Assembly (NCBI RefSeq): GCF_021117365.1
Contig: NZ_CP088262.1
Location: forward strand, 62,001-126,000
DNA: 64,000 bases
Direction of reading: 5' to 3'
Origin: Nocardioides sp. cx-173
GTDB taxonomy: Bacteria > Actinomycetota > Actinomycetes > Propionibacteriales > Nocardioidaceae
The notes below the pieces were generated by a model. The model did no database searches. It had not been told where the DNA came from and saw nothing but the letters and a program-made list of their open reading frames with translations. This document shows, piece by piece, positions 1 through 64,000 of the stretch; position 1 is the stretch's first letter, and each line of letters begins with the position of its first letter. Made by a program: the position numbers and the translations under genes.

Positions 1-1172
1 ACGCCGGCCAGGCCGGTCGCCACCAGCTTGCCGAAGCCGTCGCGCGAGATCAGGGCGCTGCGCAACGCGCGCTCGACGATCAGGCCGTACATGAGCAGGA
101 CCGCGATGATCCCGGTCAGGCCCAGCTCCTCGCCGATCGCGCCCATGATGAAGTCGGACTCCGCGTAGCTGATGCGGGTCGGGTCGCCCTCGCCGAAGCC
201 GCGCCCGATCAGGCCGCCCCACGCCATGCCGAACATGGTCTCGACGATCTGCCGGCCGCGGTCGTCGGTGCCCTCGCCGTAGTGGGAGAACGGGCTGATC
301 CACAGGTCGACCCGACTCTGGACGTGGGCGAAGATCCGCGACGCGGCGAACGCGCCCACCAGGAACAGGCTGCCGCCGACCAGCAGCCACCCCGGCCGCT
401 CGGTGGCGACGTAGAGCATGATCAGGAACAGCCCGAAGAAGAGCAGGCTGGAGCCGAGGTCCCTCTGGAAGACCAGGATGCCGAGGCTGACCAGCCACAT
501 CACGAGGATCGGCCCGAGGTCGCGACCGCGCGGCAGGTCGACGAAGAGCACCCGCCGCCCCGCGAGCGCGAGCGCGTCGCGGTGCAGGACGAGGTAGCCG
601 GCGAAGGCGACGACCAGCAGCACCTTGGCGACCTCGCCGGGCTGGAAGCTGAACGGGCCGACGCCGATCCAGATCTTGGCGCCGTTGATGGTCTTGCCCA
701 CGCCCGGGACCAAGGGCAGGAGCAGCAGCAGGATCGCCAGCATCCCGAAGGTGTAGGTGAACCGGGTCAGGACGCGGTGGTCGCGCAGCAGCACCAGGGT
801 CGCCACGAAGAGCAGGACGCCGAGCGTCATCCAGGTCAGCTGCTGGCGCGCGAACGTCGTGCCGTCGGCGAGGTCGAGGCGGTGGATCACCGCCAGGCCG
901 AGGCCGTTGAGCGCCGCCACCACGGGCAGCAGCACCGGGTCGGCGTACGGCGCGACCAGGCGGACCGCGACGTGGGCGCCGATCAGCAGGGCGGCCAGCC
1001 AGCCGCCGTAGCCGAGGATGTCGACCGGCACCTTGCCCTCGACGCCGATCCCGACCGCGGCGTAGGCGCCGATGCCGACGCCGAGCGCGAGGACGAGCAG
1101 GAAGAGCTCTGCTCCCCGGCGGCGGCGGTGGACGAACCCCATCAGGGCGGACTGCTGCGACGACTGGGACAT
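1..1172 (-). CDS. rodA: RodA/FtsW-family SEDS peptidoglycan polymerase (3' end outside window)
   Basis: Polytopic membrane protein of the SEDS family, which polymerises lipid II into glycan strands together with a class B penicillin-binding protein. The translation from the ATG at 1172 starts MSQSSQQSALMGF and runs through many hydrophobic helices; it holds the family segments FSFQPGEVAKVLLV, FQRDLGSSLLFF and GRGFGEGDPTRISYAESDF followed by FIMGAIGEELG. It lies 4 bp downstream of the phosphatase gene and is the fourth gene of the fhaA-fhaB-pstP-rodA order. In mycobacteria and streptomycetes this order continues with a class B PBP and the kinases PknA/PknB, so those genes are expected beyond the left edge (inference). 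The gene is cut by the window at its C-terminus. Confidence 0.93.
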   Translation of the reverse strand, partial: MSQSSQQSALMGFVHRRRRGAELFLLVLALGVGIGAYAAVGIGVEGKVPVDILGYGGWLAALLIGAHVAVRLVAPYADPVLLPVVAALNGLGLAVIHRLDLADGTTFARQQLTWMTLGVLLFVATLVLLRDHRVLTRFTYTFGMLAILLLLLPLVPGVGKTINGAKIWIGVGPFSFQPGEVAKVLLVVAFAGYLVLHRDALALAGRRVLFVDLPRGRDLGPILVMWLVSLGILVFQRDLGSSLLFFGLFLIMLYVATERPGWLLVGGSLFLVGAFAASRIFAHVQSRVDLWISPFSHYGEGTDDRGRQIVETMFGMAWGGLIGRGFGEGDPTRISYAESDFIMGAIGEELGLTGIIAVLLMYGLIVERALRSALISRDGFGKLVATGLAG

Positions 1173-1176
1173 CGGC

Positions 1177-2484
1177 TCAGCCCGCCCCGTCGGTGCTGTC
1201 GGTGCTGTCGGCCGGCGTCATCTCGGAGGAGAGGTTCTGCACGGTCGCCCGCGCCGCCTCGAGGTCGCCGACCTCGATGCCCTCGCGGACCCGCCGGGCG
1301 TCGTACTCGCTCAACCGGTCGAGCTCGACGTCGCTGGTCTGGTAGAGGTCGTAGAGGTCCAGACCGGGCAGGTCGGTGTCGACGCCGCGGTAGATGACCA
1401 CGCTGCCGTCGTGCTCGCCGACGAAGTACTGGTCCTGGCTCCAGGAGTACGCCGCGGCGACCGCGACCCACACGATGCCGACCACGACGACGAGCGCCAG
1501 CAGGCGCTTGAGCCACTGGAAGCGCGAGGGCGGGATCGGGGCGTAGCGAGCCGCCTCCGGGTCGACCGGGCGCGAGCCGCCGGGGATCTCCTCGTCGATC
1601 GGGTCCAGCTCGCCGGTGTCGCCGGCGCGGTGGCCGCGGAAGAGGCTGCCGCCTGCCTTGCCCCGCGGGGCTCGGCGGCGCAGCTCGGCCGCCGCGCCCA
1701 CGAGCAGCGGCTCCAGGGCCTCGTAGGACGGGTCGGCCGTGGCCGCCTCGTCGGTGACCACGTCGGCGACCAGGCAGGTCACGTTGTCGGAGCTGCCGGC
1801 CTCGAGGCTGGCGCGGACCAGCTCGACGGCGGCGAAGTCGGGGGTGCCCATGGAGAGGATGTCGGCGAGGCGGCCGTCGTCCAGCACGCCGGACGCGCCG
1901 TCGCTGCACAGCAGCAGGCGGTCGCCCTCGACGAGCTCGATCATGAACAGGTCGGGGTCGGCCTCCTGCATCCCGTCGAGCGCCTTGAGGATCAGGTTGC
2001 GGTGCGGATGGACCCGCGACTCGGCCTCGGTGATGCGCCCCTCGTCGATGAGCGACTGCACGAACGTGTGGTCCTTGGTGAGCTGGGAGAGCTCCCGGTC
2101 ACGGAACAGGTAGGCCCGGCTGTCGCCGACGTGGCCCATGCCGACCCGGGCGCCGTCGAAGAGCGCGACCGTCGCGGTGGTGCTGGTGCCGTCGATGGCG
2201 GGGTCGGCGTCGACGAGCTGGCCGATGCGCAGGTGCGCCTCGTGTAGGGACGCAGCGACCCGGTCCAGCAGCGTCGAGCCGGTGTCGTCGGCGGGCGGCT
2301 GGTCCAGCTCGCGCAGGGTCGAGATCGCGGTGGCGGACGCGATGTCGCCGCGTGCGGCGCCGCCGACGCCGTCGCAGACCGCGAGCAGCCAGGGGCCGGC
2401 GTACCCGGAGTCCTGGTTGTCCTTGCGGACCCGACCGACGTCGGAGATCGCGGAGTAGTGCAGGCGCAGGGAGGACGAGGTCAC
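1177..2484 (-). CDS. pstP: PP2C-family Ser/Thr protein phosphatase, PstP-like
   Basis: Membrane-anchored Mn/Mg-dependent phosphatase that reverses PknA/PknB phosphorylation of cell-wall and division proteins. The cytoplasmic PP2C domain (about residues 1-235) shows the metal-binding motifs RKDNQDSG, VCDGVGG, GDSRAY, CSDGASG and DNVTC. A charged linker leads to one transmembrane helix (about residues 305-330, rich in L/V/I/A) and a small extracellular tail ending in Ser-Thr-Asp repeats. I place the start at the GTG at 2484, which overlaps the fhaB stop (GTGA) and gives an N-terminus TSSSLRLHYSAISDVGR matching PstP proteins. A longer reading upstream to 2610 is only frame extension through fhaB. 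Confidence 0.92.
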   Translation of the reverse strand: MTSSSLRLHYSAISDVGRVRKDNQDSGYAGPWLLAVCDGVGGAARGDIASATAISTLRELDQPPADDTGSTLLDRVAASLHEAHLRIGQLVDADPAIDGTSTTATVALFDGARVGMGHVGDSRAYLFRDRELSQLTKDHTFVQSLIDEGRITEAESRVHPHRNLILKALDGMQEADPDLFMIELVEGDRLLLCSDGASGVLDDGRLADILSMGTPDFAAVELVRASLEAGSSDNVTCLVADVVTDEAATADPSYEALEPLLVGAAAELRRRAPRGKAGGSLFRGHRAGDTGELDPIDEEIPGGSRPVDPEAARYAPIPPSRFQWLKRLLALVVVVGIVWVAVAAAYSWSQDQYFVGEHDGSVVIYRGVDTDLPGLDLYDLYQTSDVELDRLSEYDARRVREGIEVGDLEAARATVQNLSSEMTPADSTDSTDGAG

Positions 2485-2954
2485 TTGCGCAGCTCCAGGA
2501 TCGTCTTGCCGATCCGGACCTGGGTGCCGAGCGTGATCGTGGTGGGCTGGGTGATGCGCACGGACCCGATGTAGGTGCCGTTGGTGGAGCCGAGGTCCTC
2601 GACGAACCACTGGTCCCCCGACGCGGCGATCCGGGCGTGTCGCGTGGACACGTAGTCGTCCTCGAGGCGGATCGCGGCGTCGGAGCCGCGGCCGATGAGG
2701 ATCGGCGCGTCGGCCAGGGCGGCCGTGGCACCGCTGTTGGTGCCCGAGGTGACGACCACCTGCGTCGGTGCGCCGCGCCGCTTCTTGGGCGGCTTGGTCT
2801 GCTTGGGCTGGCTGCCGCGCCCGGTCGTGCGCGCCCCCTCAGGGACCCGCGCGCCGAACATGTCGGAGCGGATCACCGAGATCGCCGACAGCACGAAGAT
2901 CCACAGGATCGCCAGGTAGGCGATGCGGACGAGGAACAGCGTCAGCTCAGACAT
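2481..2954 (-). CDS. fhaB: FHA-domain membrane protein, FhaB (FipA-like)
   Basis: 157-residue phosphothreonine-binding adaptor. An N-terminal transmembrane helix (about residues 5-27) is followed by a basic, Pro/Lys-rich linker and a C-terminal FHA domain (about residues 84-157) with the family motifs ILIGRGSDAAI, STRHARI and DLGSTNGTYI. FHA domains of this family bind phosphorylated partners of the PknA/PknB network and link signalling to septal peptidoglycan synthesis. It overlaps fhaA by 8 bp upstream and pstP by 4 bp downstream, so it is translationally coupled on both sides. Confidence 0.92.
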   Translation of the reverse strand: MSELTLFLVRIAYLAILWIFVLSAISVIRSDMFGARVPEGARTTGRGSQPKQTKPPKKRRGAPTQVVVTSGTNSGATAALADAPILIGRGSDAAIRLEDDYVSTRHARIAASGDQWFVEDLGSTNGTYIGSVRITQPTTITLGTQVRIGKTILELRK

Positions 2955-3660
2955 CGACGTCCTCCCGGAGCACGCGCACGGTCATGGTCGTGTGCCCCAC
3001 CTTCACCCGGGAGCCGTCGCGCAGGGTCGCGTGCGGCACCTTGCGGTCGTCGACCAGCATGCCGTTGGTCGACCCGAGGTCGTGGACCTCGATCTCCAGG
3101 CCGTCGCCGATCCCGGAGACGGTGAACTCGACGTGGCGGCGACTCACGCCCGGGTCGTTGATCCGGACGTCGGCCTCCGTGCCGCGCCCGATGACCAGGC
3201 CGGGAGGCTGGAGCGGGTGCTGGGTGCCGTTGACGTCGAGCACCGCCCGCGCCCGGCGTACCTGGGTGTAGGAGGCGTTGCCCGTGACCGAGGCCTGGGC
3301 CGAGCTGCGGATCCGGAACCGGCCGGTCGTGAGGTCCTCGGCGGCCTCGAAGTCCAGGTGCACCGGCCCGGTGAAGACGTAGCCCTGCGCGTCGGCGTGC
3401 TCCTTGAGCTGGCCGATGAGCTCCTTGGCCATCGCGTCCTCGTACGTCGAGAGCCGGTCCAGGTCGCTCTGGGACAGCTCCACGTGGAAGTCGTTGGGCA
3501 CCAGCCGCCGGTCGCGGGACAGGATCTGGGCGTTGTTGTCGCACTCGCGCTGGAGCGCGGCCGCGATCTCCACCGGCTGCACCGCGGACCGGAAGGCCCG
3601 GGCGAACGCGCCGGAGATCATCTGCTCGAGTCGTCGCTCGAACCGTTGCAGGCCCCCCAC
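2947..3660 (-). CDS. fhaA: FHA-domain protein with DUF3662, FhaA
   Basis: About 237 residues. The N-terminal DUF3662 module (GLQRFERRLEQMISGAFARA onward, about residues 1-115) is followed by an FHA domain near the C-terminus (about 150-237) with VIGRGTEADVRI, VSRRHVEF and DLGSTNGMLV. FhaA binds phosphorylated peptidoglycan-synthesis regulators such as the MurJ/CwlM axis in mycobacteria. The start is the GTG at 3660: a strong Shine-Dalgarno AAGGAGG lies about 7 nt upstream, and the residues before it (to 3783) are not conserved-looking. It is shorter than the mycobacterial protein because the long disordered middle is missing. First gene of the operon; the promoter must lie in 3661-3816, shared with the divergent tRNA. 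Confidence 0.92.
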   Translation of the reverse strand: MGGLQRFERRLEQMISGAFARAFRSAVQPVEIAAALQRECDNNAQILSRDRRLVPNDFHVELSQSDLDRLSTYEDAMAKELIGQLKEHADAQGYVFTGPVHLDFEAAEDLTTGRFRIRSSAQASVTGNASYTQVRRARAVLDVNGTQHPLQPPGLVIGRGTEADVRINDPGVSRRHVEFTVSGIGDGLEIEVHDLGSTNGMLVDDRKVPHATLRDGSRVKVGHTTMTVRVLREDVDV

Positions 3661-3816
3661 GTCCCCCTCCTTCCGCCGACACGCCAGACATGGCGAACGT
3701 CCCGTCCTCGAGACGGGGTCCGATCGATCGTATCGGTGCGACACCCCTCCCCGGTGCACCCTCCGGCCCGGTTTGGGGTCCAAAGCACCCCTGGGATAGC
3801 CTTGCCCGGCCTACTT

Positions 3817-3899
3817 GCGCGAGTGGCGGAACGGCAGACGCGCTGGCTTCAGGTGCCAGTGTCCGAAAGGGCGTGGGGGTTCAAATCCCCCCTCGCGCA
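3817..3899 (+). tRNA. tRNA-Leu (anticodon CAG)
   Basis: Cloverleaf seen directly: acceptor GCGCGAG (3817-3823) pairs with CTCGCGC (3892-3898), discriminator A at 3899. The anticodon stem CTGGC/GCCAG encloses TTCAGGT, giving anticodon CAG. A long class II variable arm follows, then the T arm with GGTTCAAATCC. CCA is not encoded. A -10-like TAGCCT lies at 3797-3802. It is followed by a strong terminator. A tRNA-Leu next to fhaA is also the arrangement in Mycobacterium tuberculosis (leuT), supporting conserved synteny. Confidence 0.95.
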
Positions 3900-3906
3900 C
3901 ATGAAG

Positions 3907-3934
3907 AAGCCCCGGATCCTCGGATCCGGGGCTT
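3907..3934 (+). terminator. Rho-independent terminator after tRNA-Leu
   Basis: Perfect 12-bp stem: AAGCCCCGGATC (3907-3918) and GATCCGGGGCTT (3923-3934) around the tetraloop CTCG, starting 8 bp after the tRNA. No long T-run follows, as is common in high-GC actinobacteria. It probably ends the tRNA transcript. The converging MFS operon ends at 4000, so it could serve both strands. Confidence 0.85.
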
Positions 3935-3999
3935 CGTCGTCTCCGGGGCCGCCTCGGGTAGGCCGTCACCTCGACTGAGACGCGAGTGGTCTGCGCTGG

Positions 4000-5193
4000 T
4001 CAGGCGCGGTCGGTGCCCTTGGCGCGGTTCAGGTAGGTCAGGAGCACCCCGCCCGAGTAGACGGCGACCGCGCCGGCGATCAGCGGGGCGGTCGCGGAGA
4101 CCCCGTCGACGAAGAGCCCGCCTGCGGCGGCCCCGATGGCGATGGCGAGGTTGCAGACCGTGACCACGACCCCGCTGACCTGCTCGATGCGGGTCGGCTG
4201 GGTCCGGGCTCCCCAGCTGAGCACGGTGGTCGGCATGCCGCCGAAGCCGAAGCCCCACAGGGCGGCCGCGACGAAGAGGACTGCCGCTGCTCCGCCCGAC
4301 AGGCTGGTGGCGAGCATGCCGGTCGCCAGCACGACGGGGAACAGGAAGAGGCCGGTGCGCGGGGAGCGGTCGGCGAGCGGTCCGGCCAGCAGGGAGCCCA
4401 GGAAGTTGGCGACCCCGAAGGCGAGCAGGAGAGCCGCGAACGACCCGCCATCCAGGTCCGCGACGGCGTCCGTGGCGGGACGGATGTAGGTGAAGCCGCT
4501 GAAGTGTCCGCCGAAGACCAGCAGGATCCCGAGCAGGCCGGCCAGGACGATGGCCGAGCGGAGCACGTCGATGAGGGCTCGGACGCTGCTGGTCGTGCCG
4601 GGCGCGACGTGGGGAAGGGTCGCGGCCTGGGCGACCAGTGCGAGCGCGGCGGCGGCGGCGCCGATGACGAAGACCGCTCGCCAGCCCCAGACGTCCCCGA
4701 GGTAGGCGCCGAGGGGTACGGCGGCGACGGTCGCGAGGGCGACGCCGGAGCTGATGACGGTGAGTGCCCGCCCGAGGTGATTCTCGTGGACGAGTCGGGC
4801 GGCCACGGCGGTCGCCATGGCCCAGAAGCCACCGATCGCGACGCCGAGGAGGAGCCGAGCGAGGAGCAGCACGGTGAGGTTGGGTGCCACGGCGACGACC
4901 ACGTTGGACACGACGGCGAGCAATGTCAGTCCGATCATGACGCGCCGACGGTCGGCGCGGGGGAGGAGCACCGAGATGAGCAGCGCCGAGGCGGCACCAG
5001 CGAACGCGGTGACGCTCACGGCCTGACCGGCCGCGCCGGCCGAGACGTCGAGGTCTTCCGCCATCCGCGGCAGCAGGCTCGCCGGCAGGAACTCGGCCAT
5101 GATCAGCGCGAAGATGCCGAGGCCGAGGGCGAGGACCCCCGGCCAGTTCTCCGCCTTGGTCGTCGGTCCGGTGGGGGCTGTCTGGGTGGTCAT
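4000..5193 (-). CDS. MFS transporter, DHA1-type exporter
   Basis: 397 residues, 12 predicted transmembrane helices. It resembles the AraJ/SotB/NepI-like DHA1 drug or metabolite exporters: the N-terminus has FALIMAEFLPASLLPRMAEDL, a typical helix-1 signature of that group, and the loop after helix 2 reads PRADRRRVM. Start ATG at 5193 with GAAGG upstream. It is downstream of the Gfo/Idh/MocA oxidoreductase gene (67 bp gap) on the same strand and probably shares its promoter, which carries a TetR-operator-like box at 6472-6494. The substrate cannot be read from the sequence; a small sugar-like or polyol compound would fit the partner enzyme (inference). Confidence 0.85.
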   Translation of the reverse strand: MTTQTAPTGPTTKAENWPGVLALGLGIFALIMAEFLPASLLPRMAEDLDVSAGAAGQAVSVTAFAGAASALLISVLLPRADRRRVMIGLTLLAVVSNVVVAVAPNLTVLLLARLLLGVAIGGFWAMATAVAARLVHENHLGRALTVISSGVALATVAAVPLGAYLGDVWGWRAVFVIGAAAAALALVAQAATLPHVAPGTTSSVRALIDVLRSAIVLAGLLGILLVFGGHFSGFTYIRPATDAVADLDGGSFAALLLAFGVANFLGSLLAGPLADRSPRTGLFLFPVVLATGMLATSLSGGAAAVLFVAAALWGFGFGGMPTTVLSWGARTQPTRIEQVSGVVVTVCNLAIAIGAAAGGLFVDGVSATAPLIAGAVAVYSGGVLLTYLNRAKGTDRA

Positions 5194-5260
5194 GGTGCTT
5201 CCTTCGCAGGGTGGGGTGGGTGCGCGGCAGTACTGCCGCTGGGAGGGGTGAGCGGGTGGC

Positions 5261-6409
5261 TCAGAGAGCGATGCGCAGCCCGGTCCGGGCGGACTGGGAG
5301 ATGGCGTCCAGGAGTCGGTGGCGGACCACCGCGGCCGAGAAGTCAGGAACCACCGACGTGCCTGCGCCGAGCCGCTGCCGGATGCCGGCGTAGGCGTGCG
5401 CGAGGGAGTGGATCGCGGTCCCCTTCAGCTCGGGGAAGGCGTCGTACCCCTCGGGCAGGGCCATGGACTCGAGGGGTCGCCCTCGCCGTCCGCCGCGGAT
5501 GGTCAACGGGGCGATGTGCGGGTGGTTGCCCGCCGAGGCCTCGAGGGTGCCCTCCGTGCCGTCGATCACGAGGGAGAAGCCGGGCCGAGAGGCCGTGCCT
5601 CCCCGTTGGTGGGCAGAGAGGACCGCACCGCCTGCGAGGGTGCCCGAGATCGCGATCTGGTCGTCGCCGGTCATGGGTGCCAGCCGCCCCGTCGGGGCGA
5701 CGGGGACCTGCCGGTGGTGCGTCGCCGCGGTCGCCACGACGTCGCTCAGCTCGCCGAGCACGCTCAGCACGGGGTCGATCGCGTGGCCCAGCCCGATGCT
5801 GATCATCGTGGCGCCCTGCTCGCGGTCGAGCAGGTACTCGGTGTCCTCGGAGACCGGTGAGCCCCACTCCGAGACCCGCGAGAGCACGGTCGCCGACAGC
5901 ACCCGTCCGACGTACCCGTCGCCGACGAGGTCGGCCAGCAGGCGGAACTGCGGCGACGAGCGTCCGTGGAGGCCCACGAACGTGTCGAGCCCCGCGGCCC
6001 GTCCGGACATCTCCACCGCCTCGGGATGGCTGACCGCGAACGGCCACTCGCAGAAGATCGGCTTGCCTGTGTCGGCGGCGGGCAGCACCAGCTCGCGATG
6101 GCGCGGCGTCTTGACGGTGAGGACCACGAGGTCGATGTCGTCCGCGGCGGCGAGATCCACGACCGTGGGGTACGCCGGGGCGCCGTACCGGTCACCGGCG
6201 GCCCGCGAGGACGCGGGAGAGCCGGCCACCAGGCCGCGCAGCTCGAACCCGCCTGCCGCGCTCATCGCCGGCAGGTGTGCGGTGGCGCCCCAGCCGCCGC
6301 TCGCGCTCAGCCCGACGACACCGACGCCGACCGGCTCGCGTGCCGCTCGACCGGCAAGGCTGGGTCGGGTCCCGGTCCGGACGGCACCCAGGGGGCTCCT
6401 CGGCGTCAT
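5261..6409 (-). CDS. Gfo/Idh/MocA-family NAD(P)-dependent oxidoreductase
   Basis: About 382 residues. An N-terminal Rossmann fold begins VGVGVVGLSASGGWGATAHLPAM, with GLHGRSSPQFR in the catalytic region and a C-terminal alpha/beta domain (FSLVIDGTEGTLEAS). The usual EKP motif is replaced by FCEWPFA, a known variant position; this makes the exact reaction uncertain. The start is the ATG at 6409, preceded by GAGGAG at a normal distance; the in-frame extension to 6748 runs through the tetR gene and is not credible. Probably co-transcribed with the MFS gene downstream and repressed by the TetR protein encoded next door. Confidence 0.85.
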   Translation of the reverse strand: MTPRSPLGAVRTGTRPSLAGRAAREPVGVGVVGLSASGGWGATAHLPAMSAAGGFELRGLVAGSPASSRAAGDRYGAPAYPTVVDLAAADDIDLVVLTVKTPRHRELVLPAADTGKPIFCEWPFAVSHPEAVEMSGRAAGLDTFVGLHGRSSPQFRLLADLVGDGYVGRVLSATVLSRVSEWGSPVSEDTEYLLDREQGATMISIGLGHAIDPVLSVLGELSDVVATAATHHRQVPVAPTGRLAPMTGDDQIAISGTLAGGAVLSAHQRGGTASRPGFSLVIDGTEGTLEASAGNHPHIAPLTIRGGRRGRPLESMALPEGYDAFPELKGTAIHSLAHAYAGIRQRLGAGTSVVPDFSAAVVRHRLLDAISQSARTGLRIAL

Positions 6410-6471
6410 GGCGTGCTCCTCGCGTTCGGGGACGACGCTCGTCGTCGGGAGGAGAACCGGCGCCTCACGGC

Positions 6472-6494
6472 TTTCTATTCCGATCGGTACAAAA
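6472..6494. promoter_or_regulatory. Putative TetR operator, copy 1 (Gfo/Idh-MFS promoter)
   Basis: TTTCTATTCCGATCGGTAC, followed by AAAA, contains the palindrome CCGATCGG. The block TTTCTATTCC-RAYCGGT-MC-AMAA recurs almost unchanged at 7161-7183 in front of the tetR gene itself. It sits 62 bp upstream of the oxidoreductase start. The pattern fits joint autoregulation and control of the adjacent operon by the TetR protein (inference). Confidence 0.7.
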
Positions 6495-6537
6495 TAAGTG
6501 CGAGGTCTTCTGTTGGCCGTCGGCGCACGGGTGATCT

Positions 6538-7146
6538 CTAGCCCAGGCTGGGCGTGCTCAGCGCCTCTTCGACCACGCCACGAAGCTCCTCGGGTGCGAC
6601 GCCGCCGGCCGCTTGGACGGCGAGACCGTTCGAGACGGTCAGGATGTAGCGGGCCAGGCGCGCCGGGTCGGAGCCGTCGGCCAGGTCGCCTTCCTCGCGA
6701 GCCCGGCGGAAGCGGGCCTCGAGTCCGGCGCGCGCGCCGTCGCGCCACTCGGCGAGAAGGTCGTGGACGACCAGCCCTTCGTCGCTGGCCGCCAAGGCTG
6801 CCTGGACTCCCAGGCAGCCGTGCGGCGAGCCGGGCCGGGTGGTGGCCGCGATGGTGCCGAGGAGGAAGGCCTCGGCGACCCGCTTCGCCGTCGGCTCCAG
6901 CGCGGCCCGCAGCGCGTAGGAGCCGGGGCCCGCGGTGTAGCGGTCAAGCGCCTTGCGGAACAGCTCCTCCTTGCTGCCGAAGGCGGCATAGAGGCTGGGC
7001 TTGCCGATCTTCATCGCGCTCGTCAGGTCCGTGAGGCTGGTGGCTTCGTAGCCCTGCCGCCAGAAGACCTCGACGGCGCGGTCGAGGGCCTCGTCGAGGT
7101 CGAACTCTCGAGGTCTGCCGATGGGGGCGGTGGAGGAGCCGGCCAT
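6538..7146 (-). CDS. TetR/AcrR-family transcriptional repressor
   Basis: 202 residues. The N-terminal helix-turn-helix spans about residues 10-60 (GRPREFDLDEAL, FWRQGYEATSLTDLTSAM, GKPSLYAAFGSKEELF). The C-terminal ligand domain contains PHGCLGVQAALAA, as in the NemR/YxaF/LmrA-like branch, where the Cys is often conserved. A -10 box TAGGAT lies 6 nt before the ATG, so the mRNA is probably leaderless. An operator-like box directly upstream (7161-7183) recurs in front of the downstream oxidoreductase gene, indicating autoregulation and control of the oxidoreductase-MFS pair. Confidence 0.9.
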   Translation of the reverse strand: MAGSSTAPIGRPREFDLDEALDRAVEVFWRQGYEATSLTDLTSAMKIGKPSLYAAFGSKEELFRKALDRYTAGPGSYALRAALEPTAKRVAEAFLLGTIAATTRPGSPHGCLGVQAALAASDEGLVVHDLLAEWRDGARAGLEARFRRAREEGDLADGSDPARLARYILTVSNGLAVQAAGGVAPEELRGVVEEALSTPSLG

Positions 7147-7160
7147 GACCCGATCCTAGG

Positions 7161-7183
7161 TTTCTATTCCAACCGGTCCACAA
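7161..7183. promoter_or_regulatory. Putative TetR operator, copy 2 (tetR promoter)
   Basis: TTTCTATTCCAACCGGTCC, followed by ACAA, matches the site at 6472-6494 at almost every position outside the centre. Read on the minus strand it lies just upstream of the TAGGAT -10 box (7158-7153), so a bound repressor would cover the -35/spacer region of tetR. Confidence 0.7.
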
Positions 7184-7208
7184 CGAGGTGAGGCGTCCGT
7201 CCGGCGGC

Positions 7209-8255
7209 TCACGGGTGATGCTCGGTGAGGACCAGCGCGAGGTCGTCGTCGACCTGGGTGCCGGCGTGCTGGAGCAGCTGGTCGACGAGGTGGTCGAGGG
7301 CCTGCTCGAGCGAGCCGCGCGAGAGGAGATTGGCGTGCTCGTCGAGGGAGAAGAAGCGTCCGCGGTCGTCGCGCGCCTCGACCAGGCCGTCGGTGTAGAG
7401 GAGCATCCGTGCGCCCTCCGGCCAGTCGTGGGTGGTGAGGACCGGGTCGGCGCCCAGCCCGAGCGGCAGGGTGTGCTCGCTGGGCTCCAGACTCGACGCG
7501 GCGCGTCCGGCCACCAGCATGGGCGAGGGGTGTCCGCAGTTGGCGAGCGTGACCCGGTCGGTGGTGAACTCCGCGACGATCGCGGTTACGAAGTCCTCGT
7601 CGGAGACCATCCCTCCGACGGTGGCGTCCAGCGCGCGGGCCACCGCGCCGATGTCGGTCTCGGTCACCGCGGCGTGCCGGAACGCGCTCAGCACCGAGGC
7701 GGCGACCTGCACCGCCTCGAGGCCCTTGCCCTTCACGTCGCCGACGATCATCCGCACGCCGTACGGCGTGAAGCTCGCCTCGTAGAGGTCCCCGCCGATC
7801 TGCGCGGCGGCGGTGGCCGAGACGTAGCGAGCCGCGAGGCCGACCTCGCCCAGGCGCGCGGGCAGCGAGCTCAGGAGCGCCTGCTGGGCGGTGGCTGCGA
7901 TGACCGTCATCCGGCGCAGCCGCTCCTCGCGCCGGTCGCGCACGACGGCCGAGACGACGGCCAGGATCGCGAGCGCCACCCCGAGCCAGGCGCGCAGCAG
8001 CCACTCGGTGCCCTCGGTGCCCTCGTCGAGGTAGCCGACCACGAACGCCATCACCACGCTCGCGGCCGCGACCGCGGCGGTGCGCCGGGCGGTGGTGAGC
8101 ATCGAGGCGATGATCGCGCTGGCCGAGTACGTCGCGGTGAGCAGCAGGTCGCGGCGCAGGTCCACGAGGACGAGCAGGGCGAGCACCCCGAAGCCGGCCT
8201 GGAGCCCTCGATCGCGCAGGAGCAGCCCCAGGCGTCCGAGAGCGCTGGGCGGCAT
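7209..8255 (-). CDS. Membrane-anchored SpoIIE-type PP2C serine phosphatase
   Basis: About 348 residues. The N-terminal third is hydrophobic with about four to five membrane helices (GFGVLALLVLVDL, AFVVGYLDEG, WLGVALAILAVVSAVV), followed by a SpoIIE/RsbU phosphatase domain with SATAAAQIGGDLYEASF, GDVKGKGLEA, LANCGHPSPML and LLYTDGLVEARD. Enzymes of this class dephosphorylate anti-sigma-factor antagonists in stress or developmental partner-switching pathways. The start chosen is the ATG at 8255 (MPPSALGRLG); an upstream reading to 8414 is low-complexity and overlaps the divergent gene. No sensor domain is visible other than the membrane part. Confidence 0.85.
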   Translation of the reverse strand: MPPSALGRLGLLLRDRGLQAGFGVLALLVLVDLRRDLLLTATYSASAIIASMLTTARRTAAVAAASVVMAFVVGYLDEGTEGTEWLLRAWLGVALAILAVVSAVVRDRREERLRRMTVIAATAQQALLSSLPARLGEVGLAARYVSATAAAQIGGDLYEASFTPYGVRMIVGDVKGKGLEAVQVAASVLSAFRHAAVTETDIGAVARALDATVGGMVSDEDFVTAIVAEFTTDRVTLANCGHPSPMLVAGRAASSLEPSEHTLPLGLGADPVLTTHDWPEGARMLLYTDGLVEARDDRGRFFSLDEHANLLSRGSLEQALDHLVDQLLQHAGTQVDDDLALVLTEHHP

Positions 8256-8395
8256 GCGGGCAGCATTGCAGGTCGCCGGCGTCGCCGAGGTGGGGATGCA
8301 CCGGGCGGTGCCCGCAGTGTTCGGCCCGCCACACGATCCGACCCTGGTGGGCGCCGCCACCCGGGACCACCCGCCCGGCGGCGATACTGGCCGGC

Positions 8396-9013
8396 ATGGA
8401 GGAGCCGCACGCACCCATGCCCGGGGCCGAGGGCCTGGCCGAGCCGATGCGCTCGCGCTGGAGCCCCAGCATCTTCGACGCGCACCACCGCCTGGGCGCC
8501 GGCGACATCGAGACGCTGCTCCACGCCGCGCAGTGGGCGCCCAGCTGGGGCAACCGCCAGCCGTGGGCGCTCCTGGTCGCGGAGCGGGGCTCGGCCGGCC
8601 ACGCCGTTCTGGTGCGCCACCTCAGCCGCGGCAACTCCGGCTGGGTGCCTCGCGCGAGCGCCGTGTTCGTGACGGCCAGCCAGGTCGCCCCCGACCCCGA
8701 CGGGCACGGCGGCGACAGCCCGGACCACGCCTGCCACGACCTCGGCCAGGCCGCCGCCCACCTCACGCTCCAGGCACAGGCGATGGGGCTGCACGCGCAC
8801 CAGTTCGCGGGCTTCGACCGGGCGGCGGTGCACGACGAGCTGGGGGTCCCCGCCTGGTACCGCGTCCTGACCGGGATCGCGGTCGGCGTGCGCGGCGAGC
8901 CCGCGGAGGTCCCCGAGCGCGACCGCGACCGGGAGCAGAAGGTGCGCCGCCGCCGCGAGCTCGACACGTTCGCGTGGGGCTCGCATTGGGGCCGGCCGTG
9001 GAGCGGCTCGTGA
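8396..9013 (+). CDS. Nitroreductase-family protein
   Basis: 205 residues of the FMN-dependent nitroreductase fold. The N-terminal motif HRLGAGDIETLLHAAQWAPS followed by WGNRQPW is the classic FMN-binding opening, and HDLGQAAAHLTLQAQAMGLHAHQF matches the dimer-interface helix. Physiological substrate unknown; such enzymes reduce nitro compounds, quinones or flavins with NAD(P)H. A -10-like GATACT ends 7 nt before the ATG, suggesting a leaderless transcript. Divergent from the SpoIIE phosphatase gene. Confidence 0.87.
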   Translation: MEEPHAPMPGAEGLAEPMRSRWSPSIFDAHHRLGAGDIETLLHAAQWAPSWGNRQPWALLVAERGSAGHAVLVRHLSRGNSGWVPRASAVFVTASQVAPDPDGHGGDSPDHACHDLGQAAAHLTLQAQAMGLHAHQFAGFDRAAVHDELGVPAWYRVLTGIAVGVRGEPAEVPERDRDREQKVRRRRELDTFAWGSHWGRPWSGS

Positions 9014-9657
9014 GCCGGCGCACCAAGAGCCTCCTGCTGCTGGCGGTGGTGGCACTGCTGGTCAACCTGCCGATCGCCCACAGCACCTGGACGGGGTGGC
9101 GCGTGGACCGCGACGGCGAGGACGTGCGCGCGACGGTCACCGGCACCCAGCTCGTCGCCGACGACGGCGGCTACCTCGTGGAGTTCCAGATGCCGGAGGA
9201 CATCGACCCCGACGAGTCCGTGTGGGTCGCCCAGGTCGACCGGGCGACGTACGACGAGGCGATCGCGAGCGCGCAGATCGGCGTCCGCGTGCTGCGCGAC
9301 GACCCGTCGGCGTACACCGTGGAGGGGCAGGTGACCTCGCGGGTCGGGCTGGTGGTCATGGGCCTGGTGGACCTGCTGCTGATCCTGGCCGCCGTCCTGC
9401 TGTGGCGCGGACGCGGCCGCGCGGGGCACGCGCTGGTGCTGAGGGCGACCGCCGACGTGGAGCGCACCCGGCCCGGCCCCGGGATCGAGAAGCAGCACGA
9501 CGGGCAGTACGTCGTGAGCGGCGACGTCGTCTCGCTGGAGGCCGACCGGATCGTGCTCGACGTGGAGGGGCGCGAGGTGACCGTGCTGCTCGAGGGGCAT
9601 CGCAACCCGGTCGGCTACCAGCAGCCCGCGCGTGCCACCGGTCACCTCGTGGGTTGA
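9010..9657 (+). CDS. Conserved membrane protein of unknown function
   Basis: About 215 residues from the GTG at 9010, which overlaps the nitroreductase stop codon (GTGA), so the two are translationally coupled. One transmembrane helix lies at the N-terminus (SLLLLAVVALLVNLPIA) and a second in the middle (LVVMGLVDLLLILAAVLLW). The stretch between them is probably extracytoplasmic and the C-terminal third cytoplasmic. No family motif was recognised. A role with the nitroreductase is possible only from the overlap. Confidence 0.75.
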   Translation: MSRRTKSLLLLAVVALLVNLPIAHSTWTGWRVDRDGEDVRATVTGTQLVADDGGYLVEFQMPEDIDPDESVWVAQVDRATYDEAIASAQIGVRVLRDDPSAYTVEGQVTSRVGLVVMGLVDLLLILAAVLLWRGRGRAGHALVLRATADVERTRPGPGIEKQHDGQYVVSGDVVSLEADRIVLDVEGREVTVLLEGHRNPVGYQQPARATGHLVG

Positions 9658-9685
9658 GTGACCCGTGGTTGGGGAATCGGGGAGC

Positions 9686-10168
9686 ATGGGCACTCTCCAG
9701 GACTTCTCCGCCACGGGGATCGACGGTCAGGACGTCGACCTCGCGGCGTACGCAGGGCAGGTCGTGCTGGTCGTCAACACCGCCTCGCAGTGCGGCTTCA
9801 CCCCGCAGTACCAGGGGCTGCAGGAGCTGCACATCCGCTACGGCGCTCAGGGCTTCGCGGTCCTCGGCTTCCCGTGCGACCAGTTCCGCCACCAGGAGCC
9901 GGGCGACGACGCGGAGATCGCCGGGTTCTGCGAGCGCAACTTCGGGGTCACCTTCCCGCTCTTCAGCAAGGTGGAGGTCAACGGCGACGACGCCCACCCC
10001 GTCTTCCAGTGGCTGCGCGCGGAGAAGGGCGGGTTGCTCGGCAGCAGGATCAAGTGGAACTTCACCAAGTTCCTGGTCGGTCGCGACGGCCGGGTCATCG
10101 GCCGCTACTCGCCGACCACCGCGCCGGAGAAGATCAGCGGCGACATCGAGAAGGCGCTGGCCGCCTGA
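9686..10168 (+). CDS. Glutathione peroxidase-family thiol peroxidase
   Basis: About 160 residues. Catalytic cysteine in NTASQCGFTPQYQGLQ, second motif FPCDQFRHQEPG and the WNFTKFLV motif carrying the active-site Trp and Asn. Actinomycetes generally lack glutathione, so enzymes of this type usually use thioredoxin or mycothiol-linked donors (family knowledge). The start is the ATG at 9686 (GGGGAG just upstream); an in-frame GTG at 9665 is less likely. A paralogue occurs at 59379-59867. Stop codon overlaps the next gene's start (TGATG). Confidence 0.92.
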   Translation: MGTLQDFSATGIDGQDVDLAAYAGQVVLVVNTASQCGFTPQYQGLQELHIRYGAQGFAVLGFPCDQFRHQEPGDDAEIAGFCERNFGVTFPLFSKVEVNGDDAHPVFQWLRAEKGGLLGSRIKWNFTKFLVGRDGRVIGRYSPTTAPEKISGDIEKALAA

Positions 10169-10635
10169 TGGCCGTCTTCTCCGCGACGACCACGGCCGAG
10201 GCCGTCGTGCCCCACCAGCGCTCGTCGATCTGGGACGCGCTCATCGACCCGGCGCTGGTCGGGCGGATGACGCCGTTCGTCAAGCGGATCGAGGACCGCG
10301 GCGAACACTGGGTGTGGTCGATGGCCGGTCTCGAGGTGCTCGGCGCCGGCTTCTCGCCGACGTTCACCGAGCGGATGACGCTCAAGGAGCAGGAGCGCAT
10401 CGAGTTCCACCACGACCCGGCTGCCGGCGCCAAGGAGCGCGCCGGCGTGACGGGCTGGTACGACTTGCGCGAGGTCGACGGCGGCACCCGCCTCGAGACC
10501 AGCATGGAGATCTGCGTCAGCCTGCCGCTGCCCCGCGCCGCCGGCCCCGCCGTCCGTACCGCCATGAAGGGCGTCATGGCCACCATGGGCGATCGGTTCG
10601 CGAAGAACCTGCTCGAGCATCTGGCGAAGGGCTGA
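10168..10635 (+). CDS. SRPBCC-family protein
   Basis: About 155 residues. The pattern VPHQRSSIWDALIDPALVGR, a central beta-rich segment (GFSPTFTERMTLKEQERIEF) and a long C-terminal helix fit the START/SRPBCC (polyketide cyclase/Bet v1-like) fold, which binds hydrophobic ligands. Start ATG at 10168 overlaps the peroxidase stop (TGATG), so both are on one transcript. The true ligand cannot be inferred. Confidence 0.78.
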   Translation: MAVFSATTTAEAVVPHQRSSIWDALIDPALVGRMTPFVKRIEDRGEHWVWSMAGLEVLGAGFSPTFTERMTLKEQERIEFHHDPAAGAKERAGVTGWYDLREVDGGTRLETSMEICVSLPLPRAAGPAVRTAMKGVMATMGDRFAKNLLEHLAKG

Positions 10636-10637
10636 GG

Positions 10638-10741
10638 CTGCAGCAGGGTTATCAGCAGATGCTGATATCCCTGCCGTTCTGGGGCAGAAAAGCGGCCCAG
10701 AAGGTCAGGGAAATCGCCAGAAGCGCGGGGTACGCCGAGCG
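10638..10741. repeat. 104-bp direct repeat, copy 1
   Basis: First of two 104-bp units 144 bp apart, identical at about 95 of 104 positions by eye. It opens with CTGCAG, then an inverted repeat (CAGGGTTATCAGCA, 2-nt gap, TGCTGATATCCCTG, one mismatch), then a conserved single-stranded-looking block GTCAGGGAAATCGCCAGAAG. A further arm pair TTCTGGG/CCCAGAA is present here. Located in the 300-bp gap between the SRPBCC gene and mmpL; no gene is visible in that gap. Confidence 0.9.
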
Positions 10742-10781
10742 CGCACGGTGGTCTCGCCGGCGAGCTCGCCTCGGGGCTGAG

Positions 10782-10885
10782 CTGCAGCAGGGTTATCAGC
10801 AGATGCTGATAACCCTGCCGTTCCGGCCCAGAAAACCGGCCCAGAACGTCAGGGAAATCGCCAGAAGCACCCGGTACGCCGAGCG
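10782..10885. repeat. 104-bp direct repeat, copy 2
   Basis: Second unit, with a perfect inverted repeat: CAGGGTTATCAGCA and TGCTGATAACCCTG around GA. The same downstream block GTCAGGGAAATCGCCAGAAG is present. Nearly all of the nine differences from copy 1 would change the amino acid in the one shared open frame, so the unit is not under protein-coding selection. Function unknown; see findings. Confidence 0.9.
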
Positions 10886-10935
10886 GGCGGGCCCCAGCAT
10901 CCGCTGAGGTCCGCCCGCTCGAGGGTCGCTCCGCC

Positions 10936-13296
10936 TCAGACGCGCGTGGTGCTCTCGCTGTCGAGTCCGCCGCGTCCGCCGAGTCCGCCGCGTCCGCCGA
11001 GCTCGCCGACCTCGTCCTCGGTGCTGCCGCCGTTGAGGTGCGGGCGGACCAACTGCTCGCCCTCGACGTCGACGTTGGGCAGCAGGCGGTCGAGCCAGGC
11101 CGGCAGCCACCAGGCCTTCTCGTGCAGGAGGTACATCAGCGCCGGGATCAGGGTCATCCGCACGATGAACGCGTCGAACAGGACCGCGACCGCGAGCGCG
11201 AAGCCCATCGACTTGATGATCGGCTCGTCGATCAGGATGAACGCCGCGAACACCGAGATCATGATGACGCCGGCCGCCGCGACCACACGGGCGCTGTTGC
11301 GGAAGCCGTCGACGACCGCGTCGTGGGTCGACATGCCGTGCACGTGCGCCTCGCGCATCCGGGTGACCAGGAAGACCTGGTAGTCCATCGCGAGGCCGAA
11401 CACCAGACCGATCAGGAAGATCGGCATGAAGCTGACGATCGGCTGCCCCTCCACGATCCCGAACATGCCGTCCTGGAACACCGCCACGGTGACCCCGAGC
11501 GTCGCCAGCACCGAGAGCAGGAAGCCCAGCGTGGCGGTCAGCGGCACGAGCAGCGAGCGGAAGACCAGGGTCAGCAGCAGGAACGCGAGCCCGACGACGA
11601 CCGCGAGGTAGACCGGCAGCGCGTCGCTGAGCCGCTCGGAGACGTCGGTGGTGATGGCGGTCAGGCCGGTCACCCCGGTCGTCGTACCGGTCTGCTCCTC
11701 GATGTCGCCCTGCCCGTCGCGCAGGGCGGTGAGCAGGTCCTCGGTGGCGGTGTCCTCGGGACCCGACTCGGGGGTGATCAGAACCGAGGCGCCGGTGCCC
11801 TGCTTGTTCATCCCGACCACCTGGGCGTTCTGGACGTCGTCCAGGCCGGCGGCCCATCCGGCGACCTCGCCGAACGCCGCCGGACGGTCCGCCTCAGGTA
11901 CGTCGCGGGCGTCGACCACCATGATCATTGGGGCGTCGCGACCCGGGCCGAACGCGTCGGCGACCAGGTCGGAGGCCTGGCGCTGCGTGGAGTCGGTGGA
12001 CGCCGTGCTGTCGCTCGGGAAGGCGAGGTGCAGGTTGCTCAGGGGTACGGCGAGCACGCCGAGGCCGACGACGACCAGGACCACGACCGCGATCGGGGCG
12101 CGCGCGATGAGGCGCGCCCAGCGGACGCCGTTGTTGAGGATCAGGCCGTCCTCGTCGCGCTTCGGGCGGTAGTGGCGGACCCGGCCGCCGAACGCCTTCG
12201 CCTTGGTCATGCCCAGCAGAGCCGGCAGCAGCGTGAGCGCGACGAGCACCGAGATGAGGACGGTGGCCGCTGCGGCGAGACCCATGCTCGCCAGGAAGGG
12301 GATGCGGACGACGAGCAGCGCGGCCAGCGCGATGATCACGGTCAGCCCGGCGAAGACCACCGCGGACCCGGCCGTGCCCACCGCGATGCCGACCGCCTCC
12401 TCGCGGTCGTCGGTGTGGTGCAGCTCGCTGCGGTAGCGCGCCAGGATGAACAGCGCGTAGTCGATCCCCACCGCGAGCCCGATCATGGTGGCGAGCATGG
12501 GCGTGGTCGAGCCGATGTCGGTGAACGCCGTCATGGCCGTGACGCCCATGATCCCGAGCCCGACGCCGATCAGGGCGGTGAGGATCGGCAGGCCCGCCGC
12601 AACGAGCGAGCCGAACGTGAGGATCAGCACGAGCAGTGCGACCGCGATGCCGATCAGCTCAGACGTGCCGCCGATCTCGGGGAAGCCGGTGGTGCCGGAG
12701 CCGTTGGCCTCGACGGTCAGGCCATCGTCGTCGGCCTCGTCCATGACGTCCATGAGCGCGTCGATCGTGGCGGGCTTCACGTCGGTCACCGCGTCGACGT
12801 CGAAGTCCCAGGTGATGATGCCGACCCGGCCGTCCTCGCTCAGCGGCGAGAGGGCGGCGGCGTTGGCGCGGGCGTCCGCCACCGGGGAGCCGGCCTCCTT
12901 CGCGGCCTTCACCAGCGCGTCCTCCTGCGCCTGCGCGGCCTCGACCGGCCCGGCCAGCGGGGCGTCGGGCATCTGCGGCAGCTTGCCGAGGTCCGCGACG
13001 AGGGCCTGGACCTGCTCGGCGTACTCCGGGTCGGACAGCGTGCTGCCCTCGGGCGCCGCCACGACGACCTTCACGGTCGCCTGGTCGAAGGCGTCGACTG
13101 CGTCGGGGAACAGCTCGGCCTGGAGGTCCGCGGCCTTCTCAGAAGGGATGCCGGGGATCGAGAACGCGTCGGTCATCGGCTTCGACATCGTCGTGGCGAA
13201 CGCGCCGACGGCAAGCACGGCGATGATCCAGCCGGTGAGGAAGAGCGGCCAGCGGCGGAAGGCCGTCTTGCCGAGGCGGTACAGCACGGTGGCCAT
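10936..13296 (-). CDS. MmpL/RND-family membrane transporter
   Basis: 786 residues with the MmpL layout: a helix at the N-terminus (WPLFLTGWIIAVLAVGAF), a large extracytoplasmic domain (about residues 35-190), five or six helices, a second extracytoplasmic domain and a second helical bundle. Diagnostic segments are VGIDYALFILARYRSE and the second-half equivalent GLAMDYQVFLVTRMREAHV. MmpL proteins export lipids or siderophores, or act as drug pumps. Start ATG 13296 has AGGAG upstream. The tail contains a Gly-Arg-Gly-Gly-Leu tandem repeat encoded by 10963-10998. Downstream of, and probably co-transcribed with, the tetR gene at 13357. Confidence 0.92.
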   Translation of the reverse strand: MATVLYRLGKTAFRRWPLFLTGWIIAVLAVGAFATTMSKPMTDAFSIPGIPSEKAADLQAELFPDAVDAFDQATVKVVVAAPEGSTLSDPEYAEQVQALVADLGKLPQMPDAPLAGPVEAAQAQEDALVKAAKEAGSPVADARANAAALSPLSEDGRVGIITWDFDVDAVTDVKPATIDALMDVMDEADDDGLTVEANGSGTTGFPEIGGTSELIGIAVALLVLILTFGSLVAAGLPILTALIGVGLGIMGVTAMTAFTDIGSTTPMLATMIGLAVGIDYALFILARYRSELHHTDDREEAVGIAVGTAGSAVVFAGLTVIIALAALLVVRIPFLASMGLAAAATVLISVLVALTLLPALLGMTKAKAFGGRVRHYRPKRDEDGLILNNGVRWARLIARAPIAVVVLVVVGLGVLAVPLSNLHLAFPSDSTASTDSTQRQASDLVADAFGPGRDAPMIMVVDARDVPEADRPAAFGEVAGWAAGLDDVQNAQVVGMNKQGTGASVLITPESGPEDTATEDLLTALRDGQGDIEEQTGTTTGVTGLTAITTDVSERLSDALPVYLAVVVGLAFLLLTLVFRSLLVPLTATLGFLLSVLATLGVTVAVFQDGMFGIVEGQPIVSFMPIFLIGLVFGLAMDYQVFLVTRMREAHVHGMSTHDAVVDGFRNSARVVAAAGVIMISVFAAFILIDEPIIKSMGFALAVAVLFDAFIVRMTLIPALMYLLHEKAWWLPAWLDRLLPNVDVEGEQLVRPHLNGGSTEDEVGELGGRGGLGGRGGLDSESTTRV
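10963..10998. repeat. Tandem 18-bp repeat inside mmpL 3' end
   Basis: Two perfect 18-bp units, GAGTCCGCCGCGTCCGCC, at 10963-10980 and 10981-10998, each made of two near-identical 9-mers. They encode the repeated GGRGGL tail of the MmpL protein on the minus strand; copy number may vary between strains (inference). Confidence 0.85.
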
Positions 13297-13356
13297 GGGG
13301 GGACTCCTGGTTCGAGGCGGGGAAGGGGGAAGGAGGAAGTGGTCTGGGTACGGCGG

Positions 13357-13953
13357 TCAGGCGAAGAGCTCGCGCGCCGCGCGCAGGTTCGCGGTGAAGT
13401 CGTCGGGCAGCGAGCGGGCGGGGTCGATCTCGGTGAAGGGAAGGCAGCAGTCGAAGATCGTCACGAGCAGCCGGATGACCAGCCGCGCGCGCTCGGCCCC
13501 GAAGCCGACGCCCTCGCGGGCCAGGATCATGTCGACGAAGTCCGAGGTGATCTCCTCGAAACGCTCGTGGACGGCGAGGATCAGCCGCGGGTTGGCGAGG
13601 ACGACCTGGCGGCCGGCCTCCATCCGCTCCCGATCGATCTCGGTGTCGTCGAGAATCACCCGGACCAGCTCGCCCAGGTCCTCGACGAGCTGGCCGTGCG
13701 GCCCCCCGCTGAGGAAGGTCGCCACGACCGCCGGCGGGATCTCCGGCGGCTTGCCCAGCACGGCGTCGATCTTGCTGGGGAAGTAGTTGAACAGGGTCCG
13801 GCGCGACAGCTCGGCGGCCTCCGCGAGCTCGTCCATCGTGAAGCCGTCCAGGCCGCGCTCGTTGGTGAGCCGCTGCGCGCACGCCGTGATGCGGCGCTCG
13901 GTCTCGAGGCGCCGCCTCTCCCGCAGCGTTGCACTTTCTTCCACGGAGTGCAT
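13357..13953 (-). CDS. TetR-family regulator of the mmpL operon
   Basis: About 198 residues. The HTH reads ETERRITACAQRLTNERGLD, GFTMDELAEAAELSRRTLFNYF and SKIDAVLG, the usual TetR opening. The C-terminal domain contains the unusual hydrophobic-Cys segment LVTIFDCCLPFTEID. It lies 60 bp upstream of mmpL on the same strand, so it probably represses its own operon. A perfect 9-4-9 inverted repeat covers the proposed start codon (ATG at 13953), the expected position for autorepression. If transcription begins inside this repeat the true start might be slightly different. Confidence 0.9.
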   Translation of the reverse strand: MHSVEESATLRERRRLETERRITACAQRLTNERGLDGFTMDELAEAAELSRRTLFNYFPSKIDAVLGKPPEIPPAVVATFLSGGPHGQLVEDLGELVRVILDDTEIDRERMEAGRQVVLANPRLILAVHERFEEITSDFVDMILAREGVGFGAERARLVIRLLVTIFDCCLPFTEIDPARSLPDDFTANLRAARELFA

Positions 13954-13965
13954 TCTTGCACTCCG
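13944..13965. promoter_or_regulatory. Putative TetR operator over the tetR-mmpL start
   Basis: Perfect inverted repeat CGGAGTGCA (13944-13952), TTCT, TGCACTCCG (13957-13965). A related GTGCAC occurs at 13975-13980. The position over the first codon of the tetR gene and the symmetry fit a TetR dimer site (inference). Confidence 0.72.
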
Positions 13966-14061
13966 GTCCCAATAGTGCACAAATGTGGTGCCCGTCACGT
14001 CCGGCGCGGGGGCGCGCCTTGTGACTTGCCCGTAACCGGCGCGGGGGAGCAGGGTGACGAG

Positions 14062-15450
<1,389 letters not shown>

Positions 15451-15453
15451 GGC

Positions 15454-16086
15454 TCAGCGCGACGACATCGTCTCGGGGTCGCGGTAGCGCACGGTGGACC
15501 GCAGCGCCGCCTCGCGCAGCGCGCGCTCCTCGGCGCGCACCTGCACCGCGTACGGGTGGGCGGCGTACACGACCGTGACCTCGAACCCGCCCGACGGCAG
15601 CTCGCGCCGCCACTCGTGGCGCAGCGGGGTGCCGTCCTTCGCCTTCACCGTCCGCCGCTGCCCATCGGCGTACTCGAGCTCGAGGGCCGCGCGCCCGACC
15701 TTGCCCGAGGCCAGCTCGCTGTAGGTGATGACGATCGGGGAGCCGGTGATCTCGAACTCGCACTCCCACATCGTCCGGCGGCCCAGCTCGCGGTGCTGGG
15801 CGCGGACGTCGCGGCAGTCGTCGCTCCCGGGACGGAACGAGGGGAACACCCAGCGCAGCCCGCGCGGCCCCGTCGGCATGCCGCAGTCGCCCGCGTCGTC
15901 GACCTGCGCGCCGTCCCAGCAGAGGGTGGACGCCTCGGCAGCGTCGGTGTCGGGCAGCTCGGCCCAGAGCAGCTGGGCGCCCAGGGCGGCGGTCACGACG
16001 AGGGCGACCGCCAGCGGCAGGACCACGAGCGAGGTGCGCCCGCGCGCGAGTCGGCGCAGAGTCCGGTCGCCTGGCTCCTCGGTCAT
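15454..16086 (-). CDS. Membrane-anchored extracytoplasmic protein, unknown function
   Basis: About 210 residues. A basic N-terminus is followed by one transmembrane helix (VVLPLAVALVVTAALGAQLLW, about 22-42) and a beta-rich, probably extracytoplasmic domain with four cysteines (STLCWDG, DDAGDCGMP, SDDCRD, MWECEFE) that may form two disulphides. No family recognised. Start ATG 16086 with AGGTGGG upstream. Convergent with malic enzyme. Confidence 0.75.
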   Translation of the reverse strand: MTEEPGDRTLRRLARGRTSLVVLPLAVALVVTAALGAQLLWAELPDTDAAEASTLCWDGAQVDDAGDCGMPTGPRGLRWVFPSFRPGSDDCRDVRAQHRELGRRTMWECEFEITGSPIVITYSELASGKVGRAALELEYADGQRRTVKAKDGTPLRHEWRRELPSGGFEVTVVYAAHPYAVQVRAEERALREAALRSTVRYRDPETMSSR

Positions 16087-16231
16087 CGCCCACCTCGTCT
16101 CGCTCGCTCGCGTCATTGTGAACCCGTTGCGGGGCGGTGGACAGGTTTCCGGGGGTTTCTCGCGGTGGGGTGTTGCCTGCGGGCGTTCCGTGTGAGCCTG
16201 GGCTCCCCGCTCCGCCCCTTGGGAGGCTCTT

Positions 16232-17566
16232 GTGCGCACTGTGTGGCTGGTCCTGCTGATGGCACTCACTCCCCTCGCCTGGGGCCCGGTCGCCGACGCC
16301 GCGCCCGGGGGAGGCAGTGAGCGGCCCGGCAGTGAGCGACCAGGCGCCCGCTGGTGTGCGGGAGAGCGCGCCACGATCGTCGGCAAGAACAGGGGCGACG
16401 GTGTCCTGGAGGGCACCGCGGGTCGCGACGTCATCGTGACCGACGGGGCGCGGATCACGCGGGGTCGGGGCGGCAACGACCTCATCTGCGTGGCGGGCGG
16501 CCGGTGGTCGGAGCGCCTCGTCTCCGGCGGTGTCGGCAAGGACCGCATCCTGGTGAACCAGAGGCGCGCACACCTCCACATCTGGCCAGGTCCCGGCAAC
16601 GACGTCGTCAGAGGCGGGGCCGGCCCCGAGCGGATCCTCCAGTGGGGCGCGCAGCTCGGGCGCGACGTCCTGCGGCTGGGTGCGGGCAACGACGTCGTCG
16701 ACTACCGCACGAGTGCGCGCTCGAGGGACGCGATCTACCTGGGTCCCGGTGCGGACCAGGCGTTCTGCATGCTGACCTGCCCTTTCCCGGCGGGCGGCGC
16801 GCGCTTCGCGGGCGGCCCCGGTCGCGACTCCCTCGACCTGGAGGACGGTCCCGGCGCCCTGTCCCGGGTCCGGTTCGATATGGCGGCCGCGGCGGTGACG
16901 TCGAACCTCGGGACGATCCACGTCCCCGGCATCGAGGACACCAGCTTCTCGTCGCGTAGCGACGACGTGGTGGGCAGCTATCGAGGCACCGAGGGCGACG
17001 ACCGGTTCGCCTACCTGTCGGGAGACTTCTCCTCCGTCGTGCTGGGCGGAGGAGACGACGAGGTGTTCCCGCCTCATGGCAACAAGCTGGGCGACACCCT
17101 GGAAGGCGGCCCGGGCTCCGACCTGCTCCGGCTCCCGGAGTACGGGGCGATCACTGCCGACCTCACGTCCGGGACGGCGAGCCGGGACGCGGGCCCCGAC
17201 CGCTCTGAGTGGTTCTTCGGCGGGTTCGAGAACATCGAGGCCCTGGGGTCCACGAGCGCGACCATCACCGGGACCACCGGCCCGAACGTGATCTACGTCG
17301 GCGGGTGCTCGGTCGAGGTGAATGCGGGTGGCGGCGACGACACCGTCTCCTTCAAGGAGTATCGCGAAACCGGCGACTCCATGGCCGGTGTGTCGTGCGA
17401 CAACCGGCCCTCCGGGTGGGAGCTGAACGGTGAGGACGGTGACGACCTCCTCGTCAGCTGGTACCTCGACGATGTCCTCGTGGGCGGTCCGGGCACGGAC
17501 ACCGCCGACGGCCGCGGCGGCGAGGACAGCTGCGAGGCCGAGAACGAGGTCGCCTGCGAGTCCTGA
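16232..17566 (+). CDS. Secreted calcium-binding-repeat (RTX-like) protein
   Basis: 444 residues. Sec signal peptide (VWLVLLMALTPLAWGPVADA, cleavage near AAP). The body has degenerate haemolysin-type repeats: GRGGNDLI, GPGNDVVRGGAGPERI, LGAGNDVVDY, GGGDDEVF, GEDGDDLLVSW and VGGPGTDTADGRGGEDSC. Such nonapeptide repeats form Ca-binding parallel beta-rolls. No catalytic domain is visible; an extracellular structural or binding role is likely. Start GTG 16232, GGGAGG upstream. Predicted Sec export and no type I secretion genes nearby, so it is not a classic RTX toxin. Confidence 0.82.
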   Translation: MRTVWLVLLMALTPLAWGPVADAAPGGGSERPGSERPGARWCAGERATIVGKNRGDGVLEGTAGRDVIVTDGARITRGRGGNDLICVAGGRWSERLVSGGVGKDRILVNQRRAHLHIWPGPGNDVVRGGAGPERILQWGAQLGRDVLRLGAGNDVVDYRTSARSRDAIYLGPGADQAFCMLTCPFPAGGARFAGGPGRDSLDLEDGPGALSRVRFDMAAAAVTSNLGTIHVPGIEDTSFSSRSDDVVGSYRGTEGDDRFAYLSGDFSSVVLGGGDDEVFPPHGNKLGDTLEGGPGSDLLRLPEYGAITADLTSGTASRDAGPDRSEWFFGGFENIEALGSTSATITGTTGPNVIYVGGCSVEVNAGGGDDTVSFKEYRETGDSMAGVSCDNRPSGWELNGEDGDDLLVSWYLDDVLVGGPGTDTADGRGGEDSCEAENEVACES

Positions 17567-17678
17567 GGGCGATGAGTCCGGGGCGCGCGCCCGGTCAGAG
17601 CCGCTCCGGGATAAACCTGAGGCGGCCCGAGGGTGGCCGCGGCTAGTCTCCCGGGTCGACCCCGAAGGAGCTCCCCGC

Positions 17679-18686
17679 ATGATCGAAGCACGAGGTCTCG
17701 TGCAGACCTTCTCCACCGGCCAGGGCAGGAAGAAGAAGCCGGTCCACGCCGTGGCGGGGGTGGACCTGGACGTCGCCGAGGGCGAGGTCGTCGGCTTCCT
17801 CGGCCCCAACGGGGCCGGCAAGACCACGACCCTACGCATGCTGGTGACCCTGCTGAGGCCGACGGCCGGCACGGCGCGCGTCGCCGGGTACGACGTCGTA
17901 CGCGAGGCCAACCAGGTGCGCCGCAGCATCGGCTACGTCTCGCAGACCGGGGGCGTGTTCAGCAGCGCCCGCGCCGGCGAGGAGGTGATGGACCACGGCA
18001 TGCTCTACGGCCTGAGCCGCCAGCAGGTGGAGGCCCGCGGCAGGGAGCTGTTCGAGCAGCTGCAGCTCGACGGGCTGTGGGAACGCATGCCCAAGAACAT
18101 GTCCGGCGGCCAGAAGCGCCGCCTCGACATCGTGGCCGGGCTGATCCACGACCCGACCCTGGTCTTCCTCGACGAGCCGACCACCGGCCTGGACCCCCAG
18201 GCGCGCGCCAACCTCTGGGAGCACATCGCCCGGCTGCGCACCGACCGCGGGGCGACCGTGTTCCTGACGACGCACTACCTCGACGAGGCCGACGCCCTGA
18301 GCGACCGGATCGTCATCATCGACCAGGGGCGCATCGTGGCCAGCGACACCGCCGACAACCTCAAGGCGCAGGTCTCCGGCGACCTGGTCGATCTCGAGGT
18401 CGCCGACGAGCACCACGTCGTCGTGGCCCGGGACAAGCTGGCCTCGATCGGCACCCAGGTCGAGGTCGACGGCCGGCATGTGCGCGGCCGCGTACCGCGC
18501 GCCGGCCGTGCGATCCCCGCGCTCCTGCGGGACCTGGACAACGCGGCCGTCTCCCTCGACTCGATCGAGGTGGCGCGCCCGACGCTCGACGACGTCTTCC
18601 TCACCCTCACCGGCCGGTCCCTGCGCGACGCGGAGGCGGCGTCCGACGGCACCGCCGACCCCCAGCTCGAAGGAGCCTCCGCATGA
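17679..18686 (+). CDS. ABC transporter ATP-binding protein, DrrA-like
   Basis: About 335 residues. Walker A GPNGAGKTTT, Q-loop VSQTGG, signature NMSGGQKRRLD, Walker B LVFLDEPTTGLDP, H-loop TTHYLDEAD, then a C-terminal domain (DLEVADEHHVVVARDKL) typical of the DrrA/CcmA daunorubicin-resistance group. Start ATG 17679, RBS AAGGAG; a -10-like TAGTCT lies at 17644. Pairs with the overlapping permease gene to form an exporter of an unknown, probably hydrophobic compound. Confidence 0.92.
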   Translation: MIEARGLVQTFSTGQGRKKKPVHAVAGVDLDVAEGEVVGFLGPNGAGKTTTLRMLVTLLRPTAGTARVAGYDVVREANQVRRSIGYVSQTGGVFSSARAGEEVMDHGMLYGLSRQQVEARGRELFEQLQLDGLWERMPKNMSGGQKRRLDIVAGLIHDPTLVFLDEPTTGLDPQARANLWEHIARLRTDRGATVFLTTHYLDEADALSDRIVIIDQGRIVASDTADNLKAQVSGDLVDLEVADEHHVVVARDKLASIGTQVEVDGRHVRGRVPRAGRAIPALLRDLDNAAVSLDSIEVARPTLDDVFLTLTGRSLRDAEAASDGTADPQLEGASA

Positions 18687-19456
18687 ACGCCGGCAACACC
18701 TTCGCCCGCGACTCCCTCATCGTCTTCCGCCGCCAGATCCGGATGAACCTGCGCAACCCCGCGTGGGTCCTGATCGGCGTCATGCAGCCGGTGCTCTACC
18801 TGCTCCTCTTCGGCCCGCTGCTCGAGCCCGTCGTGCGCACGTTCCCCGGCTTCGACGGCAACGAGTTCACGTTCCTGGTGCCGGGCCTGCTCGTGCAGCT
18901 CGGCCTGTTCGGCGCGTTCTTCGCCGGCTTCGGGCTGATCGCGGAGTGGCGCGAGGGCGTGGTCGAGGCCGAGCGGGTCACCCCCGCCAACCGAACGGCG
19001 CTGCTGTGCGGGCGGCTGCTGCGCGACCTGGCGCAGCTGCTCGTCCAGGCGGTGATCCTGGTCGCGCTCGGCTACTGGATGGGCATGCGCGGCTCGGCCG
19101 GCGGGATCCTGCTGGGCATCCTGCTGACGCTGCTCATCGGCGGCGCCTGCGCGGCCGCGTCCAACGCCCTGGCGCTCACGACCAAGTCCGAGGACGTCAT
19201 GGCGCCGCTGATCAACATGGTGATGATGCCGGTGCTGCTGCTCAGCGGGATCCTGCTGCCGATGACGCTGGGCCCCGCCTGGCTGCAGAACACCAGCGAC
19301 TTCATGCCGTTCCGGTGGATCGTCGACGGGGTGCGCGACGCCTTCACCGGCGACCTCGGCACCAGCGGCGTCCTGTGGGGCACCACCTGGGCCGCCGGAC
19401 TGTTCGTGGTGGGCCTGTGGTGGGGCACCTCGGTGTTCCGCCGCGACGACGCGTAG
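18683..19456 (+). CDS. ABC-2 type transporter permease, DrrB-like
   Basis: About 257 residues with six membrane helices. ABC-2 motifs include AEWREGVVEAERVTP (the conserved REG segment) and PVLLLSGILLPM followed by TLGPAWLQNTSDFMPFRWIV. ATG at 18683 overlaps the ATPase stop (ATGA), so the two are translationally coupled. Family members export antibiotics, polyketides or lipids; the cargo here is unknown. Confidence 0.92.
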   Translation: MNAGNTFARDSLIVFRRQIRMNLRNPAWVLIGVMQPVLYLLLFGPLLEPVVRTFPGFDGNEFTFLVPGLLVQLGLFGAFFAGFGLIAEWREGVVEAERVTPANRTALLCGRLLRDLAQLLVQAVILVALGYWMGMRGSAGGILLGILLTLLIGGACAAASNALALTTKSEDVMAPLINMVMMPVLLLSGILLPMTLGPAWLQNTSDFMPFRWIVDGVRDAFTGDLGTSGVLWGTTWAAGLFVVGLWWGTSVFRRDDA

Positions 19457-19566
19457 GGCGGCCTACGGCGGGCCGGTCAGGGTGAGCGACCCCGTCCGGT
19501 TCCGGCGTGTCGCACCCGGTGGAGCGGCCCGGGAACCGCTCGACGGCCCCGCCCGTCCCAGGACCC

Positions 19567-21219
19567 ATGACTCTCGGTCCGCTGTCTCGCCTCCGCCCCC
19601 GCTCGCGCACCCTCACCGTCGCCGCGCTCGCCGGCTCGCTCGCCCTCACCCTCGCCGGCTGCTCGGGCGGCCCCGGCCCGGGTGAGCCGGAGCCCGGGCC
19701 GGAGCCCGGGACGGTGACCCGCGGGATCGACGCGGCGGCGTACGTGGAGGAGTACGAGGAGACGCAGGGCGACGGCTCGGTGAACTACTCCCAGAGCCTG
19801 CCCGGTGACTCCGAGACAGGCGGGCCGCCGGTGCCGGAGCCGCAGGTGCCGGGGCTGCTCGACGACAACACCTTCGTCGACGCCGGGACGGCCGGGTTCG
19901 TGGACCCGGGCGAGGATGCGGAGTCGACGTTCGCGCTGGACGTCGACACCGGCTCGTACGGCGTCGCCCGCACGCTGCTCGCCGAGGGGGTGCTCCCGCC
20001 GCCGGAGTCGATCCGGGTCGAGGAGTGGGTCAACGCCCTGCCGAGCGACGCGGCCGCGCCGGCCGCAGGGGAGGGCGACCTGGCGGTGACCAGCGACTCC
20101 GGGCCGGCGCCCAGCCTCGACGACGGCACCCAGCTGGTGCGGGTGGCGGTCGCGGCGCGCGAGGTGACGCCGGCCGAGCGGCCGCGGGTCAACGTCACCC
20201 TCGTGGTGGACACCTCGGGCAGCATGGACATCCGCTCCCGGCTCGGGCTCGTGCGCTCGTCGCTGGCCCTGCTGGCCGACCGGCTGCGCGACGACGACAC
20301 GGTGTCGGTGGTGACGTTCGAGGACCAGGCCCGCCCGGTGCTCGAGCCCACGCCGGTGCGCCAGACGCAGGTCATCCTGGACGCGGTCGAGGAGCTCGCG
20401 CCGGGCGGCAGCACCAACCTCGAGGCCGGGCTAGCGCTGGGCTACGAGCAGGCGCGCGAGGGGTACGACGAGGACGCGGTCAACCTGGTCGTCCTCTGCT
20501 CCGACGGCGTCGCCAACGTCGGGGCGACCGGCCCCGGCTCGATCAGCGAGCGGATCGCCGAGGAGGGCCGCGACGGGATCAGCCTGGTGACGGTCGGCTA
20601 CGGCATGGGCAACTACAACGACCACCTGATGGAGCAGCTGGCCGACCTCGGCGACGGCTTCTACTCCTACGTCGACACCTTCGAGGAGGCCGAGGAGCTC
20701 TTCGGCAGCGCGCTGACGACCACGCTCACGCCGGTGGCCGCCGAGGCGCGGACCCAGGTGAGCTTCGACCCCGAGCGCGTGGCGGCGTACCGCCTGGTCG
20801 GCTACGACAACCGGGCGATCGCCGACGAGGACTTCGAGGACCTGGACGTCGACGCCGGCGAGCTCGGCGCCGGCCACCGCGCGAGCGCCCTCTACGAGGT
20901 GCGCCTGGCCGCGGGAGTCGAGCCGGGCGACCCGATCGGCACCGCCACCGTCCGCTGGCGCTCCCCGGACGCCGGCCCGGCAGAGGCGCTCACACAGCTA
21001 CGAGCCGCCGACCCGGAGGCCCCCGTGGCGCCGTCACTGGAGCTGGCGGCGGCGGTGGCCGACCTGGCGCAGCTGCTCAAGCGGGCCGCGCCGTACGACG
21101 GCCGGCCGGTCACCCTCGACGACGTCGCCGAGCGGGTGGCGGCGCTGGAGTCCGTGGGGGTCGCCGGGGCGGAGGAGGTCGCCGGGCTGGTCGCCGCTGC
21201 GCGCCGAGCGCAGAGCTGA
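19567..21219 (+). CDS. VWA-domain lipoprotein, YfbK-like
   Basis: About 550 residues. Lipoprotein signal with lipobox LTLAGC (Cys about 32), then a Pro/Glu-rich linker, a von Willebrand-associated N-terminal domain (STFALDVDTGSYGVARTLL, VEEWVN), a VWA domain with an intact MIDAS (VVDTSGSMD about 212-220; GGSTNLEAGLALGY; LCSDGVANVG) and a C-terminal DUF3520-like region (VAAYRLVGYDNRAIADEDF). VWA domains of this type mediate metal-dependent protein contacts at the cell surface. ATG 19567 preferred over GTG 19507 because the signal peptide then starts properly. Confidence 0.88.
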   Translation: MTLGPLSRLRPRSRTLTVAALAGSLALTLAGCSGGPGPGEPEPGPEPGTVTRGIDAAAYVEEYEETQGDGSVNYSQSLPGDSETGGPPVPEPQVPGLLDDNTFVDAGTAGFVDPGEDAESTFALDVDTGSYGVARTLLAEGVLPPPESIRVEEWVNALPSDAAAPAAGEGDLAVTSDSGPAPSLDDGTQLVRVAVAAREVTPAERPRVNVTLVVDTSGSMDIRSRLGLVRSSLALLADRLRDDDTVSVVTFEDQARPVLEPTPVRQTQVILDAVEELAPGGSTNLEAGLALGYEQAREGYDEDAVNLVVLCSDGVANVGATGPGSISERIAEEGRDGISLVTVGYGMGNYNDHLMEQLADLGDGFYSYVDTFEEAEELFGSALTTTLTPVAAEARTQVSFDPERVAAYRLVGYDNRAIADEDFEDLDVDAGELGAGHRASALYEVRLAAGVEPGDPIGTATVRWRSPDAGPAEALTQLRAADPEAPVAPSLELAAAVADLAQLLKRAAPYDGRPVTLDDVAERVAALESVGVAGAEEVAGLVAAARRAQS

Positions 21220-21220
21220 G

Positions 21221-21277
21221 TTTACAAAGCGGGGGGTCTTGTCAAGCAGGTTTACAACCACTACGGTCTTGTAAACC
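21221..21277. promoter_or_regulatory. Tandem inverted repeats upstream of alkB
   Basis: Perfect repeat GGTTTACAA (21249-21257), 11-nt spacer, TTGTAAACC (21269-21277). A second, imperfect copy with the same geometry lies upstream: TTTACAA (21221-21227), 11-nt spacer, TTGTCAA (21239-21245). Both spacers end in GGTC. The sites end 18 bp before the alkB start and are the natural candidates for binding by the TetR protein encoded just downstream of alkB. Confidence 0.75.
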
Positions 21278-21295
21278 GCACGGAAGGCAGGCCCC

Positions 21296-22750
21296 ATGGA
21301 CCAGATCGCCAACAGCACCGTCCCCGCCGGCTCGACCGAGCAGTGGCGCGACCGCAAGCGCTACCTGTGGCTGATCGGCCTGGTCGTCCCGTCGTTGGCG
21401 TTCCTCGGCTACGGGCTGTGGCTGGCCACCGGCCTCGGCGTGTGGTTCTGGGTGGGCCCGGTCGTGATCCTGGTGATCGTCCCGGCGATCGACCTGGTGA
21501 CCGGCCTGGACCGCTCCAACCCGCCCGACGACGCGATCGAGGCGTTGGAGCAGGACCGCTACTACCGCTGGATCACCTACCTCTTCCTGCCCGTGCAGTA
21601 CGCCGGCTTCGTCGGCGCGATGTACCTCATCGCGCGCGGCGACCCCCTCGGCATCGGGGGTGACCTGAGCGTGGTGGACAAGGTGGGGCTCGCGATCTCG
21701 ATCGGCTGCATCGGCGGCATCGGTATCAACACCGCCCACGAGCTGGGCCACAAGCGCGAGGCCAACGAGCGCTGGCTGTCCAAGATCGCGCTGGCCCAGA
21801 GCTTCTACGGCCACTTCTACATCGAGCACAACCGCGGCCACCACGTCCGGGTCGCCACCCCCGAGGACCCGGCGTCCTCGCGGCTGGGCGAGACGTTCTA
21901 CGCGTTCTGGCCCCGCACCGTGGGCGGGTCGCTGAAGAGCGCGTGGCGCGTCGAGAAGCGTCGCTACGCCCGCCGCAAGCAGCACCCGTGGCGCCTGGGC
22001 AACGACGTGCTCAACGCCTGGCTGATGTCGGCGGTGCTCTTCGGCGCGCTCGTCGCGTGGCTGGGCGTCGGCCTCACGCCGTACCTCGTGCTGCAGGCGG
22101 TCGTCGGCTTCTCGCTGCTCGAGGTCGTCAACTACATGGAGCACTACGGGATGCTGCGCCGCAAGGTCGGCGTCGGCGACCGGCAGCGCTACGAGCGGGT
22201 CGACCCGTCGCACTCGTGGAACTCCAACAACATCGCCACCAACGTGCTGCTCTACCACCTGCAGCGCCACAGCGACCACCACGCCAACCCCACCCGGCGC
22301 TACCAGACCCTGCGCGACTTCGAGGAGTCGCCGGTGCTGCCGACTGGGTACGCCGGGATGATCGTGCTCGCGCTGGTGCCCCCGCTGTGGCGCCGGGTCA
22401 TGGACCCGCGTGTCGCGCGCCACTTCGACGGCGACATCACCCGCGCCAACCTGCAGCCGGGCAAGGAGGCCAGGCTGCTCGCCCGCTGGCCGCGGCCGGC
22501 CGCCGTGGTCGAGGCGGAGCGCGTGGAGGCCGCGCGGGTCGCCGCGGAGGCGGCCGCCGTCCCCGCCGACGAGGTCGTGGCGGCGCGCTGCCCGGGCTGC
22601 GGCTACACCTACGAGGTGGAGGCCGGCCACGAGCTCGAGGGCTTCGCGGCCGGGACCGCCTGGTCGCAGATCCCCGACGACTGGTGCTGCCCCGACTGCG
22701 GCGTGCGCGACAAGGTCGACTTCCTCCTGCTCAGCTCGGTCGACGCCTGA
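21296..22750 (+). CDS. alkB: Alkane 1-monooxygenase fused to rubredoxin (AlkB-Rd)
   Basis: 484 residues. Integral-membrane non-haem di-iron hydroxylase that oxidises terminal methyl groups of medium/long n-alkanes. Histidine boxes HELGHKR (148-154), EHNRGHH (177-183) and a third box HSDHHANP, plus NYMEHYGMLRR, are all intact. A C-terminal rubredoxin domain (about 432-475, CPGCGYTYEVEAG and WCCPDCGVRDKVDF) supplies electrons in cis. Such fusions are known in Nocardioides, Dietzia and other actinomycetes. Start ATG 21296, RBS GGAAGG. No rubredoxin reductase gene is present in the window. Followed by its probable TetR regulator. Confidence 0.96.
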   Translation: MDQIANSTVPAGSTEQWRDRKRYLWLIGLVVPSLAFLGYGLWLATGLGVWFWVGPVVILVIVPAIDLVTGLDRSNPPDDAIEALEQDRYYRWITYLFLPVQYAGFVGAMYLIARGDPLGIGGDLSVVDKVGLAISIGCIGGIGINTAHELGHKREANERWLSKIALAQSFYGHFYIEHNRGHHVRVATPEDPASSRLGETFYAFWPRTVGGSLKSAWRVEKRRYARRKQHPWRLGNDVLNAWLMSAVLFGALVAWLGVGLTPYLVLQAVVGFSLLEVVNYMEHYGMLRRKVGVGDRQRYERVDPSHSWNSNNIATNVLLYHLQRHSDHHANPTRRYQTLRDFEESPVLPTGYAGMIVLALVPPLWRRVMDPRVARHFDGDITRANLQPGKEARLLARWPRPAAVVEAERVEAARVAAEAAAVPADEVVAARCPGCGYTYEVEAGHELEGFAAGTAWSQIPDDWCCPDCGVRDKVDFLLLSSVDA

Positions 22751-22768
22751 CGACCTAGGCTTCTCGGC

Positions 22769-23338
22769 GTGAGCCTGCCCGCCGAGACCATGCGCGCGCG
22801 CGTCGTCGACGCCGCGGTGCGCCTGACGGCCGACATCGGCTGGTCGCAGGTCACGATGGCTCGGCTCGCCGACCAGGTGGGGGTGAGCCGGCAGACCGTC
22901 TACAACGAGATGGGCTCCAAGGCCGGCCTCGCGGAGGCGATGATCCTGCGCGAGCTGGAGCGCTTCCTCGGCGTCGTCACCGTCGCCTTCGACGAGCACC
23001 CGACCGATCTGGTGGAGGCGATCAACGCCGCCGCGACCAGCGTGCTCGAGCTCGCCCAGGACAACCGGCTGCTGCACGCCGTCGTCTCCGCCACGCACGG
23101 CGCCGACACCGAGCTGCTGCCGCTGCTGACCACGCACGCCCAGTCGCTGCTCACGGCGGCCAAGCTGGTGATCGCCGAGCGCGTCACGCCGTACGACGTC
23201 GCGCTCGAGGCCGACCGCCTCGAGGCCGCCATCGACATGGTCGTCCGGGTCGTCCTCAGCCACGTCATGCAGCCCAGCGACACCCCCGCCGCCACCGCCG
23301 CCGACATCGCCTGGATCGCCGGCCGCGTCCTGCGCTGA
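22769..23338 (+). CDS. TetR-family regulator, probably of alkB
   Basis: 189 residues. HTH: LTADIGWSQVTMARLADQVG and VSRQTVYNEMGSKAGLAEAM. This N-terminal pattern and the place right after alkB match AlkX/AlkU-type regulators of actinobacterial alkane genes. GTG start 22769, 18 bp after alkB; a TAGGCT -10 box ends 7 nt before it, so it may also have its own leaderless transcript. Expected to bind the inverted repeats at 21221-21277. Its stop codon lies inside repeat element A1. Confidence 0.88.
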   Translation: MSLPAETMRARVVDAAVRLTADIGWSQVTMARLADQVGVSRQTVYNEMGSKAGLAEAMILRELERFLGVVTVAFDEHPTDLVEAINAAATSVLELAQDNRLLHAVVSATHGADTELLPLLTTHAQSLLTAAKLVIAERVTPYDVALEADRLEAAIDMVVRVVLSHVMQPSDTPAATAADIAWIAGRVLR

Positions 23339-23401
23339 CCCGTCACCAACTGCGCGGATTCCCCGCTGACCCGTCAGAAAGTTTGTGACGGGTCAGCGGG
23401 G
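23333..23401. repeat. Hairpin repeat family A, copy 1
   Basis: Begins at the TetR stop codon. After a half-unit GCTGACCCGTCA comes a perfect 16-bp stem, CCCCGCTGACCCGTCA (23361-23376) and TGACGGGTCAGCGGGG (23386-23401), around the loop GAAAGTTTG. A 66-bp version with only about five differences occurs at 52425-52490. It may act as a terminator, but sequence conservation including the loop points to a dispersed repeat. Confidence 0.88.
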
Positions 23402-23444
23402 GCGAGCCGGATCCCGGTGCTCGCGACGGCTCTAGTGTTCATCT

Positions 23445-24845
23445 GTGAGCGCGTCGGAGGCGTCGGAGGTGCGGCTGGGCACCACGACGGGCCGCGCGGT
23501 CATCGCGGCGGCGGTGCTGGGCTCCGGGCTGACGATGCTCGACGGCACGGTCGTCAACGTCGCGCTGAAGACCATCGGCGAGGACCTCGATGCCAGCCTG
23601 GCCCAGCTGCAGTGGGTGAGCAACGGCTACCTGGTCTCGCTGGCCAGCCTGATCCTGCTGGGCGGCTCGCTGGGCGACCGGTTCGGGCGGCGGCGGGTGT
23701 TCGTCCTCGGGACGGTGTGGTTCGCGGCCGCCTCGCTGCTGTGCGGGGTGGCGCCCAGCCCCGAGGTGCTGATCGCGGCCCGGATCCTGCAGGGCGTCGG
23801 CGGGGCGCTGCTCACCCCGGGGAGCCTGGCGATGATCCAGGGTGCGTTCGCGCACGACGACCGGCCGGCGGCCATCGGCGCCTGGTCCGGGCTGGGGAGC
23901 ATCGCGGCCGCCCTCGGCCCGCTGGTCGGGGGCCTGCTGATCGACTACGCCCACTGGCGCTGGATCTTCCTGATCAACCTGCCCCTCGCCGTGCTCACCG
24001 TCGTCATCGCTCGGCACTGGGTCCCCGAGACGCGCGACCCGCACGCCTCGACCCGCTTCGACCTGCCCGGGGCGCTGCTGGCGACGCTCGCGCTGGGCGG
24101 TACGACGTACGCGCTGATCGAGTGGGGCGGTGAGCTTGCGCCGTACGCGGCGGCCGTGGCGGTGCTGAGCGCGGCGGGCTTCGTCCTCGTCGAGCGCCGG
24201 GCGCGCGAGCCGATGCTGGCGCTGGGGATCTTCGCCGACCGGACCTTCAGCGCGGCCAACGCGATGACGCTGCTCGTCTACGCCGCGCTCGGAGCGGTGC
24301 TGTTCTTCCTGACCCTGCAGCTGCAGACCGTCAGCGGCTACACCGCACTGGCGGCCGGGCTGGCGTCGCTGCCCATGACGCTGTGCATGCTCTTCCTGGC
24401 GGGCAAGGGCGGCGAGCTCAGCGCGCGCATCGGCCCGCGCCTGCCGATGACGGTCGGGCCGCTCGTGATGGCCGGCGGCACGCTCCTGCTCCTGCTCGTC
24501 GACGGCGAGGGCGCCTACTGGAGCCACGTCCTGCCCGGCATCACCGTGTTCGGCCTCGGGCTCGCGCTCATGGTCGCGCCGCTGACCGCGACGGTGCTCG
24601 CGGCCGCCCCCGACGAGCACGCGGGCATCGCCAGCGGGGTCAACAACGCCGTGGCCCGCGCCGGATCGCTGCTCGCGGTGGCGGCGCTGCCGGTGGCGGT
24701 CGGGCTCGGGGGCGAGGAGTACGCCGACCCGGCGGCCTTCGACGCGGCGTACCGCTCCGCGCTGCCGGCGTGCGCCGCGCTGCTCGCGGCCGGCGGGGTG
24801 CTGTCGTGGCTGACGATCCGCAACCGCGTGCTGAGCGCGGAGTAG
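23445..24845 (+). CDS. MFS transporter, DHA2 (EmrB/QacA) family
   Basis: 466 residues, 14-helix drug:H+ antiporter type. Motif LDGTVVNVALKTIG in helix 1, LGDRFGRRRVFVLGT (loop 2-3), ILQGVGGALLTPGSLAM (helix 4) and GLGSIAAALGPLVGGLL (motif C of exporters) are seen. GTG start 23445; the -10-like TAGTGT ends 6 nt before it, indicating a leaderless mRNA. Likely exports toxic hydrophobic compounds; substrate unknown. Confidence 0.9.
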   Translation: MSASEASEVRLGTTTGRAVIAAAVLGSGLTMLDGTVVNVALKTIGEDLDASLAQLQWVSNGYLVSLASLILLGGSLGDRFGRRRVFVLGTVWFAAASLLCGVAPSPEVLIAARILQGVGGALLTPGSLAMIQGAFAHDDRPAAIGAWSGLGSIAAALGPLVGGLLIDYAHWRWIFLINLPLAVLTVVIARHWVPETRDPHASTRFDLPGALLATLALGGTTYALIEWGGELAPYAAAVAVLSAAGFVLVERRAREPMLALGIFADRTFSAANAMTLLVYAALGAVLFFLTLQLQTVSGYTALAAGLASLPMTLCMLFLAGKGGELSARIGPRLPMTVGPLVMAGGTLLLLLVDGEGAYWSHVLPGITVFGLGLALMVAPLTATVLAAAPDEHAGIASGVNNAVARAGSLLAVAALPVAVGLGGEEYADPAAFDAAYRSALPACAALLAAGGVLSWLTIRNRVLSAE

Positions 24846-24900
24846 GGCTTCGCGGGTGGGACCTTCCGTCGCGGCCTACCCTCGTCGCAAGGAGGGCAGG

Positions 24901-26118
24901 ATGCGGGTCACGCGGGCGCTGGCAGCGACGGCGACGGTCGTCGTCCTCGCGGTCGCGCCCGGGTGCGGCGCCTCGGGGGGTGACGAGCCGACGGCCGACC
25001 CGTCGACGCCGGCCTCGGCGGACCCGGACCCGGACCCGAGCCCCGGCCGACCCGAGGCGCCCGCGATCGACCCGGCGATGGCGATGGACCCGCCGGGGCC
25101 GCGCGAGGGGGCGCTGGAGTCCTCGGACATGATCCTGCTGGACCGTGAGCCCTTCTCCGAGGAGGACGTGGCCGCCATCAGTGCGGTCGAGGGCGTCCAG
25201 CGGGTGGTGCAGTTCTCCCACTCGCAGGTGCCGATCGAGAACCGGCTGCTCAACGTCGCCGCGGTCGACCCCGCGGCGTACCGCAACTACACGCCGCTTG
25301 GCTCCGCGGACCTCCAGGACGTCTGGGACCGGGTGGCGGGCGGTGAGTTCGCCGTGGACCGCAGCCTCGCGAAGCGGCTGCCCACCGACGAGAGCGGCTT
25401 CCTGAGGTTCGGGGCCAAGGAGGGGGACCCGCTGATCCACCTCGGCGCCACCATCGACCAGGCACCGTTCGTCGACGTCGTCGTCAACGAGAAGTGGGTC
25501 GAGCCCCTGGGCATGAAGCCGGGCAACGCGCTCCTGGTCGGCACCGGGGTGACGTCGCCGTACTCGGTGCGGCAGGCGGTCGAGCAGGCGGCCGGGGTCT
25601 CCGCCCAGATGACCGACATCGTCGCGCAGCAGGGTCTCGACCCGGGCGCGAAGCAGATCGCGGTGCCGATCGGGACCGTGGCCGAGGCCGTCGGGACCTT
25701 CACCTACACCGTCCTCGGCGGCGGCCGGATCGCCCCCGACCCGGCGTGGGTCGCCTCGCACATCGCCACCGAGCAGGTGCCGATCCTCGGCACCATCACC
25801 TGCAACCGCTTCGTGATCCCGCAGCTGCGCGAGGCGCTGCTCGAGATCCAGGCCACCGGCCTGGCCGACGAGATCCACCCCGGCGAGTACGCCGGCTGCT
25901 ACTACCCGCGGTTCATCGCCGGCTCGACCACGCTGTCCAACCACTCCTTCGGCCTGGCCCTCGACCTCAACACCCCCGGCAACCAGCGCGGCACGGTCGG
26001 CGAGATGCACCCCGTCGTCGTCTCGATCTTCAAGAAGTGGGGCTTCGCGTGGGGCGGCGACTGGAACTACACCGACCCCATGCACTTCGAGATGAACCGG
26101 CTGGTGAAGCCGGGCTGA
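24901..26118 (+). CDS. M15-family D-Ala-D-Ala carboxypeptidase/endopeptidase, lipoprotein
   Basis: About 405 residues. N-terminal signal with a Cys at 22 (VLAVAPGC, a weak lipobox), an Asp/Pro-rich linker, a large middle domain of unknown role, and a C-terminal M15 peptidase domain: LSNHSFGLALDLNTPGN and FAWGGDWNYTDPMHFEMNRL hold the zinc ligands (His, Asp, His). M15 enzymes cut peptidoglycan stem peptides. ATG 24901 has a strong AAGGAGG upstream; the in-frame extension to 24856 has none. Confidence 0.87.
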   Translation: MRVTRALAATATVVVLAVAPGCGASGGDEPTADPSTPASADPDPDPSPGRPEAPAIDPAMAMDPPGPREGALESSDMILLDREPFSEEDVAAISAVEGVQRVVQFSHSQVPIENRLLNVAAVDPAAYRNYTPLGSADLQDVWDRVAGGEFAVDRSLAKRLPTDESGFLRFGAKEGDPLIHLGATIDQAPFVDVVVNEKWVEPLGMKPGNALLVGTGVTSPYSVRQAVEQAAGVSAQMTDIVAQQGLDPGAKQIAVPIGTVAEAVGTFTYTVLGGGRIAPDPAWVASHIATEQVPILGTITCNRFVIPQLREALLEIQATGLADEIHPGEYAGCYYPRFIAGSTTLSNHSFGLALDLNTPGNQRGTVGEMHPVVVSIFKKWGFAWGGDWNYTDPMHFEMNRLVKPG

Positions 26119-26242
26119 GGCGAAGCGACAGCAGCGCCTGCGGAGTACGGCGCCCGCGCTGCCCTTCGACCGCTCGCCGAGAAGCCGAGCGATGCACCCC
26201 CATTAGGGTGGCGGCTCCATCGTCCGCCTCGGGAGGAGACCC

Positions 26243-26857
26243 ATGTCGTCCGTGCTCGACTGGCTGGTCGGCCTGATGCGCACGATCGGCGCGCCCGGGG
26301 TCGGCTTCGCGACCGCCCTCGAGACGGTGTTCCCGCCGGTGCCCTCGGAGGCGGTGCTGCCGCTGGCGGGCTACACCGCCAGCCAGGGGCACTACGGCCT
26401 CGTCGCCGCGATCACCTGGGCGACGGCGGGATCGCTCGTGGGCGCCCTCGTGCTCTACTACGCCGGCGCGCGGCTGGGCGCCGAGCGGCTGGCCGGGCTC
26501 GCCGAGCGGATTCCGCTGGTGCATGCGCGCGACGTGGAGCGGGCGATGGGCTGGTTCGACCGGCACGGGCGTACGGCGGTCCTCGTGGGGCGGCTGGTCC
26601 CCGGCGTACGCAGCCTGATCTCCGTCCCCGCCGGCGTCAGCCGGATGCCGCTGCTGCAGTTCGCGGGCTACACCACGGCCGGCAGCCTCCTGTGGAACGG
26701 GCTGCTCATCGGCGCCGGCTACGAGCTCGGAGAGCAGTGGCACCTCGTCGAGAGCCGGGCGGGCGAGATCTCCAACGTCGTCTACGTGGTCATCGCCGCC
26801 GCGGTGGTGTGGTTCGTGGTGCGTCGCTGGCGTCGGCTTCGACGCGCCGGTCGGTAG
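26243..26857 (+). CDS. DedA-family membrane protein
   Basis: 204 residues. SNARE-associated/VTT fold: FATALETVFPPVPSEAVLPLAGY near the N-terminus and GRLVPGVRSLISVPAGVSRM with a conserved Arg pair are family hallmarks. Relatives flip phospholipids or undecaprenyl phosphate. GGGAGGAG lies before the ATG; the -10 is perhaps TAGGGT at 26204. The gap before it (26119-26242) holds a small hairpin CGCTCG/CGAGCG and nothing else recognised. Confidence 0.9.
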   Translation: MSSVLDWLVGLMRTIGAPGVGFATALETVFPPVPSEAVLPLAGYTASQGHYGLVAAITWATAGSLVGALVLYYAGARLGAERLAGLAERIPLVHARDVERAMGWFDRHGRTAVLVGRLVPGVRSLISVPAGVSRMPLLQFAGYTTAGSLLWNGLLIGAGYELGEQWHLVESRAGEISNVVYVVIAAAVVWFVVRRWRRLRRAGR

Positions 26858-26866
26858 CCTCCGACC

Positions 26867-27832
26867 ATGCGTGCAGCCCAGGTCGTCACCACCACCGGAC
26901 CCAGCGACATCCAGATCCGCGAGGTGCCCGAGCCGACGCCGGGACCCGGCGACGTGCTCATCGAGGTGCACCGGGTCGGGACGTCGTTCCCGGACCTGCT
27001 GCTCAGCCGCGGTGAGTACCAGCTCAAGCCCGAGGTGCCCTTCACCCTCGGTGTCGACGTCGCGGGCACCGTGGTCAGCGGTCCCGGCTTCGAGCCCGGG
27101 CAGCGGGTCGCGGCCGTGGGGCCCTACGGCGGCGCCGGGGAGCGCGCCGTCGTACCGGCGATGTTCACCTTCGGGCTGCCCGACTCGATCACCTTCGACG
27201 AGGGCGCGGCCCTGCCGATGAACTACCTCACCGCCCAGTTCGCCCTAGCCGAGCGGGGTGGCCTCAAGGCCGGGGAGACCGTGCTGGTCCACGGCGCGGC
27301 CGGCGGCGTCGGCACCGCGACCATCCAGGTGGCCAAGGGGTACGGCGCCCGCACCATCGCCGTGGTCAGCACCGAGGAGAAGGCCGAGGTCGCGCGGGCG
27401 GCCGGAGCCGACGAGGCCGTGCTCGTGGCCGGCTTCAAGGACGCCGTTCTCGGGCTGACCGAGGGTCGTGGTGTCGACGTCGTGCTCGATGTCGTCGGCG
27501 GCGACGCGTTCACCGACTCCTTGCGCGTGCTCGCCCCGCTGGGCCGGCTCCTCGTCGTCGGTTTCGCCTCCGGGCAGGGCATCCCCCAGGTCAAGGTCAA
27601 CCGGCTGCTGCTCAACAACGTCGACGTCCGCGGCGTCGGCTGGGGGGCCTACGCGATGGCCCGCCCCGGCTTCATGCAGGACCAGTGGGCCGCGCTGCTG
27701 CCGATGATGGAGAGCGGAGTCGTCAAGCCGCCGGTCGGCAAGGTCTACGACTTCGAGGACTTCGGCCAGGCCTTGGTCGACATGGACGAGCGGCGCACCC
27801 TCGGCAAGGGGGTCGTGCGGGTCCGTGACTGA
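26867..27832 (+). CDS. NADPH:quinone oxidoreductase-like MDR protein
   Basis: 321 residues, zinc-free medium-chain dehydrogenase/reductase. GroES-like domain (EVPEPTPGPGDVLIEVHRVG, FTLGVDVAGTVVSGPG) and Rossmann domain (VLVHGAAGGVGTATIQVAKGYGA, DVVLDVVGGDAF). Reduces quinones or enones with NADPH. A TAGCCT -10 box ends 6 nt before the ATG, indicating a leaderless message. Overlaps the comB homologue by 8 bp, so the two proteins are co-expressed. Confidence 0.9.
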   Translation: MRAAQVVTTTGPSDIQIREVPEPTPGPGDVLIEVHRVGTSFPDLLLSRGEYQLKPEVPFTLGVDVAGTVVSGPGFEPGQRVAAVGPYGGAGERAVVPAMFTFGLPDSITFDEGAALPMNYLTAQFALAERGGLKAGETVLVHGAAGGVGTATIQVAKGYGARTIAVVSTEEKAEVARAAGADEAVLVAGFKDAVLGLTEGRGVDVVLDVVGGDAFTDSLRVLAPLGRLLVVGFASGQGIPQVKVNRLLLNNVDVRGVGWGAYAMARPGFMQDQWAALLPMMESGVVKPPVGKVYDFEDFGQALVDMDERRTLGKGVVRVRD

Positions 27833-28592
27833 TCCCCACGGGCAGCAGGAGCACGCCGTACGGCTCGAGTGGGGGCCCACGGGCGGTACGGCGGTCGCCG
27901 CCGGCGCCGACGTGGCCGTGGTGGTCGACGTGCTGTCGTTCACGACGACCCTGACGGTGGCCGTCGAGCGGGGCATGGCGGTGCATCCCTTCGCCTGGAA
28001 GGACGAGCGCGCCGGCGAGCACGCCGCCGACCTCGGTGCGGTGCTGGCGGTCGGGCGGTTCGAGGAGCCCGCGGCGGGACTCCCGGCCGTCAGCCTCTCG
28101 GCCGTGGCGATGAGTCGGGTCGAGGGGGTCGACCGGATCGTCCTGCCCTCGCCCAACGGCTCCGCGATCTGCGCCGCGCTGGCGGGATCGGGCGTGGCGG
28201 TCGTGGGCGCCTGCCTGCGCAACCGCACCGCCGTCGCGCACTGGCTGGCGCCGCGGGTCGCCGACGGCGCGGTGGTCGCGGTCGTACCGGCCGGGGAGCG
28301 CTGGCCCGACGGGTCCATGCGCCCGGGCGCCGAGGACCTGTGGGGGGCCGGTGCGGTGGTCGACGCGATGGTCCGGCTGGGAGCCACCGGCCTGAGCCTC
28401 GAGGCGACCCACGCCCGCGACGCCTTCCGGGCGGCGCAGGCCACGCTGCGCGACGGGCTGCTCGCCTGCGCGAGCGGCAAGGAGCTCGTCGCCGCCGGCT
28501 TCGCCGAGGACGTCGAGGTCGCGGCCGGTCTGGACGTCAGCGACGTCGTACCGGTGCTGGGCGAGGACGGGGCCTTCCGCGCCGCCCGTTGA
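27825..28592 (+). CDS. comB: ComB-family 2-phosphosulfolactate phosphatase homologue
   Basis: 255 residues. VVVDVLSFTTTLTVAVERG, LPSPNGSAIC and SGVAVVGACLRNRTAVAHWL match the ComB family, which dephosphorylates 2-phosphosulfolactate to sulfolactate in coenzyme M biosynthesis or, in Bacillus, in sulfolactate formation. No other coenzyme M or sulfolactate genes are visible here, so the natural substrate is open. GTG start 27825 overlaps the upstream oxidoreductase stop by 8 bp. The stop is followed by hairpin repeat family B. Confidence 0.85.
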   Translation: MTDPHGQQEHAVRLEWGPTGGTAVAAGADVAVVVDVLSFTTTLTVAVERGMAVHPFAWKDERAGEHAADLGAVLAVGRFEEPAAGLPAVSLSAVAMSRVEGVDRIVLPSPNGSAICAALAGSGVAVVGACLRNRTAVAHWLAPRVADGAVVAVVPAGERWPDGSMRPGAEDLWGAGAVVDAMVRLGATGLSLEATHARDAFRAAQATLRDGLLACASGKELVAAGFAEDVEVAAGLDVSDVVPVLGEDGAFRAAR

Positions 28593-28608
28593 TCGGTCGT
28601 CACAGCCG

Positions 28609-28694
28609 TCACACGGCGGGTGTGAACCTGGTGCTTGTGGTGCGAAGCTTCATGCGGGAGCCGTGAGATTCACCGGGCACCCGGTGAATCTCAC
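28609..28694. repeat. Hairpin repeat family B, copy 1
   Basis: Two hairpins: a weak TCACAC/GTGTGA (28609-28625) and a perfect 15-bp stem GTGAGATTCACCGGG/CCCGGTGAATCTCAC around CA (28663-28694). Aligns end to end with the double hairpin at 38606-38700, including the linker (GGTGCGAAGCTTCATGC here against GGTACGCAACTGCATGC there). Confidence 0.82.
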
Positions 28695-28736
28695 GCAGTG
28701 GCGGCCCCCCTTCCGCGCGCCGGATACTGTCGGGGG

Positions 28737-30674
28737 GTGAGCACCCTCGACGACGCCAGGGACGGCATGAACCTCGACATCCGTCCGCAGGACGACCTCT
28801 TCGGCCACGTGAACGGCCGCTGGCTGGACGAGGTCGAGATCCCCTCGGACCGCTCGAGCTGGGGGCCGTTCGTCCAGCTCGCCGACGCCGCGGAGGAGCA
28901 CGTCCGCACGATCATCGAGGACCTCGCCGCCGGTGAGCCGCGCGACGACGACGCGCGCAAGATCGGCGACCTGTTCGCCTCGTTCATGGACACCGCGGCG
29001 ATCGACAAGCTCGGCACCCGCCCGCTGCGCCCGCTGGTCGAGGCCGTCGGCGCGCTGCGCGACGTGCGCGACCTGGCGGCGTTCCTGGGTGAGTTCGAGC
29101 GGGTCGGCGGTCATGGCGTGTTCGGCTCCTACGTCGACACCGACGACCGCCAGTCCGACCGCTACCTCTTCCACCTGGCCCAGGGCGGGCTCGGCCTGCC
29201 CGACGAGTCCTACTACCGCGACGAGAAGTTCGCCGAGCAGCGCGAGGCCTACGTCGCCTACCTCACCCGGCTGCTCGCCCTCGGCCGCCACGAGGACGCC
29301 CCTGCCGCCGCGGCCACGATCCTGGAGCTGGACACCCGACTCGCCGCCGGGCACTGGGAGCGCGCCGAGACCCGCGACGTGCAGAAGACCTACAACCTGA
29401 TGACGGCCGCGGAGCTCAAGGAGCTGTGTCCGGCCTTCGACTGGGACGCCTACGTCACCAACCTGGGCGGCAGCGACGAGACGATCGCCGAGGTGTGCGT
29501 GCGGCAGCCGTCGTACTTCGCCCACCTCTCCACCGTGCTCGACGAGGTGCCGCTCGCGGACTGGAAGGCCTGGCTGCTGGCGCACGTGCTGCGCTCGGCG
29601 GCGCCGTACCTCACCGACGACTTCGTCGAGACCAACTTCGACTTCTACGGCCGCACCCTCAGCGGCACCCCCGAGCTGCGGGCGCGCTGGAAGCGGGGCG
29701 TGGCGCTGGTCGAGGGTGCGCTCGGCGAGGCCGTCGGCAAGGAGTACGTCGCCCGCCACTTCCCGCCGCGGTCCAAGGAGCTGATGGACGATCTGGTCGC
29801 GAACCTGCTCGCGGCCTACCGCGAGTCGATCGCCGCGCTGGACTGGATGACCGAGGAGACCAAGCAGCGCGCCTACGAGAAGCTCGACACCTTCCGCCCC
29901 AAGATCGGCTACCCCGAGAAGTTCCGCGACTACTCCGCGCTGCGGATCAGCGCCACCGACCTGCTCGGCAACGTCGCGGCCGCCTCGGCGTTCGAGACCG
30001 ACCGCCAGCTGGCCAAGATCGGCTCGCCGGTCGACCCGGACGAGTGGTTCATGCTGCCGCAGACCGTCAACGCCTACTACAACCCGGGCACCAACGAGAT
30101 CTGCTTCCCCGCCGGCATCCTGCAGAAGCCGTTCTTCTCCCCGGAGGCCCACCCGGCCGAGAACTACGGCGGCATCGGCGCGGTCATCGGCCACGAGATC
30201 GGCCACGGCTTCGACGACCAGGGGGCGCAGTACGACGGCGCCGGCAACCTCAACGACTGGTGGACCGCGGACGACAAGGCCGCCTTCGAGGTGAAGTCGA
30301 AGGCGCTCATCGCCCAGTACGACGGCCTCGAGCCGCGCGACCTGCCGGGGGAGAAGGTCAACGGCGCGCTGACGGTCGGTGAGAACATCGGCGACCTCGG
30401 CGGCCTGACCATCGCCCACAAGGCGTTCGTGATCTCGCAGGGCGGGTCGGCCTCCGAGGACGACCGGCGCCGGCTGTTCCTCAACTGGGCCTACGTGTGG
30501 CGCACCAAGCGTCGCGAGGAGCTGGCGCGCCAGTACCTCACCGTCGACCCGCACAGCCCGCCGGAGTTCCGCGCCAACATCGCGCGCAACCTCGAGGAGT
30601 TCCACGAGGTCTTCGGCACCGTCGCGGGCGACGGCATGTGGCTGGACCCCGCGGAGCGCGTGCGGATCTGGTGA
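28737..30674 (+). CDS. M13-family zinc metallopeptidase (PepO/neprilysin-like)
   Basis: About 645 residues. Intracellular-looking (no signal peptide) oligopeptidase. N-terminal peptidase_M13_N domain (PQDDLFGHVNGRWLDEVEIP), catalytic motif VIGHEIGHGFDDQGAQYD (HExxH with His ligands), downstream ENIGDLGGLTIA (third zinc ligand Glu and the catalytic Asp) and the NAYYNPGTNEICFPAGIL substrate-binding segment. Start GTG 28737; the -10-like GATACT ends 8 nt upstream. Length and motifs are complete, so it should be active on short peptides. Confidence 0.94.
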   Translation: MSTLDDARDGMNLDIRPQDDLFGHVNGRWLDEVEIPSDRSSWGPFVQLADAAEEHVRTIIEDLAAGEPRDDDARKIGDLFASFMDTAAIDKLGTRPLRPLVEAVGALRDVRDLAAFLGEFERVGGHGVFGSYVDTDDRQSDRYLFHLAQGGLGLPDESYYRDEKFAEQREAYVAYLTRLLALGRHEDAPAAAATILELDTRLAAGHWERAETRDVQKTYNLMTAAELKELCPAFDWDAYVTNLGGSDETIAEVCVRQPSYFAHLSTVLDEVPLADWKAWLLAHVLRSAAPYLTDDFVETNFDFYGRTLSGTPELRARWKRGVALVEGALGEAVGKEYVARHFPPRSKELMDDLVANLLAAYRESIAALDWMTEETKQRAYEKLDTFRPKIGYPEKFRDYSALRISATDLLGNVAAASAFETDRQLAKIGSPVDPDEWFMLPQTVNAYYNPGTNEICFPAGILQKPFFSPEAHPAENYGGIGAVIGHEIGHGFDDQGAQYDGAGNLNDWWTADDKAAFEVKSKALIAQYDGLEPRDLPGEKVNGALTVGENIGDLGGLTIAHKAFVISQGGSASEDDRRRLFLNWAYVWRTKRREELARQYLTVDPHSPPEFRANIARNLEEFHEVFGTVAGDGMWLDPAERVRIW

Positions 30675-30741
30675 TCGCGGGTCGCGTGAGCGTTCCGGCG
30701 TTCTCGTGCGCCGGCCCCCGAGGGTGCGGGATGCTCGCGCG

Positions 30742-31143
30742 ATGTCGTTCCTCCGTCTGCTGACCGCGGTCCTCGCCAGGACCGCGGTCCTCACCCTCGG
30801 CTACGTGGCCTTCGCCGAGGTCCTGTCCCACAGCGACAGCACCGACGCGCTGGGGGCGGGCCTGCTGTTCTTCCTGCTCGTGCTGGTCCTGGTGCTGGTC
30901 TGGTCCGCGTACGACGGGCTGCGGCGCGGCGTGGGCGCGGCCCTGCTGACCTGGGCGCTCACGGCCGCCGCTAGCGGCGCTAGCCTGGTCGCGGCCTACG
31001 TGCTGCGCGAGTCCGGCGACCTGGGTGCCGAGCTGCGCGACAGCTGGCTCTTCTTCGCGCTCCTGGTCGCGGTCCCGGCTGTGCCCGGCGCTGCCGTGGG
31101 CGCGGTGGTGCGCCGTGCGCGCCGACACCGGGCCACCGCCTGA
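30742..31143 (+). CDS. Small integral membrane protein, unknown function
   Basis: About 133 residues with four predicted helices (LLTAVLARTAVLTLGYVAFA, GLLFFLLVLVLVLVWSAY, LLTWALTAAASGASLVAAYV, LFFALLVAVPAVPGAAVGAV) and a basic tail. No motif recognised. ATG 30742 is used; an ATG 36 bp upstream is possible. Followed by a hairpin likely to end the transcript. Confidence 0.7.
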   Translation: MSFLRLLTAVLARTAVLTLGYVAFAEVLSHSDSTDALGAGLLFFLLVLVLVLVWSAYDGLRRGVGAALLTWALTAAASGASLVAAYVLRESGDLGAELRDSWLFFALLVAVPAVPGAAVGAVVRRARRHRATA

Positions 31144-31151
31144 GCCAGGGC

Positions 31152-31172
31152 TGCCGCGACCCTGTCGCGGCA
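31152..31172 (+). terminator. Hairpin between membrane-protein gene and metF
   Basis: Perfect 9-bp stem TGCCGCGAC/GTCGCGGCA around CCT, 8 bp after the preceding stop codon. A -10-like TACACT (31187-31192) for the next gene follows, so this marks the boundary between two transcription units. Confidence 0.65.
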
Positions 31173-31202
31173 CCCGCACCCGGCGCTACACTCGGAGCCT
31201 CT

Positions 31203-31238
31203 GATGCGCATCACGAAATGAGTTGCACCATGCGCAAC
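31203..31238. promoter_or_regulatory. Putative IclR operators at metF (two tandem sites)
   Basis: Site 1 GATGCGCATCACGAAAT (31203-31219, degenerate) and site 2 GTTGCACCATGCGCAAC (31222-31238) fit GTTGCG-N5-CGCAAC with start-to-start spacing of 19 bp. They lie just downstream of a TACACT -10 (expected transcription start about 31199) and overlap the start codon, a position suited to repression. Confidence 0.7.
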
Positions 31239-32081
31239 AAACGCTCACGTGACACGGTCGTTCGGCTGCTGGAGAACGCCCGCTACGAGGTGCTGCCGAC
31301 GTCGAGCACCGAGGACAAGGTGCTCGAGCACGTCCCCCTCGACCGCGTGGTCACGGTCACCGCGTCGCCGAGCAAGGGGCTGGAGGCCACGCTCGACCTG
31401 GCCGAGCGGCTGACCGGGCGGGGGTACGCCGTCGTACCCCACCTCGCGGCGCGCATGGTCACCGGCCGCACCGAGCTGGCCGAGATCTGCGAGCGGCTCA
31501 CCGGCCAGGGGATCTCCCGGGTGTTCGTGCCGGGCGGCGACGCTGAGCCGGCCGGCGACTACCACGACGCGGTGGGGCTGCTCGAGGACCTGAGCGCCCT
31601 CGGCCGCCCGTTCGCGCAGGTCGGCATCACCGGCTACCCGGAGTCGCACCCGACCATCGCCGACGACCTGACCATCCAGGCCATGTGGGACAAGCGCCGC
31701 CACGCCACCCACGTCGTCAGCAACCTGACCTTCGACCCCGGGGTGATCCGGGGCTGGGTCGGGCGGATGCGCGCGCGCGGCATCACGATGCCGCTGCTGC
31801 TGGGCATCCCGGGGCCGGTCGAGCGCACCAAGCTGCTCGCCATGGCGACCCGGATCGGCGTCGGGGAGTCCACGCGGTTCCTCGCCAAGCACAAGGGCAC
31901 GTTCGCGCGCCTCGCCGCCCCTGGCGGCTTCACCGGCGAGCGCTTCCTCGAGCAGTGCGCCCCCGCCCTCGCCCCGCCCGAGGCAATCGTCGAGGGCCTG
32001 CACGTCTTCACCTTCAACCAGATCGCCGAGACCGAGGCCTGGCGCCAGACCCTCCTCGACCGTCTGCGGGTGGGGGTATAG
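31230..32081 (+). CDS. metF: Methylenetetrahydrofolate reductase-like protein
   Basis: About 283 residues, TIM-barrel MTHFR family: VTVTASPSKGLEATLDLAERLTGRG, VPHLAARMV, RVFVPGGDAEPAGDYHDAVGLLEDL, VGITGYPESHP and FNQIAETEAWRQ. It interconverts methylene- and methyl-tetrahydrofolate. This divergent clade often sits with corrinoid/betaine methyltransferases, where it would oxidise methyl-THF during demethylation (inference). Start ATG 31230 (MRNKRSRDT) is preferred; ATG 31218 is also in frame. It faces the corrinoid operon tail-to-tail and carries the same operator type as purU, betB and the dimethylglycine dehydrogenase gene. Confidence 0.8.
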   Translation: MRNKRSRDTVVRLLENARYEVLPTSSTEDKVLEHVPLDRVVTVTASPSKGLEATLDLAERLTGRGYAVVPHLAARMVTGRTELAEICERLTGQGISRVFVPGGDAEPAGDYHDAVGLLEDLSALGRPFAQVGITGYPESHPTIADDLTIQAMWDKRRHATHVVSNLTFDPGVIRGWVGRMRARGITMPLLLGIPGPVERTKLLAMATRIGVGESTRFLAKHKGTFARLAAPGGFTGERFLEQCAPALAPPEAIVEGLHVFTFNQIAETEAWRQTLLDRLRVGV

Positions 32082-32097
32082 GCCCGGTCCGCTGGGG

Positions 32098-32155
32098 TAG
32101 TCCCTAACGAATGTGCGACTTTCGGCCCGAAATCTCGCAGATTCGTTAGGGACTA
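32098..32155. repeat. Hairpin repeat family C, copy 1
   Basis: Perfect 15-bp outer arms TAGTCCCTAACGAAT (32098-32112) and ATTCGTTAGGGACTA (32141-32155), with inner pairs TGCGA/TCGCA and TTTCGG/CCGAAA. It lies between convergent metF and the DUF1638 gene and contains the TAA stop of the latter. A related copy is at 59283-59340. Confidence 0.88.
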
Positions 32156-32754
32156 TCCGGACCGACGACATCCGCCAGCGCGCGCTCCAGGCCGGAGTCG
32201 CCGGTGGCGAGGACGGTGAGGGGGAGGCCGAGCTGGGTCGCGGCCTGGTGGGCGAGGGCCCGGAGCTCGGGGTCGTCGGGGTGCTGGGCGAGCCAGACGG
32301 CCCGCGTGTAGTGGCCGAAGTAGGTGTCGCGCAGGTCGGGGTGGCGGTCCAGGCCGAGCTCCTGCAGGACCGTCCGCGCGAACGAGCGCACCAGGAAGTC
32401 CGTCAGCAGGTACGTCCCCGGCTGGTCGGCGAAGAGGCGCTCCACCCGCGACGGACCGGCGTACAGGTCGTAGCAGTGCAGCCCCGGCAGCCGCTCCAGC
32501 CCCTCGTCGGCACAGACCGCGTCGAGCGCGCCGTAGGTGCCGCAGTCGGCGTACCCCACCACCACCCGCTCGTACGCCGGTCGCAGCCGGGCGGCCAGGG
32601 CGCGGACCTCCCCGGCGATGAGCTGCGGCTGGTTGTGCAGCAGCGGCGGCAGCGGGTGCACGTCCACCGGCCAGCCGCGGCGGGCCACGATCGCGGCCGC
32701 GGGCTGGGCGATCGCTCCGCAGGCGATGACGGCGATGTCAGCCCTTCGAGACAC
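32146..32754 (-). CDS. DUF1638-family protein of the corrinoid operon
   Basis: About 202 residues. Conserved-looking segments IAVIACGAIAQP, VVVGYADCGTYGALDAVC and LHCYDLYAG, plus TYLLTDFLVRSF, match DUF1638, a family repeatedly encoded beside MttB-type methyltransferases and their corrinoid proteins. The Cys/His residues (ACG, DCGTYG, HCYD) could bind a metal or the corrinoid, but no activity is established. Start GTG 32754, 16 bp after the ASKHA stop; the reading to 32838 would overlap that gene by 68 bp. Last gene of the iclR-mtgC-mtgA-ASKHA operon. Confidence 0.82.
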   Translation of the reverse strand: MSRRADIAVIACGAIAQPAAAIVARRGWPVDVHPLPPLLHNQPQLIAGEVRALAARLRPAYERVVVGYADCGTYGALDAVCADEGLERLPGLHCYDLYAGPSRVERLFADQPGTYLLTDFLVRSFARTVLQELGLDRHPDLRDTYFGHYTRAVWLAQHPDDPELRALAHQAATQLGLPLTVLATGDSGLERALADVVGPDSP

Positions 32755-32770
32755 CTCGTCCCTCGGCTCC

Positions 32771-34726
32771 TCAGGAACCAAACGAGAGCTGCTCGACGAA
32801 CTTGTCGTTGAAGTCGGGGCGGTCGCTGAGCTCGACATAGGTCACCTCCTCGAGCAGCGCGGCGGCGCCGGCGCGCTCGCGCACCGACAGCAACGCCATC
32901 TTGGCACCCTCGCCGGCGACGTTGCCGGCAGCGACGATGCGCAACACCGGCAGCTTCGGCACCAGCCCGATGCGTACGGCGGAAGCGGGCGACAGGTAGC
33001 TGCCGAAGGAGCCGGCGAGCAGCACCTGCTGGACGTCGCGGTGCTCCAGGCCGAGCTGCTCGAGCAGCAGCGTCCAGCCGGTGGAGATCGCGGCCTTCGC
33101 GAACTGCAGCTCGCGCACGTCGCGCTGGGAGAGGTAGACGCACTCGGCGGGCACCGTGTCGGGCGCGGGCCGGTGCAGCACGAAGACCCGCTCCTCGCCG
33201 ATCTTGGTCAGCCGGTCGGCCAGGGTCGGCGCGATCCCCGGGGCGTCCGCGTCCGGCACGAAGCGCCCCGACGCGTCGAGCAGGCCGACGCGCACGAGCT
33301 CGGCCACGGCGTCGACGAGGCCGGACCCGCACAGGCCGCGCGGCTCGACGTCCCCGATGACGCCCAGCTCGACGTCCTCGCCCAGCCGGACGACCTCGAT
33401 CGCGCCGTCGGCCGCGCGCATGCCGCAGCGGATGGCGCCGCCCTCGAACGCCGGGCCGGCCGGCGCCGCGGTCGACAGGATGGTGTCGCCGTCGCTGAGC
33501 ACGATCTCGCAGTTGGTGCCGACGTCGATGAACAGCCGGGTGCGCTTGTCGCGGTCCATGCCGGTGGCCAGCATCCCGGCGACGATGTCGCCGCCGACGT
33601 AGGCACCGAGGGCCGGGAAGAAGAACGCGCGCGCCCGGGGGTGCAGGGTCAGGCCGATCTCGGACGCGGCGACCGTCGGCGGCTGGGTGGTGGACATGAC
33701 GAACGGCGCGACCCCGAGCGGCTCGGGGTCGATTCCGAGCACCAGCGCGGTCATGGTGGCGTTGCCGGCGACCGCGACCTCGTAGACCTGACTCGGCTCC
33801 ACGCCGCCCTCACGGCACACCTGGTCGGCGAGCTCCGACAGCGTCGCGCCGGCGGCCTCCTGGAGCCTCCCGAGCGCGTCGGGGTCCATCATCGTCGCGC
33901 TGATCCGGGTGATGACGTCCCCGCCGAACGGCTGCTGCCGGTTGAGCATGGAGGCCACCGCGACCGGCGTGCCGGTGCTGACGTCCAGCAGCGTCGCGAC
34001 GACCGTCGTGGTGCCGAGGTCGAAGGCGATCGCGTAGCGGGCGGCGGTCGTGTCGCCGGCCTCGACGTCGATCAGCGCCTCGTCGACGATCACCGCGGTG
34101 ACCTTGAAGTCGGCCTCGCGGAGCACGCTCGAGAGCCGTCGCAGGACGTGCAGGTCGGCGGTGAGCTCCAGGTCGTCGATGGCGTCGGTGAGCCGGGCCA
34201 GGTCGGTGCGCTGGTCGGACAGGGTGGCCTCGTCGAGCTCGACGTAGCGCTTCTGCAGCGCGGGGCGGAGGATCACCTGGCGCCCGACGCCGACCGTCGC
34301 GGCCTTCGGCCGGGTGGTGAGCGGGGGGACCTCGACGGCGAGCGAGCGCGTCGCCTGGACCAGGCAGGCCAGTCGCCAGCCCTCCTCGAGCTGGTCGGGC
34401 GAGAAGGTGCGCTCGTCGTACCGGGTCACCGGGACGTCCCCGCCGCCCACCCGGACCCGGCACTTGTGGCAGGTGCCGTGCCCGCCGCAGGTCGAGTCGA
34501 TGGCGATGCCGTTCCAGGACGCCGAGTCGAAGACGGTCACCCCCGGGGGGACCCGGACCCCGCGCTGCGTGGGCGCGACGTCGGCCCCCGTGTCGGTCGA
34601 GGAGTGGATCGTGAACGACAGGTCCACCCGGCCCGTGCCGTCGTGGGCGGCGGCGGGGGCGCCCGGGGCGGCGACGAGGCCCTCGCGGCCCAGCGCGCCC
34701 AGCTCGACCTCGGAGGGCTCCGTCAC
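32771..34726 (-). CDS. Corrinoid activation protein: 2Fe-2S plus ASKHA ATPase (RACo/RamA-type)
   Basis: About 651 residues. The N-terminal plant-type ferredoxin domain has Cys at about 80, 86, 89 and 121 (STCGGHGTCHKC, RLACLVQ), i.e. CX5CX2C...C as in RACo. A linker domain follows, then an ASKHA ATPase domain (AIAFDLGTTTVVATLLD, VAGNATMTALVLG, FIDVGTNCEIVLSDG, GLCGSGLVDAVAEL, VLLAGSFGSYL). Family members use ATP to drive reductive recovery of oxidised Co(II) corrinoid proteins to active Co(I). GTG start 34726 overlaps the mtgA stop (GTGA). Essential partner for a cobalamin methyltransferase working in air. Confidence 0.9.
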   Translation of the reverse strand: MTEPSEVELGALGREGLVAAPGAPAAAHDGTGRVDLSFTIHSSTDTGADVAPTQRGVRVPPGVTVFDSASWNGIAIDSTCGGHGTCHKCRVRVGGGDVPVTRYDERTFSPDQLEEGWRLACLVQATRSLAVEVPPLTTRPKAATVGVGRQVILRPALQKRYVELDEATLSDQRTDLARLTDAIDDLELTADLHVLRRLSSVLREADFKVTAVIVDEALIDVEAGDTTAARYAIAFDLGTTTVVATLLDVSTGTPVAVASMLNRQQPFGGDVITRISATMMDPDALGRLQEAAGATLSELADQVCREGGVEPSQVYEVAVAGNATMTALVLGIDPEPLGVAPFVMSTTQPPTVAASEIGLTLHPRARAFFFPALGAYVGGDIVAGMLATGMDRDKRTRLFIDVGTNCEIVLSDGDTILSTAAPAGPAFEGGAIRCGMRAADGAIEVVRLGEDVELGVIGDVEPRGLCGSGLVDAVAELVRVGLLDASGRFVPDADAPGIAPTLADRLTKIGEERVFVLHRPAPDTVPAECVYLSQRDVRELQFAKAAISTGWTLLLEQLGLEHRDVQQVLLAGSFGSYLSPASAVRIGLVPKLPVLRIVAAGNVAGEGAKMALLSVRERAGAAALLEEVTYVELSDRPDFNDKFVEQLSFGS

Positions 34727-35603
34727 GTCGCCTGCGCCGCCTGCGCGGCCTGGCGCGCCCGGTGGGCCGCGATCCAGGCCATCCCCCACTCGTCGTGGTC
34801 GAGGAAGACGTCGGCGGCCTTGACCGCCTCGACGATCTGCGGCGTGCGCGTGTCCATGATGGCGCTGGTGAGGCCCGCGGTCATCGCCATCGGCAACCAG
34901 GCGGCCCCCAGCGTGTGCCGCGCCGGCATCCCGAAGGAGGTGTTGGACGCCCCGCAGGTCATGTTGACCCCGAACTCGTCGCGGATCCGCCGCATCGTCT
35001 CCAGCGTCACCAGCGACGTGGTGGTGTCGGCCCCGATCGGCATGGCCAGCGGGTCGATCACGATGTCGGCGGCGGCGATGCCGTACTCGGTCGTCGCCAC
35101 CTCGATGATCTTGCGGGTCAGCAGGATCCGCTTCTCGGTGTCCATCGGGATCTCGTCGGAGTCGTTGGGCAGGGCGATGACCGCGGCGTCGTACTTCTTG
35201 ACCAGCGGCAGGATCTGCTCCATCCGCTCGTCCTCGGCGGTGATCGAGTTGACCAGGGCCCGACCCTGGTACGCCGCCAGCCCGGCCTCGAGCGCCTCGA
35301 CGACCGAGGAGTCGATGCAGATGGGCTTGTCGGTCAGCCCCTGCACCAGCGTGATCGCGCGGGCCAGCAGGTCCGCCTCGTCGGTCAGCGGCACGCCCAT
35401 GTTGACGTCGAGGACGTCGGCGCCGCCCTCGACCTGCGCCTTGACGTCGCGCTCGATGGCCGAGAGGTCGCCGGCGCGCAGCTGCTCCTGGAAGATCCGG
35501 CGTCCGGTGGGGTTGATCCGCTCGCCGATGAGGGTGAACCGGCGCCCGTGGCCGAGCACCACCTCCGCGCCGGCGCCGCGCAGGACGGTCTCGTGGGTGC
35601 GGG

Positions 35604-35607
<4 letters not shown>
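34723..35607 (-). CDS. mtgA: Methylcorrinoid:tetrahydrofolate methyltransferase (MtgA-like, pterin-binding)
   Basis: 294 residues, pterin-binding TIM barrel: LIGERINPTGRRIFQEQL, GADVLDVNMGVPL, PICIDSSVVEALEAGLAAY, ALVNSITAEDERM, IVIDPLAMPIGAD and MTCGASNTSFGMPAR. This is the MeTr/AcsE-MtgA pattern rather than dihydropteroate synthase. It would move the methyl group from the corrinoid protein to THF. ATG 35607 overlaps the mtgC stop (ATGA). The symbol is given by analogy to the Desulfitobacterium betaine system. Confidence 0.87.
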
Positions 35608-36271
<664 letters not shown>

Positions 36272-36275
<4 letters not shown>

Positions 36276-37039
36276 GCCACGCCCTCCTTGCGGGTTCGCC
36301 GGCGAAGCAGCGCGGAGAGCTGCTCGGCCCGGTCGTTCAACAGCCGGCCGATCTCGTCGAGCCGGTCCTCCAGCCGGGGGCTGGGCCCCGAGATGCCCAG
36401 GGCCGCGATGACCTCGCCGCCGCTGCCGCGGACCGGCGCGCCGATGCCGGTCAGCCCGATCTCGAGCTCGTCGACGGTGCTGGCCCACCCGCGCCGCGCC
36501 ACCTGGGCGAGCTCGCGGGACAGGGCCGCGGGGTCGGTGACGGTGCGCGGGGTGACCTGCTCCAGGCCGTCGCTCGGCACGTCGAGGAGGCCGTGGGCCA
36601 GCAGCACCTTGCCCAGCGAGGAGGCGTGCGCCGGGACCTCGACCTCGGTCCAGTCGCGGGTGCCGAGCATGTACGTCGAGTCGACCTGCGCCACCTGCAC
36701 CACCCGGTCGCCGCGGGCCACCGAGAGGTTGACGGTCTCCCGGGTGTCGGCGCCGATGCGCTCCAGGGTGGGCCGGGCCAGCCGGACCAGCTCGTCCCAC
36801 GGGTCGTGGCGCGTGGCATAGAGCCAGAACAACGGCCCGGCGACGTAGGAGCCCGAGGCGTTGCGCTCCAGCAGCTCCGTGCGCTCCAGGGCCGTCAGCA
36901 GCCGCGAGGTCGTGGACTTGGGCAGCCCGCACTCGTCGTGCAGCTCCAGGAACGACAGCGGCTCGTCGGCGCGTACGACGGTCGCCACGAGGAGGGCAGC
37001 GCGGTCGATCGCCTGCGTGCCGGTCGCGGTGCTCGTCAT
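36272..37039 (-). CDS. IclR-family regulator of the corrinoid methyltransferase cluster
   Basis: 255 residues. Winged HTH (AIDRAALLVATVVRADEPLS, GLPKSTTSRLLTALERTELL) and C-terminal effector domain (VAPAHASSLGKVLLAH-like segment VPAHASSLGKVLLAHGLL; DELEIGLTGIGAPV). First gene of the operon leading into mtgC, and divergent from mtgB; a 6-5-6 palindrome GTTCCA-N5-TGGAAC lies between them. Probably senses glycine betaine or a breakdown product (inference). Distinct from the second IclR protein at 39818. Confidence 0.9.
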
Positions 37040-37054
37040 CAGCCACTCTCGCTA

Positions 37055-37071
37055 GTTCCATGATGTGGAAC
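37055..37071. promoter_or_regulatory. Putative IclR operator between iclR and mtgB
   Basis: Perfect palindrome GTTCCATGATGTGGAAC. A further half-site in inverted orientation, GTCCCACATGATGA (37077-37090), follows. The likely mtgB -10 is TAGGAT at 37093-37098, so the palindrome lies next to the -35 region, fitting either activation or repression. Confidence 0.68.
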
Positions 37072-37157
37072 CGATGTCCCACATGATGAGGCTAGGATGC
37101 CGCGCAGGGTCGGGTCAAGCGACCCAGCCCGCCCGCACCCGCCGCGCAGGAGGACCG

Positions 37158-38597
37158 ATGTTCCACAACCGGATGCCCCGATACGACGTGTTGTCGCAGG
37201 AGGCCATGGCCACGCTCGACCGCGGCTGGCGCCGGCTCATGACCGAGATCGGTGTCGAGTTCATGGACGACCGGGCCCTCGAGCTGTTCCGCCAGGCCGG
37301 GCAGCGCGTCGAGGACCACACCGTCTTCCTGGACCCCGACTTCGTGCTCGCCCAGGTGGCCAAGGCGCCGCGCGAGTTCGACGTACAGGCGCGCAACCCC
37401 GCCCACAGCATCCACATCGGCGGCGACTCCATGGCCTTCGGCGCCGTCTACGGCCCGCCGTTCGTACGCCAGGGCGACGTGCGCCGCGACGCGACGATGG
37501 CCGACTTCACCGACTTCACCAAGCTCGCCCAGTCGTTCTCCGTGCTGGACTCGGCCGGGGGCATCATCTGCGAGCCCAACGACACCCCGCTCGACAGCCG
37601 CCACCTGGACATGACCTACGCGCTGCAGAGCCTCACCGACAAGGTCTACATGGGCAACGTCGTCTCGGGCGTCAACGCCCGCGACACCCTGGCCATGACC
37701 GAGATCCTCTTCGGCTCGCGCGAGGCGATCGAGGCGACGCCCGCGACGATCTCGCTGATCAACTGCAACTCCCCGCTGCGCTGGGACGACCGGATGCTCG
37801 AGGCGCAGTTCGAGTACTCCGCCGCCGGGCAGCCGGTGGTCCTCACGCCGTTCATCCTCATGGGCGCCATGTCGCCGGTGACCATCCCGGCCGCGCTCGT
37901 CCAGCAGATCGTCGAGGCCCTGTCGGGCATCGCGCTCTCGCAGCTGATCCGCCCCGGGACCCCGGTGATCTTCGGCTCGTTCCTGTCCAACATCGACATG
38001 CAGTCGGGCTCGCCGACCTTCGGCACCCCGGAGTCGGGCATCGGGCTGCTGTGCACGGGCCAGATCGCGCGCCACTTCGGGCTGCCGTTCCGCACCGGCG
38101 GCGGCCTCACCTCCTCGCAGGTCGCCGACGCGCAGGCCGGCTACGAGGCGCTCATGACGATGATGCCGACCTTCCTCGCCGGCGCCAACTGGGTCATGCA
38201 CTCCGCCGGCTGGCTCGAGGGCGGCCTGGTCGCCGGCTACGAGAAGTTCGTCGTCGACATCGAGATCCTGCAGATGATGCAGGCGGAGTTCACCCCGCTG
38301 GAGATCGACGAGGCGTCGATGGCGTTCGGCGCCCACGAGGAGGTCGGGCACGGCGGCCACTTCCTCGGCGCCGCGCACACGATGGAGCGCTTCCGCACCT
38401 GCTTCTACCGCCCCCTGCTGTCGAGCTCGGAGAACTACGAGCGCTGGATGCGCAACGGCGGCAACGACGCCAACGCCCGCGCCGAGGGCATCTACCGCAA
38501 GAAGCTCGAGGAGTACGTCGCCCCCGACCTCGACCCCGCCATCGCCCAGGAGCTGCAGGAGTACGTCATCCGCCGGCGGGCCGAGCTCGGGGACTGA
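37158..38597 (+). CDS. mtgB: MttB-superfamily methyltransferase, non-pyrrolysine (glycine betaine:corrinoid, MtgB-like)
   Basis: About 479 residues, COG5598 TIM barrel: YDVLSQEAMATLDRGWRRLM, FMDDRALELFRQAGQRVED, GAVYGPPFVRQGDVRRDATM, INCNSPLRWDDRMLEA, FGSFLSNIDMQSGSPTFGTP, FRTGGGLTSSQVADAQAGYE, ANWVMHSAGWLEGGLVAGYE and EEVGHGGHFLGAAHTM. The frame has no internal TAG, so it is the pyrrolysine-free branch, which demethylates quaternary amines (glycine betaine, proline betaine, carnitine) rather than trimethylamine. Gene context with choline oxidation and betaine import argues for glycine betaine. ATG 37158 has AGGAGG; an in-frame start at 37065 lies over the operator and is rejected. Confidence 0.88.
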   Translation: MFHNRMPRYDVLSQEAMATLDRGWRRLMTEIGVEFMDDRALELFRQAGQRVEDHTVFLDPDFVLAQVAKAPREFDVQARNPAHSIHIGGDSMAFGAVYGPPFVRQGDVRRDATMADFTDFTKLAQSFSVLDSAGGIICEPNDTPLDSRHLDMTYALQSLTDKVYMGNVVSGVNARDTLAMTEILFGSREAIEATPATISLINCNSPLRWDDRMLEAQFEYSAAGQPVVLTPFILMGAMSPVTIPAALVQQIVEALSGIALSQLIRPGTPVIFGSFLSNIDMQSGSPTFGTPESGIGLLCTGQIARHFGLPFRTGGGLTSSQVADAQAGYEALMTMMPTFLAGANWVMHSAGWLEGGLVAGYEKFVVDIEILQMMQAEFTPLEIDEASMAFGAHEEVGHGGHFLGAAHTMERFRTCFYRPLLSSSENYERWMRNGGNDANARAEGIYRKKLEEYVAPDLDPAIAQELQEYVIRRRAELGD

Positions 38598-38605
38598 GGC
38601 CGTCT

Positions 38606-38700
38606 GCGCGAGTTTCACCGCTTAGGCGGTGAAACTCGCGCTCCTGGTACGCAACTGCATGCCGGAAGCACGAGTTTCACCGGGTAGCCGGTGAAACTCG
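38606..38700. repeat. Hairpin repeat family B, copy 2 (double hairpin)
   Basis: First stem GCGCGAGTTTCACCGC/GCGGTGAAACTCGCGC around TTAG (38606-38641), perfect over 16 bp. Second stem CGAGTTTCACCGG/CCGGTGAAACTCG around GTAG (38671-38700). The linker contains GGTACGCAACTGCATGCCGG. Lies between convergent mtgB and purU. Homologous to 28609-28694. Confidence 0.88.
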
Positions 38701-38717
38701 CGCGGGGCGCCTCACCG

Positions 38718-38775
38718 GGTCTCGACACGCGCGGTCGCGACTTCCTTCGTCAGTCGCGCGCGCTGCTCGACCACC
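38718..38775. repeat. Possible dispersed element GGTCTCGACACG...CTGCTCGACCACC
   Basis: GGTCTCGACACGCGC at 38718 and CGCTGCTCGACCACC at 38761 flank a GC-rich spacer. I recall similar 'GGTCTCGA...CTCGACCACC' intergenic elements being frequent in Nocardioides-type genomes; only one copy is in this window, so this cannot be tested here. Confidence 0.4.
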
Positions 38776-38803
38776 ATCGAGGCGATCCGCTGACGCGCTC
38801 ACC

Positions 38804-39709
38804 TCACCGAAAGACGACGGTGCGGTGCCCGTTGAGCAGCACCCGCGACTGCGAGTGCCAGCGGACGGCGCGGGAGAGGACCTGGGCCTCGACGTCGCGG
38901 CCGGCGGAGACGAGCTGGTCCTGGTCGTAGCCGTGGTCGACGCGCATGACGTCCTGCTCGATGATCGGGCCCTCGTCGAGCTCGCCGGTGACGTAGTGGG
39001 CGGTGGCGCCGACCAGCTTGACCCCGCGGTCGAAGGCCTGGTGGTAGGGGCGGGCGCCCTTGAAGCTCGGCAGGAACGAGTGGTGGATGTTGATCGCCCG
39101 GCCCGACAGGGAGCGGCACAGGTCGTCGGAGAGCACCTGCATGTAGCGAGCCAGCACGACCAGGTGCACGTCCAGCCCGTCGACGAGCTCCATCAGCTGG
39201 GCCTCGGCACGCGGCTTGGTCTCCGGGGTGACCGGGATGTGGTGGAAGTCCAGGCCGTAGGAGCGCACCAGCGGCTCGGCGTCGGGGTGGTTCGACACCA
39301 CGGCGGGGATGTCGATCTGCAGCGAGCGGGTGCTGGCGCGGAAGAGCAGGTCGTTGAGGCAGTGCAGGTGCTTGGACACCATGATCAGGGTCCGGTACGG
39401 CGCGGCGGCGTCCCACAGCTCGAAGGCCATCGCGAACTCCGCGGCGACCGACGCGAAGTCGCGGCGCAGGGCCTCCGCCGAGACCACGACGCCGTCGCGC
39501 GCCGCCACGGTGAAGTCGATGCGCATGAAGAACCGGTCGGTGAGCTGGTCGCCGAACTGCTGGCTCTCCAGGATGTTGCCGCCGTGACGCACCAGGAAGC
39601 CGCTGACGGCGTGCACGATGCCGGGCCGGTCGGGGCAGGACAGGACGAGGATGAAGTCGCCGGCGGGCGCGCTCGCGCTGTGGGCGTGCTGGGAGGCGGG
39701 AAGCACCAT
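38804..39709 (-). CDS. purU: Formyltetrahydrofolate deformylase
   Basis: 301 residues. Hydrolyses 10-formyl-THF to formate and THF. N-terminal ACT domain (FILVLSCPDRPGIVHAVSGF, about 18-95) and formyltransferase-fold hydrolase domain with the catalytic triad Asn207, His209 and Asp245 (INIHHSFLPSF; GELDEGPII), the spacing seen in GART/PurU. Divergent from the second iclR gene, with operator-like sites between them (39736-39771). In this setting it probably drains C1 units from betaine demethylation rather than serving purine balance (inference). Confidence 0.93.
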   Translation of the reverse strand: MVLPASQHAHSASAPAGDFILVLSCPDRPGIVHAVSGFLVRHGGNILESQQFGDQLTDRFFMRIDFTVAARDGVVVSAEALRRDFASVAAEFAMAFELWDAAAPYRTLIMVSKHLHCLNDLLFRASTRSLQIDIPAVVSNHPDAEPLVRSYGLDFHHIPVTPETKPRAEAQLMELVDGLDVHLVVLARYMQVLSDDLCRSLSGRAINIHHSFLPSFKGARPYHQAFDRGVKLVGATAHYVTGELDEGPIIEQDVMRVDHGYDQDQLVSAGRDVEAQVLSRAVRWHSQSRVLLNGHRTVVFR

Positions 39710-39735
39710 GGTTCGGTCCTCGCGGGGAAGTCGGA

Positions 39736-39771
39736 GTTGCGGTGGACGAGACGCAGTCTGCGATACGCAAC
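39736..39771. promoter_or_regulatory. Putative IclR operators between purU and iclR (two tandem sites)
   Basis: Site 1 GTTGCGGTGGACGAGAC (39736-39752) keeps the left arm; site 2 AGTCTGCGATACGCAAC (39755-39771) keeps the right arm and contains TGCG-ATA-CGCA. Start-to-start spacing is 19 bp, the same as at metF and upstream of the dimethylglycine dehydrogenase gene. Confidence 0.62.
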
Positions 39772-39809
39772 AGCGGCGATACTAGTCGAGCGACCGTCCG
39801 GCCACTATG

Positions 39810-39826
39810 GTCGCGCCATGCGCAAC
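39810..39826. promoter_or_regulatory. Putative IclR operator over the iclR start codon
   Basis: GTCGCGCCATGCGCAAC matches GTTGCG-N5-CGCAAC with one mismatch and covers the ATG at 39818. A -10-like TATGGT (39806-39811) lies at its left edge, so binding would block its own promoter. Confidence 0.6.
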
Positions 39827-40627
39827 GAGACCGGGACGCGGGCCGAGGCGACCGGCGCGACCGGCGGGGTGCAGTCGGTGGACCGGGCCCTGACCATTCT
39901 GGAGGTACTGGCCCGGGTGGGCGAGGCCGGGGTGACCGAGATCGCCGCCGAGCTCGAGGTGCACAAGAGCACCGCCTTCCGCCTGGTCGCCACCCTGGAG
40001 CAGCACCGGCTCGTCGAGCAGACCGAGGACCGCGGCAAGTACCGCCTGGGCGTGGGCGTCCTCCGCCTCGCCGGCGCCACCACCGCCCGGCTCGACCTGG
40101 TGCAGGAGGCCCGCCCGCTGTGCCGGCAGCTGGCCGCCGCGACCGGCGAGACGGTCAACATCGCGGTGCTCTCCGAGAGCTCCGCGCTCTACCTCGACCA
40201 GGTCGCCGGCTCCTCGGCGCTCCAGCCGCACAACTGGGTGGGCCAGCACATCCCGCTGCACGCCACGAGCAACGGCAAGGTGCTGCTCAGCGGACTGGAC
40301 CGGCCGGGGCTCGACGCGCTCGTCGGTCGGCTGGCGCCGTACACCGACCTGACCATCACCTCGAAGGCGCGCCTGCGCGAGGAGCTCGAGGCGGTGCGCG
40401 CCCAGGGGTACGCCGTCGCGGTGGACGAGCTCGAGGTCGGGCTGACCGCGGCCGCGGCGCCCATCCGCAACGCCCACGGCGACGTCGTGGCCTCGCTGAG
40501 CGTCTCGGGGCCGACCTTCCGGCTGCCCGACCAGCGACTGGCGGAGGTCGTCGACCTCCTGGTCGCGGCGGCGCTCGAGGTCTCGCACCGTCTCGGCTGG
40601 GGTCAACGTCAGGTCACGGAGCGGTGA
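39818..40627 (+). CDS. IclR-family regulator, likely of the choline/betaine regulon
   Basis: About 269 residues. HTH: VQSVDRALTILEVLARVG, GVTEIAAELEVHKSTAFRLV. Effector domain: QHIPLHATSNGKVLLSGL, ELEVGLTAAAAPI, SLSVSGPTFRL. Located between purU (divergent) and betB (same strand, 109 bp downstream). Operator-like boxes on both sides, and the same box far away at metF and 48147-48182, mark it as the candidate regulator of the whole set. Possibly translated from a leaderless mRNA (TATGGT ends 6 nt before ATG). The upstream frame to 38825 is antisense to purU. Confidence 0.9.
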   Translation: MRNETGTRAEATGATGGVQSVDRALTILEVLARVGEAGVTEIAAELEVHKSTAFRLVATLEQHRLVEQTEDRGKYRLGVGVLRLAGATTARLDLVQEARPLCRQLAAATGETVNIAVLSESSALYLDQVAGSSALQPHNWVGQHIPLHATSNGKVLLSGLDRPGLDALVGRLAPYTDLTITSKARLREELEAVRAQGYAVAVDELEVGLTAAAAPIRNAHGDVVASLSVSGPTFRLPDQRLAEVVDLLVAAALEVSHRLGWGQRQVTER

Positions 40628-40677
40628 CGGTCCTTGACGTGACGGGCGGTGCGCTCCATTCTCGGGAACACCGCATA

Positions 40678-40714
40678 GTTGCGCCTAGAGCGAGCACGTT
40701 GCGGCATACGCAAC
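40678..40714. promoter_or_regulatory. Putative IclR operators upstream of betB (two tandem sites)
   Basis: Site 1 GTTGCGCCTAGAGCGAG (40678-40694) and site 2 GTTGCGGCATACGCAAC (40698-40714), the second a perfect 6-5-6 palindrome; spacing 20 bp. A possible -35 TTGACG is at 40634-40639. The sites end 22 bp before the betB GTG. Confidence 0.75.
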
Positions 40715-40736
40715 ACGAGGCGTAGGGGGGGCGGTC

Positions 40737-42206
40737 GTGGCGGAGCTGTACATCGACGGGCGATGGGTGAGTGCGCGCGCCCACGGGCGCCGCGAGATCC
40801 GCTGTCCCGCCGACGGCAGCCTGGTCGCGGAGGTCGACGAGGCCGGCCCCGAGGACACCGCCGACGCGATCGACGCCGCCCACCGCGCCTTCCACGAGGG
40901 CCCCTGGCGCGACACGTCGGCTCGCGAGCGCGGGGACCTTCTCCTGCGCCTGGCCGACCTGCTCGCGCGCGACACGGACGCCGTCGCGCGCATGGAGTCG
41001 CTCGACACCGGCAAGCGCCTCGTCGAGAGCGCCTACGACGTCGCCGACGTGGTGTCGGTCTTCCGCCACTACGGCCGGGTGGCCGATGACGACCCCGGCC
41101 GGATGGTCGACACCGGCAACCCCGGCGTGGTGAGCCGGATCGTGCACGAGCCGATCGGCGTGTGCGGACTGGTGACGCCCTGGAACTACCCGCTGCTCCA
41201 GACCTCGTGGAAGGTCGCCCCGTGCCTGGCGGCCGGCAACACCTTCGTGCTCAAGCCCAGCGAGCTCACCCCGCACAGCGCCGTGCACCTGATGCGCCTC
41301 CTGGAGGAGGCCGGACTGCCCGCAGGCGTGGGAAACCTGGTGCTCGGCGCGGGCCGGGAGGCGGGGGCCCTGCTCGCGGAGGACCCTCGCGTCGACCTGG
41401 TCTCGTTCACCGGCAGCCTCGCCACCGGCAAGGGGCTCATGGCGGCCGCGGCCGGCACCGTGAAGAAGGTGGCGCTCGAGCTCGGCGGCAAGAACCCCAA
41501 CATCGTCTTCGCCGACGCCGACCTCGAGACGGCGCTCGACTACGCGCTCACCGCGGTGTTCCTGCACTCCGGCCAGGTCTGCTCGGCCGGCGCCCGGCTG
41601 CTGGTCGAGGAGTCGATCCACGACGAGTTCGTCGACGCGCTCGTCGAGCGGGCGCAGCGGATCCGGCTGGGCGGCCCCTTCGACGACCGGGCCGAGACCG
41701 GGCCGCTCACCAGCGCCCAGCACCGCGACAAGGTCGAGGCGTACGTCGCCGCCGGCCTCGCCGAGGGCGCCGTGCTGCGCTGCGGCGGGGCCCGCCCCAC
41801 CGATCCGGCGCTCGCCGACGGCTTCTACTACCTGCCCACGATCCTGGACGCGTGCACCACCGGGATGTCGGTCACGCAGGACGAGTCGTTCGGGCCGGTG
41901 CTGACCGTGGAGACCTTCACCAGCGAGGACGAGGCGGTGGCCACGGCCAACGACAGCATCTACGGCCTGGCCGGCGCGGTGTGGACGCAGGACGCGGGCA
42001 AGGGCCAGCGCGTCGCGGCCCGGCTGCGCATGGGCACGGTCTGGATCAACGACTACCACCCGTACGTGCCGCAGGCGGAGTGGGGCGGCTACAAGCAGTC
42101 CGGCACCGGTCGCGAGCTGGGTCGCGCCGGTCTCGAGGAGTACCGCGAGACCAAGCACGTCTGGCAGAACATCAGCCCGGCCCCGCAGCACTGGTTCTCG
42201 GTCTGA
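40737..42206 (+). CDS. betB: Betaine aldehyde dehydrogenase
   Basis: 489 residues, ALDH superfamily. Oxidises betaine aldehyde to glycine betaine with NAD(P). Seen: [33 protein letters not shown] (cofactor site), catalytic Glu about 248 in [12 protein letters not shown], nucleophile Cys about 282 in [11 protein letters not shown], and C-terminal [20 protein letters not shown] followed by [10 protein letters not shown]. The [16 protein letters not shown] segment is typical of GbsA/BetB. GTG start 40737. First gene of a five-gene run betB-betA-proV-proW-proX on the plus strand. Confidence 0.92.
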
Positions 42207-42216
42207 GGGGGGCGAC

Positions 42217-43914
42217 GTGACCGAGGAGCGCTACGACTACGTGATCGTGGGAGGGGGCTCCGCGGGCGCGGCCATCGCGCACCGGCTCAGCGCCGACCCG
42301 GCCACGTCGGTGCTGGTGCTGGAGGCCGGGCGCCGCGACTACCAGGCCGACCCGTTCATCAACATGCCGGCGGCGCTGCCGATCCCGATCGGCAACCGGC
42401 TGTGGGACTGGAAGTACGAGACCGACCCGGAGCCGCATATGAACGGCCGGCGGATCTACCACGCCCGCGGCAAGGTGCTGGGTGGCTCCAGCAGCATCAA
42501 CGGGATGATCTTCCAGCGGGGCAACCCGCTGGACTACGAGCGCTGGGCGGGCGACCCGGGCCTGGAGTCCTGGGACTACCGGCACTGCCTGCCGTACTTC
42601 AAGCGCATGGAGACGTGCCTGGCCGGCGCCGACGACTGGCGCGGCGGCGACGGCCCGCTCAAGCTCGAGCGCGGGCCGGCGACCAACCCGTTGTTCGGCG
42701 CGTTCTTCGCGGCCGCGCAGGAGGCGGGATACCCGCTGACCGACGACGTCAACGGCTACCGCCAGGAGGGCTTCGGGCGCTTCGACCGCAACATCTACCG
42801 CGGCCGACGCTGGTCGGCCTCCCGCGCCTACCTCGACCCGGTCCGCGACCGGCGCAACCTCACGATCCGGACCCATTCCTTCGTCACCAGGGTGCTCTTC
42901 GACGGCACCCGCGCGGTCGGCGTCGACTATCGCCGCGGCCGCTCACGGCGCTCGGTGCGGGCCGGCGAGGTGATCCTCTGCGGCGGCGCCATCAACACCC
43001 CGCAGCTGCTCCAGCTCTCCGGCGTCGGCGAGCGAGGGCTGCTCGAGCGCCACGGCATCGACGTCGTGCACGACCTGCCCGGCGTCGGGGAGAACCTCCA
43101 GGACCACCTGGAGGTCTACGTCCAGTACGCCTCCAAGCAGCCGGTCTCGATCGCGCCGGGCCTGCGCTACCGCCACCGCCCGAAGATCGCGCTGCAGTGG
43201 CTCCTGCAGCGCAAGGGACTCGGCGCGACCAACCACTTCGAGGGCGGTGGCTTCGCGCGCGGCAACGACCAGGTCGACTGGCCCAACCTGATGTTCCACT
43301 TCCTGCCGGTGGCCATCCGCTACGACGGCTCGGCGCCCACCAAGGGGCACGGCTACCAGGTCCACATCGGACCCATGTACGCCGACACCCGCGGCTGGGT
43401 GCGGATCCGCTCGGCCGACCCGCGCGAGCACCCCTCGATGCAGTTCAACTACCTCTCGACGCCCACCGACCGCAAGGAGTGGGTCGAGGCGATCCGGGTC
43501 GCGCGCGACATCCTCAACCAGCCGGCGTTCGACGCCTTCAACGCCGGCGAGCTGTCGCCGGGACCGACGGTCCGCACCGACGAGGAGATCCTCGACTGGG
43601 TGCGCGCCGACGCCGAGACCGCCCTGCACCCCTCGTGCACGGCCAAGATGGGCGTCGACGAGATGTCGGTGACCGACCCGACCACGATGCGGGTGCACGG
43701 GACCGAGTCGCTGCGCGTCGTCGACGCCTCGGTCTTTCCCTACGTCACCAACGGCAACATCTACGCCCCCGTGATGATGGTCGCCGAGAAGGCGGCCGAC
43801 CTGATCGCCGGAAACACGCCCCTCCCGCCCGCGGACGTGTCCTACTACCGCTATCGGGACGCGACCCCGCTCTACCCGCCGGGCGACCCCCGCAACCATG
43901 AGGAGCACGCATGA
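42217..43914 (+). CDS. betA: Choline dehydrogenase, GMC oxidoreductase family
   Basis: 565 residues. FAD-binding [21 protein letters not shown] signature [20 protein letters not shown] and second signature [15 protein letters not shown], catalytic His in [15 protein letters not shown]-terminal [20 protein letters not shown]. BetA oxidises choline to betaine aldehyde (and onward) with electrons to the respiratory chain. GTG start 42217, 10 bp after betB; stop overlaps the next gene (ATGA). Pairing with betB makes choline the natural substrate, though GMC specificity is not provable by sequence. Confidence 0.92.
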
Positions 43915-44987
43915 GCGTCGCAACCGAGCACGCCGCCGAGCCCGGGACCGCCGCGGAGGAGAGCGCCCTCTCGGTGCGCCACCTCTGGAAGATCTTCGGC
44001 AAGGGCAGCAGTGCCATCATCGGCACGCCGGACGCCGACCTGTCGCGCGCCGAGCTCAAGGAGAAGACCGGCTGCGTCGTCGGCGTCAAGGACGTGTCCT
44101 TCGACGTCGCGCCCGGCGAGGTGTTCGTGGTGATGGGGCTCTCCGGCTCCGGCAAGTCGACCCTCATCCGGTGCCTGACCCGGCTGATCGAGCCCACGTC
44201 GGGGCAGACGATCATCGCCGGGCAGGACGTCAACAAGTCCTCGCCGGCCCAGCTGCGAGAGCTCCGCCGGCACCATGCCTCGATGGTCTTCCAGCACTTC
44301 GGTCTCCTGCCGCACAAGCAGGTGATCGACAACGTCGCCTACGGTCTCGAGATCCGCGGGCTGGGCAAGAAGGAGCGGCGCGCGAAGGCCGGTGAGGTGG
44401 TCGACCTGGTCGGCCTGTCCGGCTATGAGCACTCCTACCCCGACCAGCTCTCCGGCGGCATGCAGCAGCGCGTCGGCCTGGCTCGGGCGCTGGCCGGCGA
44501 CCCCTCGCTGCTGCTGTTCGACGAGCCGTTCTCGGCGCTCGACCCGCTGATCCGCCGCGACATGCAGAACGAGGTGATCCGCCTCCACCACGAGCTCGGC
44601 AAGACCATGGTCTTCATCACCCACGACCTTCAGGAGGCGCTCAAGCTCGGCGACCGGATCCTGATCCTGCGTGACGGCGAGATCGTGCAGATCGGCGCAC
44701 CGGCCGAGGTGGTCGGCGCCCCTGCCGACGACTACGTCAAGGACTTCGTCTCCGAGGTGCCCCGCTCGCACGTGCTGACTCTGAAGTGGGTGATGCGCGA
44801 CCCCCGCCCCGACGACTCCATGGAGGGCCCGGTGATGTCGTCGGACACGATCGTGCGCAAGGCCGCCCAGGCCGCCCTCGCCGCCGCACACCCGGTCCGC
44901 GTCGTCGACGGGGACCGGCTGGTCGGCATCGTCGACGACGACGCGATCCTGCGGGTGGTCGTGGCGGAGGAGGAGGCGCGATCGTGA
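43911..44987 (+). CDS. proV: Glycine betaine/choline ABC importer ATPase (ProV/OpuAA-like)
   Basis: 358 residues. LWKIFGKG opening, the ProV-specific insert before the core, Walker [22 protein letters not shown] Q-loop ([15 protein letters not shown]), signature [15 protein letters not shown], Walker [15 protein letters not shown]-loop ITHDLQEAL, and a shortened C-terminal CBS-like region ([33 protein letters not shown]) that in OpuA senses ionic strength. Overlaps betA (ATGA) and the permease gene (GTGA), so import and oxidation are produced together. Confidence 0.93.
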
Positions 44988-47047
44988 CCGCCACCCTCGC
45001 CCCGCCGGCCGCGGGCCCCCGGAGCCCGGAGCCCCCGGAGACGCGTGAGCGCCGTACGGTGCCGCGCTGGGTGTGGGCGCTGGGGGTGATCGGGCTGTGG
45101 GTCGCGGTGTGGGCCCTCACCAAGGGCCAGGACACGCTCGCCCTCGCCGGCCGCGAGAACACCGACCTGCACGACTCGCTGACCGGCTTTCGCGACGACG
45201 TGCTCGCGAACCGCGACACCAACCCGGTCATCCAGTTCACCTACGGGCTCGGGGACTGGTTCGGCGGAGTCGTCGACTGGCTCCAGCGGATGCTGTCGAT
45301 CCCCGACTTCCCGCGCCCGGTGCCCCAGGTCGGCTGGCTCGGCATCACCGCGGTCGCGGCCTGGGTCGGCCTGGCCGTCGCGGGATGGCGGATCGCCATC
45401 CTCGTGGCGTTGTCGTTCGTCTCCTTCGGGGCCTTCGGCTTCTGGTCCGACGCCATGGACTCCTTGATCGTCACCTTCGTCTCCGTCGCGGTCGTCGTCG
45501 TGGTGGGCATCCCGCTCGCGGTGCTTCTCGGGACCTCCGGCCGGGCGACCACGGCGGTCGTCACCACCATGCTCGACGTGCTGCAGACCCTGCCCGCGTT
45601 CGTCTACCTGGCACCCATCGCGCTGTTCTTCGGCATCGGTCCCTCGGCGGCGGTGATCTGCACGCTCATCTACGCGCTGCCGCCGCTCATCCGGATCGCC
45701 GGGCACGGCATCCGCACCGTCTCGTCCACGACCATCGAGGCCACCGACTCGGCCGGCCAGACCCGGTGGCAGCGGCTGACCAAGGTGCAGCTGCCCATGG
45801 CCCGTCGCACGATCGTGGTGGGCCTGAACCAGACGATCATGGCGGCGCTGTCGATGGCGACGATCGCCGCGCTGGTCAACGGCCCCGGCCTCGGCCTGCC
45901 GGTCTACCGCGCGCTGACGCGCAACGACGTGGGCGGCGCGTTCGTGCCGGGCCTGCTGATCGTGGTCATGGCCGTGATGCTCGACCGCGCCACCACGGCC
46001 GCGAGCGAGTACGGCGAGAAGACCGCGCGCGGCCGGGTGGACCTCAGGCTGCGGCGCATCGTCCTCGCGGTGGCCGGCATCGGCGCGCTGGTCGCGGTCT
46101 ACCTCTCCCGCACCTACTCCTCGCTCGCGGAGTTCCGCGAGCTGTCGTGGGGTCCCCAGCTGGCCGACGCGGTGGACCGGTTCTTCGAGTGGTTCACCGA
46201 CACCTTCCGCGACGTCACCCAGGCGTTCAAGGACGCGATCAGCTCGCTGCTGCTCAACCCGCTGCAGGCGCTGCTGTCGGAGTCGCCGTGGTGGCTCGCC
46301 GCCGCGGCCATCCTGGCGCTGGCGGTCGTCTTCGGCGGGGTCCGCGCGGTCGTGCCCACCGTGCTCTGCCTGGCGGGCCTCCTCTTCGTCGACCTGTGGC
46401 ACGACGCGATGGTCACTCTCACGATGGTGCTGGTCGGCACGCTCCTGGTGATGGTCCTTGCCGTGGTGCTCGGCGTGGCGATGGCACGCAGCCGGCGCAC
46501 CGACCTGGTGCTGCGACCCCTCCTGGACGCCGGGCAGACGATCCCGCCGTTCGTCTACCTCATCCCGGTGCTCGCGCTCTTCGGCCCGACCCGCTTCACG
46601 GCGATCGTCGCCGGTGTCGTCTACGCCGCGCCGGTCGCGATCAAGCTCGTCGCCGACGGCATCCAGGGCGTCTCGCCGACGACTCTGGAGGCGGCTCGAT
46701 CGACCGGCTCGACGACGTGGCAGGAGATCACCAAGGTCCAGCTGCCGATGGCGCGCGGCTCGCTCGTGCTGGCGGCCAACCAGGGCCTGCTCTACGTCCT
46801 CGCCATGGTCGTGATCGGCGGTCTGGTGGGCGCCGGAGCGCTCGGATACGACGTGGTGCTCGGCTTCGCCCGCTCCGAGGAGTGGGGCAAGGGGGCGGCC
46901 GGCGGCATCAGCATCGTGCTGCTCGGCATCATGCTCGACCGGATCATGCGCGGCGCTGCCGGCAAGGACCGTCCAGTCCGCGACCCTGCGCAGCCGTCCC
47001 GCTGGGCCGGCGTGCGGTGGACCGGCTCGCTTCGAGCCACCCGATAG
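44984..47047 (+). CDS. Glycine betaine ABC importer permease, tandem double-domain
   Basis: About 687 residues, roughly twice a normal ProW. Two BPD_transp_1 permease modules occur in one chain: the first with the EAA loop [20 protein letters not shown] (about 250-270), the second with [20 protein letters not shown] (about 570-590). Matching pairs [20 protein letters not shown] and [20 protein letters not shown] confirm an internal duplication. One polypeptide could therefore supply both membrane subunits. GTG 44984 overlaps the ATPase stop. The stretch before domain 2 (about 380-440) is amphipathic and rich in Phe/Asp. Confidence 0.9.
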
Positions 47048-47093
47048 CTCTCGGCAGGACAACACCCGGCACCACCCAACCAAGGAGAAGAAA

Positions 47094-48080
47094 TTGCGAC
47101 ACTCAAGGAAGCGAGTAGCAGGCCTCGTCTCGGTTGCGGCGGTGGCTGCTCTCACGCTCGCCGGCTGCGGCGAGGGGTCCATCGACGAGGAGACCAAGGA
47201 GAACGAGTCCCAGGCGGCCGAGGCCGGCGACTGCGGCGAGGTCAACATGGCGGTCAACCCCTGGGTCGGCTACGAGGCGGACGCCTACGTCGTGGGACAG
47301 ATCGCGAGCGAGCAGCTCGGCTGCAAGGTCAACTACAAGGAGCTCAAGGAGGACGTCGCCTGGCAAGGCTTCGGCACCGGCGAGGTCGACGTCGTGATCG
47401 AGGACTGGGGCCACCCGGACCTGGAGAAGAAGTTCTTCGAGGGCACCGGCGACGGCAGCGCGATGGACGGCGGCCCGACCGGCAACGTCGGGATCATCGG
47501 CTGGTACGTCCCGCCGTGGCTCGCGGAGGAGCACCCGGACATCCTCGAGTACGAGAACCTCAACAAGTACGCCAAGGACTTCGCGACCTCCGAGTCCGGA
47601 GGCAAGGGTCAGTTCCTCGGCGCCGACCCCTCCTACGTCCAGTTCGACGAGGCGATCGTGGCCAACCTCGACCTCGACTTCAAGGTCGTCTTCTCCGGCA
47701 GCGAGGCCGCCAGCATCACGGCGTTCCAGCAGGCCGAGGAGAACAAGGAGTTCCTGATCGGCTACTTCTACGAGCCGCAGTGGCTCTTCGCCGACGTCCC
47801 GCTGGCGAAGGTGGCGCTGCCGCCGTACGAGGAGGGGTGCCAGGACGACCCGGCCAAGGTCGCCTGCGACTACCCCGAGACGGAGCTGAAGAAGATCCTC
47901 TCGACCGAGTGGGTCGCCGAGGGCGGGCCGGCGGTCGAGCTGGTCCAGAACTTCCAGTGGACCAACGAGGACCAGAACCTCGTGGCCAAGTACATCTCCG
48001 ACGAGGGCCTGTCCGCCGAGGACGCGGCCGCGAAGTGGGTCGAGGAGAACCAGGACAAGGTCGACGCCTGGCTGGGCTGA
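47094..48080 (+). CDS. proX: Glycine betaine/choline-binding lipoprotein (ProX/OpuAC-like)
   Basis: 328 residues. Signal peptide with lipobox LTLAGC (Cys 25), then an OpuAC-type substrate-binding domain: VNMAVNPWVGYEADAYVVGQ, ELKEDVAWQGFGTGEVDVVI, EDWGHPDLEKKFFEG, IIGWYVPPWLAEEHP and GYFYEPQWLFADV. The several Trp/Tyr residues fit an aromatic cage for a quaternary ammonium group. Start is TTG 47094, supported by AAGGAG 6 nt upstream. Followed by a strong hairpin terminator. Confidence 0.92.
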   Translation: MRHSRKRVAGLVSVAAVAALTLAGCGEGSIDEETKENESQAAEAGDCGEVNMAVNPWVGYEADAYVVGQIASEQLGCKVNYKELKEDVAWQGFGTGEVDVVIEDWGHPDLEKKFFEGTGDGSAMDGGPTGNVGIIGWYVPPWLAEEHPDILEYENLNKYAKDFATSESGGKGQFLGADPSYVQFDEAIVANLDLDFKVVFSGSEAASITAFQQAEENKEFLIGYFYEPQWLFADVPLAKVALPPYEEGCQDDPAKVACDYPETELKKILSTEWVAEGGPAVELVQNFQWTNEDQNLVAKYISDEGLSAEDAAAKWVEENQDKVDAWLG

Positions 48081-48095
48081 GTCCGGAGCCGAACT

Positions 48096-48125
48096 CCGGC
48101 CGGGAGGTCTTGACCTCCCGGCCGG
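48096..48125 (+). terminator. Terminator hairpin after the betB-proX run
   Basis: Perfect 14-bp arms CCGGCCGGGAGGTC (48096-48109) and GACCTCCCGGCCGG (48112-48125) around TT. An alternative overlapping hairpin CCGGAG/CTCCGG lies at 48083-48099. No T-run. It separates the transport operon from the dimethylglycine dehydrogenase operon, which has its own operators. Confidence 0.8.
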
Positions 48126-48146
48126 GGACGGGTGATCCTGGAGTTC

Positions 48147-48182
48147 GTTTCATATGACGCATCAGGTTGCGCATCACGCAAC
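48147..48182. promoter_or_regulatory. Putative IclR operators upstream of dimethylglycine dehydrogenase (two tandem sites)
   Basis: Site 1 GTTTCATATGACGCATC (48147-48163) and site 2 GTTGCGCATCACGCAAC (48166-48182), the second a perfect 6-5-6 palindrome; spacing 19 bp. The pair ends 20 bp before the ATG at 48203. Confidence 0.75.
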
Positions 48183-48202
48183 ACTCTGAACCGGGAGCCC
48201 TC

Positions 48203-50713
48203 ATGGTCACCGTCCCCACCTCGGCGCAGGTCGTCGTCATCGGCGCCGGCATCGTCGGCAACAGCCTCGTGCACCACCTCGCCCGGCTGGGCTGGCGCGA
48301 CATCGTGCAGCTCGACAAGGGGGCGCTGCCCAACCCCGGCGGCTCGACCGGCCACGCGTCCAACTTCATCTTCCCGGTGGACCACTCCCGGGAGATCACG
48401 GACCTGACGCTGGACTCGGTGCGGCAGTACCAGGAGATGGGCGTCTTCACGCAGTCCGGCGGCTTCGAGATCGCGCGCACCGAGGAGCGCATGGAGGAGC
48501 TGCGCCGACGGATGTCGTCGGCCAGGGCGTGGGGCATCGAGGCGGAGCTGGTCGACGCCGACTTCGTGAAGGAGAAGGTGCCGTTCATCGAGACCGACGC
48601 CATCCTCGGGGCGTTCTGGACCCCGAGCGTCGGGGTGGTCGACTCGCTGCGCGCCGGCACGATCATGCGCGAGAGCGCGCTGGCCACCGGCGCGCTGACC
48701 GTCGTACCGACGGTCGAGGTGACCGGGATGGACGTGCAGGACGGGCGCATCCGGCGAGTGCGGACCAGCGGCGGCGACATCGAGACCGAGTACGCCGTGA
48801 TCGCGGCGGGCGTGTGGAGCCCCAAGCTCGGCGACATGGCCGGGATCAGCATCCCGCTGACCCCTGCCGTGCACCAGATGATCAGCGTCGGGCCGTGCCC
48901 GCAGCTGGCCGAGCGCGAGGGCGAGATCAGCTTCCCGATCATCCGCGACATGGACACCTTCTGCTACGAGCGCCAGCACGGCGCCGACATGGAGGTCGGG
49001 TCCTACGCCCACCGCGCGATCCTGCACGAGCCGGAGGACATCCCCTCGATCGAGCAGGCCAAGCTCTCGCCGACCGAGATGCCGTTCACCTCCGACGACT
49101 TCGACCCCCAGCTCGAGCAGGCCTACGAGCTGATGCCCGAGCTGCTGGGCGCCGAGGGCGCGGAGATGCGCTATGCGATCAACGGCCTGCTTTCCCTGAC
49201 CTGCGACGGCAACCCGATCCTGGGCGAGAGCCTGGTCAAGGGCCTGTGGACCGCGTCGGCGGTGTGGATCAAGGAGGGCCCCGGCGTCGGCCGCGCGGTC
49301 GCGGAGTGGATGACCGACGGGCACTCCGAGATCGACGTCCACCACAGCGACATCGCGCGCTTCCACCCGCACCAGATGCGCCGCGAGCACACCCGGCTGC
49401 GCACGACCGAGTCGTTCATCAAGACCTACGGGATCGTCCACCCCGCCGAGCAGTACGAGTCCGACCGCGACCAGCGGGTCTCGCCGATGCACGAGTCGCA
49501 GCAGAAGCTCGGCGCCGTGTTCTTCGAGACCGCCGGCTGGGAGCGCCCGCACTGGTACGAGTCCAACGCCGGGCTGGTGGCGGAGTACGGCGCGGCCGTC
49601 ATGCCGCGCGAGCACGAGTGGGACGCGCGCTGGTGGAGCCCGATCATCAACGCCGAGCACCTGCGCATGCGCGAGGCGGCCGGGGTCATCGACCTGACGG
49701 CGTTCCAGGTCCTCGACATCGTGGGGCCCGGCGCGCTGGAGACCGTGCAGCGGACCTGCGCCGCGCAGTGCGACGTCGCGGTGGGCAAGGTCGTCTACAC
49801 CCCGGTGCTCGATGCCAAGGGCGGCTTCCTCTCCGACCTCACGGTGATGCGGCTCGGCGACGAGCACTTCCGCGTGGTCACGGGCGGCGCGCATGGCCCC
49901 GTCGACCGCAAGACGTTCGCCGACCAGCTGCCATCCGACGGCGCGACCACGCTGAGCGACGTGACCGACGAGGTGTCCACGATCGGGCTGTGGGGTCCGC
50001 GGGCACGCGACATCCTCGCCTCGCTGACCTCCGACGACCTGTCCGACGAGGGGTTCGGCTTCCTGACGTGCCGGTCGGTGCAGGTGGGCGGGACCACGGT
50101 CCTGGCCTCGCGGATCTCCTACGTCGGCGAGCTGGGCTGGGAGCTCTACGTCGACATGGGCTCGGCCGCGGAGCTGTGGGACGCGCTGCTCGAGGCCGGC
50201 GAGCCGCACGGCGCCGTGCCGGTCGGGATCGGCGTCTACGGCACCACCGGGCGCTTGGAGAAGGGCTACCGGGCCTACGGCGCCGAGCTCGACAGCGAGC
50301 GCACGATCGTCGAGGCGGGCATGCAGCGGCCCAAGGTCAAGGCGGCCGACTTCGTCGGCCGGGCGGCGTACCTGGCGCAGCGTGAGGTGCCGCCGCGGGC
50401 CGTGCTCTGCACGATGACCGTCGACGACCACACCTCGGCGTCGGGGGTGAAGCGCTACATGCTCGGCGGCGAGCCGATCCTCACCCGCCACGGCGCCACC
50501 CTGACCGACGGGCACGGGCACCACCCCTACGTCACCTCGGCCGGCTCGGCGCCGTCGCTCGGGAAGCACGTGCTGATGGCCTACCTGCCGCCGGACGTCG
50601 CCGTCGTCGGGCAGGAGCTCGCGGTCTCCTACATGGAGGAGCTCTATCCGGTCACCGTCGGCTCGGTCGACGCGACACCGCTGTTCGACCCGGCCAACGA
50701 GCGTCTGAAGTGA
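48203..50713 (+). CDS. Dimethylglycine/sarcosine dehydrogenase (FAD + GcvT domains)
   Basis: About 836 residues. N-terminal DAO-type FAD domain (VVVIGAGIVGNSLVHHLARLG, GSTGHASNFIFP with the His for covalent flavin in related enzymes, GLLSLTCDGNPILGES), an FAO_M-like middle domain, and a C-terminal aminomethyltransferase (GcvT) half (MREAAGVIDLTAFQVLDI, GPRARDILASLTSD, SYVGELGWELYV) that binds THF and captures the formaldehyde unit as methylene-THF. Downstream ETF genes overlap it, so electrons go to ETF. Dimethylglycine is the likelier substrate from the pathway; sarcosine is possible. Start ATG 48203. Confidence 0.9.
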   Translation: MVTVPTSAQVVVIGAGIVGNSLVHHLARLGWRDIVQLDKGALPNPGGSTGHASNFIFPVDHSREITDLTLDSVRQYQEMGVFTQSGGFEIARTEERMEELRRRMSSARAWGIEAELVDADFVKEKVPFIETDAILGAFWTPSVGVVDSLRAGTIMRESALATGALTVVPTVEVTGMDVQDGRIRRVRTSGGDIETEYAVIAAGVWSPKLGDMAGISIPLTPAVHQMISVGPCPQLAEREGEISFPIIRDMDTFCYERQHGADMEVGSYAHRAILHEPEDIPSIEQAKLSPTEMPFTSDDFDPQLEQAYELMPELLGAEGAEMRYAINGLLSLTCDGNPILGESLVKGLWTASAVWIKEGPGVGRAVAEWMTDGHSEIDVHHSDIARFHPHQMRREHTRLRTTESFIKTYGIVHPAEQYESDRDQRVSPMHESQQKLGAVFFETAGWERPHWYESNAGLVAEYGAAVMPREHEWDARWWSPIINAEHLRMREAAGVIDLTAFQVLDIVGPGALETVQRTCAAQCDVAVGKVVYTPVLDAKGGFLSDLTVMRLGDEHFRVVTGGAHGPVDRKTFADQLPSDGATTLSDVTDEVSTIGLWGPRARDILASLTSDDLSDEGFGFLTCRSVQVGGTTVLASRISYVGELGWELYVDMGSAAELWDALLEAGEPHGAVPVGIGVYGTTGRLEKGYRAYGAELDSERTIVEAGMQRPKVKAADFVGRAAYLAQREVPPRAVLCTMTVDDHTSASGVKRYMLGGEPILTRHGATLTDGHGHHPYVTSAGSAPSLGKHVLMAYLPPDVAVVGQELAVSYMEELYPVTVGSVDATPLFDPANERLK

Positions 50714-51459
50714 AGGTCCTGGTCTGCGTCAAGCGCGTCGTCGACTCCTCCAGCGAGGTGGTGCTGACCGACGACGCGCAGGCGGTCGACGGTCGGTACG
50801 CCGGCTTCACGATGAGCGCGCACGAGGAGTGCGCCGTCGAGCTGGCGGTCCAGGTGGCGGCCGCGACCGGCGGGAGCGCCACCGTGCTCACGCTGGGCGA
50901 CGCCGACGCGGTGGAGCAGCTGCGCGCCGCGCTGGCCGTCGGCTGCACCGAGGCGGTGCACGTGCTGGCCGACTCCTCGACGTACGGCCCGGCCGACGTG
51001 GCGCGCGAGATCGCGGCCGTCGCGGGCGACTTCGACCTGGTCCTGCTGGGCAACGACGCCGCCGACAGCGGTGACTTCCAGGTCGGCATCCGGCTGGCCT
51101 ACGAGCTGGGCCGGCCGGTGGTCAACGGGGTCACGAACGTGTCGGTGGCCGACGGGATCGTCACGGCGAGCGGCGCCGGGACCGACGGCCACGAGACCTA
51201 TCGGGTGCCGCTGCCCGCCGTCGTCACCGTGCTGGAGGGCGGGGTCGAGCCGCGCTACCCGACCGTGCCCGGTCGGATGAAGGCCAAGAAGGTGCCGATC
51301 GAGGAGCGGTCGCCCGTTGCCTCACCGGTGGGGCCGTCACGGGTGCGCCTGCTGCTGCCGCCGCCGGCGCCGTCGAACGTGCAGGTCCTCGGCAAGGGCG
51401 CCGACGCGGCGCCCGCCGTCGTCGACCTCTTCGAGCAGCTGGGGGTGCTCTCCCGATGA
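50710..51459 (+). CDS. etfB: Electron transfer flavoprotein, beta subunit
   Basis: 249 residues. KVLVCVKRVVDSSSEVVLTD opening, LLGNDAADSGDFQVGIRLAYELGRPVVN and PTVPGRMKAKKVPIEE near the C-terminus are ETF-beta features. GTG 50710 overlaps the dehydrogenase stop (GTGA) and its stop overlaps etfA (ATGA). The coupling indicates a dedicated ETF for dimethylglycine/sarcosine oxidation, passing electrons to ETF:quinone oxidoreductase (not in the window). Confidence 0.92.
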   Translation: MKVLVCVKRVVDSSSEVVLTDDAQAVDGRYAGFTMSAHEECAVELAVQVAAATGGSATVLTLGDADAVEQLRAALAVGCTEAVHVLADSSTYGPADVAREIAAVAGDFDLVLLGNDAADSGDFQVGIRLAYELGRPVVNGVTNVSVADGIVTASGAGTDGHETYRVPLPAVVTVLEGGVEPRYPTVPGRMKAKKVPIEERSPVASPVGPSRVRLLLPPPAPSNVQVLGKGADAAPAVVDLFEQLGVLSR

Positions 51460-52430
51460 TCCTGGTGCTGGTGGAGAGCACGCCCGCGGGCGAGGCGGTC
51501 GAGGTCTCGCGCGAGGCGCTCACCTTCGCGCGGTCGCTGGCCGCCGAGGGCGGCGGCGTCCCGGTCGACGCGGTGCTCGTGGGCGAGCCGTCCGCGGAGC
51601 TGGCCGCGACGCTGGCGGCGTACGGCGTGCGGAGGGTGCACGCGCTGACCGGCGAGGCGTTCGCGTCGTACGCCGGCGCGGCCTGGGCCGCCGGCGTGCA
51701 GGACGCGCGCGAGACCTCGGTGGTCGTGATGGCCGCCGGGACCCCGCGCGGCAACGAGGTGATGGCGCACGTCGCGGCCCGCGAGGGCGTGGCGATGGCG
51801 GCCAACGTGCTGTCGTTCAGCGGGCTGTCGCCGTTCGTGGTGACCCGCCAGGTCGTCGGCGGGGCCGCGCTGGAGGAGATGCGGCTCGCGGACCGGCCCG
51901 CGGTGTTCACCGTCGCCGGCCACGCCGTCGAGGCGGCGCCGGCGGACGTGCCGGGCTCCGCTGAGGTCGTGGTGCGCGCCCCGGCGGTGGCCGAGGCCGA
52001 CCTGGTCGCGCGGGTGGTGTCGAGCGAGGAGCCGGAGCCGGACCTGTCGGGCACGCTGAAGTCGGCGCGGGTGGTCGTCGGAGCCGGCCGCGGTGCGGGC
52101 AGCGCGGAGGGCTTCGCGGAGCTGGTCGAGCTGACCGAGCTGCTCGGCGGCTCGCTCGGGGTCTCGCGCGTCGTGACCTCGCTCGGCTGGCGCCCCCACC
52201 ACGAGCAGGTCGGCCAGACCGGCAGCCGGATCTCGCCGGAGCTCTACATCCCCTGCGGCATCAGCGGCGCGATTCAGCACTGGGCCGGCTGCTCCACGGC
52301 GAAGAGCATCCTGGCGATCAACACCGACCCCGAGGCCCCCATGGTGACCAAGGCGACGTACGCCGTCATCGGCGACCTGCACGAGGTCGTCCCCGCCATC
52401 AACGCCGAGATCCGCCGCCGTCACCGCTGA
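51456..52430 (+). CDS. etfA: Electron transfer flavoprotein, alpha subunit
   Basis: 324 residues. C-terminal FAD domain with RVVVGAGRGAGSAEGF, LGGSLGVSRVVTSLGW, QVGQTGSRISPELYIPCGIS, GAIQHWAGCSTAKSILAIN and PMVTKATYAVIGDLHEVVPA, the canonical ETF-alpha pattern. Start ATG 51456 in ATGA overlap with etfB. Its stop codon is inside hairpin repeat A2. Last gene of the betaine catabolic island. Confidence 0.93.
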   Translation: MILVLVESTPAGEAVEVSREALTFARSLAAEGGGVPVDAVLVGEPSAELAATLAAYGVRRVHALTGEAFASYAGAAWAAGVQDARETSVVVMAAGTPRGNEVMAHVAAREGVAMAANVLSFSGLSPFVVTRQVVGGAALEEMRLADRPAVFTVAGHAVEAAPADVPGSAEVVVRAPAVAEADLVARVVSSEEPEPDLSGTLKSARVVVGAGRGAGSAEGFAELVELTELLGGSLGVSRVVTSLGWRPHHEQVGQTGSRISPELYIPCGISGAIQHWAGCSTAKSILAINTDPEAPMVTKATYAVIGDLHEVVPAINAEIRRRHR

Positions 52431-52490
52431 CCCGTCAGAAACTGCACGGATTTCCCGCTGAGCCGTCAGAAAGTTTGTGACGGGTCAGCG
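52425..52490. repeat. Hairpin repeat family A, copy 2
   Basis: CGCTGACCCGTCAG half-unit at the etfA stop, then the stem CGCTGAGCCGTCA (52456-52468) and TGACGGGTCAGCG (52478-52490), one mismatch, with the same GAAAGTTTG loop as copy 1. About five differences from 23333-23398 over 66 bp. Confidence 0.88.
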
Positions 52491-52517
52491 CTTGGGTAAC
52501 GGTGTAATCATGTAAGC

Positions 52518-53030
52518 ATGAGCAACGAGACGCAGGAGAGGGTGCGCGGCTGGTTCACCGGCCGGCTGCCCCAGGAGTGGCAGGTCGAGGCGCCGCGGGT
52601 GGCGGTCGACCGCGAGGAGATCACCGTGGTCCTCACCGTGGCGGACGTCGCGGCCGGGGAGTCGGAGGTCGAGCAGGCCGAGGCGCGCGCGGGCCGCGCC
52701 CGCGCCTTCCGCGAGGAGACCCGCGAGGCCCGCATGGCGATCGCGCGCGAGGCGGAGCACCGCTTCGAGCGCAAGGTGTCGTGGGGCGTGGTGGTCGGCG
52801 GGCGCGAGGAGCTGTGGACCCACGTGTCCGCACCGGTGATGACCCGGCTGCGCCAGCCCCAGCGCCAGGTGCTCGACACGTTGGTCGACTCCGGCGTCGC
52901 CCGCTCGCGCTCGGAGGCGCTGGCGTGGTGCGTGCGCCTGGTCGGCCAGCACGAGGCCGACTGGCTCGCCGAGCTGCGCGACGCGATGACGCACGTGGAC
53001 GATGTACGCGCCAAGGGCCCGGCTGCCTGA
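52518..53030 (+). CDS. Hypothetical protein with RHH-like C-terminus
   Basis: 170 residues. The middle is charged and helical (ESEVEQAEARAGRARAFREE, TREARMAIAREAEHRFERK). The C-terminal part VDSGVARSRSEALAWCVRLV resembles the SRSEAL-type helices of ribbon-helix-helix DNA-binding proteins, so a transcriptional or antitoxin-like role is possible; no toxin gene is adjacent. TGTAAT 9 nt before the ATG may be a -10 of a leaderless transcript. Family not identified. Confidence 0.7.
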   Translation: MSNETQERVRGWFTGRLPQEWQVEAPRVAVDREEITVVLTVADVAAGESEVEQAEARAGRARAFREETREARMAIAREAEHRFERKVSWGVVVGGREELWTHVSAPVMTRLRQPQRQVLDTLVDSGVARSRSEALAWCVRLVGQHEADWLAELRDAMTHVDDVRAKGPAA

Positions 53031-53079
53031 GCCGGCGCGGCTGCTCGTTCTCCGCGATACTTCGCGGGCGTTTCGGTCG

Positions 53080-53107
53080 CTTGTCAGGGGTTGCAACCCC
53101 TGACAAG
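53080..53107. repeat. Perfect 28-bp palindrome (family D)
   Basis: CTTGTCAGGGGTTG and CAACCCCTGACAAG with no spacer, in the 117-bp gap between the RHH-like gene and the convergent MHS transporter. Could be a bidirectional terminator, or a single copy of another dispersed palindrome. Confidence 0.85.
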
Positions 53108-53147
53108 CCCGCGGTGGGACCGGTCAGCCGGGTATCCCATCCCGCGG

Positions 53148-54482
53148 CTACGGCACCGCCACCGCCGGCTCGCGGACCGGCTCGGCGACGGGCGCGAGGT
53201 CGTCGTGCAGGTCGCGGCCGCGGGTCTCGGGCAGGAGCGCGGCGCAGCCGAGGCTGATCAACGCGATGACGACGTTGTAGCCCGCGACCAGCCAGAGCGT
53301 GCCGTCCCCCTTGGTCACCAACCAGGCCGCAATGAGCGGGGTGAGGCCCGAGGCGAGGATGCCGGAGACCTGGTAGAGCGTGCTGAGCGCCGAGTAGCGG
53401 TAGCGGGTGTCGAAGAGCTCGCTCCAGAACGACGCCAGCGGGCCGTAGACGATGCCGTAGATGACCCCGAGCCCGCCGATGAATGTGACCGCGACGCCGA
53501 GGGTGGTCCCGCCCTGGACCAGCCAGGCCGCCGGGAACGCGAACAGCAGCGCGATCACCACGCCGGTGTTGTAGACGCGCTTGCGGCCGAAGGTGTCGCT
53601 CAGCCGTCCGGAGACGAGCACCAGCGCGACGCCGAGCAGCGCGCCCACCATGATCGCGTTGAGGGCCGTGGACTTGGGGATGCCCACGTTCTTCACGGTG
53701 TAGGCGAGCAGGTAGACCGAGAACAGGTTGAACGTGAAGCCCTCGATGAAGCGGGTGCCCATGCCGAGCAGCAGCGTGCGCGGCTGGCGCCGCACGAGCT
53801 CGGCGACCGGGTTGGGCGAGATCTCCTTGGTGGCCTGCACCTGCTGGAACGCCGGCGTCTCCATGACCGAGAGCCGGATCCAGGCGCCGATCGCCAGCAG
53901 CACGATGCTCACCAGGAAGCAGGCGCGCCAGCCCCACGCGAGGAACTGCTCGTCGGGCAGCTGGCTGGCGAGGGCGAACGCGCCGGAGGCGAGGAAGAGC
54001 CCGCCGGGGACGCCGATGTGGGCGAAGCTGCCGAAGAAGCCCCGGCGCTGTGCCGGCGCGAACTCGACCGCCAGCAGTACGGCGCCGCCGTACTCCCCGC
54101 CGACGCCGATGCCCTGGAGGATCCGCAGCACGACCAGGAGGATCGGCGCCCAGACGCCGATCTCGTCGTAGGTCGGCAGCAGCCCGATGGCGGCGGTGCC
54201 GACGCCCATGATCAGCAGCGTCCAGATCAGCATGGTCTTGCGGCCGATGCGGTCCCCGAAGTGGCCGAAGATCAGCCCGCCGACGGGGCGGGCGACGAAG
54301 CCGACCGCGAAGGTGCCGAAGGCCGCGAACTGCGCGGCGGGGCCGTCGAGGCCGTTGAAGAACAGCTGGTCGAAGACCAGGCCCGCCGCGGTGCCGTAGA
54401 GGAAGAAGTCGTACCACTCGATCGTGGCGCCGACCGCGGATGCGGCGGCGACCTTGCGAGGCGAGGTCGGGGCGGGCGTCAT
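53148..54482 (-). CDS. MFS transporter, metabolite:H+ symporter (MHS) family
   Basis: 444 residues, 12 helices. MHS hallmarks: ATIEWYDFFLYGTAAGLVF (helix 1), GHFGDRIGRKTMLIWTLLIM (loop 2-3) and LQGIGVGGEYGGAVLLAVE (helix 4). The family imports organic acids, shikimate, or compatible solutes such as proline/betaine (ProP). The place just after the betaine island makes betaine-like or carboxylate uptake plausible but unproven. Its own promoter region (54483-54580) is AT-richer than the surroundings, with TTAATAGGGATA. Confidence 0.88.
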   Translation of the reverse strand: MTPAPTSPRKVAAASAVGATIEWYDFFLYGTAAGLVFDQLFFNGLDGPAAQFAAFGTFAVGFVARPVGGLIFGHFGDRIGRKTMLIWTLLIMGVGTAAIGLLPTYDEIGVWAPILLVVLRILQGIGVGGEYGGAVLLAVEFAPAQRRGFFGSFAHIGVPGGLFLASGAFALASQLPDEQFLAWGWRACFLVSIVLLAIGAWIRLSVMETPAFQQVQATKEISPNPVAELVRRQPRTLLLGMGTRFIEGFTFNLFSVYLLAYTVKNVGIPKSTALNAIMVGALLGVALVLVSGRLSDTFGRKRVYNTGVVIALLFAFPAAWLVQGGTTLGVAVTFIGGLGVIYGIVYGPLASFWSELFDTRYRYSALSTLYQVSGILASGLTPLIAAWLVTKGDGTLWLVAGYNVVIALISLGCAALLPETRGRDLHDDLAPVAEPVREPAVAVP

Positions 54483-54580
54483 GAGGGCTCCTCGAGAAGG
54501 CCATTAAGAACCCTAACCGTACTGGATTAATAGGGATAGGCAAAGTGTCCGACGTCGGCGGCCGCTGGTAGACATGAAGC

Positions 54581-56677
<2,097 letters not shown>

Positions 56678-56725
56678 GGTCGCGCCTGCGTCGTTTCCGG
56701 GCGCACGCCACTTACCATCCCAGCC

Positions 56726-57706
56726 ATGACGCACACGCCCCCTCCGGGACACTCCACCACCCCGCCGCCGGTACCACTGCCCGCTCCGCCCCTGACGCTT
56801 GACCGCGAGCGGCCCCTGGTCGCCGCCGGCGTCGCGCTGCTGGCGACCGCCGTGGTCCTCTCCGCGGCCTACTCGCGCGCCGACGGGCAGCTGGACTGGT
56901 CCAACTACGCAGTGGGGCTGCTGGCCACGCTCGGGCTGCTCGGCATCGCGGTGACGAGCTACGTGCTGGCTCCGGAGACCGATCCCGCGACCGACCTGGT
57001 CACCTGGCCGGCGGCCTTCGGCATCGGCGGTGTCGGCCTGATGATCGGCGTGGCGATGGACGACAGCGACGCCACGGCGTACGTCGCCGGCCTCGCCGTG
57101 GTCGTGCTCTCCCTCGGCGGCCTCCTGCGCACGCGACGTGGCCCGTTCGTCGTGACCGGGATCCTCGGCCTGTACGCCGTCTACCTGCAGGCGACCGAGG
57201 ACATCGTCGGCTTCGACGGCGACGAGGAGGTCGGGGGCATCCCGATCGCGCTGGGGCTCGCGATCTTCGCCGCGCTCGTCACCGCGCTGGGCTGGCTCCT
57301 GCCCGAGACCCGGGTCCTCGCGGCGGCGGTGGTCGGCGCCATCACCGTGGTGGGGTTCGCCACGCTCACCGGAGCCCTGGCGCTGGCCCAGGCGTTCCAG
57401 GCGGCGCTCAGCGTGTTCGACCCGTCCGAGGAGCCTGCTCCGCGCTTCGACGCCTACGACAACGACGCGTGGGTGATCCTCGTGCTCGCCCTGCTGCTGA
57501 TCGGGGGCTGGGCCGTGCTCGCGGCCCTGACTCGCCACGTCGTCTTCCGGATCCTCATGGTCGCCATGGCGGTCTCGGTCATCCCGCTCGTCACCGCCGT
57601 GCTGACCGTCGACCACCCCTCCTGGTGGGGCCTCGTCCTCGGCGCGGCCGGGGGCGGACTCCTTGCCTTCGCCGGGGTGCGCGCGCTCGCCGCGTCCCGG
57701 CGGTAG
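56726..57706 (+). CDS. Polytopic membrane protein, unknown function
   Basis: 326 residues, about nine hydrophobic helices from residue 35 onward after a Pro-rich cytoplasmic N-terminus (PPPGHSTTPPPVPLPAPP). No motif recognised. A TACCAT -10-like hexamer ends 7 nt before the ATG, suggesting a leaderless mRNA. Tail-to-tail with the EmrB-type exporter gene (34 bp). Confidence 0.75.
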   Translation: MTHTPPPGHSTTPPPVPLPAPPLTLDRERPLVAAGVALLATAVVLSAAYSRADGQLDWSNYAVGLLATLGLLGIAVTSYVLAPETDPATDLVTWPAAFGIGGVGLMIGVAMDDSDATAYVAGLAVVVLSLGGLLRTRRGPFVVTGILGLYAVYLQATEDIVGFDGDEEVGGIPIALGLAIFAALVTALGWLLPETRVLAAAVVGAITVVGFATLTGALALAQAFQAALSVFDPSEEPAPRFDAYDNDAWVILVLALLLIGGWAVLAALTRHVVFRILMVAMAVSVIPLVTAVLTVDHPSWWGLVLGAAGGGLLAFAGVRALAASRR

Positions 57707-57740
57707 GCCTACGAACGACGCGTGACCTGCCCCGCCGGCC

Positions 57741-59255
57741 TCAGTGCCCCACCATCGCGGTCGGGTCCACCGGGGCGGCGGGGCGCCGGCGGGGGAGCAG
57801 GTACGCCGGCACGAGCACCAGGCCGACCATGACCGTGGCGACGAGGAAGACCGTGGCGAAGGAGTCGGCCAGGCCGGCGACGTAGCCGGCCGGGTCGGTG
57901 GCGGGGTTCACGCCGATGTCGAGGATGCCGTTGGTGAGGAGCACGGCGAAGACCGCCGTACCGACGGAGGCGGCGACCTGCTGGACGATGTTCATCAGCG
58001 TCGAGCCGCGCGCGATGGTGTGCGGCTCGAGGGTCCCGAGCGCCGACGACATGATCGGCATCATCGTGGCGCCCATGCCCAGACCCATGACGAACAGCGC
58101 GCCGAGGATGAAGGCGTACGACGTGTCGGCGGTGAGCTGGGTGAACATCGCCATGCCCGCGGTGATCACGGCGATGCCGGTCAGCACGATCTTGCCCGGT
58201 CCGATGCGGTCGGCCAGGATGCCCGCGATCGGCATGGTCAGCATCGCGCCGATGCCCTGCGGGGCGAGCAGCAGCCCGGCGCCGAGGGCGTCCTCGCCGC
58301 GGACCTGCTGGAAGTACAGGGGGAAGAGCAGGCTGGCCCCGAAGAACGCGATCGCGAACAGCGCCATCGCGATCACCGCGACCGTCAGCGTGCGGCTCTG
58401 GAAGAGCCGCAGGTCGATCAGCGGGTGCCGGTTGCGGCGGCTGAGCGCCCACGGCACGAACGCCGCGATCAACAGCGCCCCGGCCACCGCAGGAGCGACG
58501 ACCTGGAGCGTCCAGATCGTGCCCTCGGACTGCTTGGCCTCGGGGATCGAGGAGATGCCGTACAGGAACGCGGCGAGGCCCGGCGAGAGCAGCAGCATGC
58601 CCAGCCAGTCGAAGGTCTCCGACGGCTCGACCCGGTCGGCCGGCAGCACCTTCCAGGCGTACGCCAGGGCGATGATGCCGATGGGCAGGTTGATCAGAAA
58701 GATCCAGTGCCAGCTGGCGGAGTCGATGAGCGCGCCGCCGAGGATCGGGCCGAAGATCGGCCCGAGCAGCATCGGGATGCCGAGCACGGCCATGACCCGG
58801 CCGACCCGCGCGGGGCCGGCGGCGCGGGTCAGGATGGTCATGCCGAGCGGCATCAGCATCCCGCCGCCCAGCCCCTGCAGGACCCGGAAGCCGACCAGCA
58901 TCTCCAGGGAGGACGCCGCGGCGCAGAGCATGGAGCCGAGCGTGAAGAGCAGGACGGCCAGCAGGTACAGGCGCTTGGTCCCGAACCGGTCGGCCGCCCA
59001 GCCGGTCAGCGGGATGACGCTGGCCAGCGCCAGCGTGTAGCCGGTCATCGTCCACGCGACCTGCGCCGACGTCGCGTCGAACTCGCGCTGGAAGGTCTCG
59101 AGCGCGACCGACACCACCGTGATGTCGAGGATCGACATGATCCCGCCCAGCACCACCACGCCGGCCACCAGCAGGACCCGGCGGTCCAGGCGGTCGCTCC
59201 CGCCCTCAGGCGAGTCGTGCGGTACGGCGGTCGTGGGGGCGGGGTCGATGCTCAC
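57741..59255 (-). CDS. MFS transporter, DHA2 (EmrB/QacA) family
   Basis: 504 residues, 14 helices. ILDITVVSVALETFQREFD (helix 1, motif D1), GWAADRFGTKRLYLLAV (motif A), LQGLGGGMLMPLGMTILTRA (helix 4) and GIPMLLGPIFGPILGGALI (motif C) define a DHA2 multidrug exporter. GTG 59255; TAGGCT ends 6 nt upstream on the coding strand. Paralogue of the exporter at 23445. Substrate not predictable. Confidence 0.92.
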   Translation of the reverse strand: MSIDPAPTTAVPHDSPEGGSDRLDRRVLLVAGVVVLGGIMSILDITVVSVALETFQREFDATSAQVAWTMTGYTLALASVIPLTGWAADRFGTKRLYLLAVLLFTLGSMLCAAASSLEMLVGFRVLQGLGGGMLMPLGMTILTRAAGPARVGRVMAVLGIPMLLGPIFGPILGGALIDSASWHWIFLINLPIGIIALAYAWKVLPADRVEPSETFDWLGMLLLSPGLAAFLYGISSIPEAKQSEGTIWTLQVVAPAVAGALLIAAFVPWALSRRNRHPLIDLRLFQSRTLTVAVIAMALFAIAFFGASLLFPLYFQQVRGEDALGAGLLLAPQGIGAMLTMPIAGILADRIGPGKIVLTGIAVITAGMAMFTQLTADTSYAFILGALFVMGLGMGATMMPIMSSALGTLEPHTIARGSTLMNIVQQVAASVGTAVFAVLLTNGILDIGVNPATDPAGYVAGLADSFATVFLVATVMVGLVLVPAYLLPRRRPAAPVDPTAMVGH

Positions 59256-59282
59256 CGCACGAGCCTAGGAGCAGCCCCGGGA

Positions 59283-59340
59283 TAGTCCCAACGAAATGGC
59301 GAGATGAGAGCCCTCTCACTCGCGATTTCGTGAGGGACTA
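59283..59340. repeat. Hairpin repeat family C, copy 2
   Basis: Arms TAGTCCCAACGAAAT and ATTTCGTGAGGGACTA with inner GCGAGATGAGAG/CTCTCACTCGC. Same outer sequence as 32098-32155 (TAGTCCC-AACGAA), diverged inside. Lies between the EmrB-type and peroxidase genes. Confidence 0.82.
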
Positions 59341-59378
59341 CCCCGGCGGAGGCGCCGAGCGGGTACGCCGGTCGGCGG

Positions 59379-59867
59379 CTACTTCAGGGTCGACTCGATG
59401 GCGCTGATGACCTGCTCGTCCTGGGGCTCGACGCGGGGGGAGAACCGGGCGACCACCTCACCGGAGCCGTCGACGAGGAACTTCTCGAAGTTCCACTGGA
59501 TGTCGCCGGCCTCGCCCGACTCGTTGGGGACCTCGACCAGGGAGCGGTAGACCTCGTGCCGGCCCTCGCCGTTGACCTCGACCTTCTCGGCCATCGGGAA
59601 GCTCACGCCGTACGTCGCCGAGCAGAACTCCGCGATCTCCTCGGACGTGCCCGGCTCCTGGCCGCCGAACTGGTTGCACGGCACGCCGACGACGGTGAAG
59701 CCGCGCTCGGCGTAGGTCTGCTGCAGCTCCTCCAGGCCGGTGTACTGCGGGGTCAGGCCGCACTTGCTCGCGACGTTGACCAGCAGCGCGGGGCGGCCGC
59801 CGGTCAGGTCGCGCAGGGTGCCGGGGGACCCGTCGAGGCGGGCGAGGGGGGCGTCGAGGATGCTCAT
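59379..59867 (-). CDS. Glutathione peroxidase-family thiol peroxidase, second copy
   Basis: About 162 residues. Catalytic Cys in NVASKCGLTPQYTGLEELQQ, VPCNQFGGQEPGTSEEIAEF and WNFEKFLVDGSGEVV. More canonical than the copy at 9686 (NQFGGQEPG against DQFRHQEPG). ATG 59867 is chosen; a TAGAGT hexamer ends 7 nt before it (leaderless). The gene stands alone. Confidence 0.93.
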   Translation of the reverse strand: MSILDAPLARLDGSPGTLRDLTGGRPALLVNVASKCGLTPQYTGLEELQQTYAERGFTVVGVPCNQFGGQEPGTSEEIAEFCSATYGVSFPMAEKVEVNGEGRHEVYRSLVEVPNESGEAGDIQWNFEKFLVDGSGEVVARFSPRVEPQDEQVISAIESTLK

Positions 59868-59986
59868 GCCCACGACTCTAGGGCCCGCCGGGGCGGGAGC
59901 CGGACCCGTTCCGGGGAACGCACCGTCCCCGCCGCGCGTTAGCGTCAGAGTCCCACCCGGCCACCCGCCCTTGCTGAGGTCTGCGC

Positions 59987-62731
59987 TTGAGCTTCGTCCC
60001 CGTCACCGGACCGGCCACCTTCCGCCCGGCCGAACCTCCGCGCGAGGGCGTGGTCGAGTTCAGCGACGACCGGCGCACGGTCGCGCTGCCGATCCGCGCC
60101 GCGCTGCCGGTGCTCACCAAGGCGCACGCCCGCGACGACCTCCATCCCAGCGTCGGGCTGCTGAGCGGCGCGGTCCTGCTCGGGATGCGGCTCGTGGCGG
60201 CGGGCCGCTTCGAGCCGTCCGACACCGGCCGCAGCTGGCGCGCGGGGCCGCTGGACGCCGACGACGCCGACCGCGTGCAGATGCTCGCCCGCTCGCGCTC
60301 CTACGACGGGCTCGTCGCCGACGACGCCGAGGCGCTGGTGCGCCAGGTGCTCGATGCGGTGAGCGACGCCATGCCGCGCGCGGCGCCGCTCGCCACCGCG
60401 CGCCGGGCTCGTACCCCCAGCTCCTCGACGGTCACCACGACCGACCGGGCGGCCGGTGGCTCGGACTTCGAGAGCCGGCTGCAGGCCCGCCTCGCGCGGC
60501 ACCGGCGTACGGCGGACCTCGACCTGCCCCAGCTGGTCACCATCTCGCTGCGGGTGGAGGCCGACGAGGAGGAGCTCGTGGCGGGGGCCGTGCGGCTGGT
60601 CCTGCAGGTCCACGACGAGCAGAACCAGCTCCACCTGTGCGACGCGGCGACGCTGTTCACCGAGTACGGCCCCGACGCCAGCCACGGGTTCGGCGAGCGG
60701 GCGCGCACCCACGCCAGCATCGCGCTGCGCGCCGCGGCGGACGCGTGGCCGGTGCTCGACCGGCTGCTGGCCCTGCGGGTGCCCGACCAGATCACCCTCG
60801 ACGCCGACGAGCTGGTCAGCCTGCTCGAGCACGGGGTGGGGGCGCTGAAGGAGCGCGGCGTCGACGTGCTGTGGCCGCGCAGCCTGGGTCGCGACCTTAC
60901 CGCGACGGCGGTGCTCGACCGGGCGCCGTCGGGTCCGCGCGAGGAGCCGCTGCAGCAGGGGCTGCTCTCCTCCGAGGCGATGTTCGCCTTCAAGTGGCAG
61001 CTCGCCCTGCACGGCGAGCCGCTCAGCGAGGCGGAGATGGACGAGCTCGCACACGCGGCGGCGCCGGTCCTCAAGCTGCGGGGCAGCTGGACCGTCGTCG
61101 ACCCGGCGATGGCCAAGCGGGCCCGCAAGCGCCTGGTCCGCACGGTCAAGCCGGTGCAGGCGGTCGCGGCGGCCCTGACCGGGGTCGTCCAGCTGGAGCC
61201 GGCCGACGCGTCGGGCACCGCGAGCGAGACCCAGGTCGTCGTGGGGGCCTCGCTGCTGAAGGTCCGCGACCAGCTGCGCCACGCCGCCACCCGTGACCCG
61301 GTGACGGTGCCGGCCGGGCTGCGGGCGACGCTGCGCGACTACCAGCGCCACGGCCTCACCTGGCTCGCCGACCTGACCGACCTCGGCCTGGGCGCCTGTC
61401 TCGCCGACGACATGGGGCTCGGCAAGACCGTCACCCTGATCGCGCTGCACCTGCACCGGCGGGAGGCCGGTGCGACCGGCCCGACGCTCGTGGTCTGCCC
61501 GGCCAGCCTGCTGGGCAACTGGGAGGCCGAGATCGAGCGCTTCGCCCCCGGCACCCCGACCCGCCGCTTCCACGGCGGCGAGCGCTCGCTGGACGGGCTC
61601 GGCGAGGACAGCGGGTTCGTGCTGACGACGTACGGCACCATGCGCGTCGACCACACCGCGCTCTGCGAGGTCGACTGGGACCTGGTCGTCGCCGACGAGG
61701 CCCAGCACGTCAAGAACCCCCAGTCCTCCACCGCCCGGGCGATGCGCACGATCTCGAGCCGCGCGCGCGTGGCGCTCACCGGCACCCCGGTCGAGAACAA
61801 CCTGACCGAGCTCTGGGCGATCCTCGACTGGGCGACCCCGGGCCTGCTCGGCAGCCGCAACGCCTTCCGCAAGGTGTGGGCCGGGCCGATCGAGTCCGGG
61901 CTGGAGCCCACCAAGGCCCGGCAGTTCGCCGACCTGATCGAGCCGTTCCTGCTGCGCCGGCGCAAGTCGGACCCCGGCATCGCACCGGAGCTGCCGCCGA
62001 AGACCGAGACCGACCACCTGCTGGGGCTGACCCAGGAGCAGGTCGTGCTCTACGAGGCGTTCGTCCGCGACTCGATGGAGCGCATCGAGCGCGCCGACGA
62101 GGAGGCCCGCCGCGGACTGGTCCTGGCGCTGCTGACCGGGCTCAAGCAGATCTGCAACCACCCCGCCCACTTCCTCAAGCAGTCCACCGGCCGGCTCGCG
62201 GGCCGCTCCGAGAAGCTCGAGCTGCTCGACGAGCTGCTCGGCACCGTCCTCGCCGAGGACGGCGCGGTGCTGGTCTTCACCCAGTACGTCGCCATGGCCC
62301 GCCTGCTCGAGACCCACCTCGCCAAGGCCGGTGTGCCGCACCAGTTCCTGCACGGCGGCACCCCCGTGCGCGAGCGCGAGGCGATGGTCAAGCGGTTCCA
62401 GGCCGGCGAGGTGCCGGTGTTCCTGCTCTCGCTCAAGGCCGGCGGCACCGGCCTCAACCTCACCCGCGCCGACCACGTCGTCCACGTCGACCGCTGGTGG
62501 AACCCCGCGGTCGAGGAGCAGGCCACCGACCGGGCCTACCGCATCGGCCAGACCCGGCCGGTGCAGGTGCACCGGATGATCACGCAGGGCACCATCGAGG
62601 AGAAGATCGCCGAGCTCCTGGCCCGCAAGCGCTCGCTGGCCGACTCCGTCCTCGGGCGGGGTGAGGCCGCGCTGACCGAGCTGGGCAACGACGAGCTCCG
62701 CAACCTGGTCACCCTGCGCCGGCCGACGTGA
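59987..62731 (+). CDS. SNF2/RapA-type DEAD/DEAH-box helicase
   Basis: 914 residues. N-terminal bacterial SNF2-associated region (about 1-440), then SWI2/SNF2 motor: GACLADDMGLGKTVTLIALH (motif I, about 472-482), motif II DEAQ in VVADEAQHVKNPQS, LTGTPVENNLTELW (III), then the C-terminal lobe with LVFTQYVAMARLLETHL, LLSLKAGGTGLNLTRADHVV and DRAYRIGQTRPVQVHR (VI). Bacterial members remodel protein-DNA or RNA polymerase complexes. TTG start at 59987. The next gene encodes a SWIM zinc-finger protein, a common partner. Confidence 0.9.
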   Translation: MSFVPVTGPATFRPAEPPREGVVEFSDDRRTVALPIRAALPVLTKAHARDDLHPSVGLLSGAVLLGMRLVAAGRFEPSDTGRSWRAGPLDADDADRVQMLARSRSYDGLVADDAEALVRQVLDAVSDAMPRAAPLATARRARTPSSSTVTTTDRAAGGSDFESRLQARLARHRRTADLDLPQLVTISLRVEADEEELVAGAVRLVLQVHDEQNQLHLCDAATLFTEYGPDASHGFGERARTHASIALRAAADAWPVLDRLLALRVPDQITLDADELVSLLEHGVGALKERGVDVLWPRSLGRDLTATAVLDRAPSGPREEPLQQGLLSSEAMFAFKWQLALHGEPLSEAEMDELAHAAAPVLKLRGSWTVVDPAMAKRARKRLVRTVKPVQAVAAALTGVVQLEPADASGTASETQVVVGASLLKVRDQLRHAATRDPVTVPAGLRATLRDYQRHGLTWLADLTDLGLGACLADDMGLGKTVTLIALHLHRREAGATGPTLVVCPASLLGNWEAEIERFAPGTPTRRFHGGERSLDGLGEDSGFVLTTYGTMRVDHTALCEVDWDLVVADEAQHVKNPQSSTARAMRTISSRARVALTGTPVENNLTELWAILDWATPGLLGSRNAFRKVWAGPIESGLEPTKARQFADLIEPFLLRRRKSDPGIAPELPPKTETDHLLGLTQEQVVLYEAFVRDSMERIERADEEARRGLVLALLTGLKQICNHPAHFLKQSTGRLAGRSEKLELLDELLGTVLAEDGAVLVFTQYVAMARLLETHLAKAGVPHQFLHGGTPVREREAMVKRFQAGEVPVFLLSLKAGGTGLNLTRADHVVHVDRWWNPAVEEQATDRAYRIGQTRPVQVHRMITQGTIEEKIAELLARKRSLADSVLGRGEAALTELGNDELRNLVTLRRPT

Positions 62732-62738
62732 CGGCCCG

Positions 62739-63449
62739 GTGACGAGGATGGACACCGCCGACCGCCGTACCGTGCACGCCCGCCTGGCGCCCAGGCGGGG
62801 CGCCGCCCGCGCCACGCGCTGGTGGGGCAAGGCATGGGTGCGCGCGGTCGAGGAGGCGGCCTACACCGAGACCGACCTGCGCGCCGGGCGTGCACTGGCG
62901 CGCGCCGGCCGCGTCGGCGGCATCACCGTCGACGTCGGGGGCTTCGTCGCCAGCGTCGAGGACGACGGCAGCCTGGTCACGGCGTCCGGCACCGTCCCGG
63001 TCCTGGACCAGGCCGGACGCGACGCGCTGGTCGAGACCGTCGCCGCCGAGTCCGGTCGGGTGGCCGCGCTGCTGGCCGGCGACCTGCCCCACTCGCTGGT
63101 GGAGCACGCCGACCAGATGGGCGTCGAGCTGCTGCCGTACGGCGCCGAGCTGGCCACCACCTGCACCTGCGACTTCTGGGCCGACCCGTGCCCCCACGCC
63201 CTCGCCGTGCTCTACCAGCTCACCTGGCTCGTCGAGGCCGACCCGTTCGTCCTGCTCCACCTGCGTGGCCTGCCCCGCGAGCAGCTGCTGGCGGACCTGC
63301 ACGCCCGGACGGTCACGGCCTCGCCGGAGGAGGGCGCGGCCACAGGTCATGCCGACGACGTCGACACCGCCCTCGACGCCGCCGTCCGCGCGGCCCGGAT
63401 CCTCGAGCTCCTCGACGATCCGACCCGGGCGGTCGACCACCTCTTCTGA
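62739..63449 (+). CDS. SWIM zinc-finger protein, partner of SNF2 helicase
   Basis: About 236 residues. SWIM motif CTCDFWADPCPHALAVLYQL (CxC...CxH) near residues 145-165; N-terminus ATRWWGKAWVRAVEEAAY is typical of SNF2-linked SWIM proteins. Probably contributes DNA or protein binding to the helicase. GTG 62739 lies 7 bp after the helicase stop; ATG 62748 is an equally possible start. Confidence 0.88.
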   Translation: MTRMDTADRRTVHARLAPRRGAARATRWWGKAWVRAVEEAAYTETDLRAGRALARAGRVGGITVDVGGFVASVEDDGSLVTASGTVPVLDQAGRDALVETVAAESGRVAALLAGDLPHSLVEHADQMGVELLPYGAELATTCTCDFWADPCPHALAVLYQLTWLVEADPFVLLHLRGLPREQLLADLHARTVTASPEEGAATGHADDVDTALDAAVRAARILELLDDPTRAVDHLF

Positions 63450-63499
63450 GACCTAAAATGCCGCGACAGCAGGACCGGTGCGCAGGAAGGATCTCGGGG

Positions 63500-64000
63500 A
63501 TGCTCACTGCCCTGGCGCGCCACGCCCGCCCACCCTCGCCCCTGGCGGGCCGGCTGGCCGGACAGTCGCTGCTCTTCGCGCTCGGCGACGGCACGTTCAT
63601 GACCGGCTCGGCGGTGTTCTTCACCCAGATCGTGGGGCTCTCCGCGGCGCAGGTCGGGCTCGGACTCACCATCGCCGGGGCCGCCGCCTTCCTCTCCGCG
63701 CTGCCGATGGGCAAGCTCGTGGACCGCTTCGGGCCGAAGCGGATGTGGGCCGTCAGTGCCGTGGGACAGGCGGCGATGTTCTCCGTGTGGCCGTTCATCA
63801 CCGACTTCAAGGGCTACGTCCTGATGGCCGTCGGCATGGAGGTCATCGGCTCCCTCGGCGGCGCCGCGCACGGCGCGTACACGATCGACGTACTGCCGCC
63901 GGGCGAGCGCGTGCGGTCGCGCGCCTACATGTACTCCGCGCTCAACGTCGGCTTCACCCTCGGCTCGCTGCTCGGCGGCATCGCCCTGGCCTTCCACTCC
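63500..64000 (+). CDS. MFS transporter (3' end outside window)
   Basis: First 167 codons of a membrane transporter: QSLLFALGDGTFMTGSAVFF, VGLSAAQVGLGLTIAGAAAF, and the motif-A-like loop GKLVDRFGPKRMW, then YSALNVGFTLGSLLGGIALA. Start ATG 63500 with AAGGA about 9 nt upstream and a TAAAAT -10-like element at 63455. The window ends inside the gene. Confidence 0.85.
   Translation, partial: MLTALARHARPPSPLAGRLAGQSLLFALGDGTFMTGSAVFFTQIVGLSAAQVGLGLTIAGAAAFLSALPMGKLVDRFGPKRMWAVSAVGQAAMFSVWPFITDFKGYVLMAVGMEVIGSLGGAAHGAYTIDVLPPGERVRSRAYMYSALNVGFTLGSLLGGIALAFHS

Follow-up and report, generated by a model that had tools for sequence, protein, structure and literature searches.

A gene island of Nocardioides sp. 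cx-173 very likely degrades choline and glycine betaine by an actinobacterial form of the aerobic MtgBCD route

We analysed a stretch of 64,000 nucleotides (the window) from the genome of Nocardioides sp. cx-173, a single 4.45-Mb contig with Nocardioides and Pimelobacter as the nearest named relatives. Domain and NCBIfam profile searches placed a corrinoid module and genes for choline and dimethylglycine (DMG) breakdown entirely within positions 31218-52430, where every gene named in the first-pass annotation, PurU included, was recovered. The island also contains two IclR regulators, which that annotation did not mention. The genes of the corrinoid module are:

31218..32081, + strand: MetF-like methylenetetrahydrofolate reductase, 287 aa (Pfam MTHFR 28.3 bits; start probably ATG 31230, covered by an operator-like palindrome)
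32146..32838, - strand: DUF1638 protein (Pfam DUF1638 72.6 bits)
32771..34789, - strand: corrinoid reductive activator, RACo-type ASKHA with an N-terminal 2Fe-2S domain (RACo_C_ter 247, Raco_middle 192, RACo_linker 82, Fer2 40 bits)
34723..35607, - strand: MtgA/MtgD-type methylcobalamin:tetrahydrofolate methyltransferase (Pterin_bind 103.6 bits; PRK07535 308 bits, cut-off 259)
35604..36275, - strand: MtgC-type corrinoid protein (B12-binding and B12-binding_2; start ATG 36275)
37065..38597, + strand: MtgB, non-pyrrolysine MttB-family methyltransferase (PF06253 620 bits)

The window thus holds the full set of MtgB, MtgC, pterin methyltransferase, reactivator, DUF1638 protein and a second MetF. 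The MTTB domain (PF06253) spans positions 11-500 of the 500 of MtgB, far above its cut-off of 25 bits, and the frame, whose likelier start is ATG 37158, preceded by AGGAGG, has no in-frame amber or other stop, in agreement with the first-pass description of a pyrrolysine-free MttB protein; it is the only MttB of the genome, and its PDB matches are 4yyc, 2qne and 9yce. The intact DxHxxG motif claimed for the corrinoid protein can be read in the translation as GDVHDIGKN, and the NCBIfam models for MtgC did not reach their cut-offs (best model NF047996 MtgC_2, 191 of 370 bits; NF047995, 151 of 310). The PRK07535 score confirmed a pterin-binding domain of the methyl-THF:corrinoid class in MtgA. 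The RACo middle, linker and C-terminal domains and the 2Fe-2S domain of the activator all exceeded their cut-offs (4/4); among NCBIfam models it scored 422 bits with the AcsV type versus 108 with RamA, both below the respective cut-offs. The DUF1638 protein shares 42% identity with its counterpart in the mtg locus on S. meliloti pSymB. The MetF-like protein is distinct from the canonical MetF of the genome (C1:1674425); its nearest solved structure is 7xg9 (E 2e-28), it gave no BLAST match with its S. meliloti or Paracoccus counterpart, and no MetV-like neighbour was seen within the window.

Downstream of mtgB lie PurU and the genes for choline oxidation, import and DMG breakdown:

38804..39709, - strand: PurU formyltetrahydrofolate deformylase (TIGR00655 338 bits, cut-off 286)
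40737..42206, + strand: betaine-aldehyde dehydrogenase, BADH (Aldedh 546 bits; TIGR01804 BADH 610.7 bits, below the cut-off of 668.6)
42217..43914, + strand: choline dehydrogenase, CDH (TIGR01810 betA 826 bits, cut-off 732)
43911..44987, + strand: OpuA-type ABC ATPase (ABC_tran 118 bits)
44984..47047 (start approximate), + strand: fused ABC permease, BPD_transp_1 matched in two stretches (119.8 bits)
47094..48080, + strand: OpuAC-type betaine/choline substrate-binding lipoprotein (OpuAC 116 bits)
48167..50713, + strand: THF-dependent DMG dehydrogenase (DMGDH), DAO + FAO_M + GCV_T (likelier start ATG 48203)
50710..51459, + strand: EtfB, electron transfer flavoprotein beta (ETF 85.8 bits; overlaps the dehydrogenase by 4 bases)
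51456..52430, + strand: EtfA, electron transfer flavoprotein alpha (ETF_alpha 99.6, ETF 88 bits; overlaps EtfB by 4 bases)

The PDB matches of the substrate-binding lipoprotein are glycine betaine/proline binding proteins, and its top NCBIfam match, the choline-binding TIGR03414, scored 49 bits, far below the cut-off. DAO, FAO_M and GCV_T occur together in one chain of the DMG dehydrogenase, whose top PDB match, followed by DMGDH entries, is the dimethylglycine oxidase 1pj5 (521 bits), which we take to be an Arthrobacter protein. This nearest solved relative shares the DAO and GCV_T architecture. It is, however, named an oxidase, whereas the gene in the window overlaps dedicated EtfBA genes, suggesting that its product is a dehydrogenase. 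EtfB scored far below the cut-offs of the NCBIfam ETF models.

The families, the gene order, and the co-occurrence and operators described below are established by sequence, and we are highly confident in reading the locus as a choline/glycine betaine catabolic island, an actinobacterial version of the aerobic MtgBCD pathway known from Ruegeria. Choline dehydrogenase and betaine-aldehyde dehydrogenase would oxidise choline to betaine; alternatively, betaine would be imported. MtgB would transfer one methyl of betaine, its presumed substrate, to Co(I) of MtgC, leaving dimethylglycine, and MtgA would pass it on to tetrahydrofolate (THF); the RACo-type protein, with DUF1638, would re-reduce inactive Co(II). 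The MetF-like protein is predicted to oxidise methyl-THF to methylene-THF, the flux presumably running in that direction, and PurU may release formate from formyl-THF formed later. The flavin dehydrogenase would move the second methyl from dimethylglycine to THF, with electrons passing to its own ETF. The candidate for the sarcosine step, the only one seen, would be another DAO-GCV_T protein encoded at a different genomic site; no heterotetrameric sarcosine oxidase was found in this genome (best SoxB model score 115 of 529 bits). The corrinoid pathway is predicted to work under oxygen in this organism.

Co-occurrence was scored in 198 genomes of the family, that of the window included. MtgB was present in 65 and a DMG dehydrogenase orthologue in 67, with both in 62 (Fisher p 2e-41, uncorrected for kinship); shuffles within genera gave a mean of 33.7 and a maximum of 43 in 20000, versus the 62 observed. 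The three genomes with MtgB only are 81-85% complete, and GbcA was found in three of the five with DMG dehydrogenase only. The two genes share a contig, at most 34 kb apart, in 51 of the 62 genomes, the other 11 being drafts that have them on different contigs. Of the 315 relative loci found, the best 80 include 57 with a length of 19 kb or more. DUF1638, RACo, MtgA, MtgC and MtgB occur together in all 57, and the layout of the island is therefore not due to chance. In the same 57 loci, the MetF-like gene is present in 55, and BADH, CDH or DMGDH lies within 10 kb in 54.

Corrinoid Co(I) is generally oxygen-sensitive, and MtgB is distributed patchily within the genus (24 of its 72 genomes), as might be expected if the corrinoid genes were a horizontally acquired relic or served anoxic micro-niches only. 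We consider this very improbable, since the core is complete in every one of the 57 long loci among the best 80 of 315, the operators are conserved and MtgB has stayed open: a stop was reported in 13 of the 65 best family matches, yet 12 of these 13 keep a frame of at least 480 codons, so that the stops fit the stretch ahead of the likely start. The exception (G410) has a frame of 466 codons and one TAA. A related system, moreover, functions in aerobically grown Ruegeria (PMC12478193).

The first-pass annotation had called for a genome-wide check for GbcAB and the betaine-homocysteine methyltransferase BHMT. In the whole genome of the window we found no Ring_hydroxyl_A domain, no GbcA at E 1e-60 and no stand-alone BHMT (S-methyl_trans protein); the sole S-methyl_trans domain sits in a 1373-aa frame, taken as MetH, and the MtgE homocysteine module is absent. 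Across the 198 family genomes, GbcA-like proteins occurred in 17 and neither MtgB nor GbcA in 123. We considered mutual exclusion of the two and rejected it, as the 7 of 65 MtgB genomes that have both are about what chance would give (p 0.43). GbcB was likewise discarded as an E-value marker of the Rieske route, having matched 196 of the 198 genomes via related ferredoxin reductases, and was replaced by GbcA because of this lack of specificity. The family matches to GbcA scored 302-442 bits and never reached the curated cut-off of 670, which is why we term them GbcA-like. Two corrin-ring synthesis markers are missing from the organism; the cobalamin cofactor would therefore have to be imported, and cobalamin auxotrophy is probable.

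We also asked what the sequence says about the substrate of MtgB. The protein is 44-47% identical to MtgB of S. meliloti pSymB, Paracoccus and Azoarcus and lies outside their clade (AU p 2e-67 versus a joined clade, in trees that did not include the E. limosum enzymes), so its substrate is not fixed by sequence alone. One of the relatives in that identity range has a solved structure. Trees were also used in an attempt to assign the substrate by homology, which was given up because no characterised enzyme falls in its clade. MttB-family substrates do vary: among the 42 non-pyrrolysine members of E. limosum, two characterised enzymes share 53% identity yet each specialises in a different substrate (PMC8604678). 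MtgB might thus act on another quaternary amine, such as carnitine, proline betaine or choline itself, with the choline genes as mere neighbours; its place outside the S. meliloti/Paracoccus clade, and a second copy in one relative (L123), 56% identical and adjoining a different FAD protein, would fit. We regard this as unlikely, given that MtgB accompanies DMG dehydrogenase in 62 of 67 genomes and the betaine oxygenase GbcA appears in three of the other five. In addition, the corrinoid cluster adjoins GbcAB-like genes in N. limicola (L068), and in Pseudonocardia bannensis (L138) MtgB is followed by a DMG-oxidase-like protein and SoxB/SoxA.

A further alternative is that the module chiefly provides methyl groups for methionine synthesis instead of breaking betaine down. 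In Ruegeria and Phaeobacter, a split MtgCDE serves methionine synthesis (PMC12478193), and in five Intrasporangiaceae loci (L119, L122, L126, L127, L130) the cluster includes a gene resembling those for homocysteine methyltransferases; the protein encoded in L119 shares 42% identity with that of S. meliloti bmt. The window, in contrast, has no such gene, its genome's only homocysteine-methyltransferase domain being that of the presumed MetH, and the island is tied to DMG dehydrogenase and PurU. A role chiefly in methionine supply is thus highly improbable, and betaine degradation remains the preferred reading.

The regulators and operator-like palindromes of the island are:

36272..37039, - strand: IclR-family regulator 1 (IclR_C 110.9 bits), divergent from mtgB
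39818..40627, + strand: IclR-family regulator 2 (IclR_C 149.5 bits; start ATG 39818)
31222..31238, no strand: palindrome GTTGCACCATGCGCAAC, 1 mismatch to GTTGCG-N5-CGCAAC, covering the MetF-like start
37055..37071, no strand: palindrome GTTCCATGATGTGGAAC, 0 mismatches to its own motif GTTCCA-N5-TGGAAC, iclR1-mtgB intergenic region
39810..39826, no strand: palindrome GTCGCGCCATGCGCAAC, 1 mismatch, between purU and iclR2, covering the iclR2 start
40698..40714, no strand: perfect palindrome GTTGCGGCATACGCAAC, upstream of the betaine-aldehyde dehydrogenase operon
48166..48182, no strand: perfect palindrome GTTGCGCATCACGCAAC, ahead of DMG dehydrogenase

The iclR1-mtgB palindrome differs from that of the choline/DMG genes; in the best 80 of 315 relative loci, it has 62 sites at up to one mismatch, all assigned to an iclR1 or mtgB start. 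GTTGCG-N5-CGCAAC occurs at up to one mismatch 178 times in 1.49 Mb of relative loci, all selected by the presence of MtgB. With gene starts extrapolated from tblastn matches, 167 of these sites fall between positions -60 and +250 relative to the start of an island gene; they are confined to MTHFR, PurU, IclR2, BADH, OpuA ATPase or substrate-binding protein (SBP), and DMGDH; the remaining 11 include 7 at a BCCT transporter start and 1 ahead of L-serine ammonia-lyase. As a control, 24 sets of shuffled half-sites gave 0-52 sites and at most 12 loci-gene pairs at starts. Among the best 80 of 315 loci, sites at up to one mismatch occur at BADH in 44 of the 54 loci having it and at DMGDH in 19 of 24, and one-mismatch sites occur at the MetF-like gene, the sole corrinoid-cluster member with the shared palindrome, in 30 of 61 and at PurU in 26 of 54. 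The discriminating measure is the one-mismatch count together with position. Two-mismatch totals were rejected as evidence because other half-site pairs also gave many hits (46-293 for eight other pairs, versus 340), and, counted in just the window, two-mismatch copies of the shared palindrome were no commoner than chance (7 seen versus 5.8 expected). One regulon probably takes in the MetF-like, PurU/IclR, BADH and DMG dehydrogenase genes together with part of the importer genes. The operators offer a fast route to the full regulon and to a test of each IclR protein's signal.

The two-step reading in the first-pass annotation, cobalamin chemistry for the first methyl and flavin oxidation for the second, gains from the co-occurrence (62/65 and 62/67), the GbcA substitution (3/5), the shared operators and the lack of GbcA and BHMT, and loses its novelty. 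The proposed new, O2-compatible joining of two strategies has a published precedent in the aerobic Ruegeria route of 2025 (PMC12478193). Taken together, we see about an even chance that Nocardioidaceae and several other actinomycete families degrade betaine aerobically on a separate, possibly independently recruited MttB branch that mostly replaces GbcAB, that the organism studied here imports the cofactor, and that its choline, DMG, importer, PurU and methyl-THF oxidation genes are one IclR-controlled regulon. If so, corrinoid betaine demethylation in air would not be restricted to marine proteobacteria; in this one family MtgB outnumbers GbcA roughly fourfold (65 versus 17 of 198). Vitamin B12, for which the organisms may rely on neighbours, would then be an added control point of soil choline and betaine turnover.

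In the open-access literature searched, mtgB and Actinomycetota appear together only in PMC12478193, where the sole mention of the phylum assigns to it 5% of ocean mtgC reads. Among the open-access matches listed, titles and the beginnings of abstracts describe no such route in actinomycetes, Nocardioides included; most subscription papers lie outside this scope.

The GbcAB Rieske betaine monooxygenase performs the same net step, betaine to dimethylglycine, and was not found in the genome of the window. The aerobic chloromethane route of Methylobacterium extorquens CM4 (cmu), older than the Ruegeria report, shares corrinoid-to-THF transfer, a dedicated MetF2 and PurU; CmuA, however, joins a methyltransferase and a corrinoid domain in one protein, and its substrate is chloromethane (PMC3621897). 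The anaerobic MtgBC-MtgA system of Desulfitobacterium hafniense follows the same three-protein logic with THF as acceptor (cited in PMC12478193), and its MtgB (2qne/9yce) is homologous to that of the window. Unlike it, the system described here has an MtgC below the NCBIfam models, belongs to a lineage taken as aerobic and is coupled to oxidative DMG breakdown. In Paracoccus methylovorus, from soil, and on S. meliloti pSymB, the reactivator, MtgA, MTHFR, DUF1638 and MtgC genes face MtgB. Closest is the MtgBCD(E) system of Ruegeria, proposed also for S. meliloti. According to Mausz et al. (PNAS 2025), mutants show that aerobic Ruegeria pomeroyi needs MtgC and MtgD to grow on betaine, MtgB-type proteins, MetF2, RamA, DUF1638 and the oxidative DMG/sarcosine steps rise with MtgC/MtgD in proteomes, and the S. 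meliloti locus was re-read as an aerobic MtgBCD route (PMC12478193). The window shares with it MtgB, a stand-alone corrinoid protein, a pterin methyltransferase, an ASKHA reactivator, DUF1638 and a dedicated MetF paralogue, and, as in Ruegeria, DMG and sarcosine would be oxidised afterwards (PMC12478193). It differs in its separate MtgB clade, another type of MetF-like protein with no MetV-like neighbour seen, MetH kept and MtgE lacking, IclR regulators with palindromes, and a single packed island. The novelty lies in this actinobacterial form of the route, with its own MtgB clade, its different type of MetF-like protein, the retention of MetH, operators of the IclR type and a probable auxotrophy for cobalamin.

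The choline and glycine betaine island of Nocardioides sp. cx-173 is real and conserved, and is very likely an aerobic pathway for betaine that depends on a corrinoid protein. Pfam and NCBIfam scans confirmed that all the genes named by the first-pass annotation are present in the window, and added two IclR regulators:

36272-37039, minus strand, iclR1, IclR regulator
39818-40627, plus strand, iclR2, IclR regulator

Leftward from iclR1 run mtgC (corrinoid protein), mtgA (pterin methyltransferase) and the genes for the RACo-type reactivator and DUF1638, with mtgB (MttB family) facing them and the MetF-like gene at the outer end. Between this corrinoid module and the choline operon sits PurU; the operon is followed rightward, up to 52430, by the importer and the dimethylglycine dehydrogenase (DMGDH)-ETF genes. 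For several genes the listed start lies within a palindrome; preferable positions are 37158 for mtgB, 36275 for mtgC, 39818 for iclR2 and ~48203 for DMGDH. The island's left flank carries an M13-family metallopeptidase (28635-30674), and a single frame at 54581-56677 joins a RecQ-like helicase to a phosphoribosyltransferase-like C terminus, the match for the latter being just below the curated cut-off.

We analysed the source genome (one 4.45-Mb contig, completeness 99.7%), which encodes one MttB protein, for alternative betaine routes, the Rieske monooxygenase GbcAB and the homocysteine methyltransferase BHMT. Neither had been seen by the first-pass annotation, and the whole-genome search agreed: it yielded neither a Ring_hydroxyl_A domain (4 of 14 control genomes were positive) nor, at E 1e-60, a GbcA-like protein. 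The one S-methyl_trans domain lies within a 1373-aa frame, which we therefore infer to be MetH, leaving no stand-alone BHMT. CobN and CbiC were absent from the genome (5/14 and 7/14 controls positive, respectively), so that, on these two markers, the organism probably lacks de novo synthesis of the corrin and imports its cofactor. Nocardioides are aerobes. Three places in the genome match the MTHFR family, namely canonical MetF (299 bits), the island protein and a third (29 bits). The island's MetF-like protein scores 28 bits with Pfam MTHFR (cut-off 24), 39 of 294 bits with the NCBIfam equivalog and 103 bits against 7xg9, named 5,10-methylenetetrahydrofolate reductase; in the alignment it retains the N-terminal-strand Glu as well as the Asp of GGD/AGD, which we take to be the catalytic residues of MTHFR.

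Across 198 genomes, including the window's own, of the family (taken as Nocardioidaceae), MtgB (E 1e-20) was found in 65, where the top match always had 77% identity or more, DMGDH (E 1e-230) in 67 and a GbcA-like protein (E 1e-60) in 17. MtgB and DMGDH occurred together in 62 genomes (Fisher p 2e-41, without kinship correction). Shuffling within genera, which strips differences between genera and leaves kinship inside a genus, averaged 33.7 co-occurrences and never exceeded 43 in 20000 draws, versus the 62 observed. The three genomes with MtgB and no DMGDH (G304, G326, G367) are drafts of 81-85% completeness; five have DMGDH without MtgB (G303, G316, G317, G325, G450), and GbcA is present in G303, G317 and G325. 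MtgB and GbcA were neither linked nor exclusive (7 genomes with both, p 0.43), and DMGDH was present in 10 of the 17 GbcA genomes.

Gene context was compared in the best 80 of 315 relatives found by a scan of genome contigs, a sample that thus leans to close relatives. Among the named matches in the scan, MtgB was nearest to that of a Nocardioides MAG (L124, 95% across residues 85-510) and to those of isolates of Pimelobacter and Nocardioides (L062, L066, L067, L069; 91%); the scan may have omitted records almost identical to the source genome. At an identity of at least 50% (at least 60% for DMGDH), all 57 loci of at least 19 kb carry DUF1638, RACo, MtgA, MtgC and MtgB; 55 carry the MetF-like gene (not L135 and L139), 43 PurU, and 54 at least one of betaine-aldehyde dehydrogenase (BADH), choline dehydrogenase (CDH) and DMGDH, the exceptions being L082, L135 and L138. 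In L138 (Pseudonocardia bannensis), mtgB is directly followed by genes for a DMG-oxidase-like protein (37% identical), SoxB (630 bits) and SoxA (1202 bits), both above cut-off. In Nocardioides limicola (L068:997-4836), GbcA-like and GbcB-like genes (442 and 349 bits, both below cut-off) and one for glutathione-independent formaldehyde dehydrogenase (691 bits, above cut-off) directly adjoin the corrinoid cluster, placing oxygenase and B12 routes side by side, with DMGDH-EtfBA on the cluster's opposite side.

Five Intrasporangiaceae loci (L119 at 2823-3701, L122, L126, L127, L130) have an extra homocysteine methyltransferase-like gene 3' of the MetF-like gene, whose product in L119 is 42% identical to that of S. 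meliloti bmt; it is possible that this is an MtgE linking methionine to betaine methyl groups. In a Jatrophihabitans MAG, L123:17605-20485 encodes a further member of the MttB family (56% identity to the one in the window) beside a weakly SoxB-like FAD protein; this MttB member possibly acts on another methylated amine.

Aligning the iclR1-mtgB intergenic region of the window with 29 of the 80 loci revealed the palindrome GTTCCA-N5-TGGAAC; the 80 loci contain 62 copies of it with up to one mismatch, each attributed to the start of either iclR1 or mtgB. Inspection by eye 5' of the window's BADH and DMGDH genes turned up another palindrome, GTTGCG-N5-CGCAAC, which was then counted. With at most one mismatch, the 80 loci (1,494,177 bases) contain 178 sites, 167 of them in zones reaching from -60 to +250 bases around the starts of the 16 island genes considered; by area alone, we estimate that about one random site in four would land in these zones. 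Controls with 24 sets of shuffled half-sites produced 0-52 sites, and none exceeded 12 loci-gene pairs at gene starts. As loci with a site over loci with the gene, the counts were 44/54 for BADH, 19/24 for DMGDH, 30/61 for MTHFR, 32/66 for IclR2, 26/54 for PurU, 7/53 for the ATPase and 1/26 for the substrate-binding protein; none of the 80 loci had such a site at DUF1638, RACo, MtgA, MtgC, IclR1, MtgB, CDH, permease or EtfB. The window's four sites with up to one mismatch (31222, 39810, 40698, 48166) each lie at an island gene; at two mismatches, the count in the window alone was not above chance. Among the 11 outlying sites, seven mark the start of a BCCT gene; for its L062 copy the top-scoring model is a betaine transporter (578 of 650 bits). 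Of the remaining four, one (L132) is at a second MTHFR-like match without a confirming NCBIfam model, two have no ORF called nearby, and one (L100:2998-3014, one mismatch) is 5' of an L-serine ammonia-lyase gene. In Ruegeria, serine ammonia-lyase is one of the proteins that increase on betaine (PMC12478193). IclR2, whose own start is overlapped by a site, is the likeliest candidate for the regulator acting through this palindrome.

In MtgB trees of 51 rows, and of a hand-picked 27 of these with the most distant removed, the window's protein clusters with other actinomycetes, apart from those of S. meliloti pSymB, Paracoccus and Azoarcus, which are placed amid further sequences from the window's phylum. 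Joining the window's MtgB to that group, which was defined after the first tree, was rejected (AU p 2e-67). The solved structure 4yyc matches the pSymB MtgB letter for letter over the ~60 residues compared. The tree, whose root is not fixed, is compatible both with a single ancestral betaine activity and with independent recruitment. MttB-family proteins also occur at five places in G208, a genome of the window's phylum (L003 and four more, 43-69% identity to the window's), and on S. meliloti pSymA (L171:6124-18091), with a betaine ABC transporter and a DMGDH-like FAD protein (30% identical) nearby.

The first-pass annotation had proposed a new joining of two chemistries, a claim we do not uphold, as the system was published in 2025. 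According to Mausz et al. 2025 (PMC12478193), growth of the aerobe R. pomeroyi on betaine requires MtgC and MtgD, as judged by mutants; two MttB-family proteins, MetF2, RamA and DUF1638 are raised in its proteome on betaine; and the same route is proposed for S. meliloti. In that study, genomes that combine MetH with MtgBCD typically belong to Hyphomicrobiales, SAR324 or certain Alphaproteobacteria, and 5% of ocean mtgC reads were assigned to Actinomycetota. The chloromethane pathway (PMC3621897) is an earlier precedent. The island is a new variant of the 2025 system, and no earlier description for this lineage was found in the literature searched. It differs from the S. meliloti and Paracoccus loci, which, instead of the window's MetF-like type, carry an MTHFR together with a protein annotated as an MTHFR C-terminal-domain protein.
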